This document shows, piece by piece, positions 1 through 64,000 of a stretch of DNA of 64,000 bases. The notes under the pieces were generated by a model, which was not told where the DNA came from, searched no databases, and worked only from the letters and a program-made list of their open reading frames with translations. The stretch comes from Solanum dulcamara. Lineage: Eukaryota > Streptophyta > Magnoliopsida > Solanales > Solanaceae. Made by a program: the position numbers and the translations under genes. The DNA lies in the NCBI RefSeq assembly GCF_947179165.1, contig NC_077239.1:70681634-70745633 (forward strand), in the 5' to 3' direction. Position 1 is the first letter of the stretch. The number at the start of each line of letters is the position of its first letter.

Positions 1-3000
1 TAAGGCCTGTAAGATGAACGCTCAGGAGATGGGGTGCGATAGCGTCTTGCAAATGAATAACGATCAGTGAAGCCACGTCCTTTTCGGACTCGTTTTGAAG
101 TTCCATCTGGAGAACGGTTTTCGGATAAATCCCTGCCAGGACTAGAACGAGATGGCTGAGTAGCTTTTGGTGAAGGACTCTTTGAAAGACTTCTCTCCTT
201 TGATTCAATTTGAAGACTTCCACCATTTTGACCAAGTCTAGCAGGTACTTTTTCTGGGCTCATACTTTGACTGCTCCTGCGGCTGGGTCTTTGCTTCCCC
301 TTAGGACTTGGTGTTGCGCTCCTGTTTATCATGCAAAGAGAAAGAATCCACATGGTGAAGATATGTAACTAATATGAGCAGCCACATAAACAAGTACCAC
401 ATCATAAAGCATTCAGTAAAGCTAAGGAAGGAACCTGGATCTGCTCGAATTATCAGATTGTTGATTTGGGGCGAGAGTCCTGTCAGTTTTTACATCTCCA
501 CCGTGACCATTATTTGGAAGCTTACCGTTCTTAGATATTTCACCCTCTTCAAGATTCTGTTGCTGCTTCAAAACAGCTTGTCTTTTGACAGGGTTTGATG
601 ATTTCTTCCCCAAACCTGTAACATAAGATCAACGAATAAATTGGTAAATCTTCTTATAATTCATGTTTTCGCATCTCCATGAATAAATTAAAACTTACCT
701 TTTTGTGCAGAATTACTGGGCCTGCCATTGTCATCATCGGAGCTATCACTGCTGCTACTGCTGCTGCTCATACTCCGACTGTCTGTGTCACTAGAACTCT
801 CAGAGCTCCTGAATACAATGAAAACAAAATAAATCTGCTGAACCAGCAATCAAGTACAGCTTTTAATAACACAGATAAGGGTCAACAGTAAATGATACCA
901 CTTGCGTCTCGATCTTTTATTTCGATGAACTCTTCTCCTCGTCTTCTTTCCGTCTTTTTTCTTCCCATGCCGATTGCTTTCTTTCTTAGTCGACCTCTTC
1001 CTCTTCTTACGCCTTCCATCACCTGAAGAACTAGAAGAATAGGAGTCCAACTTAGAATCTGAGTCAGAGTCTGAAGAGGAATCAGTATCTGTCTCAGAAC
1101 TGTAAGAATCAGATGAAGAGTATCTCCTCTTTTTCTTTTTCTTTCTATTGGTGGATGATTTGCGTTTCCCCTTTACTTGACTGTCTGAATCATCATCAGA
1201 GGAAAGAGCTCTCTCAAACTTTTTATTTTTCCCTGGAAGCAAGACAAATATGTGAATGAACAACAGAACAAGACCACACAACAATCTCTCATAGATGAGG
1301 CAGTAACACTGCAGCAGAGTAGGAACATCTTTAGTCTTACAGAAAATCACCTTTTTCTGCTTTGGTTGTATCATTACTTTTCTTCTCAGACATTTCGCCA
1401 CAATCCACAATTTTCACAAGCCCGGATGGCTTCCCATTGTCTGTTCCCAGCTGTTCAACTCTCCTCACAAATTCCATTCCCTTTACAACTTTTCCAAAAA
1501 CAACATGCTTCCTGCAGCAGAAATGCAGATGCTTCATGATAAGAATTAGGTATTGATGAACTGTTAACCAAAGTTATTTCTTCTCCTAGTAGAGGTTCTG
1601 AGTGAAGGAGAAAACATTGTTGAAACTAATGTGCACTCATAAATCAGAAGAATACCCGTCGAGATGGGGAGTTCTCTTAAATATAATGAAGAACTGGGAT
1701 CCATTTGTATTAGGACCACTATTTGCCATCGAGAGAAGACCAGCCTCAGTGTGGGCAACTTTAAAGTTTTCATCTAATGGAAATAAGATGACCATCAGCA
1801 TCAATCATAATAAACTTATCCAACACTGAAAACATATATATTAAATCTACCTGGAAATTTCCCTCCATATATACTCTCTCCACCAGTGCCTGCAAAACAT
1901 TAAAAGTTCGTGCCTTACTTGTCTGGGCAAGAAGTTGATAGTTAAAGATCCTCTGCACCAATTGACAGTTCAGGGCCCAGAAGGAGAAAAAGCATACCAT
2001 TCCCTTTGGAGAAATCACCACCCTGTAGAATACAGAAAGAGGTCATGGGACTGATGATAATTCCTCAATATATTGACAAAGGGGGAAAATCTAGAAGCCC
2101 TATGTAGATTGCGGAAGAAACAAAACGGCAAAACTAGTTATTCTTAAATGACAATAATAGTCATCAAACCAAGCTCAAACAGCTCATGACGTTAATCAGC
2201 TACTATTCATCCCTGCACAATTAATTTCTCATTTGAAATAAATGACAAGTACAACAGATATAGATCTACACTGCTTCACAAGAGATCCATAAAATCTGTA
2301 AAGCAACCCCTTCTTAATCCCATACACTAGGAGAGAAGCTCACAAAAGAATTTACTCATGATATTGAAGGGCCAGTAAGATGGGGCTGTATGATTTAAGA
2401 TTATAATTTTGCCGATGCAGGAAAAAGAGAACTTGTGAACCCTGAAACCACATTCCGGAATTATCACATATCAAGCTGGAAGATGCAATTGTTCTTCCTA
2501 TGAGACCCAAGCTTAGGTAAAATAAATATAAAGGTACATCAATTCCTACACCAAAGGACAAAGAACACAAATATCAAAGAGAGAGAACATACTTGTGCCA
2601 TAAACCCTTTAATTACACGGTGAAATAAGCATCCTTTGTAGTGCAGAGGTTTCCCAGTAGATACTCCAACTCCCTTCTCACCTTCATAACATAACGTATC
2701 ATTGAAATCACAACATGCATAAGATCAACCAAGTATGCTTGTGAAATCGTGCAGGCAATGAAAGCCAATAAAAGTAAAACAATATTAATGTAGAAAATGT
2801 AAACAATGAGAATAATCAAAAGACTCATGCACAATGATCCATTGTTATGCAGGAATATCAGATTTCTTAATGACTCTGTGCACACAAGAAAAGGAAAATA
2901 CTCAAATTTTTAAACCAGCCTTTTCCCTCATTGCAAAATATAATAAAACTAGCAGTGTTAAGAAAATGACCATTGCATCTAACTCAACCCCAATAACTAA

Positions 3001-4402
3001 CTCAGTTACGTGAGGTTTATTTAAGACCATATAAGGAGACAACAATGTATTCCCTTGATCAATGTGAGATACCGACGCACCCACACGCCCAGACTTGAAC
3101 AATTAGAGAGGTTGAGCTAGGCCCATGGTCTAATTTTCTCATAATATCAGAGCCAGGTCTCTCTGTACTTGTATTTTCCTACTTGGATAACTGCCATATG
3201 GAACATAGCATGTGGGATCCACCACTAGAAAACAAGCTACATGGATGGGTCTAACACTGATGCCATGTTAAAACTTAAAAGAAATAAACACTGGGGCTAA
3301 CTCAATCCCAAACATAAGCTCATGATTGAGGATTCAAGCCAGAGTCAATAACACATTCCGTTAACCAGTGGGAGACACTCTAAAAAGCAGCCGCACAAAT
3401 AAACTTCCAGCTCTAAGTTACTCATCAATCAACACATTCCCTTGACCCCAAGTAACATTACATTACTCAATCAGCACAGTTTTATCTATCCATAAGGGGA
3501 AAAAGGGACAATGAAATAACTTAATTCAAAAAATACATATCCCACCCTTGAAATTCGGGAAATGGTTGGACTATAGCTATTATGTGTTCACATATATTAA
3601 CAAAAGGATTGTCGAATGGATCCTTAAGTCTGCATAAAAGTCGGTATCATGGGGAAATTCTCTTGGGTGAAAAGGCAGGTAAATCTAGTTCAAATGTTGA
3701 ATCCATAAATAATACTTTGATTGACTAGAACGGGACTTCACAAAGCACTAGACAGTCTCCAATTCTTGGGAGCAGTATTTTGACTGGTGTTACTAGGCCT
3801 ACATTATGGCAGGGAAGTCATGATTTTTGTTAAGGCTACGGGATTCCATAAAACAATGGAGTCTCATTATTCCAGAGCAGCATAATGATGGTATTCACTG
3901 ACCTACAGAGGATTTTCCTCGATACACAACTTATTCCACTAATTAACACACATTTAGAACCTTGGCTTAATTCCTATCCAGACTAGAAGTATGACAAAGA
4001 TAGAACTAAAGAAGTTTTTCCTTACCTTTTTTCTTATTTTGGGAGGAGGGGTTACAGGAGCCTCAAGGCTCAAACTAAGTACCCATTTAGCACAAAGTAA
4101 ATAAAGTTTCAAGCAATATACCTGTGCAAAGCGACCGGAAATTTTCTGCAGTCCTTGGGACAATATCTGCAAAGAGCTGCACATTTCCAAGAAAAAAAAT
4201 GCTAATTGGAACATAGGACATATCAAAAACAATTTCAAGAAATGATTTCATATGGAAGAAAAAGGAAAAATTTCCAAAATGAGGAAAGATCCATAAAGGT
4301 TGGTAAGATTTAGTCATATATTACCTCAATAACAATTTTTTCTGCAGGATTTCCATCAATTGACACATCTAAGAATACAAGAGGGTTTTTCTTCTTACTC
4401 AT
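1..4402 (-). CDS. CYP63/CYP95-like: Multidomain RS cyclophilin (peptidyl-prolyl cis-trans isomerase, CYP63/CYP95 type), 3' end outside window
   Basis: Eleven coding exons with matching phases: 4325-4402 (ATG 4402-4400), 4122-4176, 2593-2681, 1998-2022, 1851-1889, 1656-1773, 1351-1511, 899 or 902-1232, 699-808, 435-615 and 1-321, still open at the edge; about 502 residues are visible. The N-terminal ~170 residues are a cyclophilin domain, with [42 protein letters not shown] and [10 protein letters not shown]. The catalytic Arg of FHR, the Gln of FMAQ and the FF pair are present; the Trp of the cyclosporin pocket is His (PHLDGKH). The rest is Ser/Arg/Lys/Asp-rich, ending in an RS tail with SPSP repeats and the motif [20 protein letters not shown], which I associate with plant CYP63/CYP95. 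Family knowledge: nuclear-speckle cyclophilins that bind SR splicing factors. The ATG lies directly after a splice acceptor (GTGCAG), so the leader is spliced. Isomerase assignment is very secure; which paralogue is less so. Confidence 0.95.
3000..3400 (+). mobile_element. LTR-retrotransposon relic in cyclophilin intron 2 (PBS-like motif)
   Basis: This lies in the 1.44-kb intron between coding exons 2 and 3. A stretch containing GAGGTTGAGCTAGGCCCATGG is followed at about 3142-3154 by TAATATCAGAGCC. That is close to the initiator-tRNA-Met primer-binding motif TGGTATCAGAGC, which directly follows many plant LTRs. No coding remains and no second LTR are visible. I infer a decayed LTR end plus primer site; the evidence is one short motif and its context. 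Confidence 0.35.
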
Positions 4403-6300
4403 CCTGCACCTCAGGCCCTAATGATGTTGAAATATCATTTCAAGTTAGAGTATATTCTGAACATTAGAAATTCATAAAAGATTTAGATTGTAGAGCAAAT
4501 AATATAACTATCCTCACAAATATGGAATTCTTAGTCATAAATATCACAGAGGGAGGTGGTAGAGGATGACAGGGAAGCCACAGGAACATGTGAAATATTT
4601 TGCATGCATTGACAGAAGATTGGAGCAGAAGTGTCAACGGCTACCCAAATCTCGAATGAGATTCTACCTACCACCATTTGAAGCTACCAAAGTAAGACTA
4701 TGAAGGGGATGCAAGTGGAGCATCGTATTCCATAGGGCTGTCAATTTTAGCCCCTATTAAGTGTATCCTGCCCAACTCGTCCAAACTTGAGCAGATTGAG
4801 TTGGGAGTAAATGCAATTATCAGTCAATTTACACATAACCCAAATTAACCCACAAAAGAAGTTTGTTATAGGGAAATGTTTTCCGATTTTCTAATGTTCA
4901 CGCACATCCCTTTTATCTATGGGAGTAGGTTCATTTTGGTCCCATAAATATAACTCTGAGCATATTTAATCCTTTAACTTCCTAAAGTGGAGCACTTTTG
5001 ATCTTCCTAACAGAACCCGTTTAAAAATAACGGTGCTAAACTCATATGATACCTACAAGACTAGTAAAATACAAAACCCATCGGACAAACTCATTCTTCT
5101 TTCTCCCAACTTTACACGCGAAGAAACACCTCAGTAAAAAAAGCCCTAATCTCTCTATTAAAAGCTTTGTTTGGCTGCAACAATAAGAGAACTCAAGTGA
5201 AGAAGTTGATCTTTTCTTTTCCAGCAATGATTATTAGATCTCATGATAGTGAAATACCCAATTATGGTAAGATTTTAGCAAGAAACATCATCTGGGTTTT
5301 TATTAAACTAAAAAATAAAGTAAATTTTCACTATAAGTTGATTTCGTTTCTCTTTAGTATATTTACTACTCTACTATAAATATACACTACTCTACTATAT
5401 CAATCCTAAGAAATGAAGAAGACAAAAAGAAATAAAATGTGCATCAATCAAGAAAGCGATAGCACTGTCAATTGAAATTCGTACCGTTAGAAAAATTGTT
5501 TGTACCGTTAGTTTTTAACATTGTTATGTTAGAGAGACCAAAAGTGCTTCACTTTAGCAAAGTTCCGGATTAAAAATGTTCAAGTTATATTTGAAAGACT
5601 AAAAAATGAACCTTAGATAAGGGATAATTCTAGCCCAAAACTCAAACATTTTCCTTCATACCAAACACACCCTAAAACTAAAGCACTACAACCAAACCAA
5701 TCTGGAAACTACCATGCACAGAATACTGAAGAAAAATTAATCTACATTTTATTTTTGGAGAAAAGGGCAAAACCCCAATAAATTCGCAGCAGCAAAAAAC
5801 GCAGATCAACAAGAACATTGTAAAACCCCCATAATTAAGTGGGCAAAAGAAAGATTCTTTTTAAATCTTTAAGGAAAAGGGCAAACTCTTAAACCCTAGT
5901 AATAATTCGCAGGAGCCCATAACTCACATCGGCATGCTTCATATATTTTCACTGTAAAACCCATAAATTTGCAGATGGGTGTGAACATAAAAGCAAGATT
6001 TCATCAAAGAGTAACAATTGCAGAAAAAAAAAACAATAGCAAGAAACAAAACAAGAAATCAAGAACTTAAAAAGTGTGTTACAGAACTAACAACTGCAAT
6101 TTGACGTCCAAAGCTGTGAATTATTAGCTTAACAAAGAGAAGCCTCCATTTGTATTCTTGGAGGCGCGATGGAAGTGATGACAGCAAGGGTGTGGGTGTG
6201 GGTGTTTTCACTTGTCTTTAGTAAACGTTCTTCTTACCACACACAAAATTACTCTAATTGGCATCGTCCAAAAGAAAAAATATATGGGAAATTAGGTTTA
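4403..6300 (-). promoter_or_regulatory. 5' leader, leader intron and proximal promoter of the cyclophilin gene
   Basis: No coding ORF is supported here. The coding ATG is preceded immediately by a splice acceptor (GTGCAG, GATGAG), so at least one untranslated exon lies upstream. A less AT-rich, exon-like segment is at about 5890-6235 (reading leftwards: CACCCACACCC runs, GCGCCTCC, then pyrimidine-rich stretches). It is the best candidate for the first exon and start of transcription. To its right (about 6240 onward) the sequence becomes strongly AT-rich. The exact start site cannot be fixed from sequence. The leader intron carries an inverted-repeat element (4906-5625). Confidence 0.5.
4906..5625. 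mobile_element. Inverted-repeat (fold-back/MITE-like) element in the cyclophilin leader intron
   Basis: The left arm, about 4906-5036, contains ATCCCTTTTATCTATGG, then GGTTCATTTT, AAATATAACT, CTAAAGTGGAGCACTTTTG and AACGGT. The right arm, about 5500-5625, carries the same blocks in the same order on the opposite strand. The arms are about 125 bp and imperfect (roughly three quarters identical by eye), around a 460-bp centre. No clear target duplication was found, so the ends are approximate. It may be a Mutator-like or other non-autonomous element; no coding capacity. Confidence 0.55.
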
Positions 6301-7570
6301 AAATGGTTAATTTTTTTAAATATTGGTAATATTTGAAAAAATTATCAATAACTTGCAAGAACAATTTTTTGCTAATGATATTAAAGTATTATTTACGTTA
6401 TCATGAGTTAATTTTTTCTTAAAGTAGAATATTTTAGCTCAGAAAACACAGAATTTTATCATGACCAACACGTGTTTTGAAAAAAGAAAAATTACTTGAT
6501 TGAGTGATTTTTAAAAATTAATTACTGATTTTAGCGATATTTTTTATTTATTACCATATATAGCAATATATAGCAATATTATGATAAATCTACACTTGTA
6601 TTAAAAGTGAATTATGCATACAATATAAATGTATTATAAGTGTTTTAAAATATATATTATGTTTGTGTAGTAAGAAACTAACATAATATATTATAAGTCT
6701 AATAAAATATGTGATAAATGTATTATCCATCTATAAAACTTGTATTATATATATTTTATAAATAGTTCTCTGCAATATGTATTAAAACTGTATTATAAAT
6801 GTATTATAAGTATTCAGCGAAATTATTTTTTTATTACTATAAATAATAAATATTTTCTTAATATTATATATTTACGTAAGTTTCCGTTTGAAAAAAGAGT
6901 CACACCTAATAATATTTAAAAGTAACAATACGTGTTACGCTTATCTTTTTTCTATAAATTTAATATTCTAGCTGAGATTCGCTTCTTCACCGTATAGGGG
7001 GAAGGTGCTAGTTTAATGTTGCCTATAATTGTTTAGTTTCAATTGTCAATGTATTGTACACTCAAGCTCAATCTTGGAGGAAGTACAACCTCTATTTATT
7101 GTTTTTATTAGTTTTGCAAGTTTAGCCGCTTCCTTTAACATATCGTTTAAAGTTTGATTTGCTAAAGCTTATATATGTCTACAATTCAAACTTCAAACAT
7201 GTTTAAAGTTTGATTTTGTCAATAAAAAATTAGATAAAAACCTTTGAAGTTGATCTTGACATTCTAAAACCTCAGACATTTTAATTTATATTGTGTGTAT
7301 ATCCATTTCTCTTTATCCTCTCTCTTTAATTTTTTTTATTAATTTGTGTGTATCTCTTTCTTCTCTCTTTACTCCCTTTTTTAGAATTTACGGTTTTTCT
7401 TCATTTTTAAAACAACTCTCTAATTAAAAATTCATTACACCGGTGATTTTTTTATTTTTTATTTCTGGCATTTTTTTTTTTTTAGTGTTGAGTAATTGCT
7501 TCTACAAAATCTTATGTCTTTTTAGTTCTAAAATCAATGGGTAAGAGTGGGTTGACACTATGTATACAAA
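6301..7570. other. AT-rich intergenic DNA
   Basis: Very AT-rich, with many short TATATTA and TGTATTATAAG-like runs around 6580-6860 and a pyrimidine-rich tract at 7300-7500. No ORF, RNA gene or bounded repeat is supported. It forms the distal upstream region of the cyclophilin gene. Confidence 0.6.
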
Positions 7571-7915
7571 TTTGATTATATGTATAAAATTCAATACAAC
7601 CCATAAAAAATGTTAGGCACTCAAATTGACAGGATAACGATGATTTTAAAACAATTCGATCATATGTATAAAATTCAATACAACTCATATAAAATGTTAG
7701 GCACTCAAATTGACAGGATAACGATGATTTTAAAACAACTCGATCATATGTATAAAATTCAATACAACTCATATAAAATGTTAGGCACTCAAATTGACAG
7801 GATAACGATGATTTTAAAACAATTCGATCATATGTATAAAATTCAATACAACTCATATAAAATGTTAGGCACTCAAATTGACAGGATAACGATGATTTTA
7901 AAACAATTCGATCAT
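7571..7915. repeat. 84-bp tandem repeat array, about 4 units
   Basis: Four nearly identical units containing ATGTTAGGCACTCAAATTGA, then CAGGATAACGATGATTTTAA, then CATATGTATAAAATTCAATA begin at about 7608, 7692, 7776 and 7860, with a partial unit before the first. The period is 84 bp, a multiple of three. Both strands therefore stay open (105 codons on plus, 153 on minus) simply by repetition of one unit; I do not regard either as a gene. Units differ by only one or two bases, so the array is recent or homogenised. Confidence 0.93.
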
Positions 7916-8369
7916 TGGTTGGCCTGAATTTATATGTTACAATTATTACTTGACGCTGATACACGTATCTCATATCACTAAAGCATCTTTCTTCAAGACC
8001 GAGCTACTGTTAGAAACAATGAAATAACAAACGCGAGACATATGTGGTATTACAAAAAAATCTTCCAAATAATCATTTAATTCCATTTTAATTACTAAGA
8101 AGCGATGAAAAAAAATGGGACAAACTAATACAGCGCATCAGGCCAAGTAATGCATCTGGCGACAGTTTATCAAACCCACCTTAAAAACACTATGACACTG
8201 CAACAAATGACTAAAATAACTCTCAAAACTATAAGGCAAGAAATATATTTGCATCCCTAAGTTCAAAGCTTTGAAAGAAATACTCCAAAGTAATCCTGAT
8301 TACGAGTATGATAGACATTGCTCGATGGGCGCAAATTTGACATACGTTTCAACTAATCTCAGTGATCCC
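7916..8369. other. Unassigned sequence flanking the Copia insertion (left)
   Basis: Moderately AT-rich, with no obvious repeat and no ORF. With 14962-16100 it was continuous before the Copia element inserted. It looks lower-copy than the surroundings, but I recognise no gene. Confidence 0.4.
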
Positions 8370-8374
8370 CTAGC

Positions 8375-9349
8375 TGTTAGTAAATTGTATTGTAAATATT
8401 AAAACAGTAACAATAACTACTGAAAGTAATAAAATACAGAATCTGAAAAATTAATGTAAGAACAAAATCGAGCCCACTGAATGCACAGTGTGTCCTTAAG
8501 GAAATTATTCTCCTCAACGTACCTGAGGTTTTTGAAATTTTTTCTCCCAGGATAGAACGATTTACTCACCAAAATAGAGGTACTGCAAATTCTGGTGACT
8601 GCGAACCACTCGAAGGCTGTATATCACACGAGTTTTAGGAAGTGCAGAAAGAAGAATAAGAAGATGTTATTTCAGAAATTTCGTATGGAACATTCTGAAG
8701 ATTAACAGATATATATAGACTGTTTGCACCTTTTAAAAAAAGGCAACTGTTGGGAAAAGGTTTGTCTGTTGAGAAAAAGGAAAAGGTTTGTCTGTTGAGA
8801 AAAAGTTTGCAACTTTTCGGATAAGGTTGCAACCTTTCAAAAAAATAATTGGAAAAATGGAGGGAAATATTTTTAAATTAATCCGAAAAAGAAACGGATT
8901 GCGGGTCACGGGTCAGGATTTTTTTTACTTAATTAATTAAATAAATAATATTAATTAATTAAAATTTAAAGGAAATTTGGTCCAAAAAGATTATCAATCA
9001 ATTATATCAATTGACCAAATCCAAATCCAAATCCAAATCCAAATCCAAATTCAAATTCAAAACCGAAGCCGAAGCCGAAGACGTAGCCGTAGCCGTAGCC
9101 GTAGCCGTAGCCGTAGCCGAAGCCGAAGCTAAGCCGAGCAAGCGACGACGATGACGGCGCGAGGGGAGACCCTCTTCTTGACCCTTTAGCAACATGAAGG
9201 AGTGCTTCTATTTTTAAGTAGAAGACTTTTCTTTTCCACCACCTATGTGGGACCAAAACTTATTTCATAAAGCAAGAGAGAACAGATCATTTTTTCCTCC
9301 ACTTCTTTTCCCCTCAATTTCTCATTCAAACTATCTATTAAACCCAACA
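8375..9349 (-). repeat. Left (3') LTR of the Copia element, 975 bp
   Basis: It aligns along its length with the right LTR. By eye there are about a dozen differences in the first 400 bases, so the insertion is not recent. It is about 127 bp longer than its partner, mostly because of the hexanucleotide expansion at 9008-9130 and a small duplication of GGTTTGTCTGTTGAGAAAA near 8757-8805. Confidence 0.95.
9008..9130. repeat. Hexanucleotide microsatellite tracts CCAAAT and GCCGTA/GCCGAA inside the 3' LTR
   Basis: A run of CCAAAT/TCAAAT units is followed by GCCGAA and GCCGTA units. The same site in the other LTR (about 14717-14742) has only a few GCCGTA/GCCGAA units and no CCAAAT run. On the minus strand the tract reads as Phe-Gly/Tyr-Gly repeats, an artefact of the six-base period and not a protein. 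Confidence 0.9.
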
Positions 9350-9959
9350 ATCCCCAGCATGAATGGGGAATGTCTACAAAATAAAGGAATGCACGGATAA
9401 ATGTGTGATATACAAGAGAAGATTAATTGCATCTGGATAAGTAAGTTTCCCTTTGAACTTTCCATAGTGAACTTATATAGGATATACTCGATCATTCGGT
9501 AGATGTGATATCTTTGAACCGTCGAACTTTGTTGTATAACTAGACAACATAAGTCACACAATTAATCATCAACCATCTATGGTTCTCACGATTGTGTTCG
9601 TTTCAGCCATGAACACCGCCTAATTTCATGAATGCATAAAAAATGGGTTTTTACTGTCATTCCCCTTGAAGCGGCTTATACTTCACATTCACATAGGTGA
9701 TTTCTAAATGTGTAGTCCTATAGACACACTATCTAGTCATTTTCTGCCAGACTTAGATAATCATTAAAAAACTTTTAATGCTTTATTAACTCATTAAAAA
9801 GCCTTAAGGTTTTATCCTTTATTTCTGAACATTGTCATCATCACGAGAATGGGTTGAGTTATTTGACAATGTTAAATCGTCAATCATAACTTTGTTTGAT
9901 CTCTTTGAACCTAATTCTTGGTATCTCCAGTCTACTAGGTAGAGTTACCGCCATGATGA

Positions 9960-12900
9960 CTTGTCCTAGGCCTTAACCCCATTCCCCTCGATGATCTTTC
10001 AACAGCCTCTCTAGATAGGCCTTTTGTTAGTGGATTCGATACGTTATCTCTTGACTTTACATAGTCAATAGTGATAACACCACTAGAGAGTAGTTGTCTA
10101 ACAGTATTGTGTCACGTCGAATGTGATGCGATTTTCCGTTATACATAATGTTTTCTGTCCTCCCTATTGCCGCTTAGCTATCACAATGTATACATATGGG
10201 TGCCAAAGGTTTGGGCCAAAATGGAATATCTTCCAAAAAATTTTAGAGTCATTCAGCTTCTTCACCAACCTTGTCTAAAATTATAAATTCAGACTCAATT
10301 GTAGAGCGGGCGATGCATATCTGTTTTGATGATTTCCAAGACACTGCTCCTCCACCAACGGTGAAAACATATCCACTTGTGGATTTAACTTCAGATGATC
10401 CAGTGATCCAGTTTACATCACTATATCCCTCAATTACTGTGGGATATTTATTATAATGCAAAGCATAGTTTTGGGTGTGTTTCAAATACCCCAAGACTCG
10501 TTTCATTGCCATCCAATGAGTTTGATTGGGATTATTCATGAATCGACTCAACTTGCTAATAGCACATGCTATATCTAGTCGTGTACAATTCATAATATAC
10601 ATCAAACTTCCCAAAACTCGTGTATAGTCCAATTGTGAGTCACTTTTACCTTCATTCTTTTGAAGTGCAAAACTTACATCAATTGGAGTTTTTGCAACAT
10701 TAAAATTTAAATACTTGAACTTATCAAGTATGTTTTCAATATAATATGACTGTGATAGTGCTAGACCTTATGGAATTTTATGGATCCTAATTCCTAAGAT
10801 CAAGTCAGCAACCTCTAAGTCTTTCATGTCAAATTTGCTAGCAAGCATACGCTTCGTAGCATTTATATCGCCAATGTCTTTACTCATTATCAACATGTCA
10901 TCAACATATAAACAAACAATGACTTCATGATTTTGAGTATTTTTAATGTAAACACATTTGTCACACTCATTAATCTTAAATCTATTTGCCAACATTATTT
11001 GGTCAAATTTCGCATGTCATTGTTTAAGTGCTTGTTTAAGTCCATAAAGTTACTTAACAAGTTTGCACACTTTTTTTTTTACCTGGAACTACAAAACCCT
11101 CAGGTTGTTCCATGTAAATTTCTTCCTCCAATTCTCCATTTAAGAAAGCCGTCTTAACATCCATTTGATGGATTTCAAGACCATATACAGCTGCAAGTGC
11201 CACTAACACCCGAATAGATGTTATCTTTATTACCGGAGAGTATGTGTCAAAGTAATCAAGGCCTTCTTTTTGTCTATAACCTTTGACCACAAGTCTTGCC
11301 TTATATTTATCAATAGTGCCATCAGCTTTCATTTTCCTTTTAAAAATCCATTTTGATCCTAAAGGTTTATTTCCAAGAGGAAGATCAACCAATTCTCATG
11401 TATGGTTATTCAAAATTGATTGAATTTCACTATTGATTGTCTCTTTTCAAAATGCTAAATCAGAAGAAGACATTGCAGCTTTAAATATTTGAGGCTCATT
11501 TTCAAGCAAGAATGTCACAAAATCTGGTCTAAAGGAAGTAGATATCCTTTGATGTTTGCTACGCATTGGATCCTCTTTGGTTGGTTTACTTTCCTTTGGT
11601 TCTTCTCGCGGTCGTTTAGATCTTTCACTTGAGGACTCGCATTTAGTTTTATACGGATAAATATTTTTAAAGAATTCAATATTATTATAATTCAATTACC
11701 GTATTAACATGAATTTCAGGATTGTCCGATTTGTGAACCAAAAATTGACAAGCTTTGTTGTTTGTGGCATAGCCAATAAAAACACAATCCACGGTCTTTG
11801 GTCCAATTTTTACCCTTTTGGGCAAAGAAACTTGAACCTTTGCTAAACACCCCCACACTTTGAAATATTTCAAGTTGGGTTTTCTTCCTTTCCATAGTTC
11901 ATATGGAATAGATTGTGTTTTGCTGTGGGGCACTTTGTTGAGTATTCGATTAGCTGTAAGGATAGCTTCACCCTACAAGTTCTGCGGTAAGTTGGAACTT
12001 ATTAATAAAGCATTCATCATTTCTTTTAATGTTCGATTTTTTCTTTCCGCAATTCCATTTGATTGTGATGTGTAAGGGGCAGTAGTTTGATGAATAATTC
12101 CATATTCTAAACATATCTCTTCAAAAGGAGATTTGTATTCTCCACCCCTATCATTTCTAATCATTTTTATCTTTTTATTCAATTAATTTTCTACTTCGGT
12201 TTTGTATTGCTTAAATGCGTCAATTGCTTCATCCTTACTATTAAGCAAATACACATAATAATATCGAGTGCAATCGTTAATAAAAGTTATAAAATACTTC
12301 TTTCCACCACGAGTTGGTGTAGACTTCATATCACAAATGTCTGTGTGAATCAATTCTAAGGGACTAGAATTCCTTTCAATAGATTTATAAGGATGCTTAG
12401 CATAATTAGATTCAACACATACTTGACATTTTAATTTATTGCAATCAAAGTTAGGCAATATATTTAAATTAATCAATTTTCGCAAGGTTTTATGATTGAC
12501 ATGTCCTAAACGTGAATGCCATAAATTATTTGACTCAAGTAAATAAGAAGAAGTTTGAACTTTATTATCATCAACAACCATTACATTTAGTTTGAAAAGA
12601 CCCTCAGTGAGGTAGCCTTTTTCTAGATACATTTCATTCTTACTGACAACTACTTTGTCTGAAACTAGAACACACTCGAATCCATTCTTAATAAGACGAT
12701 CGACAGATACCAAATTCTTTCGCATTTCTGGAATATGATAAACTTTGTTCAGCGTCACCATCTTGCCGGATGTCATTTTCAGAAATACTCTCCCATATCC
12801 TTCAACCTTAGTAGTTGCAGAATTTCCCATATAGATCGTCGCATCAGGTGCTGCAGGGGAATAAGTAGAGAAGGTTTCTCGGACTGTATACACATGCGAA

Positions 12901-13854
12901 GTAGCTCCCAAATCAAGCCACCATTCTTTGGGATTACTTACTAGGTTGCATTCTGATAACATTGCACACAAATCATCCATACATTCTTTATTTTCCACCA
13001 TATTGGCTTGTCCCTTTCTCTTGTCCTTTTTCGGAAGACGACAATCTGAAGCTTTGTGGCCAACTTTTCCACAATTATAACAATTGCCCTTGAACTTTTT
13101 CTTATTCTGCTCCTGATTCTTTCCAAAAGGTTGCTTCCTTTTCTTATTCTTTGGAGCAGCATCTTCAATGATGTTCGCTCCCATAATCGTTGAATTTCCA
13201 CGCGATTTCTTTTCTGCTGTTTTGTTATCTTCCTTAATCTTGAGACGAATCACAAGATCTTCCAACTTCATTTCCTTGCGCTTGTGCTTTAGATAATTTT
13301 TGAAATCTCTCCACGAAGGAGGCAACTTTTCTATCATCGCAGCCACTTGAAATGCTTCATTAACTATCATACCTTCAGTAATAAGGTCATGAAAAATAAG
13401 TTGTAGTTCTTGAACTTGGGTTCCAACAGTTCTGCTATCTATCATTTTATAGTCTAGGAACTTAGCAATCATAAATTTTTTCAAGCATGCGTCTTCAGTC
13501 TTGTACTTCTTCTCAAGTGCATCCCACAATTCTTTAGAAGTTTTCACAGCACTGTAAACATTGTATAAATCATCATCCAAAGCACTTAGGATGTAGCCCT
13601 TGCATAGAAAATCCATCTGTGTCCATGCCTCAGTAGTCATAAATTTTTCATTGGCCGGCATAGCAACAGCGGGCACAGGAGGGTCTTCGTTGGTGAACTT
13701 CTGCATACCAAGAGTGGTAAGCCAAAAGAACACCCTTTGCTGCCATCCCTTTGAAGTTGGCTCCAAAAAAAATTTCTGATTTTTCTGCCGGTGGTACAGA
13801 AGTGTGGCTTGTTGTAGCAACAGTCGTAGAAGTAGTAGCAGTATCACTTGTCAT
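9960..13854 (-). pseudogene. Copia gag-pol polyprotein, multiply interrupted
   Basis: The start ATG is at 13854. Order: gag UBN2-type region (with LWDALEKKYKTEDACLKKFM), zinc knuckle CYNCGKVGHKASDC, protease site reading WWLDLGATSHV (normally D-S/T-G), GAG-pre-integrase with LWHSRLGHVN, integrase core (HTDICD, NDRGGEY, then the ERKNRT helix), reverse transcriptase (KARLVVKGYRQ, MDVKTAFLNG, catalytic YVDD) and RNase H to about 9960. Breaks: a one-base frameshift near 13747; stops at 12183, 11973, 11447, about 11398, about 11013, 10768, 10249 and 10174; further frame changes near 11685, 11075 (long T run) and 10120. Each listed stop stands where the family normally has Trp or Gln. The element cannot encode its own proteins. 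Confidence 0.95.
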
Positions 13855-14108
13855 TTCTTTTCACTGTCAAAATAGACAAACTGTCTTAATATTTCAGAAT
13901 ATCAAACATTTTACAAAAACAACGATGAGGTTTTTATACTCTTCAAATCATTGTACAAGTATGAACTTTAACATTCCAACAAAGTTTTTATACTCTTCAA
14001 GTCAGAATATTTGTTTCATACGGAGTAGAAAACCACACAGGTTTTAGTCTCCAAAAACAGAATACAGTTTAATTAGAAAAACAAAAATAACAATAATTTC
14101 CTTAAGAA

Positions 14109-14956
14109 TGTTAGTAAACTGTATTGTAAATATTAAAACAGTAACAATAACTACTGAAAGTAATAAAATACAGAATCTGAAAAATTAATGTAAGAACAAA
14201 ATCGAGCCCACTGAATGCACAGTGTGTCCTTAAGGAAATTATTCCCCTCAACGTTCCTGAGATTTTTGGAATTTTTCCTCCCAGGATAGAATGATTTACT
14301 CACCAAAAGAGAGGTACTGCAAATTCTGGTGACTGCGAACCACTCGAAGGCTGTATATCACACGAGTTTTAGGAAGTGCAGAAAGAAGAATAAGAAGATG
14401 TTATTTCAGAAATTTCGTATGGAACATTCTGAGGATTAACAGATATATATAGACTGTTTGCATCTTTTAAGAAAAGGCACCTGTTGGGAAAATGTTTGTC
14501 TGTTGAGAAAAGGTTTGCAACTTTTCGGATAAGGTTGCAACCTTTCAAAAAAATCATTGGAAAAATAGAGGAAAATATTTTTAAATTAATTCGGAAAAGA
14601 AATGGTTTGCGGGTCACGGGTCGGGATTTTTTTTACTTAATTAAATAAATAAATAAATAATATTAATTAATTAAAATTTAAAGGAAATTTGGTCCAAAAA
14701 GATTATCAATCAATTGACCGAAGCCGTAGCCGTAGCCGAAGCCAAGCAAGCGATGACGACGACGGCGCGAGGGGAGACCCTCTTCTTGACCCTTTAGCAA
14801 CATGAAGGAGTGCTTCTATTTTTAAATAGAAAGCTTTTCCTTTCCACCGCCTATGTGGACCAAAGCTTATTTCATAAAGCAAGAGAGAACAAATTATTTT
14901 TCTCTCCACTTCTTTTCCCCTCATTTTCCCATTCAAACTATCTATTAAACCCAACA
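14109..14956 (-). repeat. Right (5') LTR of the Copia element, 848 bp
   Basis: Partner of 8375-9349 with the same termini. In element orientation it is the promoter-bearing LTR. The bases just inside it, reading leftwards TTCTTAAGGAAATT, are not a recognisable tRNA-Met primer-binding site. Confidence 0.95.
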
Positions 14957-14961
14957 CTAGC

Positions 14962-16130
14962 CACACCCAAAACCATCTCGAGTGATAACCTTTATGTTCG
15001 CGAGCAAGCAATTGAACATTTCTACTACTTGTTTCCCCGTTGTAAACGAACAAAATGACTACGAAAGAACCCATACTCGTTTAAAGGATTAAGACCAAAA
15101 AAACAAACCACACCAAAAAGAGTTAAACTGAGAAGATTGCAATGAACAAGACAACCAAAGAAGATGTAATACAATATTAGAAGTCATTGGTGTTATCGGC
15201 CATAGAAAATGAAATTATTATTTAGAGCAGATAATTGTATACGTAGAGATGTCAATCTTATAGTGTGAACATGAGAAATTATTATGGGTTCTTTATGTAT
15301 TACAACCCATAACTTGGGCTGACAAATCATTATGCAAATTTACTTTCTATTATTTCATACAGGATTTAGGGGCATCATTATTCTAATGATATTAACACTA
15401 TCATTTTGCACAGATTGTTTCCCGCTTCTTATATATAAGGACAACTTCACAGCCTAAAAGACGTTCAAATTTTGTTACCGTGGGTAATACTGACTTAACA
15501 CATTAAATAATAAACTTATTGATACACTATATCTAAATATGAAAATATCAATTCTTGATTTCTCAAATTGCTTAAAATCAAACAGGCGACCATTAGCTCA
15601 AAGAATGTTCAATTAAACATGGGAGTTCAACATAATTCCCAATCCAAAATGATAGGTACGTTTACCGCAAAATTTTGAACTTACGGATCAGCTAAAAATA
15701 TAAAATTCTTACATGATCACATCACAATTGCAGTAGGGGTCAAGCACAAAATATTGTCTGGTGTAGAAAGGGCATCACTTAGGGTGCAAAAATTTATAGC
15801 ATCAACTAATTAACAAGAAGATAGGCACGTTGAGGAACCAAAAGTGAAGAAGAGGAAAAAAATATGAGAAACTAAAAGCTATATCCGAGGAGAATGCTAA
15901 CGGAGGAACATTTGCTGGGAAAATAATAATCTCATCTAGGATCATATCCATACTAAATAAGTAGCAATAACAAGAGAGTAACAATGACGCCAAATATTAT
16001 AACGTGATAAATATGATATAATAATAGTGATGACAACTTGGTAGTGTTAAAAGATGACTACTTTTTTCAAAAAAACAACACTATTTTATTTCACACAACT
16101 CACTAATATTACTCCCACTCTATTTTTTTC
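14962..16130. other. Unassigned sequence right of the Copia element
   Basis: Continuation of the pre-insertion sequence from 7916-8369. A short minus-strand ORF crosses from here into the LTR, but it is mostly LTR and is not supported as a gene. From about 15100 to 16130 it is AT-rich, with no recognised gene or bounded repeat. Confidence 0.4.
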
Positions 16131-16422
16131 ACAAACTAAAAAATAACTTGTGGATAACTCTTACTACTCTCTATTGCTTTTTCTATTTGACGTGTTCAAC
16201 AAATAAGCTAATGAGTTCCTTTTATAGAATAAAAAAATATTTCTTTTGATGTCATTAATAACATCAATGAGAAACCAAAATTCAAAGTTGTACGTAAACA
16301 AATATAAGTCCTTTTTAACATTGTTACAAGACTGCAGCAATTGAGGACCTTTGTTGTTGGCTTGTTGCAGCAAATGAAGACTTCAAATATTTGGATGGAT
16401 CCCACAAATATCTTCCTTAATT
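16131..16422 (-). mobile_element. Probable 3' non-coding end or LTR of the second Copia relic
   Basis: It lies directly beyond the C-terminal end of the RNase H remnant (stop near 16423), where a Copia 3' untranslated region, polypurine tract and 3' LTR are expected. A purine-rich stretch (reading leftwards GGAAGAT) lies near 16413-16420. No matching second LTR is in the window, so the boundary is inferred only from position. Confidence 0.35.
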
Positions 16423-19400
16423 TTAATTTTTCTTCTTTATTCCAAGGCTTGATCTCAATCTCTGAAAATCTTCAAACTTGAGAGGCTTTGTAAAGATATC
16501 CGTGACTTGATCGTGAGATTTCACATACTTAAGCTCTACCTCTTTCTTGGCAATGTTTTCTATGATGAAGTGATAACTTGTGTCTATGTGCTTGCTTCGG
16601 TCATGATACATTGGATTCTTGACAAGTGCTTGCACAAATTTGTTATCAACACAAATCATTGTGGTTTCAACTTGCGGCTAATTGAGTTCCTTCAATAATC
16701 TCCTTAACCAAATAGCATGACACATATATGACGTTGCTGCCACGTCCTCAGCTTCACAAGTCGAGACGAAGAATTCTTCTAATGACCTTCAAGTAAGTGG
16801 ATGTAAGAGCTTTCATGAAGCGATTTATTACTCCAACTGCAAGAGTATATTTGATCTTGTACATGTCAAGTACCTCAAACTTTCCATAAGACTTTTGAAC
16901 ATAGTGGAGTCCACCTTTTCTCCATCATCAATCTTTGATAATTTTTCCCACTTTTCATTGGGGTGTTCACAGGATTGCAATCGAACATGTTGAACTTTTT
17001 AAAAATCGCTTTTTTAGAGCTTTCTTGAGATACGGAGATGCCTTTCTCCATTTGCTTCACTTCTAGGCCTAAGTAATATGACATGAGTCATATATCTATC
17101 TTCTCGAGCTCAAGAGATATAACTTTTTTGAAAATTTCAAACAAAACTGAATTGTTACCCGTCAGAATAAGATCATCAACATAAAGACACAAGCAAAACA
17201 TCTCTATTAGTATGAACTTTAATGTAAATATATAGCATATTCATAGATACAACGAGCAAATTCATTGTCTTGAAAGTATTTGTCAATGCGACTATTCCAT
17301 GCCCGTGGAGCTTGATTTAACCCATATAAGACTCTCTTCAACCTCAACAACTTATCTTCATAATTTTTTTACCACAAATCTTAGTGGTTGTTCAACATAG
17401 ACTTCCTCTTCAAGATATCCATCTAAGAATGTCGATTTGACATTTAATTGATGGATTTTTTACTTTATTTGTGCTGCTAAAAAGATCAGCAGATGGATCA
17501 TCTTCATGCGGGCAATAGGTGCATAGACTTCCTCACAGTCGATGTCATGCTTTTGCTTGTAGACTTTACCCATAAGTCTTGCCTTATATCTCTCCGTGAG
17601 TATTTTTCTTTGCCTTGTACACCTATTTGACTCCACTTGCTTGATGATTCTTGGAAAGAGTTGTTAACTCCCAAGTGTTGTTCATCTTTATTGATTAGAT
17701 TTCCTTCTCCATGGATTGTATCCACTTTTATTCGTAATAGCTTCATTCAAAATTCATTGGTTCACTATCAGCAAAGAGATAACACAAAAAATCAAAATTA
17801 GTAATTTCTTTAGTGTTATCATAGAGTTCTTGGATGCTCCTCATCTTATGTGGTCTTTCACTTGAACTCTCTTGAGTAGACGGAGATGCAATATTTGCTG
17901 ATGAAGAAGGTTGGGTTTCATCCTGTGCAGGTGTCGTGTTCTCCTATTCTTCTTCATCTCTAAAGTATGGAAACAAACCATATCTTCTTTAATTTCTTTC
18001 TGAGCCTCCCAATTTCATGTTGCTTCTTCATCAAATTCAATATCATGACTCACTACCTTATTATTATTTGGGTTGTCTAAATTATAGCCTTTTGAACTCG
18101 CATCATAGCCAACAAACACATACTTGACACTTCAATCATCAAGTTTAGCTCTCCCTTGATGTGGAACATGAGCGTAGGCTATGCTCTCAAAGATTCTCAA
18201 GTGGTTGACACTTGGATTTTTTCGGCACCATGCTTTTTGAGGCGTTGGATCTGTCACATTTCTTATTGGAGACCTGTTTCTCAAATAAACTGCATAAGAA
18301 ACAACCTCGGTCCATAAAAAAGTTTGGCATACTTTTAGCTTTCAACATACATCTAACCATATTAAGAATTGTTCTATTCTTTCTTTCTGCAACTCTATTT
18401 TGTTGGGGCAAGTAAGGTATAGTTAGAGAACGACGAATTCCATGATATTGACAAAAGTTATTAAATATTTTTGAAGTGAATTTGCCTCCTCTGTCGGACC
18501 TTAATGCGTTTATTTCGTAGTCACTTTCTTTTTCTACAAGTGCTTTGAAATCTTTAAAAGAAATAATATTTTTTTAAATTTTTGATTCACGAAATACACT
18601 CAAGTCTTTCTACTGAAATCATCAACAAAGAGCAAAAAGTATTTATATTTACCAAAAGAAAGTGGATCGATTGGACCACACCATCAATGTGTACAAGCTG
18701 GAGTAGCTTGGTTGCTGTTGACGTGGCCTCTTTAGAAAAATTCCTCCTTGCATATTTTTCAAGAAGACAGACTTCACACAATTGATTTGGATGATTGATT
18801 GACGGAATCCCATCAACCATGTTCTTATCTTTCATTGATTTTAGCGCTTCAAAATTCAAGTGCCCAACTAGTATGTGCCAATGATGTATCGCATATTTAC
18901 GACACTTTCGACGCTAAAAATGGTGAATTAGTGTGGGTTTCAAATGAGTGTTTATAAATATGAATTGCATTTTATTCATTTTGTAGGAAAATTTAGTCGC
19001 GCATGAGTTTTGGGCTTATTGTTGAGTTTTGCTGAGAAGTTGTTGCAGTCGAGGACCATGAGTGCCCCCACATACCGTGAAGCCTTATACGACCCATGAA
19101 AGCTGGCCGTTAATTGATATGCTGCTGAAAAGATGTGAGCTACTTTTTGTCCAAGTAAAACTCCATGGGACCCTTGACGGATCATGGAGTTCACCACGAA
19201 TTATGGTAGTGGGTCGTGAAAAGCATGTTGAAAATGGTTTGAAAAGGTCCAAGTAAAAAACTATGGACCCCATCACGGGGCGTGAAGAGGACAACAGAGC
19301 ATGAAGAATGCTCGTGAAGGAGCAGAGTCCCACATAGTTGTGGAGCTAAGTCAGGCACCACAGAGCATGACCACGGGGGATGAACATCAATACGGCCCCG

Positions 19401-20602
19401 TGAAGACTGGCGTAAACATGTGCCGACTTAAATTTTTCTAGTTGATTTAGGATTTGATTTTGTAATCTATAAATACCTCATTTTGATTTTATTTTAGATG
19501 AGTTACGTGATTTATGAGAGTTAATTTTACTGATTTTTGAGTGTTGTGAACATTGTGAGAAACATAATTTTGGGTACTTTCAAAAATCAAACGTTCAATA
19601 TAACATTTCACTCATTCTTGATTCATTCTTCGTTCTTGTGATTCAAGATTTATTATTATATAAACGCAAGTCTTGTTTTATGAATTCTACATCGATTCTT
19701 GATTCATACTTATGAATATGAGTAGCTAAACCCCATAACTAAGGTTGTGGGAACCATGACAGAATAACGAAGTAAGCAAATGTATAGGTGATTTTCTTTC
19801 ATTGTTTAGCATACATTGTAGTTTTGTTCATCTTGTTTTCCTTTTAATGAGTGCACGCGTTAAAATTTGCCTGTATTCATTATTTTCTCGGGAAGGGGAT
19901 AGTGTTTAGGAAAATAAAACTACAACAGAGATTCGAAGCTACAAAACTTCATATAAGAACTTGAGCTCATGAGGGGATAGTTTTCTTAGATTAAAAGTAA
20001 GAGTTAGTTAGATACACATTCGAAGATCGGAAGATAAAGAATAAAATTCATATAATAGGACTGAAAGGTGTTTAAATGTACATAACTTGCTAGATTTTGC
20101 ATGCAATGCATTGAAATGATATTACTAGTACGAGATGACTACTGAGTTACAAGTCATGGGGAACGTAATCCTAGCTAAACCTTAAGTCTATTTCACTCTA
20201 TTGCTGTGAATATTGATAATTGTTACTTATTAAACAATTGAAACCCCAAATTTACTTTATACATTCTTACTTTTGGGAAATAGTGACTACAAGTGAATTT
20301 AAGTGCTAGTAGACTTATTTTCTCTGCATTTTCTATGGATTCGGCCTCAACCTAGTTGAATTCTATATTTGACAGAGACCACTTTATACTTCTTAATTGG
20401 AGTGTAAGTTTGAGCGTATCAGCCAACACCATGAGTTATCTTGCTCATTAGCCTTCAAACACTTTGCATCAACGGTCTTAAGATTCAAAATGAACAATCT
20501 ATTCTTTTCAATATGCACTTTAACAATTAAGTTGTTGCTTGAATCTCTAATCCAAAAATGCATATATTTTTTTAAGGAGTTGACCTAAACACAATATATT
20601 AC
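16423..20602 (-). pseudogene. Degraded second Copia element (pol and 3' part of gag/protease), split by a solo LTR
   Basis: Remnants on the minus strand, right to left: a protease-to-GAG-pre-integrase linker at 20427-20602 (with NILCLGQLL and VKVHIEKNRLFILN); the rest of GAG-pre-integrase at about 18740-18881 (GHLNFEALKSMKDKN, INHPNQLCEVCLLEKYA); integrase with RVAERKNRTILNMV near 18400; the later integrase and reverse transcriptase region with YVDD at about 17172-17183 and YYLGLEVKQMEKGISVSQE near 17080; RNase H ending RSKHIDTSYHFI and VTDIFTKPL at 16423-16659. Frames change repeatedly and most of gag is missing. The 18882-20421 segment is a foreign solo LTR. Older and more decayed than the element at 8375-14956, and a different Copia lineage (RNase H and GAG-pre-integrase differ). 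Confidence 0.88.
18882..20421 (-). mobile_element. Solo LTR (about 1.54 kb, probably Gypsy) inside the Copia relic
   Basis: Begins TGATGTATCGC and ends GAGCGTATCA (TG...CA, short inverted termini). GCCAA flanks it on both sides (18877-18881 and 20422-20426). Removing the segment and one GCCAA restores an open frame through the GAG-pre-integrase His motif of the interrupted Copia gene. Read from the right end it starts TGATACGCTCAAAC, which I recall as a Gypsy LTR start. No internal region is present, so it formed by LTR-LTR recombination. It contains GC-richer imperfect repeats (CACGGGG, CGTGAAG types) near 19060-19420. Confidence 0.9.
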
Positions 20603-22230
20603 TGTCATGGCCAAAACTTTTTTCTAGATATGACATGGAAAATAGGATCTCGAAAGACCCTAAACAAGCCACTTGACATAAGCATAATACTAAAATAAGA
20701 AACATAACCAAGTAATTCAAAAAACAGAAAATAAGTCTCAAAATGACAATCTCAACAAATGAAAAATCTGAGCATAACAACTAATAATGCGTAAATCATA
20801 CTAAGTATGACAACAAGCCTCTACTAACATTGATTTGTACTACAAAAAGCTTTAGCTCACAAAATAATCTGAAAATTGAACTGTAGTCTGAAAGAACATA
20901 AAGGAATTCATAATATGTCCATGCCCTCAAACCATTAACCTCTAGGCACATAGTTTAGATAGATATATGTATTGTTATTGTTTCCTAGAGTAGGAATGGG
21001 TTATGTAGGTATGAATTCTCGATGGCTAGGAGTAGGTGATTAGTTCTTGATCGATAATTTGAATAAATCCTTCTGAAATAGTTGGTAATTCCTAAGAACA
21101 AAAGTGTGTCTTTAAGGGGGTCCAATAGTGGTCTATGGCTATGTGCAATCATAGGGATATGTATATGTGTGTGTGTTTATGTGACTGTCCATATGAATTA
21201 CTTATGTAACACATACTCAAGGAATAATTGTTGAATGTGTATAACTTCATGTTAATAATCTCATCCAATGAACCTATTGATTACTTGTGTATTCAAGTGC
21301 GGTTGTTGCATTGTGGTTGTGATTGTGTTAAATGTGTTTGATAACTACTTCACTAGTATTGCATGTATACTATACGATTAGGGGAAAAGGAAGAACATGA
21401 TTGAAATGACATCGTGTGATTAAATTCTATGCTATTAATGCATTACTTGGTTGTGCAACTGTGTGTGCCTATTCATTTTGATTATAATTGTGATGTGTAA
21501 ATTTATGTTGAATCGAGTACCATATCGGTACATGTTTGTTAACAGTTTGGGTGTGGATTCTATGAGAGAACCAGATTGATTGTGGAAATTGTGATTAATC
21601 ATGCTCATTGTGTAAATTGATTAAAGTTACCGAAAGTCCGAATAATGCTATATTCCTGATGTGATTGTGTATTATTTGTTTTACAATGTTATGCCTATTT
21701 GTTCGTACTTCAAATAATCAAGTATGAAATTGTGTGTGATCATGCGGAGAGTAGTTGATTAAGTTGGATTTTGGTGACTTAGAGTTTGATTATGTTGTGT
21801 CCTATTGTTGAGTGTGATAATGGGGATCCGAGGAATAATTGTCGAATTTCTAATTCCATGTAAGTCGCTATAACGGGTTAGGGACCGCTATAGCGGGCCA
21901 ATACGGATGTAGTATAAAGAAGCTCCAAACCATTTTTATGTATGCAGTCTTACAAGTAGTTTACTGAATATTCAAGAGCCAGGGTGTTGGAGAAAAAGTG
22001 GTAGACTAGCTAAACAGAGTTAGTGGTGACCTGTATTTCACAAACTCCTCTATGTGATAGAAGAGCTAGGTTATGATTAGATAAGTGTTAGCTTGAAACG
22101 CAATGGAAGGTAGGGTGCTAATTCATGATTTGTTTATTTTTCGCATGTTATAACCGAGTGGGGGTTGAGGATTCTCCTATGTAGGTGTTAGAGTAGGTGT
22201 CTGCACGATCCGATGAATTGAGTCGTGACA
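20603..22230. mobile_element. LTR (about 1.63 kb, Gypsy-like), flanks do not match
   Basis: Starts TGTCATGGCC and ends GAGTCGTGACA, the inverted termini of a common plant Gypsy LTR type. It contains GCTATAACGGG and GCTATAGCGGG motifs near 21870-21895. The 5-bp flanks are ATTAC on the left and ATAAA on the right and do not match. The left flank is the Copia relic and the right flank is a CACTA end, so the two sides belong to different elements. It is best read as a recombinant or truncated LTR. No internal coding region. Confidence 0.7.
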
Positions 22231-22547
22231 ATAAATTATAGGGACCTCATGAAATCTCATTGTGTAAAAATAAAAAAAATAAACAATAGTAACCTCATGA
22301 GGTCTCTTTTATTAAGAATAAAATAAAAATAAATAGTAGTAAATTAGCGACCTCACGGAGGTCTCTTTTTGAAAAATCCGAAAAATAAACTGACGACCTC
22401 ATGAGGTCTTTATTTGGGGACCTCACGAGGTCTCTATAGAAAAGCCACCTACGTTGTAGTGACCTACCGTTGAGGCCTCTTTCTAGGTATAAAAGAGACC
22501 TCATGAAGTCTCTTTTTAGGTCTCTTTTAATAGTTATTTTAGTAGTG
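22231..22547. mobile_element. Terminal fragment of a CACTA (En/Spm-like) transposon with palindromic subterminal repeats
   Basis: The right end reads TTTTAGTAGTG at 22537-22547, which on the other strand is CACTACTAAAA, a CACTA terminal inverted repeat. The inner 300 bp holds at least five copies of a palindrome of the form GACCTCATGAGGTC, often followed by TCTTT, near 22285, 22350, 22395, 22420 and 22493. Such clustered subterminal repeats bind the transposase in this superfamily. The opposite end is not in the window; the fragment is cut at the LTR boundary 22230. Confidence 0.65.
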
Positions 22548-22755
22548 AATTGATTAATTGTCTAAACCAATGTAAAACTAAAGAACAAATATTCAATATT
22601 ATTGTCGTTCTTAGTGTTGAGTTGGTTTTTTTTGTTAGCATTAGTATTGATTTGATTTTGATTTGAGATTTATTAGGGTTACTAATATCAATAGACTATA
22701 ACCATTATTGGACCATTTAAAATTCTAAGTCAAAATTCTCATAAATATATCCAAA

Positions 22756-22945
22756 GTTTGTTTGGATGGACTTATAATTTATGTGTTAAAAGCATAAATC
22801 ATAAGTTAGAAATCCTAATTTATAACTTTAATTTTGACTTAACAACAAATACTTAATTTTTTTTTTATCTTACTCAAATACTATAAAAATACTTAAATAT
22901 TATTTTAACTTAAAAATATCTAAAATAAATTAATCCAAATAGAGT
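22756..22945. mobile_element. Small hAT-like MITE candidate
   Basis: About 190 bp, starting GTTTGTTTGGATGGACTTAT and ending TTAATCCAAATAGAGTCT, so the ends pair imperfectly (TTTGGAT/ATCCAAA). The interior is AT-rich and non-coding. No convincing target duplication. Confidence 0.4.
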
Positions 22946-23594
22946 CTAATGCTTCATAGTTTCACTGGCCTCATCTGACACAATAGAATCCCTTTTTACC
23001 AAGTTTTCACTATATAGTTGTTAGTTCTTATGAGTAAATAAAATTACACGTCAAAGAATTCGTGCAGAAAAAGGTGATAGTAGCAAATGCTTTACTTTTT
23101 TTAAAAAAAATCTTCTTGTCTTTTTTCCTTCATTACTTCAACCTTTCTTTTTCTCTTTTGGTATTCAACCTCGAAGAATGACAAATAAATTATGCCAGCA
23201 GATAGGGACGTGCACTGTGTAGTCAAATTAAATAATAATGGGCATGCAATTGGTGATATGATCAGAAGCAATAGCAATTGTCTCCTGGGTGATCGATAGC
23301 GAAGTAGAAGTTAGCCGGAGCCGATAGAAATGACGCAGTCTGATGCATTAAAATTTTCACTATGGACAGAATTCAATGAAACAGCAACAAAGTCTAAAAT
23401 GATTAATTGGATTGTCTTATTAGAATAATTTATGGTTCATATGTCAAGTCAAGAGAATTTGTGTCAAGCATGTCTATTTATGAATTCTCTGTTCATGAAT
23501 TGAATATACGATGGATGAGAATTGCTAAAATCTTTTTTTTTTTAATGAAAAGACTGAATTTCTAAATTCGATGTGACAAGCGGAGGTTCTAAAG

Positions 23595-24135
23595 ACATAC
23601 CCTTAATCTAACCACATTGATATAATAAAAATTACCTAGATATATAATACAAAAGACCATGCACCTAGGATAACTAAAAGACATGAATCTAGACACTCAA
23701 ACATTTAAGTTTACTGTTTTGAACATTCTCCTTTTAAACTTAAATGTTTTTTTTTCCTTCATATATCTCAATCTTTCTTAACAATTTCAATTTTAATTTC
23801 ATTTTCAGCATCCTAGCTTATTTGTTATAAAGATAAAACATGCCCTTGATAATATCATAGACACAAAGAGATAGAGGAGTGAGATAAACATTTATCTCAT
23901 TTGATATTATTAGAAAAACTTCACTCTTTACATAATATCCTTACAAAGGGGCTTATACAGGTACTAATAGAATAACACCTATAAATTAAAGTATTGTCAC
24001 ACACTTGAATCTAATCAATTAATATCATAAAAGTTATCTTGATGTATAATACAAATGATCATGTATCTCTAGGATAACAAAAATACTTATGAATCTAGAC
24101 ACTTAAACATTTAAGTTTACTCTTTTCAATGTATA
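23595..24135. repeat. Imperfect direct-repeat pair
   Basis: Blocks at about 23595-23730 and 24005-24135 share, in order, ATAATACAAA, CATG, CTAGGATAAC, GAATCTAGACACT and AAACATTTAAGTTTACT. The offset is about 0.4 kb. They may be the ends of an old element or a local duplication; no coding content. Confidence 0.55.
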
Positions 24136-24916
24136 TATATATGGTTGGCATGTGAAAGAAAAAAATAATCTATATATTAATTAATCAACCAATTCATCTC
24201 ATGAATCATATCTATAGTTTACCTTAAACAATCTAACTGGAGATCCCCTCTAGCTCTCCCTCTTTTTTTCTATCTTGATTCTTGACTTGGACTGAATTGA
24301 AAAAGATAATGAAGGTTATACTTTTTCCTATAATTTTTCCATCTATAAGTAGTGACAAGACTAGAATTTTTACTAGAAAAATTAAAACACAAAAAAAGTA
24401 AATACATAAAAAAAAAAGTCGAAAGGGATTCACTTTTAGTATAGAAAGGAATATGCAAATGAAACAGAAACACTTTATTAGAATGCCTAGAGCCCTTCTA
24501 CAGTAAGATCTAGAAGTTTGGTTTTTTTGCTCACTTACTTACTTGCATAGAAAATTCCAACCCTACATTGTGATATTTATGAATACCACTATTACAATTT
24601 CCAAAATTAAAAATAAAAAAAAAATCACAGTAATTCAACATATAGTCATATTTGTTCATACAATTTTTTTTTTGACCTATCTACCTATATAGTTTATTTT
24701 CCGGTAAAGAAAGATCAATTGATGACTCATCCTTAACAAGGGTAGCTCCACAACTGAGTATAAGAAGTTAACAAATAATGGCTCATACATTTTCGACAAG
24801 CACAATTAGGCCCTTCTTGCAACAAAAAGTAATATAGAAGAAGATACTGTTGCTACTTATTGCTAGCTAGGGCTTACTTGAGACTTGCAGCTTTCTCAAT
24901 CAAGGGAGGGATGCAA

Positions 24917-25035
24917 ATTTCGCGAAACCCTCAGCAGGTGATGCTGCCACATGATCTGATCTTTCCTTGCCCGGAGCAATAGAAAAGTTTAGATCATGCT
25001 GGCAGCTTCACCTGCTAGTGGTTCGCGATTCGTTA
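24917..25035 (-). ncRNA. MIR167: MIR167 precursor hairpin (locus 1)
   Basis: On the minus strand, 25009 down to 24989 reads TGAAGCTGCCAGC followed by ATGATCTA: exactly the 21-nt miR167 family sequence. The facing arm, 24956 down to about 24936, reads GATCATGTGGCAGC then ATCACCT, a miR167* that pairs with it with few mismatches and the usual offset. The stem continues outward (GCAGGTG with CACCTGC, then TTCGCG with CGCGAA). The loop is about 32 nt. Family knowledge: miR167 guides cleavage of ARF6 and ARF8 mRNAs (auxin response, flower fertility) and of IAR3. The primary transcript would start to the right of 25035; TATTTATA on the minus strand near 25120 is a possible TATA box. Confidence 0.95.
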
Positions 25036-25759
25036 TCCTTCACATCGGTCCTAGATCCAGAACTTAAGACATTTTAGGTTTTGAGTTGAGCGAACAATTC
25101 TGAGATGTATATCTAATTCTATAAATACTGAGTCGTGTTGACTTCCTTATATCCATATTTGAACTGATTTACCTACAAATACTTGAAATTAAGTATAGGA
25201 GGTGGAGGTGTATATAAAGAGGTGGATGGAGAGAAATGAACCAAAGGAGATCTATCTAGGTAAGTCTTTGGGATATTTCTCTCTAGGTGTTAATAAGTAT
25301 AATTTATTAAAGTGTAGGAGTGAAAAGCTACTTGTGGAAGATGAATAAATGTTAATCCGTTCAAAAAAATAATCTAATTTGATTTAACAAGAAATTTAAG
25401 AAAATAAAAAAGATTTTTTAATTTTATAGTCTTAAATTAAAATTATATCAAAATATCTTTTAATTTTTTGATCTTAACATGTCATATCGAAAACTGAAAT
25501 CAAAAAAATATTTAAAAAGAAAAGAATTAATTATCCTTTAAACGAATGGAAGTAATAATTTATTATTTGTAAAAAAAAGAAAAGAAAAAAAGTTGGAAGT
25601 GGTCCAACTATTAGCCTATAGCCATAGCATATAGTGAGACAACTTGAATATAATCACGCCCACGCCACAAACCCATGCAGACAAATTAAAGGCAACAACC
25701 TCTTTCAGACTTTAAAAAATTTACCCCTTTTAAAGCCTTTAACTTTTGTGAATATGTGC
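25036..25759. other. Upstream region of MIR167 locus 1 with a MITE
   Basis: The right side of the hairpin, so the presumed 5' flank of the primary transcript. Candidate TATA-like sequences lie near 25120 and 25210. A MITE of the CTCCCTCCG class occupies about 25355-25556. No ORF. Confidence 0.4.
25355..25556. mobile_element. MITE of the 'CTCCCTCCG' class (copy A)
   Basis: The ends AATCCGTTCAAAA and TTAAACGAATGGAAGTA are imperfect inverted repeats. The centre contains TTTAATTTTTTGATCTTAACATGTC, similar to other members at 26147, 29170 and 55331. Non-coding. Ends approximate. Confidence 0.4.
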
Positions 25760-26138
25760 GAGCCCGTTTGGATGAGCTTAAAAAAGTAACTTTTATGTAT
25801 GAAGTGTTTTTAGAATTTTGAAGTGCTGAAAGTTATTTTTATAAATAAGCAGTTGAGTGTTTGGATAAAAGTGCTTATGATGTGAATTTTAGGATTAAAA
25901 GAAAAAAAAAGATAGTTTGGGAATTTAGTTAAGATATAAGGGATATAAAAGTAATTTCCATGGTCAAAGAAAATGACTTTAAACACTTTGGAAAAAAAAG
26001 TTAAGAATCCTAACTTTTCATTTTTGACTGACTTTAAGAACTTTCTGGCTTAAAGTCAGCATTAGGCAAACACGTTCAAAAGCTGAAAAGGGGCTTTAAG
26101 TTGGTTTTGACCAACTTAAAGCCAATCCAAACGGGCTC
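25760..26138. mobile_element. hAT-like MITE with GAGCCCGTTTGGAT termini
   Basis: Begins GAGCCCGTTTGGATGAGCTT and ends AGCCAATCCAAACGGGCTC, so the outer 14 bp are perfect inverted repeats, with further pairing (AAAGTAACTT, GACTTTAA blocks). About 379 bp and non-coding. The flanks share only AATAT-like bases, so the target duplication is uncertain. Confidence 0.75.
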
Positions 26139-26146
26139 AATATACC

Positions 26147-26401
26147 ATCCGTTTACTTTTATCTCACAACTTATTTAACAAGAATTAATTTGAATAATTT
26201 TTTGAGCTAAATTAAATTGAATTAATTTAATATTTGAAATTTAGATGTTGGAAAACTATACAAAACACATTATAAGTTGGTAATCATTTTCATATTAATA
26301 TGACAAAAAAATATATGTTAAAATATTGATCAAAATTTATGAAATTGGACTCTCGTGAAATGAAATATGACAAATAAGAATAACGGAAACTAGGGAGTAC
26401 T
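26147..26401. mobile_element. MITE of the 'CTCCCTCCG' class (copy B)
   Basis: The left end CATCCGTTTACTTTTATCTC pairs imperfectly with the right end AATAACGGAAACTAGGGAGTAC. The interior is AT-rich and resembles copies A, C and D. Non-coding. Confidence 0.45.
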
Positions 26402-26619
26402 ATTTGAATTGTGGAACAATCTCATTTAAAAACAAAAATTATTAAAAATAATATATTTCTAATTATTATGTCCCTCAGTTCTCTTATATGCGGTTTGAAT
26501 CTAATTCTTTTTCATGGTCAAATGCGTGTATGGAATTTTGCGTTTTTTAATTTGTTTTTTGCGATCACTATGATATTTAGACCTATGACCCTGTATAAAA
26601 GCCAGAATTCTACTAAGAA

Positions 26620-28163
26620 AAGGGTGTACAAAAATCAAATCGATCAATAAATTGAATTAAAAAAAGTGTTATTAGTTTATTGTTATTGGATTGTTTGATT
26701 AACGGTTATTTAATGGTTTTATAAAAAATAATTATTGAGTTATTGATTCAGTATTGCTTTTTTAATATATATTGGATTATTGGAAGGCAGCGGGGAGATT
26801 GACGATGATGTCACACATCGTATTGGTGCAGGGTGGATGAAATGGAGGCTTGCTTCCAATGTGTTATGTGACAAGAAGGTGCCACCACAACTTAAGGGCA
26901 AGTTCTACAAAGTGGTGGTTAGACCGGCTATGTTATATGGGGCGGAGTGTTGGCCAGTTAAGGTATCTCACGTTCAAAAGATGAAAGTTGTTGAAATGAG
27001 AATGTTGAGATAGATGTGTGGGCATACCAGGAGTGAAAAGATTAGAAATGAGGCTATCCGGAACAAGGTAGGAGTGACCTCGGTGGAAGACAAGATGCAG
27101 GAAATGCAATTGAGATGGTTTGGGCACGTGAAGAGGAGAGACACAGATGTCCCAGTGCGGAGGTGTGAGAGGTTGGCCATGGATGCTTTCAAGAGCTAGG
27201 GGTAGGCCGAAGAAATATTGGGGAGAGGTGATTAGGCAGGACATGACGCAGTTACAACTTACCGAAGACATGATCTTAGATAGGAGGGTGTGGAGGACCC
27301 ACATTAGGGTAGAAGACTAGTCCATAGTCTCGTTATTCTTCCTTTTTAGTAGGCGTATTAATGCACTATAATTCCTTGTGGTCTGATTTCTGTTATAATC
27401 TATTACTTTCTGTACTTAGATTGCTCTATTTTATCTGGGTTGCTTTTGTTATTTGCTCAGTTTTGAACTTCTTATTCTTATCTGACTTCTTTTATGATTT
27501 TACCGAGCTGAGGGTTTTTAGGAAACAGCCGTCCTACCTTGGTAGGAGTCAGGTCTGCGTACACTCTACCCTCTTCAGACCCCACGCGTGGGATTTTACT
27601 GGGTTGTTGTTGTTGTATTGGGTTATTGAATAAACCGATAACCCATTTAGACTATAATAATTTACTATTTTAATTTTTACTCATACATAAATATCAAAGT
27701 ATCAAACAAAAGATATTAATATAATCACTATATCAGATTATCAGTACCCTACACAATTCACACTGTATTTACTCTTTAGGCATTAATATTAATTTAGGTT
27801 CACAATGGCAAAATCTAAAGAACTAAGAACGGCGGCAGCTACGGTTTACAATGACAACAACAAGGGTTAGGCAATGGCTAGGGTTGTGAATTGTGAGTAT
27901 TCACAATAAGAACGTCTGATTTTCTTGTTTCGGTGTATATTATATCGTGTCAAATTGTTGGAGAAGTTGTATATTTGTTTTGAAATCATTTTTTATTGGT
28001 TAAACCGAAAACCAAACTGTTAAAGAGCAAAAATTGATAAACCAAAAACCAATTACAAATATCCTATTGATTTGATTATCAGTTTAGCATATTTAATAAT
28101 CGAAAACGGATAAACCAAACCGATAATACTTAAAATCGAATCGAATTGATCGATACACATCCT
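26620..28163. mobile_element. Fold-back/MITE element (AGGGTGTAC termini) interrupted by a LINE fragment
   Basis: The left end reads AAGGGTGTACAAAAATC and the right end ATCGATACACATCCT, inverted repeats. Inside are multiple AAACCGATAA / AACCAAAC-type blocks. The flanks ACTAAGAA (26612-26619) and ACTAAGAG (28164-28171) form an 8-bp target duplication with one mismatch. Without the LINE fragment and its duplication the element is about 0.7 kb. No ORF of its own. A second member of the family lies at 56864-57535. Confidence 0.65.
26783..27615 (+). mobile_element. 5'-truncated RTE-type LINE copy
   Basis: It encodes the last ~190 residues of the LINE ORF ([23 protein letters not shown], [30 protein letters not shown]), followed by the same 3' untranslated region and TTG-repeat tail as the full copy at 31327-35186. 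It has a TAG at 27011-27013 where the full copy has TGG, and a 2-bp deletion near 27190. Flanks TATTGGATTATTG (26770-26782) and TATTGGGTTATTG (27616-27628) form a 13-bp target duplication with one change. Typical of incomplete reverse transcription. Confidence 0.93.
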
Positions 28164-28171
28164 ACTAAGAG

Positions 28172-30064
28172 GATTCAAAATATAAATATGTAAATATACA
28201 AAAAGTCATGAAAGGAATTTAACACCTATTATACATATGTAGAAAATAATTTTAACGTTATATATAATATAATTTTCTAATAAAAAAGATTCAAATGAAT
28301 CCTTCCAGTGCATGCTACTAGCTCCGCCCGTTTTAAGACCTCTTGTCCATTACAATGCTATGTCAAACTGTATAACCATCTTATAATAAGAAAAATAAAG
28401 AGAAAACAAATATTGTAATTACTTATATTATGTGTCAGCCAAACAAATTGAATCAATGGGGCTAATCTTTATATAAAGTTAGGAAAATTACTTTACGATG
28501 AACCACCCATTCACGTTTTCTTCTCTGATCACATGTATCCCTGTCTGTCTCCACCACTTGTAAGACATTAATAAGTTGTATATCCACGCAAAACGAGAGA
28601 TTAACACATGGTTCTTCATTAATGTGCATGGTGGGGGACCGTTATTGGCCTTCTTTCTTCCTCTTAATCGGACGGAGTTAGGATATTGAAAGGGGTTCAT
28701 TTAAATTTTTCTTTATCAAAAAATTATAATTATTTGTATGTGTTATTTTAAATGTTATTGATTTTTTATCAAAAATTCTGGTTCTATCAGTGTTAAAAGA
28801 GGTAAAACTATTAATAAGCATCAAGAAAAGACACAAAGTTCCAAACAATACATTCACTTTCATGTGATGACTGATCGATGGTATCATATCAAAGTAATAT
28901 TTCATGTTTCATATAAATAAAGTTTCATTTCCTTTTTAAGTATATCTTGCCTTTAAATTCTTCAATGTGGATTGAGGGATTCCTTTACAAATATGGAATG
29001 TCGTTTGTTTGGTGGCTTTTCCAAGCCAATGACAAATTAGTTAGAAATTCTTATATAAGAAAATTTAAATTTTTTGAATGTGCGTACAATGTGTAAAACA
29101 AATCTTGATTTATTTTATGTATTAAAAGGATTCACAAGTTTGTATTTTTTTATGTAAAAAAAAGTTACTTTTTTCATTCCAATTTATGTAACATTGTTTG
29201 AATTGACACAAAATTTAAGAAAAAAATAAAAACTTTTGAAATTTATGATCTAAAACAAACCTTATACATTTGTGTGTCTATAAATCATTTCCTTTAGAAT
29301 ATAAGAGGAATTTCAATTTTTACTTTTTTCATTGTAAAAAAGTAACATACTTTTTGGAACAGACTGTAAAGAAAAATGTGTGCCATATAAATTGAAATAG
29401 AGGGGGTATTATTTTGTCTTATTTGCTCAAAATTATTTGAATTCAATTGAATATCTTCCTTGAAAGACCGAGCAATAAAATTATCTTTTATGTATATATA
29501 ATAGATGTTAAATTTTTTTATATGTTAAATTCGTTAACGAAATTTCTGATTCCACCTTACTCTTCTCTATTTCTTGTCAATTACTCGTATAAAGAGAGTT
29601 GCTAAATCTAGCCATAATTTATGTTGTATTTATGGAAATCGGGGTCTAATCAGTAAAGGTATATTATTTGATGCTTGAATTACTTTTTCATGTAACAATA
29701 AAAGAAATTCGTGATCCTTATGATGACAAGCAGTTGTGATTTTGACATTTTATTGTTTTAAACTTGTTTTGATTCCTTTGGTTGGTTTGACAAGATAGGA
29801 ACCAATTGGATGTATGCAAGTGTCAAAAGTAGAAAAAATCAGTTTTTTTATAATAAGTTCCCAACTTATTGGTTTGAATGAGGCAATAACACCTATTCCA
29901 TTCACTCTTCTATTTTTTATTTTATTTTATATATATAGACTTTAGCTAAATTTTACGACAGAATAAAAAGAAAAATTATCCTTTTGCAGATTGCTTTAAA
30001 GGCACAAAGCCTTGTCGTTGAGAAGGCAGCTTTTCAACACTTCCAATTCTACCTTCCTCGTTAA
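28172..30064. other. AT-rich intergenic DNA
   Basis: No gene supported. Contains a MITE at about 29170-29412. From about 29990 it passes into an LTR-like repeat that continues to 30573 and resembles 37560-38050. Confidence 0.5.
29170..29412. mobile_element. MITE of the 'CTCCCTCCG' class (copy C)
   Basis: The left end TTCATTCCAATTTATGTAAC pairs imperfectly with the right end CATATAAATTGAAATAGAGG (then GGGTA). The centre contains AAACTTTTGAAATTTATGATC. Non-coding. The ends match the common plant element whose edge resembles CTCCCTCCGTTTCAATTTAT. Confidence 0.6.
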
Positions 30065-31570
30065 TTTTCCTTTTGTCCCTACTTTAGTTTATATTCCTCA
30101 CACTTTTTCTCATTTATAACTTTACGAAGAGGCCAAGCGATTGTGACTTGCATATTTTTCTTCTTCATAATTTTGTCACAAAATTACTAGGGGACCATAC
30201 TATGCATATCAAGATTTTGTACGACTTTACAAGCCAGCCCAATTTTTATTATGGTTCTAGAAAGATATTCTATTTTAAATCTTAATTTATGTCCGTATAA
30301 AAAGCAATATATTTTCTTGAGAGAGATCTTGAATATTCCATAAAATTTTGTGCATTACAAAAGATCAAGATGTCAAATATTGACTTTCTCAAATTCTATC
30401 CGATGATTAAATATATTGCAAGAAGGTCCAAATCATCTTACTTTCAAGAAATACGCTATTAACAACTCTCGAATCACGAAAAAAATTTAGAAGAGAAGTA
30501 TCAATATAATACACAGAAGTGTACCCACAATATTTGTTAATAAAATATTTTTATTTATTCATATTTTGTTTGTACTGAAGCAAAATCCCATTGTGGGTTT
30601 TCTTCTATTTGGCCTAAAGTTCTCACAGTCAACAAACCTCTGTCGTTGCAGCCCCGCAGCACCTCCACCAGCAGTGCCCCTCAACTTGCGCTCACAGCTC
30701 ACTACTTATTCTTCTTCTTTCTTTTTCTTTTCTTTCATTTTGCTTGTTTTCCAACGAATACCTCCAGATCTGTTCAGATTTGGCCTAGATCTATTGATTT
30801 CCGGCGTCGTCTCGCGGTTTTCCTTTTGTCCCTACTTTAGTTTATATTCCTCACACTTTTTCTCATTTATAACTTTACGAAGAGGCCAAGCGATTGTGAC
30901 TTGCATATTTTTCTTCTTCATAATTTTGTCACAAAATTACTAGGGGACCATACTATGCATATCAAGATTTTGTACGACTTTACAAGCCAGCCCAATTTTT
31001 ATTATGGTTCTAGAAAGATATTCTATTTTAAATCTTAATTTATGTCCGTATAAAAAGCAATATATTTTCTTGAGAGAGATCTTGAATATTCCATAAAATT
31101 TTGTGCATTACAAAAGATCAAGATGTCAAATATTGACTTTCTCAAATTCTATCCGATGATTAAATATATTGCAAGAAGGTCCAAATCATCTTACTTTCAA
31201 GAAATACGCTATTAACAACTCTCGAATCACGAAAAAAATTTAGAAGAGAAGTATCAATATAATACACAGAAGTGTACCCACAATATTTGTTAATAAAATA
31301 TTTTTATTTATTCATATTTTGTTTGTACTGAAGCAAAATCCCATTGTGGGTTTTCTTCTATTTGGCCTAAAGTTCTCACAGTCAACAAACCTCTGTCGTT
31401 GCAGCCCCGCAGCACCTCCACCAGCAGTGCCCCTCAACTTGCGCTCACAGCTCACTACTTATTCTTCTTCTTTCTTTTTCTTTTCTTTCCTTTTGCTTGT
31501 TTTCCAACGAATACCTCCAGATCTGTTCAGATTTGGCCTAGATCTATTGATTTCCGGCGTCGTCTCGCGG
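30065..31570. repeat. Two adjacent 753-bp direct copies spanning a LINE 5' junction
   Basis: 30065-30817 and 30818-31570 are the same sequence in tandem, with one substitution noticed by eye (CTTTCATTTTG versus CTTTCCTTTTG in the distal part). Each copy holds about 509 bp of pre-existing LTR-like DNA ending in the LINE target site, then about 244 bp of the LINE 5' end. Both breakpoints share TTTTCC (30065-30070, 30818-30823, 31571-31576). The first copy therefore carries an orphan LINE 5' end at 30574-30817, in front of the full LINE. Confidence 0.95.
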
Positions 31571-31583
31571 TTTTCCATTTTCT

Positions 31584-31698
31584 GGTGTGAACAGTGTTTC
31601 CGGCGTGAACAGTATTTCCGGCGTGAACAGTGTTTCCGGCGTGAACAGTGTTTCCGGCGTGAATAGTGTTTCCGGTGTGAACAGTGTTTCCGGCGCAA
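31584..31698. repeat. 18-bp minisatellite in the LINE leader
   Basis: About six units of GTGAACAGTGTTTCCGGC with a few substitutions. The 18-bp period leaves both strands open, producing spurious ORFs. GC-richer than its surroundings. Confidence 0.92.
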
Positions 31699-31819
31699 AT
31701 CAGGTTCTTTTCAACTGGAGTTGGTACCTCCGGTTTATCTATATTTTTGTTCATACACTTATCGTTGCATTTTGCTAACTTTAGATTTTTGAATAATTTA
31801 TTAATTCCTACATATTTTC

Positions 31820-34774
31820 GTGGCTTTAGATAGTGATGGTAGATTAAGGTCATGTTCTCATTCAGGGACGGGGTCGGGGACGAGGGTAAGGAGGGGTAAG
31901 TGGGTTAAAGGAGCGTCTAGACTGAGAGTTGGTTCTTGGAATATTGGAACGTTAACGGGCAAATCCATAGAGCTAGTTAAAATTCTAAAGAAGAGAAAGA
32001 TTAATATAGCTTGTGTCCAAGAGACCAAATGGGTAGGTTCTAAAGCTAGGGAGGTAGACGGGTATAAGCTTTGGTTTTCAGGTAGATCAAAATATAGGAA
32101 TGGGGTAGGCATTTTAGTAGACAATGATCTAAGGGATCAGGTAGTGGAGGTTAAGAGAGTCAACGATAGGATGATGTCGATTAAGGTGGTCGTTGAAGGG
32201 AGCACATTCAACATTATTAGTGCTTATGCGCCACAAGCGGGCTTAAGAGAGGAGGATAAGAGGCGCTTTTGGGAGGATTTGGACGAGTTAGTAGGAGGTA
32301 TACCACCTACTGAGAAGCTTTTCGTGGGAGGGGATTTCAATGGTCACATCGGGTCTATTTCAGGAGGGTATGATGATGTGCATGGAGGCTTTGGCTACGG
32401 GGTCAGAAATGTAGGAGGCCTTTCACTTTTGGAATTCGCAAGAGCTTTTGGGTTGGTCATAGCCAATTCGAGTTTCCCAAAGAAGGAAGACCACTTGGTA
32501 ACATTCCATAGTTCGGTGGCTAAGACTCAGATAGACTTTTTACTCCTGAGGAAGGTCGATAGAGGTCTGTGCAAAGACTGTAAGGTCATTCCGATAGACA
32601 ACCTTACAACCCGACATAAGCTTTTGGTGATGGATTTAGGGATCAAGATGATGAGGAATAAGAGGGTCGGGGATGATCGATTTAGGATCAGATGGAGGAG
32701 TTTGACCACTGCTAATGCCCTGGAGATGGGAGAGAAGTTGAAGGCCATGGGGGCCTGGGATAGTAATGGGGATGCGACCAGTATGTGGGATAGGACGGCT
32801 AATTGTATTAGGACTGTGGCAAGGGAAGTGTTGGGAGTCTCGACTGGTAGTCGTAGTCGGCATCGAGGAGACTGGTGGTGGAATGGAGAAGTGCAAGAAA
32901 AGGTGGAAGCAAAGAAGATGGCGTACGCAAAGTTGATAGAAAGCATAGATGAGGTGGAGAAGTGGATGAATAGGGAACTTTATAAAATAGCGAGAAAGGA
33001 GGCGAAGTCGGCGGTTTCAACGGCAAAAACAACAGCTTTTGAACGCCTTTATGCTGAACTAGAAGAGAAAGGTGGGGATAGAAAATTGTTCAGGCTAGCC
33101 AGGGCGCGGGAGAGAAGGGCACGCGATGTGGACCAAGTGAAGTGCATTAAGGATGAGCATGGAAAAGTATTGGTAGACGAGACCCTCATTAAACAGAGAT
33201 GGCAGTCCTATTTCCATAAACTCTTGAATGAGAAAGGGGACAGAGACTTTGTGTTGGGAGATTTAGAACATACAGAGAGGCGTTGCAATTTTGGGTATTG
33301 CAGGAGTATTAAGGTTGAGGAGGTTAAGAGTGTCGTTCGTAGGATGCGCTGGGGAAGAGCAACCGGACCTGACGAGATTCCTGGGGAATTTTGGAAGAGC
33401 ACGAGTTCGGTAGGTTTGGAGTGGTTAACTAGGTTATTTAATGTCATCTTTAAAACGGCAACGATGCTCGAAGAATGGAGGTCGAGCATAATGATCCCTC
33501 TATACAAAAACAAAGGGGATATACAGAGTTGCAACAACTATAGAGGTATTAAGCTACTAAGCCATACTATGAAACTGTGGGAAAGAGTGGTAGAGATGAG
33601 GGTGAGGAGAGACGTGTCTATTTCAGAGAACAAGTTTGGATTTATGCCGGGACGCTCAACTACAGAAGCCATCCATCTTATGAGGAGACTGGTGGAGCAG
33701 CATAGGGAGAGGAAGAGGGACTTGCATATGGTATTCATCGACCTAGAAAAGGCTTATGATAAAGTCCCAAGAGAAATACTATGGACATGTTTGAAGGCTA
33801 AAGGTGTACCTATGGCATACATTAGGGTGATCAAGGACATGTACGAGGGAGCCAAAACCAGGGTAAGGACAGTAGGAGGGGACTCAGAGCACTTCCCAGT
33901 GGTGATGGGGTTGCATCAAGGATCAGCTCTTAGTCCTTTTTTATTTGCCTTGGTGATAGATGGATTGACGCGACAAATTCAAGGTGCGGTGCCATGGTGT
34001 ATGCTTTTCGCGGATGACATAGTCCTGATCGATGAGATTCGCCGCGGAGTTAACGCTAAGCTGGAGGATTGGAGACATACCTTGGAGTCTAAAGGGTTTA
34101 AGTTGAGTAGGACAAAGACAGAGTACTTAGAGTGCAAGTTCAGTGAGACACCTCAGGAGGTTGACGTTGAAGTTAGGCTTGGTGCTCAGGCCATCCAAAA
34201 GAGAAGTAGTTGCAAGTATCTTGGGTCTATCATGCAAGGCAGCGGAGAGATTGACGATGATGTCACACATCGTATTGGGGTAGGGTGGATGAAATAGAGG
34301 CTCGCTTCCGGAGTGCTATGTGACAAGAATGTGCCACCAAAACTTAAGGGCAAGTTCTACAAAGTGGTGGTTAGATCGGCTATGCTGTATGGGGCAGAGT
34401 GTTGGCCAGTTAAAACTTCTCACATTCAAAAGATAAAAGTTGCTGAGATGAGAATGCTGAGATGGATGTGTGGGCACACCAGGAGCGACAGGATTAGAAA
34501 TGAGGCTATTCGGGACAAGGTAGGAGTGGCCTCGGTGGAAGACAAGATGCGGGAAATACGACTGAGATGGTATGGACATGTGAAGAGGAGAGACACAGAT
34601 GCCCCAGTGCGGAGGTGTGAGAGGCTGGCCATGGATGGTTACAGAAGAGGTAGGGGTAGGCCGAAGAAGTATTGGGGAGAGGTGATTAGACAGGACATGG
34701 CGCAGTTACAGCTTACGGAGGACATGACCTTAGATAGGAGGATGTGGAGGACCCACATTATGGTAGAAGGCTAG
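31820..34774 (+). pseudogene. LINE endonuclease/reverse transcriptase ORF, one in-frame stop
   Basis: One frame stays open for about 980 codons except TAG at 34295-34297. N-terminal endonuclease motifs: [41 protein letters not shown]. Reverse transcriptase motifs: [49 protein letters not shown], catalytic FADDIV near 34003-34020, and KYLGS. The C-terminal part carries [10 protein letters not shown] and [11 protein letters not shown]. The truncated copy at 26783 has TGG (Trp) where this copy has TAG. The frame opens with GTG at 31820 and the first in-frame ATG is near 32168, inside the endonuclease domain. The normal start has thus been lost or lies in another frame. Its role was target-primed reverse transcription of its own RNA. 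Confidence 0.93.
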
Positions 34775-35251
34775 TTCATAGTCTCGTTATTCTTCTCTAT
34801 TCATAGGTGTAGTAGTGCATTACGAGCTCTTGCGCTTTGACTTCTGATTTCTGTTATTTCTGTTATTATTTATTACTTTCTATGCTTTGATTACTCAATT
34901 TTACCTGTGACGCTTTCATTATTTATTTAATCGTTATTTGTTATTAGTATTTATTTATTTGTATTTATTTGTTATCTATTCGTTATTTGTTTGTTATTTT
35001 TCTCATAAAGCTTTTAATTTTCTATTCTTATCTAACATTTTTTATGCATTTATGCTTTTACTGAGCCGAGGGTCTCCAGGAAACAGCCGTCCTACCTTGG
35101 TAGGAGTAAGGTCTGCGTACATTCTACCCTCCCCAGACCCCATGTTGTGGGATTTCACTGGGTTGTTGTTGTTGTTGTTGTTGTTGTATTCATATTTTGT
35201 TTGTGGTTGGAGTTTTTTTTTCTATATAAATTGTTGCAAATAAATTGGCAT

Positions 35252-37445
35252 TATAACACATCAAAAATTTCTAATCTAAGATTCGAATCATTCTTCATAG
35301 GTGTATAGATCGATACCGGGTGATTCCATATTGTACATAGGTGTTAAGATCAATTCTTTAGTGTAGGAAGGGTTTTGGGGATGAATTAAGGTCATAAAGA
35401 TCCTCTTCCACAAAGTTGAGTGAAAAGCTTTTTTATCAATTGACTTTCGGTATAAGTTTTTACTTGTGTCAACTTCAAATGAGTAGATCTCTTAGAATAT
35501 GAAGAGTTATGTGTCCCATTATTACCAAATTAAAAATTTTTGAATCTTGTTTCCAACGTCGCTGACCTCTTGTCAATCTGAGGTCCAAGTCAAAAGTTAT
35601 GATCATTTCAGTTTTAAATGACATTCTGGAAAGGAGTTGCGGACCATATGCATACAGCAAGTCCACAACTGCGAAATGCATGTGGAGAAAAAACTAAAAG
35701 GTATTCTGTTTTGACATGCATTTCGCCCGCGTACATCAAGTCCGCACCTACGGAACACACGTGGGGATGTATACGTAGGTGGGCCGACGAAGAACCTCTT
35801 AAGTCGATTTTAATTCTTTTTTTTCCACTTTTGGCCATTCTTTCAAGACTTAGAAGTGGTTTTCTCTCCTCCTCTCATTCTCCTTCATCAAGTTAAGTCA
35901 TTCTCTATGGATTTCTTTCCAACTCAAATTCCTTCGTCTATTCATGGATCATTAATAGAAATCTTAACCCTTGACAATAGGATTTTCAAGAAATGAATCC
36001 AAGAATTTTAAGAAAAGGGTTTCTTGATCGTTCTTCATCAAGTTAGGATTTCTCTTCAAAATATATTAAGCGTTGAAGGTATGTAAGACAACCAAAGTGA
36101 GGAACTAAGTTTTTCCTCATGCTCTACATCTATAATTTCACTTAGTAAGATCAAAGCTAAGGGTTTTTAATCCAAAGTTTATAATTTTGAATTTTCTCTA
36201 TCACCTATCGTTGATTCTTGATTTTATTAACAAAATTATTGTACTTCATATCATTAATGATTAATGATTCATCGTTCATGCTTATTATACCTCATAGACT
36301 TCTTACTAGCCAAAGTTATTTAAAAATCTTGTCATAGTATTTCATATGCATTGTTTTCATTATAAAAGTAAGTTCAAAAAACAATTATTATCTTTAATTT
36401 TAAGTGCATTATTTTAGAAAGAGTTTCAAGAAAGTAAATTTTTACCTCAAGCGTATATTTTCATAAAGAAAGCAAAGCCAGCTTTTAAAAAAAGCATATC
36501 TCAGCTTGGAGAAAGCATAGTCAGATTTTTAGAAAAACATAGTTAGATTTTCATAAACGCATAGTTAGATTTTTAAGAAATACAGTTTAGTTATAAAGAA
36601 CTATTTTGAGCAAAGTCTCATATTTAATTCAGATATATGGAAAATTTATCTATTTATAAGCATATAAGTATATACAAATTATTTTGGGAGGATTATTTAG
36701 CACCGAGAAGACACAAGTTTAGAAAACCCATCAGATGATGAAAGTATTTTTAAAACAACTTGCATAATATTTTACATTTTTCTTTTTTCTAAATATCATA
36801 TATTTAGATATCATATTTCAGTTAATCAATTTTAGAATATATCCCAGCTTTGCAGCTGAAAATCTTATTTTCTCTGTTCAATTGATTTTATTTAGTCTTA
36901 CTTCAGAGTTATTCATTCAACTTAGTATGTTCAGTTTTATCTAGTTGTTTCATTCAACTATATATTTTATATACTATACATTCCATACATTGATGTCATT
37001 CGATGCCACAACTTTTAATAAAGCAGATTCAGGTATTCAGAATCAACAGCAGACGCATTAGGATCAACTTTAATCACCTCGCTTTCGGAGTTCTCCAATT
37101 TATTTTTATTTTGAGTATTAGTAGTTAGTATATGTTATTAGTAGAGTATTCAGGTAGTCAGGGGTCTTGTCCCGATAAACTATCTTCAATATGTTAGAGG
37201 CTTCATAGACGAGCCAGTTAAGTTATAGTCTTAGTTGTTTTACAAACATATGCATATTATACAAATTTCTTATTTTTAATTATAAAGTTATTGTGTTTGA
37301 TTTTAAAAGTTATTGCATTCTTATCTTTTTAAAGTTTTTTCATTCGTTAGTATTCAGTCTTATAATATGCTAGGCCCAAAGTTCGTTGGTCTAGCAATGG
37401 TTCCAAGTACAGATCTCGCCAAAGGTGTAAACTCAGGGCATGACA
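35252..37445. mobile_element. Solo LTR (about 2.2 kb), family shared with 40836-51729
   Basis: Starts TATAACACATC (a mutated TGTAACACCCC) and ends CAGGGCATGACA. Flanks GGCAT (35247-35251) and GGCAA (37446-37450) agree in four of five bases. Blocks shared with the LTR at 40836-51729 include GTATGTTCAGTTTTA, GTCAGATTTTTAGAAAAA, CAAGTATCAGGTATTC-like and the poly-adenylation-side end. No internal region, so it formed by LTR recombination. Confidence 0.78.
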
Positions 37446-37559
37446 GGCAAGTCCAGTGGAACCAAATCCATCCTTTATATCTTCTCTCATAAATAAGATC
37501 TGTAAATTTGAATTACAAAGATGAAAGTTTCATTTTTATGGGTACTTCAAGTCTCGTCA

Positions 37560-38050
37560 TTGAGTTCATAAAGTCTATATTCCGGCAAGCTTAGAAGTAC
37601 AGGACATTTATAGACATCAAAATTTTGTAAAACTTTAAACGATGAGATCAATCTCTATTAGGGTTCTTGAAGGCTACTCTACCATAAATCATATCTCACA
37701 CCAATATAAAGGGTAACATATTCCCTTAAAAAAGCATCTCTAATATTCTATAATCATAAAGAAATGAGGATATTATCGAAATCTTCTAGATAATTAAATA
37801 CTTCAAGAAGATCCAAAAAAAAATTACATATTCATAACATAGAGATCAAATAAATACCAAAGAGGTCAAATCATTCTAGTTCAAGAAATACATTACTAAG
37901 AACTCTTGAATCACAGAAAAAATTTAGAAAGAAGAATCAAGGAAGAAACACATTTTTTACACTGTCGATTAATAAAATATTTTTATTTCTTCATATTTTA
38001 TTTGTGATTAGAGTTTATTATCCATATATTAATTTATTTTTTTTGCATAC
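37560..38050. repeat. LTR-like dispersed repeat, diverged copy of 30190-30573
   Basis: Shares ordered blocks with 30190-30573: CAAGATTTTGTA/CAAAATTTTGTA, GGTTCT, CTTTCAAGAAATACGCTATTA versus AGTTCAAGAAATACATTACTA, AACTCTCGAATCACG versus AACTCTTGAATCACA, then TTAATAAAATATTTTTATTT. It ends near TTTGTGATTAGAGTTT, where the other copy carries the LINE. AATAAAA near the end fits an LTR poly-adenylation signal. Non-coding. Which family is uncertain. Confidence 0.6.
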
Positions 38051-38308
38051 ACGTACCTCCAAAATGCAATCATGATTGTAACTTACATCCTACAAAAAGA
38101 TATGGAAGGAATGATATACATCTTTCATATACTACTATACAAAAAATTATACATTCAACTAACAAATAAATTATATTGTTCTACGAATTCTAGAAAGTTG
38201 GCATTCGTCTAGTTGCAAAAGTCTCTTCACTTCTCTTAATAGTTGATTGAAAGAAGAATAGAAGGTACTATCTCCACTTGAAATAATTAACCATCTTAAC
38301 CAAAATAA

Positions 38309-40140
38309 TGTCACGATCCAAACTGGGTCATGAATGGCATCCACATTAACCCTCCAGTGGGAGAACCATTACTACAACCCAACTAAGCTACACCAACAAA
38401 ATACAGGCAATTAAGGATGTGAAAACATAGTTTTAAAATAAGTTTTAGACTGAGTACCCATAAACTCACGAATTAACTTACAATCATAAAATAGTTAACA
38501 TGCGGAAGTCAAGTCCCTAAACCTAAAAGTCATTGTACCAAAACAACTAAGTAACAAGTCTAAGAATAAGGGGATACAACCCCAAAAATAATAATATAAA
38601 ATAAAATCTGAAAGGTCTACGTCCGAAAAGATTGGACTAAGATCCTAGAACAATCCACGACAGCCTGAAAGAACTGCCTCACCCTTGAATTCGAATAGTC
38701 AGTAGTCTCCTAACTGAGGTCTGTCATCAGCCGCCTGAAGATGCTTTATACTCAATGAGAAAAGAGCGAGTGCAGTATCTGTACATATAATCAATGGAGT
38801 CCTGGTAGGATCACGCGGCCATCCCAGTAAGTACAATATATACAAGAAACCACAACATAGTAAAACAACACATATACAAATACACAATCTCAAGGTACAG
38901 TTTCATGAACAATATACAACTTCACAGAGTCAATAGCAAATGCAACAGTCAACAATGGTCCTCTCATAGAACTTATACCCAAACTGTTAGTTTGTACCGA
39001 TATGGTATTCGATCCAATATGTGTCATCATGACACCCGATTTAATATGTATCAATGTGATACTCGATCTAATTATGTGTCAGTTCGACACCCGAACTAAT
39101 ATGTATCGGTGTGGTATTCGATCCAACAACCATAATTACAATCACAATCACAGTCTTAGTCAATAATGAATAGTTCACAAACTTGTATAATCAAGTATCA
39201 TATTCATTGCATGCAATTGATCACATTAGTTATTTCATTAATTTCATTATATCTTTCCCTAGTCTCATACATGCATGCAATACTATCAACTGCAGTTAAC
39301 AGACACATACAACATAAACAGGGTATAAATTATTATCTACCTCGAAATCAAGCCTTTGGAACTCTAAAGAGCTAGTGCTTTCCATTTCAGAGTCTCTCAG
39401 GTTGTTCTTGGTTTAAAAACAATAAGAAATACAATGAAATCAATGAATAACGGCCAGCAATATCCAGATTATATCAAAATCCTAACCCTTGGCCATTTTC
39501 AGGATCATCTCCCTTAACAAGTGCTTTTTCCACAATTAATTTCAAACCAAAACCTCTCCCTAAGAGGATTCCCATAGATTCTAAGGTATAGGAATCTAAT
39601 TACAAGTTAGAGGAATGATTAACTTACCTTTACCAAAAAAATTGGTGGAAAACTTAAGGAATGTCGTCCTAGGTCGCTTCTGGTCTCTCAAGAATGAAGT
39701 GGAGAAATAAAAATTATTTTGAGACTTTTCCTCGTTTAAATTTGACTGTCCCACCATGGTGCCACTTACCCCACTGTGGTGGGTTACACAGAAATAAAAA
39801 CTCAGTATTTGAGTTCCAACCCCCCATTTTGAAATGCACTCTCAAACCTTGACGTTTTCAAATCAACCCTTCACACCAAGATCAATTATGGGAGTTCTAC
39901 TAGCCTGAATTCGATTGTGTAAATCCGTACAGGCTCCTTAACATCTTGGCTATCAACTCAAGTTATCAAACTCATAATTTTAATCACCTATCCATTATCG
40001 AATTATCCTAGACCTCACTTGACTCAGATTTTGTCAAAATCTGGCCCAAACTCAAAATCTTCAAGTTACTACTCAAAAATTTTCTAGCCCAAATTCTTTT
40101 CCTATTGGGTTATCCATAATGGCAAGATCAGGTCATTACA
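38309..40140. mobile_element. Solo LTR (about 1.83 kb, Gypsy-like)
   Basis: Starts TGTCACGATCC and ends CAGGTCATTACA. ATAA lies directly on both sides (38305-38308 and 40141-40144), consistent with a 4- to 5-bp target duplication. The interior is non-coding and includes a ~31-bp repeat tract at 38993-39127 and a GC-richer stretch (CCACCATGGTGCC, CCCCACTGTGGTGGG) near 39750-39785. No internal coding region. Confidence 0.78.
38993..39127. repeat. Tandem tract of ~31-bp imperfect units inside the solo LTR
   Basis: Four to five units alternate between forms like ATGTGTCATCATGACACCCGAT and ATGTATCGGTGTGGTATTCGAT. Each unit has a small dyad (TGTCATCATGACA). The plus frame reads as Tyr/Arg/Asp-rich repeats with no further support as protein. 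Confidence 0.7.
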
Positions 40141-40144
40141 ATAA

Positions 40145-40835
40145 CTCCATCACTTTATTAGATTTCCTATAGAAGTGTGGGAGATAGTAACTTCAACATT
40201 TCAAAAGCTTAAGAAATGTCTTTGATTATCCTCATAAATTTAAGATTGCTAATATATTGTTTTCCTAACATTTCAACAATGAAGCTGAGTCCCACTTCAT
40301 CTGGAGTTAGTTAATCCTAAGTTTAAGGTTGTTAGTTGTTAGGATAAAGTGCCTACCTTTATTTCATAATCAAGTCCACCAAGCAATCATTATGTTCGAT
40401 TATGACTCAAACTCGAGTTACCCCAGCTCTTCGTTGGCCTTGCCATAGAATGATGTTGACACTACCCAACAATTTCTTTCCTAATACATGTCTCATGCAA
40501 CGTGTACTCTTATCGAACTCATGACTTTGACTCTGATACCACTTGTTAGGATCAATTGCTACCCATCATACCAAAGCTATAACTGATGGTTATTTTTTGA
40601 GTCTTATCAAGCATATATTGTTATGGATCTTCCAATTTTAGACTTTTTTGCTATCATATTTGTTATAACTATATCTAACATCTATCTTATTTTATCATCT
40701 TAGATTGTATGATATGATGTTTAGAGATATAGTATATCAAAGACTTTATGTGATCAAGAGTTAAAAAAACTATTATTATTATAATCTAATTGTTATTTTG
40801 TATTATGAATATTTGATGAAATTAATGTTAGTCTC
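40145..40835 (-). mobile_element. LTR-retrotransposon remnant with initiator-Met primer-binding site
   Basis: On the minus strand, 40549 to 40531 reads CTAACAAGTGGTATCAGAG: an LTR end (CTAACA), two spacer bases, then TGGTATCAGAG, the standard plant Copia/Gypsy primer site complementary to tRNA-Met(i). The LTR would extend right from 40544 and is cut by the solo LTR at 40836; part may continue beyond 51735. To the left, 40145-40530 would be the start of the internal region. No ORF survives. Confidence 0.6.
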
Positions 40836-40985
40836 TGTAACACCCCGCATATTTTAGGCTAAGATCTGAACAATTTTTTGTATGAATATTGATTCAGATC
40901 GGATGATTTCTTGATTGTGCAGAGGTGCTAAGATTAATTTCTAAGTGTGAAAAGTGTATTGGATGTGAATTAGGATATTAAGGAA

Positions 40986-41400
40986 CACTACTAAAAACTG
41001 CCAAAAAGCGACGCAAAAAGCGACGGACTGCGTCGCTTTTTTTGTCAAAATCGACGAAAAAGCGACGCAATCACTATCGTCGCTTTTTTGCTCGACACTT
41101 TTGAAGGAACGACGGATAGGGTCGTAAAAAGCGACGGACTGCGTCGCTCCTAATTTTTTTAATTAAAAAAATATATAAAAAAATACGACGGACTCCGTCT
41201 TTTTATTTTTTTTAAAAAAGAAATTATTTAATCTAAAGCGACGGACAGGGTCCTTTTGTCCTTCGCTTTCAAAAAAGCGATGGACTAAAGGACCCTGTCC
41301 ATCGCTTTTCTGGAAAATATTTTTAAAAAAATAACCAGAAAAGCGACGGACTAAAGGACCCTGTCCGTCGCTTTTTCTGCAACAATTTTGACAGTTTTTG
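40986..41400. repeat. Left subterminal repeat array of the CACTA element
   Basis: About ten copies of a motif AAAAAGCGACGGAC or its complement GTCCGTCGCTTTTT, in both orientations, several as hairpins (GACGGACTAAAGGACCCTGT then CCGTCGC near 41340-41380). The first 30 bp repeat AAAGCGACGCAAAAAGCGAC. The family's accessory protein (TNPA type) binds such repeats. Confidence 0.9.
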
Positions 41401-41605
41401 CTATCCACCTGCAATCAAAATTCAATTCAATTGTATTCAATTCAGTCCATTCAAACACAAATAACAACAAACAAAATTCACAAAATACATATTAACAAAT
41501 ATAATTAAACATTTAAAATTAATAAAATTATAATTTAGAACAATTTAAAGTGTTTCAAAGTTAATAAAAAATATTCAAAATGTTCATAAACAAACATAGG
41601 GAACC

Positions 41606-43456
41606 CTAAGGACTATTTGTTATATATTCATCACTATCGTCGGAATCATCCGAAGTGGACGCTCTTGAATAACGGGGCGGAGGCTGACGGGCGAGGTTGA
41701 GCACTTGTTCTTTAATTTGCTCAACTTGTTCATTCATACTTTTTTGATCCTCGATCCTTCTTTTCTCTGATTCTGCCAATGCGCTTGTAAGTTCTGTAAT
41801 TTGCTAAGACATTGCAGCTATCTGAACCCCGTCAATGTCCTCGGTTTGACGCGACAATCCAATACCTTCTAAACCTGATTGGAGTCGTCGTACATTATTC
41901 CTAGAGCTCATTCCATATATTCGGCCCTTGTGGCTGCCTCCAACCACTTTTTCTGTCCAAATTTGAGTGGACTGTTCAGGCGTTAACTGAACTGAATCTC
42001 TCATCTCACGTACGTGCCGCTCATAATCTTGCTGCATATTAGAAAATAAAAGTTATAATCAAACTATATATATATATATATTAAAAATAAAACTTAGAAA
42101 CAAAAAATATTATAATATATCTTGAATAACTTACATAGGCTCGTTCGGCCCTTTCCTCCACTCACTCATCCGGATCCGACTCATTAGTCTTTTTCTTCAC
42201 ATGAGTCTTTTTAAAGACTTCATGGCGATAGAGAGTGCGTCCCAATTCTTTTTCCTATAAATAAAAATACAATTAATGAAATAATATTTTGTGAAATAAT
42301 TTATTTTAGAAAATGAATTTAAACTTAAAATTTAGAAATCTTACCATCTCCCTTTGAATCGTACCAACACTCTTTGCACCTCCGGTGTGCAATGAGCCAC
42401 CCTTTAGGCTGGCTTTTGCTTTTTTACCTTGATCGGACAAGGCCTTGAATTCTTCGGTATCCCAATACCGACATAATTCTTCAAATATATGAGGTAGCAT
42501 CCAACTCGAAGGTGCCCGATCATCCCTAGCTTTCTTTAGCCAGCTAGATAGTCTGGCGCTCGCTTTTCTTTCAAAAGTGGTCGCAATGACCATATTGTAC
42601 CTTGGCTCCCAGGTACATAATGTCTGAAAAAAATGAATAACGTAAAATAATTAGTTAAGTAAAGTATAGTAAAAATATTAAACGTAACTTAAAAAACTAG
42701 AATTAAATATATATATACCTTGAATTCATTAAACATTGCCTGGCGAATATTGTTTGGAATCTCCCGCCAAGAGTGATAGGGCTCAGTATATAGTCTCCTA
42801 ACACTCTCTTGAAGAGCCCTAGCAGCATCCTTCGAAGGATGTCACCTGCAAGACACATAATAAACATGTAATTATATCATCACTAAGTTATTAATCTAGC
42901 AATAATAAATAAATAAAACATTAAACTTACGAGGATCCATCTGGCTCAATCATGACTCTCCCAAGTCTGTCCCTCTTCCTAGGACCTAACCCAGACATAT
43001 CATGTAATGCCTCTGTTCTAGCAGTAGAAGAAGGTGTAGGTGATGCTGTGGGAGTGTCAGTCTCAACACTACAATCTGTAAGTCTCAGATTAGATATGTG
43101 ACGAGACTGAGATCCGGGAGATGGAGTAGAAGAAGATGATACTCTCGGGGGTCGAGCAATAACCTCTGTGGGTAGTTGGTAGGTCTGATCATATAAAGTA
43201 TATCTGACCTGTGAAGAAGAAGAAGAGCCGCGTGGTCGGCGGAACTGACTATGGTAAACTAAAGGATCCATAGTCCCAAAAGGCACAACATGAATATGTG
43301 TACTAGGACTAGCTCGGCGGTGCTGCATCTCCGGCGCTGAAGAAATATGTCCTGGATATCCTCAGGATTAACAAGTCTCCTAGACTTCTTTTTACTTCTA
43401 CCAGAATGGCCAATACCAAGATGATCCTGGGATCTATCACCATCACCAGATGACAT
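41606..43456 (-). pseudogene. CACTA ORF1 (TNPA-like, Ptta/En/Spm plant transposase family), broken
   Basis: Exons read on the minus strand. The N-terminal part, 43456 to 42927, is Ser/Pro/Arg-rich and changes frame near 43330; it is followed by a GTAAGT donor. Next come 42850-42722 (with KDAARALQESVRRLYTE), 42623-42345 (YNMVIATTFERKASARLSSW, LKKARDDRAPSSWM), a short exon at about 42254-42135 (TLYRHEVFKKTHVKKK), and 42037-41606 (WTEKVVGGSHKGRIYGMSS, then a C-terminal Gln/Glu-rich coiled-coil-like stretch). TAG at 41804-41806 interrupts the last exon where Gln is expected. The WLKKARDDRAPSSW and GGSHKGRIYGMSS blocks are the hallmark of this plant protein. Role in the family: binds subterminal repeats to bring the ends together. 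Confidence 0.88.
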
Positions 43457-43556
43457 CTACATATAAAGTAACAATACAATATATAAAAACCACATAGTTG
43501 ATTAAAATTAGGGTTAGAGAAATAAATAACTTATATACTAGTGATAATCTATCACT

Positions 43557-46500
43557 CTATTCTTCCTCACTTGTTTCATTTTCGTCATCTTTCCATTCGT
43601 CCTTCTCAGATGTTTCATATTCATTGTCAATCCATTCCTCCCCCTCAAATAATTCATATTCCTCGTTTACTTCTTCCTCAACATTTGGCATTATAAGTTC
43701 ATCATCAGAAACCTCTTCTACTATGTGTTGAGGAAGTTCTAGTATGGTTTCCAACTCAACATCAACTTGTCGTTGAACAAGTACAACATCATTTTGGTAC
43801 GCCACATCTAATACATTCTCAATTTCAATTCTTCCCACAGGCTTTGTCTTAATGATAACCTACCAATCAGCCTTATTTCTACGCAATGGATATGGAGCGT
43901 AATAGACTTGCTTAGCATTTTGGGCAATGATGAAAGGATCATAACTTCCGTATTGTCTGGTGTGCTTAACTTCAATTATATTATGTTGTTGGTCCACCCT
44001 TGTGTCTCTATGTGATGGGTCAAACCACTTACACCGAAACAATACTATCTTTTTTTTAGGCCAACCTGAATATGTTACTTCAATAATCTCCTGAATGACA
44101 CCATAATATTCTACAATTTGGCCATTACCATCTACATCACCTTGAATGCACACACCACTATTATTGGCTTTCTTGTGCATAGAAACTTCTTCAGTTTGAA
44201 ACTTAAAACCATTCACACAATATTTATTCATTGTATGAATATGAGATGCAGGCCCGAGTGCGATCTCTCTCACAAATGGCGAATGTTCGACACTTGAGTA
44301 TTCATCATAAACCTATAAATTGATTTTAAAATAATACAGTTTACTATAAGGTTAAAACATTATACCTATTGATTCAATATAAGCTTTTACACTTACATAA
44401 TCCTTTAGCCATTTGAAAAACCTCGTATATATGGCTTTATTGCTCCATGTGCATACGAACGTGCTGATAGTGATATGTACAATTTTGATAGTTAGTAATC
44501 AGTTATTAATATGTAATTTGATAATTTAATTTCACACTTACTTAAGATATGACTGAATTTCTGGACAGTTAAGCAATACATGGGTCACAACTGATTGTCT
44601 TTCCATGTTAGTGAAGCTTCGTCTTTCACGCTGTTTAGATCCTCGACCACAATGATTAAAAATTGAAATCGATGGATACATCGGATCACTATCACCTTCA
44701 TCATTGCGATTAGGCCTATTTCTCCTGCATGGAACTTCATCCCCAAAGTAATAGGAATAAAAGTCACCAGTTTCTCTTGCAATATGAGAATGAACAATTG
44801 AGCCTTCGATTTTTCCTCTCTGTTTAATTGTTTGTTTGCAGCTTCCAATTTTCCTAAATATATGTTAAGTAATAATTATAGTATATATATACGAAGAATA
44901 AATTAACTACTTATATAAGAAAAACGTTACCTCTCAAATGGATACATCCACCTTGTTTGAACTGGACCTCCAAGGCGGGCTTCTTTAACAAGATGAATCG
45001 GAAGATGCTCCATCACATCAAAAAACCACATGGAAAAATCTTCTCTAGCTTTGTAGTAATAACAACAAAATTTTCCTCCATCCTTTCTAAACTACTCTCC
45101 AACAACTTTCCAGAACATAAATCTCTAAAGAAAAGACTTACCTCTGTGATTGGCTTCCATATCCTGTCAGGTAGATGCCTAGAAGCGATAGGAATCAATG
45201 TTTCCATGAATACATGACAATCATGGCTTTTCATACCTATTAACTTTCCTTCATTCAGATCTGCCCGCTTACCCAAATTCGAAGCATATCCATCTGGCAT
45301 TCTCAAATTTTTAATCCACTCACATATATCACATTTCTCATTCAATGTGAATGAATAACTGGCTTTAGGCTTGACAGTTTTACCATTTTGTAATTCTTGC
45401 AACCACAATTCTTTTCTCCTACAGTATTCTTGTAAGTCCATTCTAGCTCTTGTGTTGTCTTTTGTCTTGCCCTTAACATCCATCGTTGTGTTAAATAAAT
45501 TGTCAAAATAATTTTTCTCAATATGCATCACATCAAGATTATGTCGTAGGAGATTATCCTTCCAATACGGCAACTCCCAGAATATGCTCTGTTTGGTCCA
45601 ATTATGTTCAACACCATATCCAGGAAGTCTAGATGGTGGAGTTTCTGTAACTTTAGGCAATTGAGAAACTCTCTCCCAAATTTGATGTCCTGTTAGTGAT
45701 GGAGGTGGAGGGTCATTTTCAACCCTGTTTTTTTTTAATGCATGTTTCATCTTTCTAAACTCATGGTTCATTGGTAAGAACTGATGATAACAATCAAACC
45801 ATGAATTTTTTCTTCCATGCTTTAAGGTGAATACCTTACTATATTCCATGTAATGAGGACAAGAAGCTTTTCAGCAGTCATCCAACCAGACAACATTCCC
45901 TATGCAGGAAAATCATTAATAGTCCACATTAAAACAGTACGCATAACAAAATTTTGCTTAGTTGATATATCGTAAGTCACTACTCCTTCAAACCACAATT
46001 GTTTAAGTTCATCTATCAATAGTTGTAGATAGACATCATTCAAACTTTTAGGATTACGAGGACCTGGAATAACACAACTTAGAAAGATGTACGGACTTGT
46101 CATGCATATTTCAGGAGGAAGGTTGTACTGGGTAAGAAATACAGGCCAGCAAGAATAAGGTGAGGCAGCATTAGAGAATGGTGTGAAGCCATCTGCACAT
46201 AACCTCAATCGTATATTTCTTGGTTCACTAGCAAAATCAGGATACATATTATCAAAATGTTTCCATGCTTCTCCATCAGATGGATGTGACAAGACATCCG
46301 GCGGCCTTCTATATTCACGGTGCCATCTCATATGTGGGTCAGACCTCATCGATGCATACAACCTCCTTAATCTGGGAATAAGAGGTAAATAATGCATCGC
46401 CTTAATTGGGACCATCTTTCCAGCAGGAGTCCTCTTATAACGAGCTTGTCCACAAAACTTATAATTTTCTAATTCACTATCAGTCTTGTAGAACAACATG

Positions 46501-47246
46501 CAGCCATTAACACAACAATGAATTCTATTATACGACAATCCTAACTTGGAAACCAATCTCTTTGCCTGATAGAAGTTCTTAGGTATGTTAAACTCAGGAT
46601 TAACCAGTTCGCCCAAAAGATCAACCATTGAGTCCATAGCCGCATGAGGAACACTCCAATCTGATTTAATATTCATTAACCTGACTGCAGCTGACAAAGT
46701 AGAATGTAGACTCCCTTCACATAGTGGACGACTAGCCTCTTCTAAATGTTGATAGAAGCATCTTGCTTCTTCATTAGGAGTTTCATCAAAATATTGTTCG
46801 GGTTCCATCCCACCTTGAACCTCGAACGCATCATTAACCATTTCATGAACTCTATCATGTTGAAGTGTATAATGTTGAACTCTATCATGTAGAACCCTAT
46901 CATGTTCAACACTAATTTGACCATGTGGTGCAAGCATATTATATTCATCCACGGGCAGCAGATTATAAAATATATTATTCAATAATCCATCTATTTCTCT
47001 ATGATCAACCCATACAAAATATCTAGGCTTAAATCCATTACCATACAAATGAACCATAACTATATCTAGATTAAAAAATTTCAAGCACCTACATTCACGA
47101 CAAGGACACCTAACCAATCTATTTCGCTTAAAAACATCAAGTGTCATGGCATGATCGATAAAACTTCTTACACCGTTAATAAATTCAGGTTTCAAACCAC
47201 CACCAACTTCATAATGCATGTTATACATCCACAAACGATGATCCAT
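43557..47246 (-). pseudogene. CACTA TNP2-type transposase, broken
   Basis: ATG at 47246. Order: transposase-associated N-terminal zinc-binding region (VRCPCRECRCLKFFN, HLYGNGF), then the Transposase_21 core through 45900 and on from 45849 (SKVFTLKHGRKNSWFDCYHQFL, NLDVMHIEKNYFDNLFNT). Next comes a DUF4218-like region (TRWMYPFER near 44935, intron, then an exon at 44855-44535 with CRRNRPN and HVLLNCPEIQSYLK). Last is a DUF4216-like region (44300-43860, RCKWFDP, PFIIAQNAKQVYY), ending in a very acidic tail at 43838-43557. Lesions: TAG at about 45898 in place of an expected Tyr, a one-base frameshift near 45860, and a one-base shift at the A6 run 45020-45025. The catalytic protein for excision is therefore not made by this copy. 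Confidence 0.92.
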
Positions 47247-47249
47247 CTA

Positions 47250-48130
47250 CAAAATTACATATATTCAAGTGTAATTAGTTCATAAGGACTACAATTCATC
47301 GAGACTATAACTGACATTAATTCAAGTTATAACTAATTAATTCATATAATAATTCAGTTCAAGTTATAATTAATTTAAGTTATAATTAATTAATTCATGT
47401 AATAATTAAGTTCAAGCTCTACTTAATTTAAGTTATAATTAATTTAAATTATAATTAATTAATTCATATAATAATTAATTCAATTTATAATTAAGTTCAA
47501 GTTCTAATTAATTCAAGTTATAATTAAGTTCAAGTCCGAATTAATTCAAGTTATAATTAAGTTCAAGTTCTAATTAATTCTTGTTTTTTATATAGGGAAA
47601 TCAAGAATTCCAAAAATTCACAACTAAAGATTCCAATTTTGAGGGATTTCTACCATGAATAACTTCAATCGAGCAAAGCCCGTATCAAAAACTACAAGCT
47701 AAAACATTAAGGTAAATCAAGAATCTCAAAAAAGCACAACTAAAAATTTCAAATTTGAGGAATTCCAACCAATAATCAAGCAAAACCCATATCCAAAACT
47801 ACAAGCCAAACCATAAAAGGAAATCAAAAATCTCAAAAACTTAAAGCTAAAGATTCCAACTTTAAGAAATTCCAATCAATAATATCTTCAATCCAACAAA
47901 ACCCATATCATAAAGCTAAACCATAAAAATAAATCAAAAATCTCAAAAAATCACAGCAAAAGATTCCAACTTTAAGCAATGCAACCAATTATAACTTCAA
48001 TCCAACAAAACCAATATAAAAAAACTATAAGCTAAACCATAAAATGAAATGAACTACAACAAACTAAATATAATCACCTAATTAACAAATGACAAATAAA
48101 AAAAATTAAAATTTAGTTTTAGGTTTAAGC
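47250..48130. other. CACTA 5' non-coding region with AATTAA-type short repeats
   Basis: Between the TNP2 start and the right subterminal array. 47310-47580 is built of short variants of TTCAAGTTATAATTAA. 47600-48050 contains three or four imperfect ~110-bp blocks with AATCAAGAATCTCAAAAA, CAACTAAAGATTCCAA and ATAACTTCAATC. No ORF. It may hold the promoter and leader of the element. Confidence 0.6.
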
Positions 48131-48319
48131 CCTAACCTCTTGAAAATGAATAATAGTCCAAAAGCTCCATAAGACGGCGGCGGCGACGGTTGACTGACGG
48201 AGGATTGAGAGACGGTGGTGGGACGGCGCTGGGATGGACGGATTTAGAGAGAAGGCAGAGAGAAATAGAGAGTTTAGAGAGAGAGAGAAAACTGGAAAAA
48301 ATACGTTCTGTATTGAACA

Positions 48320-48773
48320 TATTTAACAAAAAGCGACGGACAGAGTCTATAAGTTCGTCGCTTTTTTAAAAATATTTGATCGCCATTTTGACCAAAAAGC
48401 GACGGACAAAGCCAAAACCGTCCGTCGCTATTTTAAATATGTTGACCAAATATTTTGACCAGTAGCGACGTACTTAGCGACCCAGTCCGTCGCTACGTTA
48501 AAAAAAACATGCGACGGACGGCGTCTTAATATTTAATTTATAAATAATTATTTTTTAATAAAATATATAAAATATTTATATAAAAATAATATTTAATTTT
48601 AGCGGAAAAATCTGCCAAAATAAGCGACGAACTAGGCGTCACTGTCCATCGCTCCTATTAAAAAAAAAATTTTAAAAAAAACGACGGACAACGTCGTTTA
48701 ATCCGTCGCATTTTATTTGCGACGTAGTCCGTCGCTTTGTGTTCTATCGTTTTTTGGCAGTTTTTTAGTAGTG
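48320..48773. repeat. Right subterminal repeat array of the CACTA element
   Basis: About ten GCGACGGAC / GTCCGTCGC motifs in both orientations, mirroring the left end, in AT-rich spacers, terminating in the inverted repeat GGCAGTTTTTTAGTAGTG. Confidence 0.9.
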
Positions 48774-49216
48774 GAACCTCTAGCGCTAAGTCGAGTTCAA
48801 AACTTTCCTACTGATTAAGTTTTCATATAAGTTCAAACATGGGTAAACTTTAAATAACTATATCTCCAAGAATATAAAGAATTATGTAGCTTATAACCTA
48901 TCAAATTAAAGGTATGTTAGTCTAGTTTCCAACACAATTAAGAATTTGTCAATTCGATATGTGAGTAAGAAGTTATGCCCATTTTATTGAGCATTGCGCT
49001 GAGGTCCACGCCACAACTATCATCAAACTAAACTTTAGAGGCTGGAAACCATCCTAGGTCCTCGATGGGGCCCACAAGGTGACTCCCCAAGGTCTGCAAT
49101 GAGCCTCGTGACAGACCCCTTGTTCTTATGCAAAAAATGCATTCGTCTAATTAAGGGTAGTTCGGTTTATTTTTTTCTTAAAAAATCTTTCCGTTCGATT
49201 TTTTAAGTCCCGTATA

Positions 49217-50046
49217 GAGATAAGTGTCAAAAACACACCAAAACTATTCCTCTTTTTTGAGTTTCATACCTAAACTATCACTTCTCAGTTTGAGAAACAC
49301 ACCTTAGTGGTGTGTGTAATACACTCTCTTTACTTTCTCTATTTTTTAAATTTTTTTGCACATGGCTAAAATATTCTATATTGATAAAAATTAAATAAAC
49401 TATTTATATTAGTTAAAAGTTAAAACTAAAGTATTTCTATCCCCCCAAAAAGATTATTTTTTTAAAAAAATGAAATTATTCTTTTTAAAAAGTTATTTTT
49501 TTTAAAAAAGTTTAAAATATTTTTCTCACTCATGTGTATATACCTAACACAAAACGAGAAAAAAATTGAAAGCGGAGGGCTAGGTGTTGCGGTATAGAAT
49601 TCTTTTTTAAAAAAAATATAAAAAAAATATTTAAATTATTATTTGAATGGGAAGGAGGAAGATGAAGTAAGAATTTTTTTAAAAAAACTTTTATAAAAGA
49701 AATTTAGAAAATAAAAATAAAACAAAAAATGTGTGGGGGGGGGGAGGGGGGAAGTATGGTGAGAAAAAGTGATGGAGTGGGGTAATAAAAAAGGGTGAGA
49801 TAGTAATACTTTAATATTTAATTTTAACTAATTCTAAGAATTTATTTAATTTTTTTTTAGGTGGAATATTTTATCTATGTGGAGTGTGATGTGATAAATT
49901 TTTTAAAATGAAAGAGAGATTGTAGCACACACACCATTGTGAGAGTGAAATAAAAGAGAGAGGTATGATTTTCAAACTAAGAATTGATAGTTTAGGTATG
50001 AAACTCACATTCTCAATAATTTATGTGTGTTTTTGACACTTATCTC
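49217..50046. mobile_element. Non-autonomous Mutator-like element (830 bp) with 9-bp target duplication
   Basis: Flanked by TCCCGTATA at 49208-49216 and 50047-50055, an exact 9-bp duplication, the Mutator length. The ends GAGATAAGTGTCAAAAACAC and GTGTTTTTGACACTTATCTC are perfect inverted repeats. Similarity continues for about 100 bp (GAGTTTCATACCTAAACTATCA on both arms). The interior is AT-rich with a G-rich run (49735-49755) and has no ORF. Confidence 0.93.
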
Positions 50047-51734
50047 TCCCGTATAAGCATGAGATCAAGGGGATTTCTCATTATTTTCTTTCAAGAGTTT
50101 CAAGACAAAAATCTCTTAGAGTGCCAAACTTAGGGTTTTGTTCAAGCAAGTCCATAGTTCTTCCTTCTAGATTTTCTATCTACTCTTCTAGGTATGCAAG
50201 GCAATCTTAGTGAGGAACTCATTTCTTCCTCACATCGCAACATCTATAGTTTCAGTTCGTAAGATCAAAACTAGAATATTTAATTCTATATCTATTATTT
50301 AAAATTACTCATTGTTGATTCTACTATTGAAATCATTGTACTTCATATTGTTGGTGATCTTTGATTGATTTAAGGTTCATGCTTATTCTACTACATGGTC
50401 CTTTCTTAGATAAAGTTATTTGAAAACCTAGTCATAGTATTTCATATGCATTATTTCATAAGTATATTATAAATTTTAAAGAAGTATTTCAAGATAGAGT
50501 TCGAAAAAGTATACTTTGCCTCAAGTGCATATTTTAAGAAAGAAAGCATTGTCAGTTTTTAAAGAAAACATGTTCAATTTTTTAAAAGGTATATCTCAGT
50601 TTTGAGAAAGCATAGTCAGATTTTTAGAAAAAAGTATAGTCATTTCATAAAAACTATATTTATCAATTAAAAAGCAAATCAAATTCAGTTCTAAAGAACT
50701 ATTTTGAGCAAGGACTCAAAGAAAGAGATTTTCAGTTTTCCCCTAAAGTGGGACATTTTTCCCATAGTGTGATAACTTTAAAGTTCTTGAGCACCCGTGC
50801 ATGTTTTGGGAGTAGTAGTGAGCATCGAGTTAGGTAAAACTTTACTTAATTCAAACTCCAAAACTGTATCATGGAGGATAGAATCGTGTCATTGATTCGG
50901 ACGCCTCCTCAGAAAGCCATTGGTAAGGGCTCAGAGATAAGATCCCTTAGTTAAGTTTGTTCTTTATTCCGATAAGGTATAGAATGACTCTGGCAATGTG
51001 AACAATCATTGTATTATAATAATGCTTACGTGATGATCGTCGATTAGAGAAATTCGCCAAGAAAAGTAAAGTTAAATTATTTTCAGTATTTGCTATTATT
51101 GCATATTTTCAATTGTAAAATTTTGTTATAAAAGTACACATGTATGCTTTACTACCTAGTTGACTTTATTACAGCTCATCTTCAGAGTTATTCACTCAAC
51201 TCAGTATGTTCAGTTTTAGTCAGTTGTTTCATTCAGCTATTTTACGTATAACACATTTTATGTATTGACGTCATTTTACGATGCATCCTTTTATGATGCA
51301 AATTCAGGTATTCTAAATCAGCTATTGATGAATAATTAAGATCTCACTCTCATCCAACTTTGGTGAGACATTCTTGCTTTTGGAGGGCTCCAATGTATCT
51401 AGAGTTTTAGTAGTTATTAGATATTTCTAGTAGAATATTCAGGTAGCAGAGGATCTTGTCTCAGCACCTATCTTCGGTACATTTGAGGTTTCATAGACCA
51501 GTCAGTTGAATTATAGCTTTCATCATTGCTTACAAACATATGCGTATTATACATATTTTAGATTTTTAACTATTAAGTTATTGAGTTCGTTTTCTAAGTT
51601 ATTGCATGCTCATTTTTTAAAAGCTTTTACACAGTATTATATCATTTAGTTAGTAGCAGGCCAAATCAACAGTTCCAATAATGATTCCTAGTGTCAGCCA
51701 CGTTCAGGATATAGACTCAAGGCATAATAGACTC

Positions 51735-53120
51735 AAAACTATTAATATAGGGAATTAATAAATTTTGTTTATTCAGTTTCAAGAAAATAGGTGTTTTTGT
51801 TTATTGTGATTTTAATGTGCGACATTTCTTAATGTTAATATTTGCCAATTTTGGGGCAGTTTTACTGCTAATAAGGTGTGTCATTAATGACAATGCAAGA
51901 TGCAAATTCTCGATGATTATATATAATTGCATTGTTATTACTGCCAAATAAATGCCACTAAAAATATTGAGACCCTTATAGTGGCAATCGTTGGTGTTTT
52001 TATCAACACTCTTTGTAATTATCGCTCAAGACTTTAGTGATATTGAATTCAATGAAAATTAACTATTTATTGATAAAAAATTTAATGACAATTTATATTA
52101 CCGCTAAAATACATGTTTATTATCATTAAAAGCTTTTATCATTGTAGTGAAGATCAGTGATAATGCCAAATTTCTCAGTGCACATGTAATTGATTTTTGG
52201 ACCCCATTTTAAGTCATTGGACAAAATTAAATCCATAAACTTTTATAAACCGGACTTATTCAAAAACAATTTCAGAATATACGGGACCAAAGTTGCAAAA
52301 ATCTGAAGTTTGGCGGGTTGATTGAGCAAACTAACTCCCCACATACATGTCAAAACAAATAATTTTCCAAGATCAAGCTTTTCATATTTTTCTCTGAAAG
52401 TTAATTTGACAATCCAAATTGCTTCCAAACATTTTCAAATAAAGTTTGGCACATTTCCTTTACAAACTCTAGAAAAAGTCATTTTAATGATAAATGTTTG
52501 CTCGAAAATCTTTTTTTTTTATGTATACCTTAGAGCATTGGACTTTTAACCTAAAAAATTTAAGTTAATTACTTTATTTGTTAAAACATATCCCACAAAA
52601 TTTTAAATGGCTAAAAATTAATTAAATGTTGCTTACATTGATGTTTTTATATGCGATTCTTTATTGGTGAAACAAGAGGATTATGTGAATTTACTTTTAA
52701 AAAAATTATCAACAAGTAATTGATGAAATGGCACAAAAGTGTTATTCCTATATCCTTCCGAGGTTATTAACATCAGTATTCAGTTGTCTAAAATCTACTA
52801 GAAAAACCTAATGTAAGCATATTCAGGATAATTATTCCACCATGTATATAGTATAATGTATTCATAGGCATATTTAAGATCTCAAGATGATGATTGTACT
52901 ATTACAAAAAAGATGGATCTAACATATAAATTTGATCGATTTGACATTTAGGTTTTTATCACTGAAAACCGTTAAAAAAAATTTAAATTATAGGTCTAAA
53001 ATTAATTCTTAAATATATAAACGTTAAAGGTGCTATCAATAGCCACTTAGTGAGGTGTTGTCAATTTTAAAAAGAAAAATAAAATAAAATAAATATAAGA
53101 TTATAATTTTAAACCTCACT
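51735..53120. other. AT-rich DNA with a CACTA-like end
   Basis: 51745-52149 has repeated GGCAAT / AATGACAAT / GCCACT blocks and ends CATTGTAGTG at 52140-52149 (CACTACAATG on the other strand). This suggests one end of a second CACTA family. No partner end or target duplication was found. 52150-53120 shows no supported gene. Confidence 0.35.
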
Positions 53121-53904
53121 TAGGGGTCGTTTGGTGTGAAGGATAACACCAAATAGTATTAGAATTAAATTATAATGATATTTAATTTGTTGTTTGATTA
53201 GCAAGTTTGGATATCTTGTCACGGGATTAATAATTAGTACTGGGATAAGTTATCCCTCCTCTTGAATAATATATATATACTAATTCAGGGATAAGTTATC
53301 TCGAGATAAAATAGATAAATGACAAAGATATCTCTTTAACTCCTTTTTATACAACTCATTTTCACATTCATATATATATATATATTTACATTATTTTTAA
53401 TATCATATATAACAACATTCACAACCTTCATTCATTATTTTTATGATAATTTCTTATATTTTTTTAATTAAAAAATTACACTATATATTATAATTTTTAT
53501 TTATAAATTTATTTGACTAATTTTATGTTTTATATTTTGATTTTCCATAAATTCTTTTTTTCTTTAACAAACTTAAAATGAAAATTTTATTTTTAAATGC
53601 ATACGGACATCATAAAAATGCACAGATAAAAATATTTAAGTTAAAAAAGATAAAAATTTTATTTTAAGAATGAATATTGAATAATTAAAGCTGGCAAATA
53701 AAATATAAAAATTTAAATAAAGTGAAAGATATTTTTATAAACAAACAATCTATTCTTAAAATTTATGCAATGAATACGCCCCTGAATTTATCTCATTTTT
53801 ACGATAAAAATAATGAAATAAATAATTCAAAAACTATCTAATACTTTAAACCAAACACAGAATATAATTATTATATTTAATATCTCACATTAAACAACAC
53901 CTAA
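53121..53904. mobile_element. MITE with GGGGTCGTTTGGT terminus
   Basis: The left end TTAGGGGTCGTTTGGTGTG pairs imperfectly with the right end TTAAACAACACCTAAG. Internal GGGATAAGTTATC and CGAGATAAAA blocks are typical of a common dicot MITE. The flanks show only TA on each side, so the superfamily is unsure. Non-coding. Confidence 0.5.
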
Positions 53905-55330
53905 GCATAACCGTTGCGTTTTCTTGCAAATTTTCAATGAGATATGGATTAGAAAAATGTCTTTTCAAGGGTGTATTGAGCAACTATATATTCGTTGCCA
54001 TGCTCAACTGTAGAGTCCTATATATCCAAATTATTATTTTCCTTCTACTGCACATTGTTGGTGGTGTTTAAAATTTTAATATACATTTTTTAAAAAGCTT
54101 TTTTTTTATTTATATACACAATATTATTTTTAATATGCACAATAATTTCTTTTGACAAAAGGTGAATGTAGCTCCGCCCTTGACGGTAATGAATGACTTA
54201 TGAATATTAAGCACTAATTTTAACACATCAAAAATGTATAAACGTTGAGCCGAATTTATTTAGTTAATTTGAGCTGATTTTAAAGTTTACGCAGGCAAAT
54301 TAGTAAAGATCCATTGCTCTTTCAGTATTGATCATTGTAATGTCGCCTTTTGTTCGTCAAAGTTTTGGAAACCATAATATTAAAATTTAGCTATTATAAT
54401 TGGCAAAATTTGAAAGCCACAAATGATAAAATTTAGCTATCATAATTGGCAAAAATTTGAAAGTCACTCATGTTGAAATTTGACCATCATAATTGTCAAA
54501 TATTTGATAGCCATAATACTTGATATATTCAAGTTAAAATGTTAAAATTTTGTATCTTTCCAATAATATCATCCATCACATCAAACAACCTATTTTTCTT
54601 CTATAAATAGGAAAGTTGGCTTATAGAAAAATTGATCATTAGTTGAAATATGAAATATATGAAAACATTTCATTACTTTCTTTATTTGTATTTTCATTAA
54701 TAATTATTTTATAAGAGAATTAGTGTTAAAAAACATTTGTGTGAACCTTTATTTTGAACTGATCTTGTGAGGTTATTCTCTTGAGATATTTGAAGTAATT
54801 AAAGTATTTACTCTAATATTGTACTCTTATTGATATAGTAAAATTCTCCTCTCCGTACATAGACTAAATTATACCAAACCGAACCACATAAAATTAATGT
54901 TCTCTTTATTTATTTTTATTTTCATTATTATCAACTTACTATTATCTTTGTAATTATCATTATAACATTATTTGATTAAATTTCGCAATACCGAAATACT
55001 CAAACCTAACAATCATGATATTATTAATTTTTAATTCCATTAGGTGAGATCTGTGAGTGTAAAGGAAAAAGAAAAGTGGGTTTGTTTAGGATCATATTTG
55101 GAACAAGAAATCTGAATAACTAATTTTATTAATTAAAACGTGTCACCAATCTAATAGGGGACTGGAGGGACTGGAAGTAAGGAGCACTGGAGGGGAGCCA
55201 GCTCCGTCCATTTTAATATTGATTTGTTTACTTTCGAAAATAATTAATTTTAAGAACAAAATAGGAAAAAAATAATTCACTTTTATCTTAATCTTATTTA
55301 TTGATTAGTACTTTAAGAGGGGCATTTTTA
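53905..55330. other. AT-rich DNA with short tandem repeats and a possible decayed LTR
   Basis: 54375-54530 has three imperfect ~57-bp units around AAAATTTAGCTATCATAATTGGCAAAA, then TTTGAAAG. 54550-55010 resembles the 3' part of a Copia LTR (CTCCTCTCCGTACATAGAC, then ACCACATAAAATTAATGTTC, then CTTTATTTATTTTTATTTTC), but no boundaries or coding sequence confirm it. No gene is supported. Confidence 0.4.
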
Positions 55331-55575
55331 GTACTCCCTCCCATTGTCATATTTTACTTCTCCAAAGTTAATTTAATTAATTTTTAACGTTAAATTAAAT
55401 TAGATTAATTTGATATTTTAAATTCAACATTTAAATATTAAAATACTATCTAGAAAATATATATTGAAAATTTTCTAACATCAATATGATTAAAAAATAT
55501 ATTTTGAAATACTATTCGAAATTCAAATCGTTTGACTGGTAAGTGTGAAAATTATTTTAGAATGGAGCAAATAAA
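55331..55575. mobile_element. MITE of the 'CTCCCTCCG' class (copy D)
   Basis: The left end AGTACTCCCTCCCATTGTCA pairs imperfectly with the right end GAATGGAGCAAATAAATGC. The interior holds ATTAAATTAGATTAATTTGA-type AT-rich sequence. Non-coding. Confidence 0.5.
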
Positions 55576-55979
55576 TGCAATTTACATAAATCAGGTAATG
55601 TTAAAAGCTAGTTACATTATTTTTCTATTCTTTTTTAAATTATAAAAATTCTTAAAATAATTAAATTTCAAATACATCACCAATTTTTCATATATATCAA
55701 GGGACATTTAAATACATTAGAGAAAAATGTATCCGAAAAGAGAAGATATTTCAAATAGAAGATAGAAATGTATCAAGAGAGAAGATATCACATTTGGATC
55801 GATAGAAAGGAATGTATTAGAAAAAGAAGGGATGTATTCATAAAAAGGATAGGAATTGTCAGCAAGAAGGAAGTTTTCCATTTTTTATTTTAGCAAACCA
55901 AAAGGTTTTATTACTTTTATTTTACTACATACATACTATATCCACTGTACCTTCACAGACCTCAATCTTCTTTGATTCA

Positions 55980-56075
55980 TCTGGATCAACAGAAACTTAT
56001 CTGGTATGCACGTCTTGGGCATGTCAATCGATTGCTGCTACTATTAAGATGATTCCAATAGGATGTATCATGCAA
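55980..56075 (+). pseudogene. Copia GAG-pre-integrase fragment
   Basis: A short plus-strand reading gives LDQQKLIWYARLGHVNR, the conserved W(H/Y)-ARLGHVN motif of Copia GAG-pre-integrase. No adjoining gag, integrase or LTR is recognisable. It is a minute relic about 250 bp from the second MIR167 hairpin. Confidence 0.6.
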
Positions 56076-56324
56076 GTCACAAAAACATAACATAGATTAT
56101 ATATATTTTATAACATAGATTTGTAAACATTTTACTGACAAAGCTTTTCGAAAGGAGGATTCACTATATATAGAAGATATAATTGAATATACTAATAATA
56201 AGATGATTTGGCTGGTCAATTAGTTCATCAAGCGAGAAAAAGATGATGTTTAGGGGAGGTCTAAGGATGAAGATGCAAAACTCCTTGTATATAGAACAAG
56301 CAAAAAGTTAGAATGGAGTCATCA

Positions 56325-56425
56325 AGAAAGGAAGGAGTGAGGCTGTCCGAGCATGACCTAACCTTAGTCACCTATTCAAGTGGCCAAGTTTAGATCATGC
56401 TGGCAGCTTCACTTGTTCCACTCTA
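56325..56425 (-). ncRNA. MIR167: MIR167 precursor hairpin (locus 2)
   Basis: On the minus strand, 56411 to 56391 reads TGAAGCTGCCAGC then ATGATCTA, the 21-nt miR167. The facing arm, 56358 to about 56336, reads GGTCATGCTCGGAC then AGCCTCACT, the other classical miR167* form, with a bulged pairing. The loop is about 32 nt and the stem extends with GGAAC and GTTCC-type pairs. Its star arm and loop differ from locus 1 although the mature sequence is the same. It targets ARF6/ARF8-type mRNAs by family knowledge. A TATATAAG box lies about 100 bp upstream (56511-56518), so transcription leftwards is well placed. Confidence 0.96.
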
Positions 56426-56510
56426 GACATTTAATCAAATAACAAATCAATAGAAACACATGTGACGCTATAGATTTATATACTTGTGATTTATGCTTGA
56501 AACTAGTCTA

Positions 56511-56520
56511 CTTATATATT
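56511..56520 (-). promoter_or_regulatory. Probable TATA box of MIR167 locus 2
   Basis: The minus strand reads AATATATAAG, followed by GTAGACTAG. It sits about 100 bp before the 5' end of mature miR167, a common distance for plant MIR genes, and gives a transcription start near 56485. Confidence 0.55.
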
Positions 56521-56863
56521 AGTGAAGGAGAGAGTAAGGACTCTGGGTTGAGTAGTTGTTGAGCATTTACTTGTACTACTATATTAGCTAGCTAGTAAGA
56601 TAGATAGGATGGGAGTAGTATTTTTCATAAATAAAGAAGACAAAAGAAAAGAGACAAGGACCAAAGGATATAAATATTAACAGTGAATTAAAAAGCCAAA
56701 TATGTAGGCAAAAATTAATTAAAAGAGATATATAATAGTGAAACATACATGTGTAGGGTTCACAAGATTGAACATGCAATTAGCCGAAAGTGGGAATATT
56801 AGGGCGGCAGGGATCGACAGGGTGGCACTTGTCTTCTTTCTTGGTTATCTAAACCCTATGATG

Positions 56864-57535
56864 AAGGGTGTACATACATCGGTTCGATTCATTAAAATAT
56901 AAATCAAATTAAATTAATTTAATATTGATTTTTTCGGTTTTGATTTTAGTCGATTCTTTTAATTTTTTTTGTTCTTTCGGTTTTTTTAATAATTATATCG
57001 TGATCGAAAAATAGATCAAATTAAAGAGATTATTTCATTGATCGTGTAGTTTAATGCCGCACTTTAAGTTCTCAAATGAAGGTTGTTCCTTTGATCGTAT
57101 GATTATATTGCTTAATAACATCTCAAAGACACTTGAATAAATAAAATTAAAAATAATAAGATTTACAATTGCATTTTCAAGATATTGGCTTAGAAAAACG
57201 TATTAAAAAAATACAATATATGTCAGTTTTTTAATCATAATACAAGCCCAAATATAAAATATATGTAAATATTAAAAATTATAAACAAATTTAAAAAATG
57301 CTTACAAAGCATTTTATAATAAATATGTTTTGTGTGTAAAAAAATATTATATGTATGTATCTATATTATGTCGGTTTGGTTGGATTTGGTTTGATTTCTT
57401 TTTTATTAATATCAAATTAAATTAATAATGATCGATTTATTTTTTCAATGCCAAATCAATTAAATTAAACCACAAATTAATTTAATTTGATTTATCGATT
57501 CGATTTACCTTGTCAATTTAACTTATACACCCCTA
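56864..57535. mobile_element. Fold-back/MITE element (AGGGTGTAC termini), uninterrupted copy
   Basis: Starts AAGGGTGTACATACATCGG and ends AACTTATACACCCCT. Inside are CGGTTTTGATTTT and CGGTTTGGTTGGATTTGG blocks and the complementary AACCACAAATTAA at the other end. The same family as 26620-28163. The flanking 9-mers agree in about six positions. Non-coding. Confidence 0.55.
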
Positions 57536-58600
57536 CCTACAATATATATCTGCTCTTTATTTGCTAGTACTCCTTGCATCATTTGGTCTGCGCACTAAAT
57601 TATTTTGAAATAATAAGTTTTGAACTAAATAATGTTAAGTTTGATGAGTAATCTTTTTTGAAAATTAAAATTGAAATTAAATTTATATTATTTTTGATAA
57701 ATAGTTTAAATTTATATCATCAATTAAACACAATATAAATTTAATTTGAGATATCTCCTATTCTGCGTACTAAACCATTCTTACTATCCGTTTAGTTGCT
57801 AAGGATTATGTGAGTTGTCCCTATATGAAGTTTGAATTTAATTTATTATGTGTTTAAATTATTATAATTATGAAATTATTTAATCCATACAAAATATGAG
57901 ATAGATAATCTTAGTATAATTTGAAAATTATAATCCTAAAATAATTTGATTTTGACCGAACGATCCTAGGGATCTAATTTTTGTGGACAGCAACTAAACT
58001 ATCTCCAAGATCCCAGTCCCCAACTAACCAACAATAAGTTATCCCTAGATTATGATATAAAAATTAAATAATGACAGAAATTATATATTTAATGGATATA
58101 AATTAAAGGATGCTTGATTCATTGGTTGGAAGGTATAATATAAAACATTTTATGGTTTAAATTGAACAAATTTGACTAGATTATTATTTTTTATTCTAAC
58201 TAAAGGTATAATATAAAACATTTTATGGTTTAAATTGAACAAATTTGACTAGATTAGTATTTTATTATTCTAACCTTACTTTTAAGGGGGAAAAATGAGA
58301 GAAAATTTTTGAAAGGGAAAAATGTATTATTTTATTCCGAGATCAATAATCCGAAGAATAAGAGTTGTTATCTTGTCAGATATAAATTAATCACAATATT
58401 AATTTAAATTTTTTATATTTAATTTTCAAAATAATTATTGATTATTATACCAACCAAACGATGAATGGATAGCATGCGTGATTGATTAAAGCTGAATTTA
58501 AGTGCCCAAGGAAATTAAAGTTGATAACTACTGAATTTAAATAACCCATTGACTTTTCACTTCACTGCTCAGTGCCTCAGAAAAAAGCTCCACCTATCTA
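57536..58600. mobile_element. Degraded MITE region with a 73-bp tandem duplication
   Basis: CTATCCGTTTAGTTGCTAAG near 57787 pairs loosely with AACCAAACGATGAATGGATAG near 58450-58472. Internal GATAAGTTATCCCTAG resembles the MITE at 53121. Within it, 58130-58202 is repeated directly at 58203-58277 (AAGGTATAATATAAAACATT, then TTATGGTTTAAATTG, then TTTGACTAGATTA). Non-coding. Confidence 0.45.
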
Positions 58601-59339
58601 TCTATCTTACCTCTCTGCACCTAAACATCTGTCACTAGTTCTCCTTAACGTTCATTTCACCCCCCACAAAAAAAAATTGTACATTATTAGAGATCTTTTG
58701 TCCTGATATAAAAAAAATATTATCTTGTTATAATTTTAAATTTTTTATTCTTAATAAAATAATTTATAATTATATAAATATTTAAAATTTATTTTACGCT
58801 TCAAATTTCTCAATCTTTTTTTTCTTAAATATTATATTAAGTTAAATGGAGAGAGTAATTAAAGAAAAATGTACGAAAAAACGAAAGTTTTATAACATGT
58901 TGTTTGGTATATTTTTCGCACACGTTCTATGAAATTAGAGGGAGGCCTGGGGCAATATTTAGATCAAATTTCATTACCCAAAAGAAATTACATGACGATT
59001 CTAAATATACCTAAATCAATTATAGTTAAGAAGTTACAGGTATTCTAGTAGAATGTGTTTGTAAAATTGTGTATTTATACCTCATTTAAAAGGTAATTGT
59101 AGTAATTTTTCTATATAAGTACTTATTGGCAACCTATAATTATAGAAAGCAATCTTCTTCTATAATAAATCAAAATACACCGATAACATTTATAAAACAA
59201 TACATTGTCAACGTATACAACCAAAATCAAAGCAATTTAAAGAAACAGTTATGCAAACACAAATCGAATAAAACAACAAATTCTAAGCAACTGTCAAAGC
59301 TCATAGCACCTTAAATACGATACGAATGAGTTCATGAAT
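58601..59339. other. AT-rich intergenic DNA
   Basis: No gene or bounded repeat recognised. A 62-codon Asn/Lys/Gln-rich plus-strand ORF at 59126-59314 has no supporting features. Confidence 0.4.
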
Positions 59340-60788
59340 TGAGTGCATGGTTTACTCTTGGAAACAAGTATGATGGCTGAGTTAGTGAGTATTAACTAAT
59401 CCTGAGTTTCATAGTTTCTCAAAGTTAAATTTCAAGAAATGCTAATGATTTTGACCTTTTTTAAAAAGTGTTCAGGTATAACCGATCCGAAAGAAACTAT
59501 CAGTCAATAACGTGCATGTTCATTTTTCAGGTAGTTGTTTTTGAACGAAGAAGATTATAAAATAATATAGTGTATAAGAAAATCGCATCATTATTAAGTT
59601 GTACTCAATTTCATCCATTTATCCTTATGAAAGACTATTACACCAAGATGAGCATTGTTTGAAAGCAAATTTGCTTGATTGAGAAAGTGTCGTCTAAGGG
59701 CACTGTTTTGAAATAAAAGTTAATAGTCGAAAAGATTTCTAGCCTATATGGCTATTGTAGTGCAAAAGTAAATCTTGATCCACTTGTTGCATTTTAAGTT
59801 TCCCCTATTACTGCGATCATGTTTTCATATTCTTTCTCACGGATATCGAATTTGGTTTCGGAAATCATATTTTTAAATGAAAGTTTGCATGACCGAGAGA
59901 AATGGTTTCGGGTGGGTATATGGATAGCACAAGTCCCCCGTGGGTCTCGCATCATAACAAAGTTTTGTGGAGAGGGTGTTTATATTTGTAAGATCATTGG
60001 TCATTGTATTGCATTTATATTATTACTTGCTTAAAAAAAATTCAATCTTGGTCTTGACTGAATTGTTGGATATTTTCTAACTGCAGGGTTCTTAACATTT
60101 TTTAAGTGAGATAGTTACTATTCATATTCGGTTGGTCTATTATACCCACTGAGTATGCGTGATTTTGTACTCACACTATGTTTATTGCATCTGTTCTAAT
60201 GCAAATTTAGGTATTAACGACCCTCGTTGAGTTCGATTGTCTGAGGAAGTTGTAGTGATCTCCTCTTGTCCAGAGCAATAACCTAGCTTCATCAATGTTT
60301 TATTTTATCTGTAGTAGTGATAGTTGTACTCTATTTTAGCAACTCCTTTACTAATGACACTAGATTATAGGTACCGGGATAGGTTATGGGCCCTTTAATT
60401 CTTTGGAGGGTCACTAGTCGTCTCTGTTATGCAGTCGTCACAAAAATATGAATATCTCTATTCTGAAATCGTATAGACAAACGGTTTGAGGAGTTGTAAA
60501 GTAAACTCGCAGACCTTCGATTAGATAGGTTGTGGGCCTTTCAACTCTTCATATATTAGGAAAAAAGCTACGAGATATTTGATCCAAATTTTTGAATAAT
60601 TCTGAAAGTAACTTGTGATAACTTTTGTCAAATTTTATTTTACAACTTGCTTGACTTCGAATCTTAAAATAAGACCATTGAACAATTCGAATACGTCTTA
60701 CCACATACTTATTAACTTATTATTCACTCTTAGTCTTTTTCCAATTGTACGGGTTAAGTTAAACATTACAAAAGGGCGGGGTGTTACA
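59340..60788 (-). repeat. 3' LTR of the deleted Gypsy element
   Basis: In element orientation it starts TGTAACACCCCGCCC at 60788, directly after the polypurine tract. The distal end is undetermined, so 59340 is only an estimate. Non-coding; contains a GC-richer segment with CCCCGTGGGTCTCGC near 59936. Confidence 0.55.
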
Positions 60789-61249
60789 TCCTTCCCCCTT
60801 AGAAACATTTGTCCTTGAATGAAAAATCAGAGTCACGTGGTTAAGTCCTTAGGAGTTGGCAAAATTTTAGCAGAATCTCCTTTGTAAATGTGACTATCCC
60901 AAAACCTCACTGGACTAATCTAAGCTGATATGACATCACCCTGGGTCTGAAAACAATTGAGAATATCTGGATCTCATGTCATTCTTAGCTTCCCAGGTCA
61001 CCACTTTTCTATTCATATTTCTTTAAAAGATTTTAACAGAAGTCACATCTTTGGTCCTTATTATTCGCAAGTGTCGTTCTAATATGGAAATTAGAATTCC
61101 TCGTAAGACCACTCCTATGTGTCATGAACATCCTAAATTTGGACAACCCGAGAAGGGTATACTATGCACTTTCATAACATTAATATATGGAAAATTGAAT
61201 GAACAGATCTATCCCTGGAGGATACTCTAAATCATAAGCCACTTAGTCT

Positions 61250-62640
61250 ATCTTCTGAAGGATTCATTATGACCCATGAATCTTGAGCTAAGCTTGCCCT
61301 TTCTGTCAAATCTCATAACGTCATTCATATGCGAGACTTTCAGAAATAACAATCATCAACACAGAACTCCAAATCTCTACGTCGTACATTGAAGTAAGTC
61401 TTCTGAAGACTCTGGGTTGTCAGTAATTGCTCTTTAATGAGCTTAACCTTTTCTTCAAGCTGAAGTATGAAGTCAAGTACAATTAGCTTTGATTCACCTA
61501 TCTCAAACTATCCAATGGAAAATCTCTATTTCTTTCATATAAAGCCTCAGAAGGCATCATATTAATGCAAGAATGGTAATTGTTATTATAAGAAAACTTA
61601 GTAAGAGGCAAGTGGTCATCCCAAATTCACTTGAAGTCTAGCACGCACGCCTGGAACATATCCTCAAGCATTTAAATTATGTGTTTGGTATGTTTGTCTG
61701 TCTTGGGATGAAAAGTTCTACTTAGATTAACCTCTGTTCCTAAACCCTTTTAGAACGACCTCCAAAAGTTAGATGTAAATTATGCCCCTTTTCAAATATA
61801 ATGGATATTGGAACACCATGGAGCCTAACTATATCTGTGACATATAACTGTGAATAAATCTCGACTATTAAAGTAATCCTGATAGGAAAAAAATAGGGTA
61901 ATTTTTATTAGCCTACTAACAATTACGCAAATAGAATCAAACTTATGCCACAAATGAGGTAGCATGTTGTTGACTTGAGCTGCTAAACCAAGTCACCCTG
62001 ATCTCTGGCTGGACAATCCCTCTTCTTATATATGCTCTTTCTTGACCCTCTCAGCCATATACTGCTGATATCTGAGCTCCTTTATATTCCGTGAAAAAGC
62101 TTGGATTCGAGAAATATCCATTGCATTATTTAGTGCAGTTGTAGTGAAAGCCTCTATATAATTAGATGACAATCCTCTTATAAACCGATGTACCCTAGCA
62201 TGCATCGTATCAACAAGAGCTAGTGCATACTTTACTAAGGAATCAAATCTCAAAACATACTCTTACATACTCATACTTCCTTGTCTAAAACTCAAAAAAT
62301 GGTTTAATTGGGTATCATGTGTTTCATGCAGCATATAATGATTTAGGAAGGACTTTGTGAAATTATCCCAGATGGGTGGAAGTGCATCTCTCCCTCTTCA
62401 TTTCTTCCGGCTCTCATACGACAACATTGCTATATCATGAAACCAAAATACCACAAACTCAAATAACTCGATCCTTAAGGTATGCGTGACACTAAAGATC
62501 TTGTGAAGCTGATCCACAAAATGTTGTGGATCATCTCTTTAATCTATACCTATAACTGTTGAGGATTCAAGGCGAGACACTCATGAACTCTTAAACTTCA
62601 AGGCCCTTCAGAAGGTTCGAAAATATCTTGCAAAACTAGC
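61250..62640 (-). pseudogene. Gypsy gag and integrase remnants joined by a deletion
   Basis: Reading leftwards: gag at 62640-62026 (EYVLRFDSLVKYAL and MHARVHRFIRGLSS match the retrotrans_gag C-terminal helices); junction near 61940-62020; integrase core remnant (KFDSICVIVSRL at about 61940); the helix EDMFQACVLDFK with WDDHLPLTKFSYNNNYHS near 61680-61580; and the post-integrase NVRRRDLEFCVDD near 61385 of chromovirus-type elements. Frames break several times (for example TAA within 61655-61675). About 2.5 kb of protease, reverse transcriptase and RNase H coding is missing. Confidence 0.85.
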
Positions 62641-63113
62641 TAGCGTTGTGTAGCTTCTAACTATGTCAACAAACACACTACACTTTTGAAATCCTAAAAT
62701 GGAATAGAAGGGGCTGGAGGTGGTACAACTGGTGGAGCTGGGGTGTTGTAGCCCTGAGAGGCTCTTGAGGTGGTGGAGAAACTATTGTGGCTAAGAAGGT
62801 CTCTCCCCCAAAACTTGGGATAGGCTATCTCTATCGATGGTACCTTGCTTGTACCCTCACTTGCAATTGTATCTGGCTAGTTGTGGTCTGTCTGGTGTCA
62901 TTCATCTCTCTCTGTATAAAAGTATCAATTATAAGCATGAAAACTCAACTCTTAAGACACAACTCTATAACACAAGATGGAAAAAAATCATAACCGGTCT
63001 AACATGCTCTGTAGTTTCCTGCTTATAAAATATGGTCCACAACACATTTATAAATAATACTCTACTAGACCATTTGCAGATTCCCTACGATACAATGTCT
63101 CTCATACTAAGTT
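62641..63113. other. 5' part of the Gypsy internal region
   Basis: Includes a Pro-rich gag N-terminal stretch on the minus strand (near 62700-62750, reading PAPPVVPPPAPS) and then untranslated sequence. No LTR end or primer site was recognised before the next LTR begins. Confidence 0.4.
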
Positions 63114-64000
63114 TGTCACACCCAAAATTGAAGGGGCATAATTGGCACTTCATGTCAAAATTTAGGCCCGGGCTGACCCTGTTGAACCATTTGCTAATAT
63201 AACATAGCAGCCACACACAACTAAAAAAATAAATAAGTATATCTTGGCTTAAAAATAAGTTTTTGGTCGATAAGGCCATTGTTAACAGCTCTATAAATAA
63301 AACAGCTATCAAACTTCAGCCAACCAACAAATAAGGCCAACATGGATAATAACGTGGCTATACAATCCAACACACTAGTCTGCAAGCCTCTAAGAGTAGT
63401 AAGCTTGGTCGAGACAGGTCCCTGACCTACCTAAATCTATTTACAACAAAATTCAACAAACCTCAGACCTATGGCAGCTCTAGAAAAAAAGGATAGCCAA
63501 CTTTCAAGAACTCAATCACGTTGTTAGGACATTTATCGAGCCATGTATCGAGACCTACATGCATGAATGCAGCACCCCCAACCAGTGGGGCATCAGTACA
63601 AAATAATATACCGAGTATGAAAGGCAATATAATAACTGAACAAGTATCATAATATACTGAAAGTAATCAGGTAATGATATCAAGAATAAGATGAGCATAC
63701 TAACCTGATCCTGAATCTAAGCATACCAAAAATAATCAAACAACAACCTAACCAAGCCCTTATAAGCTCAGCAGGTCCAAACAACAAACAAGACCACCAA
63801 CCTGGATGCCCATAAGCTTGAAAGGTGTCAATTCAGTCTATATATTCCCATTAGTATCCCCCTAGTCATGTAGTCAATCATTACACCTCAATAGCCCACC
63901 AGTCACTCTTCATATAGCCCTAAAGACAATCAGTACCTTCTAATAGATATGTAGGTAACACATAGCCCCGTAGATAGCATATAGCCTTTTTAGGCATTAA
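63114..64000. mobile_element. Start of another LTR, continues past the window
   Basis: TGTCACACCCAAAATTGAAG at 63114, then GGGGCATAATTGGCACTTC and GTCGAGACAGGTCCCTGACC, is typical of a large Gypsy LTR. It does not resemble the Gypsy LTR at 59340-60788. The other end is outside the window. Confidence 0.5.

What the first reader, a model, noticed from the sequence alone, without database searches (positions are those of the whole stretch)
24917..56425. Two MIR167 genes on the same strand, 31.4 kb apart, separated only by transposons
Both hairpins (24917-25035 and 56325-56425) carry the identical 21-nt miR167 in the 5' arm, with nothing but repeats between them. This suggests an old local duplication pushed apart by element insertions, so spacing could differ widely between related species. 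Regulation of ARF6/ARF8 by two linked loci would make single-gene knockouts weak.
Basis: partly seen in the sequence, partly recalled or inferred. Interest (0 to 1): 0.75.

Follow-up and report, generated by a model that had tools for sequence, protein, structure and literature searches.

The report
Two linked, non-sister MIR167 genes
Two genes that make the same plant microRNA (miR167) sit 31 kb apart in a plant genome, but they look like members of two anciently separated branches of the family rather than copies of each other, so the genes are ordinary and only their being neighbours is a little unusual.

Summary
The exact 21-nt miR167 occurs twice, both on the minus strand (24990-25010 and 56391-56411, 31,401 bp apart; 0.01 expected by chance), each in the 5' arm of a strong hairpin. 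The spacer is mostly mobile or repeated DNA: 20,904 of 31,284 bp could be assigned, and six-frame Pfam scans of nearly all of it found only transposon domains.

The interpretation needs correcting. Outside the mature sequence, the two precursors are about as alike as shuffled sequence (59%; 17 of 300 shuffles as good). Locus 1 clearly resembles two other MIR167 genes of the same genome (68% and 74%; 0 of 300). Its star equals a star reported in tomato. Locus 2's star is one base of 23 from stars reported in castor, trifoliate orange, poplar, date palm and asparagus. Castor has both types, so the branches split before rosids and asterids did. No position-matched flank homology supports a local duplication. 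The duplexes differ too: a bulge in the miRNA arm at locus 1, in the star arm at locus 2, which suggests, but does not show, 22-nt versus 21-nt products. How the two became or stayed linked is open.

The parts
24917..25035 (-). MIR167 hairpin, locus 1 (a-type)
   Evidence: fold -74.5 kcal/mol over 24900-25060, 0 of 200 shuffles as good; Rfam MIR167 match below gathering score on both strands
24990..25010 (-). mature miR167 of locus 1
   Evidence: exact 21-mer
24937..24957 (-). predicted star of locus 1, AGATCATGTGGCAGCATCACC
   Evidence: 0 mismatches to a star reported in tomato roots as miR167f (PMC4814767); duplex geometry
56320..56430 (-). MIR167 hairpin, locus 2 (b-type)
   Evidence: fold -61.1 kcal/mol over 56280-56450, 0 of 200 shuffles as good; no Rfam match up to E = 1
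56391..56411 (-). mature miR167 of locus 2
   Evidence: exact 21-mer
56336..56358 (-). predicted star of locus 2, GGTCATGCTCGGACAGCCTCACT
   Evidence: 1 mismatch of 23 to the b-type star of castor and others; duplex geometry
40986..48773 (-). CACTA DNA transposon between the loci: CACTAC...GTAGTG termini, GAA target duplication
   Evidence: termini and GAA on both sides read; inverted ends; Transposase_21, Transpos_assoc, DUF4216, DUF4218, Transposase_24
31581..35187 (+). LINE with endonuclease and reverse transcriptase, ending in GTT repeats (left boundary approximate)
   Evidence: Pfam RVT_1 and Exo_endo_phos in ORF 31805-34294; alignment
26781..27616 (+). 5'-truncated second copy of the LINE 3' end
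   Evidence: 85% and 81% identical pieces; alignment with shared GTT tail
36077..37342 (.). old LTR-like repeat, left copy (about 70% identical to 50190-51631)
   Evidence: no clean ends found, so LTR is an inference
50190..51631 (.). old LTR-like repeat, right copy; the pair brackets the CACTA element
30065..31580 (.). recent tandem duplication of about 0.75 kb, 99.7% identical
49216..50047 (.). inverted-repeat element
   Evidence: inverted self-match 68.9%; inverted arms
26185..26337 (.). small A+T-rich repeat, also at 55368-55523 in the same orientation
   Evidence: 70.6%; 3 block-shuffled windows gave no hit
1..4402 (-). SR-cyclophilin (CYP63-like) gene, 3' end cut by the window edge; neighbour, not part of the pair
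   Evidence: Pfam PF00160, exons, 72% over 205 residues to a protein named Arabidopsis lyrata CYP63

Best explanation
These are two MIR167 genes of different, ancient branches. Locus 1 is an a-type gene, kin to two other MIR167 loci of the same genome (L003, L004). Locus 2 is the only b-type one among the genome's four exact miR167 loci. They now lie 31 kb apart in DNA swollen by transposons. Each is most likely its own transcription unit whose hairpin DCL1 cuts to the same guide, repressing ARF6/ARF8 (known pathway; not tested here). The bulge sits in the miRNA arm at locus 1 and in the star arm at locus 2, so locus 1 is predicted to favour a 22/21-nt duplex and locus 2 a 21/23-nt duplex. Shown here: sequences, folds, predicted duplex geometry, kinship, spacer content. 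Inferred: transcription, product length, targets, age of the split (from star sequences in papers).
For: Kinship: locus 1 to L003 68%, to L004 74%, 0 of 300 shuffles each; locus 1 to locus 2 59%, 17 of 300. Star types; castor has both (PMC3722108, passages). Duplex geometry of the four loci: L001, L003, L004 have one unpaired nt in the miRNA arm, L002 two in the star arm. Reported tomato stars equal the predicted 21-nt stars of locus 1 and of L003 (PMC6950276). PMC4036516 (passage) reports star reads for four tomato MIR167 genes. Castor rco-miR167b (a-type star) is mostly 22 nt in 4 of 5 libraries.
Against: Short precursors carry little signal: locus 2 keeps some likeness to L004 (62%, 2 of 300). 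No tree was built. Product length: castor rco-miR167c, listed with the a-type star, is mostly 21 nt in 5 of 5 libraries, and 22 nt was the minority for rco-miR167b in root; 21-nt reads of identical guides cannot be assigned to one gene. Locus 2's exact star was in none of the papers searched. No expression data of this species; no clear TATA excess upstream (1 and 4 sites against 1.9 and 2.1 expected). Neither hairpin reaches Rfam's gathering score.
Confidence: 0.8

Rival explanations
1. Ancient tandem pair: a- and b-type arose by tandem duplication before the rosid-asterid split and stayed linked in this lineage, while transposons filled the gap.
For: They are linked on the same strand; tomato's atlas lists two of its four identical-guide genes at consecutive numbers 408 and 409 (PMC9569937, passage; order inferred); a CYP63-like gene lies nearby, and Arabidopsis MIR167b is recalled to lie near CYP63.
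Against: No flank homology, though none is expected after so long. Tomato is too close a relative to test age. As recalled, no a-type gene lies beside Arabidopsis MIR167b.
Confidence: 0.35
2. Secondary linkage: an a-type gene copy was moved or duplicated to the neighbourhood of the old b-type gene by a rearrangement or dispersed duplication.
For: Locus 1's kin are dispersed: 6.3 Mb away in the opposite orientation, and on another contig.
Against: No trace of a moved segment: the best flank match between locus 1 and L003 or L004 is 28 bases or less.
Confidence: 0.5
3. Local duplication of one gene within Solanaceae, later pushed apart.
For: Identical guide, same strand, 31 kb apart, transposons between.
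Against: Precursors at near-chance similarity, stars of two types that coexist in castor, flanks without position-matched homology.
Confidence: 0.04
4. One of the two hairpins is a silent relic.
For: No expression data here; PMC4036516 (passage) dismissed two further miR167-like tomato sequences as not genes; Rfam does not reach its gathering score at either locus.
Against: Both fold far below shuffles and keep the exact guide and a branch-typical star; stars were reported for four tomato genes (PMC4036516).
Confidence: 0.1

Closest known systems
Tomato MIR167 genes with the Arabidopsis miR167a guide (four: PMC4036516; atlas numbers 280, 408, 409, 414 in PMC9569937)
   Same: Four exact-guide loci here too; reported tomato stars equal those of locus 1 and L003; two consecutive plus one nearby atlas number fits two adjacent loci plus one 6.3 Mb away.
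   Different: Orthology and positions were not checked (table not readable); neither passage seen describes the pair as linked members of two branches.
Castor bean rco-miR167a (b-type star) and rco-miR167b (a-type star), PMC3722108
   Same: Same guide and the same two star types within one species.
   Different: Genomic positions of these two are not in the passages seen.
Arabidopsis MIR167a and MIR167b (tree of PMC4602222, section 6)
   Same: They fall in different clades (MIR167b in clade I with grass, soybean, apple and poplar members; MIR167a in clade VI). Locus 2's outer stem resembles MIR167b as recalled.
   Different: This window's loci were not placed in that tree. As recalled, the two Arabidopsis genes are far apart on one chromosome.
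Tomato miR156 and miR159 clusters (PMC9569937)
   Same: Linked miRNA genes of one family.
   Different: Those are runs of 3 or more genes, one described as about 2.1 kb long and thought polycistronic; here two genes, 31 kb apart, of different branches.

Membership tests
MIR167 | Mature sequence identical to miR167 | tested here: met
   Both loci, exact 21-mer; same sequence listed as miR167 in castor and date palm
MIR167 | Hairpin with the guide in the 5' arm | tested here: met
   Both loci, minus strand
MIR167 | At most 5 mismatched nt in the duplex, at most 3 in asymmetric bulges (as quoted in PMC9569937, part 1) | tested here: met
   Locus 1: one mismatch, one 1-nt bulge; locus 2: one mismatch, two 1-nt bulges (predicted folds)
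MIR167 | Precise processing with star reads | not testable with these tools
   No small-RNA data of this genome; tomato stars identical to those predicted for locus 1 and L003 are reported
MIR167 | Rfam RF00640 gathering score (detection threshold) | tested here: inconclusive
   Locus 1 58.2 bits (+) and 45.3 (-) against 100; locus 2 no match up to E = 1. The model consensus carries the complement of the guide in its 3' arm, so it models the opposite strand
MIR167 a-type (star like AGATCATGTGGCAGYWTCACC) | Star type, locus 1 | tested here: met
   2 mismatches of 21 to castor b/c star, 0 to tomato miR167f
MIR167 a-type (star like AGATCATGTGGCAGYWTCACC) | Star type, locus 2 | tested here: not met
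   10 mismatches at best
MIR167 b-type (star GGTCATGCTCTGACAGCCTCACT) | Star type, locus 2 | tested here: met
   1 mismatch of 23; 23-nt star predicted
MIR167 b-type (star GGTCATGCTCTGACAGCCTCACT) | Star type, locus 1 | tested here: not met
   10 mismatches at best
MIR167 b-type (star GGTCATGCTCTGACAGCCTCACT) | Shared neighbourhood with CYP63, as in Arabidopsis | tested here: inconclusive
   CYP63-like gene starts 52 kb from locus 2 and 20.6 kb from locus 1; the Arabidopsis MIR167b locus number is recalled and was in no paper found
Local (tandem) duplicate pair | Residual homology of flanks in matching positions | tested here: not met
   one upstream alignment reached by 2 of 100 shuffles is out of register
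Local (tandem) duplicate pair | The two copies are each other's closest relatives | tested here: not met
   Among the four exact loci, locus 1 is closer to L003 and L004; no tree, and mismatch copies not searched

The most novel reading that the evidence does not exclude
An old two-gene MIR167 neighbourhood beside CYP63 in which one gene is built to give 22-nt miR167 (the length that can start secondary siRNAs on targets such as ARF6/ARF8) and the other only 21-nt miR167, so that one chromosomal neighbourhood sets the balance of the two forms.
Probability: 0.12. Interest if true: 0.65.

Novelty: new member of a known kind. Interest (0 to 1): 0.36.

Why it matters
It corrects a tempting inference: linked miRNA genes with the same mature sequence need not be recent duplicates. 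It also gives a usable test, because the two genes can be told apart by star sequence and perhaps by product length in small-RNA libraries. For genetics, removing either or both linked genes would still leave at least two loci with the exact guide. If the linkage and the length difference both proved old and general, it would be a real surprise about how the miR167-ARF6/ARF8 switch is built.

Tried and rejected
Rejected: a tandem-duplication signature in the flanks. Rejected: the 36 kb/50 kb repeat pair as a trace of gene duplication, since its offset of about 14.2 kb does not fit 31.4 kb and it brackets the CACTA element. Led nowhere: the exact 20-mer in viral and prokaryote contigs (0 and 0); TATA-like sites (1 against 1.9 expected, 4 against 2.1); a 22-base likeness in the near upstream regions (47 of 300 shuffles as good); shared genes around L003 and L004 (top matches shown coincide with transposon ORFs where those were identified; no shared host gene seen); a cyclophilin within 70 kb of L003 or L004 (none at E 1e-3); other miR167-like or b-type star sites within 70 kb of them (up to 5 mismatches: only one 5-mismatch guide-like site near L003 and one 5-mismatch a-star-like site near L004). 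Not done because the genome search was unreachable: miR167 copies with mismatches, cyclophilin paralogues genome-wide, copy number of spacer pieces. Not done by choice: a tree, structure prediction, covariance model.
Full report
What is there. The window is C3:70,681,634-70,745,633 of a genome of 942,432,443 bases in 32 contigs. No call names the species. Two star sequences identical to tomato ones point to the tomato group; that MIR8008 is a potato-family name and that the size recalls Solanum pennellii are from memory. The exact miR167 21-mer lies at 24990-25010 and 56391-56411, both on the minus strand, against 0.01 expected. Both minus-strand hairpins fold far below shuffles (0 of 200 each). 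The 20-mer occurs four times in the genome without mismatch: the two here, C3:77,055,003 (+; L003) and C8:78,790,114 (-; L004). Copies with mismatches could not be searched, as the tool did not answer again.

They are not each other's closest kin. With the mature sequence removed, locus 1 and locus 2 are 59% identical, reached by 17 of 300 shuffles. Locus 1 is 68% identical to L003 and 74% to L004, and L003 is 73% identical to L004, reached by 0 of 300 each. Locus 2 is 59% identical to L003 (30 of 300) and 62% to L004 (2 of 300), so it keeps a little likeness to L004. No tree was built. Stars agree: locus 1's equals tomato miR167f AGATCATGTGGCAGCATCACC (PMC4814767, passage) and differs in 2 of 21 from castor's a-type star; locus 2's differs in 1 of 23 from GGTCATGCTCTGACAGCCTCACT. 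The latter is listed in castor, trifoliate orange, Populus euphratica, date palm and asparagus (passages), and tree peony appeared in a listing only. Castor, a rosid, has both types (PMC3722108, passages), so if star type marks descent the branches separated before rosids and asterids did; PMC4036516 (passage) puts tomato and Arabidopsis 90-112 million years apart. In the tree of PMC4602222 (section 6 read in full) Arabidopsis MIR167a and MIR167b fall in different clades, and MIR167b's includes grasses.

Duplex geometry. The predicted folds of L001, L003 and L004 have one unpaired nt in the miRNA arm (nt 12 or 13). With 2-nt overhangs, a 22-nt guide then goes with a 21-nt star beginning AGA, the form in which the tomato stars for locus 1 and L003 are reported. 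L002 has two single unpaired nt in the star arm, so a 21-nt guide goes with a 23-nt star, the length reported for b-type stars. Castor supports the length idea only in part: rco-miR167b (a-type star) is mostly 22 nt in 4 of 5 libraries, root being the exception, and rco-miR167a (b-type) is listed at 21 nt; but rco-miR167c, listed with the a-type star, is mostly 21 nt in 5 of 5, and identical 21-nt reads cannot be assigned to one gene. The claim is a hypothesis. One cotton paper lists miR167 among triggers of phased siRNAs (PMC6861988, abstract and passages); which length did it is not stated in what I saw.

The spacer (25036-56319). It holds a CACTA transposon at 40986-48773 with CACTAC/GTAGTG termini, a GAA target duplication and tnp2-type ORFs; a LINE ending at about 35187 and a truncated copy at 26781-27616, both with GTT tails; an old LTR-like pair at 36077-37342 and 50190-51631; a 99.7% tandem duplication at 30065-31580; an inverted-repeat element at 49216-50047; and a small element at 26185-26337 and 55368-55523. 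Together with a fragment at 37844-38005 these make 17,758 bp; likeness to 280 kb around L003 and L004 raises the assigned part to 20,904 of 31,284 bp. Six-frame Pfam scans of 25036-34990, 35176-45100 and 47247-56319 gave only LINE and CACTA domains. About 10.4 kb is unassigned, and genes without a Pfam domain cannot be excluded.

Flanks. Upstream-upstream local alignment of 1.5 kb gave a score reached by 2 of 100 shuffles, downstream-downstream 58 of 100. The strongest match (0 of 100) joins the upstream flank of locus 1 to the downstream flank of locus 2: it is the small element above, out of register with any tandem copy.

Neighbourhood. The left edge (about 1-4402, minus) is a plant SR-cyclophilin, 72% identical over 205 residues to a protein named Arabidopsis lyrata CYP63. 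Arabidopsis CYP63 is At3g63400 (PMC5431436 and PMC9727951, passages). I recall MIR167b as At3g63375, which would mean a shared neighbourhood, but no paper found names that locus, so it stays a lead. No cyclophilin was found within 70 kb of L003 or L004.

Tomato. PMC9569937 (parts 1 and 2 of 10, and passages) lists seven tomato MIR167 genes, four with the Arabidopsis miR167a sequence, at table numbers 280, 408, 409 and 414. Members of known chromosome 8 clusters carry close or consecutive numbers there, so numbers seem to follow genome order; 408, 409 and 414 would then match the pattern here (two adjacent, one 6.3 Mb away) and 280 the locus on the other contig. The table itself was not read. 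The paper counts only runs of three or more genes as clusters. Six searches showed no paper describing this pair as linked members of two branches in the listings and passages seen; subscription papers and supplements were not covered.

Verdict. Real and functional-looking, ordinary as genes. The linkage of two old branches is a modest curiosity whose origin, retained or secondary, is open and testable.

Noticed in passing
41263-41384 and 48319-48375: Repeats inside the CACTA element's ends match Rfam MIR8008 (52.1, 51.5 and 37.3 bits, below its gathering score of 66). This suggests that the MIR8008 family may be CACTA end-repeats rather than a true miRNA family.
   Followed up: partly
24929-25021: Rfam RF00640 (MIR167) scores locus 1 higher on the plus strand than on the strand that carries the guide (58.2 against 45.3 bits), and its printed consensus carries the complement of miR167 in the 3' arm; the model seems to be built on the reverse strand.
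   Followed up: partly
1-4402: SR-cyclophilin gene of CYP63 type on the minus strand, running off the left edge of the window.
   Followed up: yes
8375-14963: LTR retrotransposon of copia type with LTR pieces 91-97% identical and gag/integrase/RT domains on the minus strand; further copia-type remnants at 18190-18913.
   Followed up: no
7569-7915: Four 84-bp tandem repeats, 97% alike.
   Followed up: no
52066-55367: 3.3 kb of very A+T-rich DNA (about 24-25% GC) just downstream of locus 2 with no repeat or Pfam match.
   Followed up: partly
61000-64000: Ty3-type gag domain on the minus strand at the right edge.
   Followed up: no
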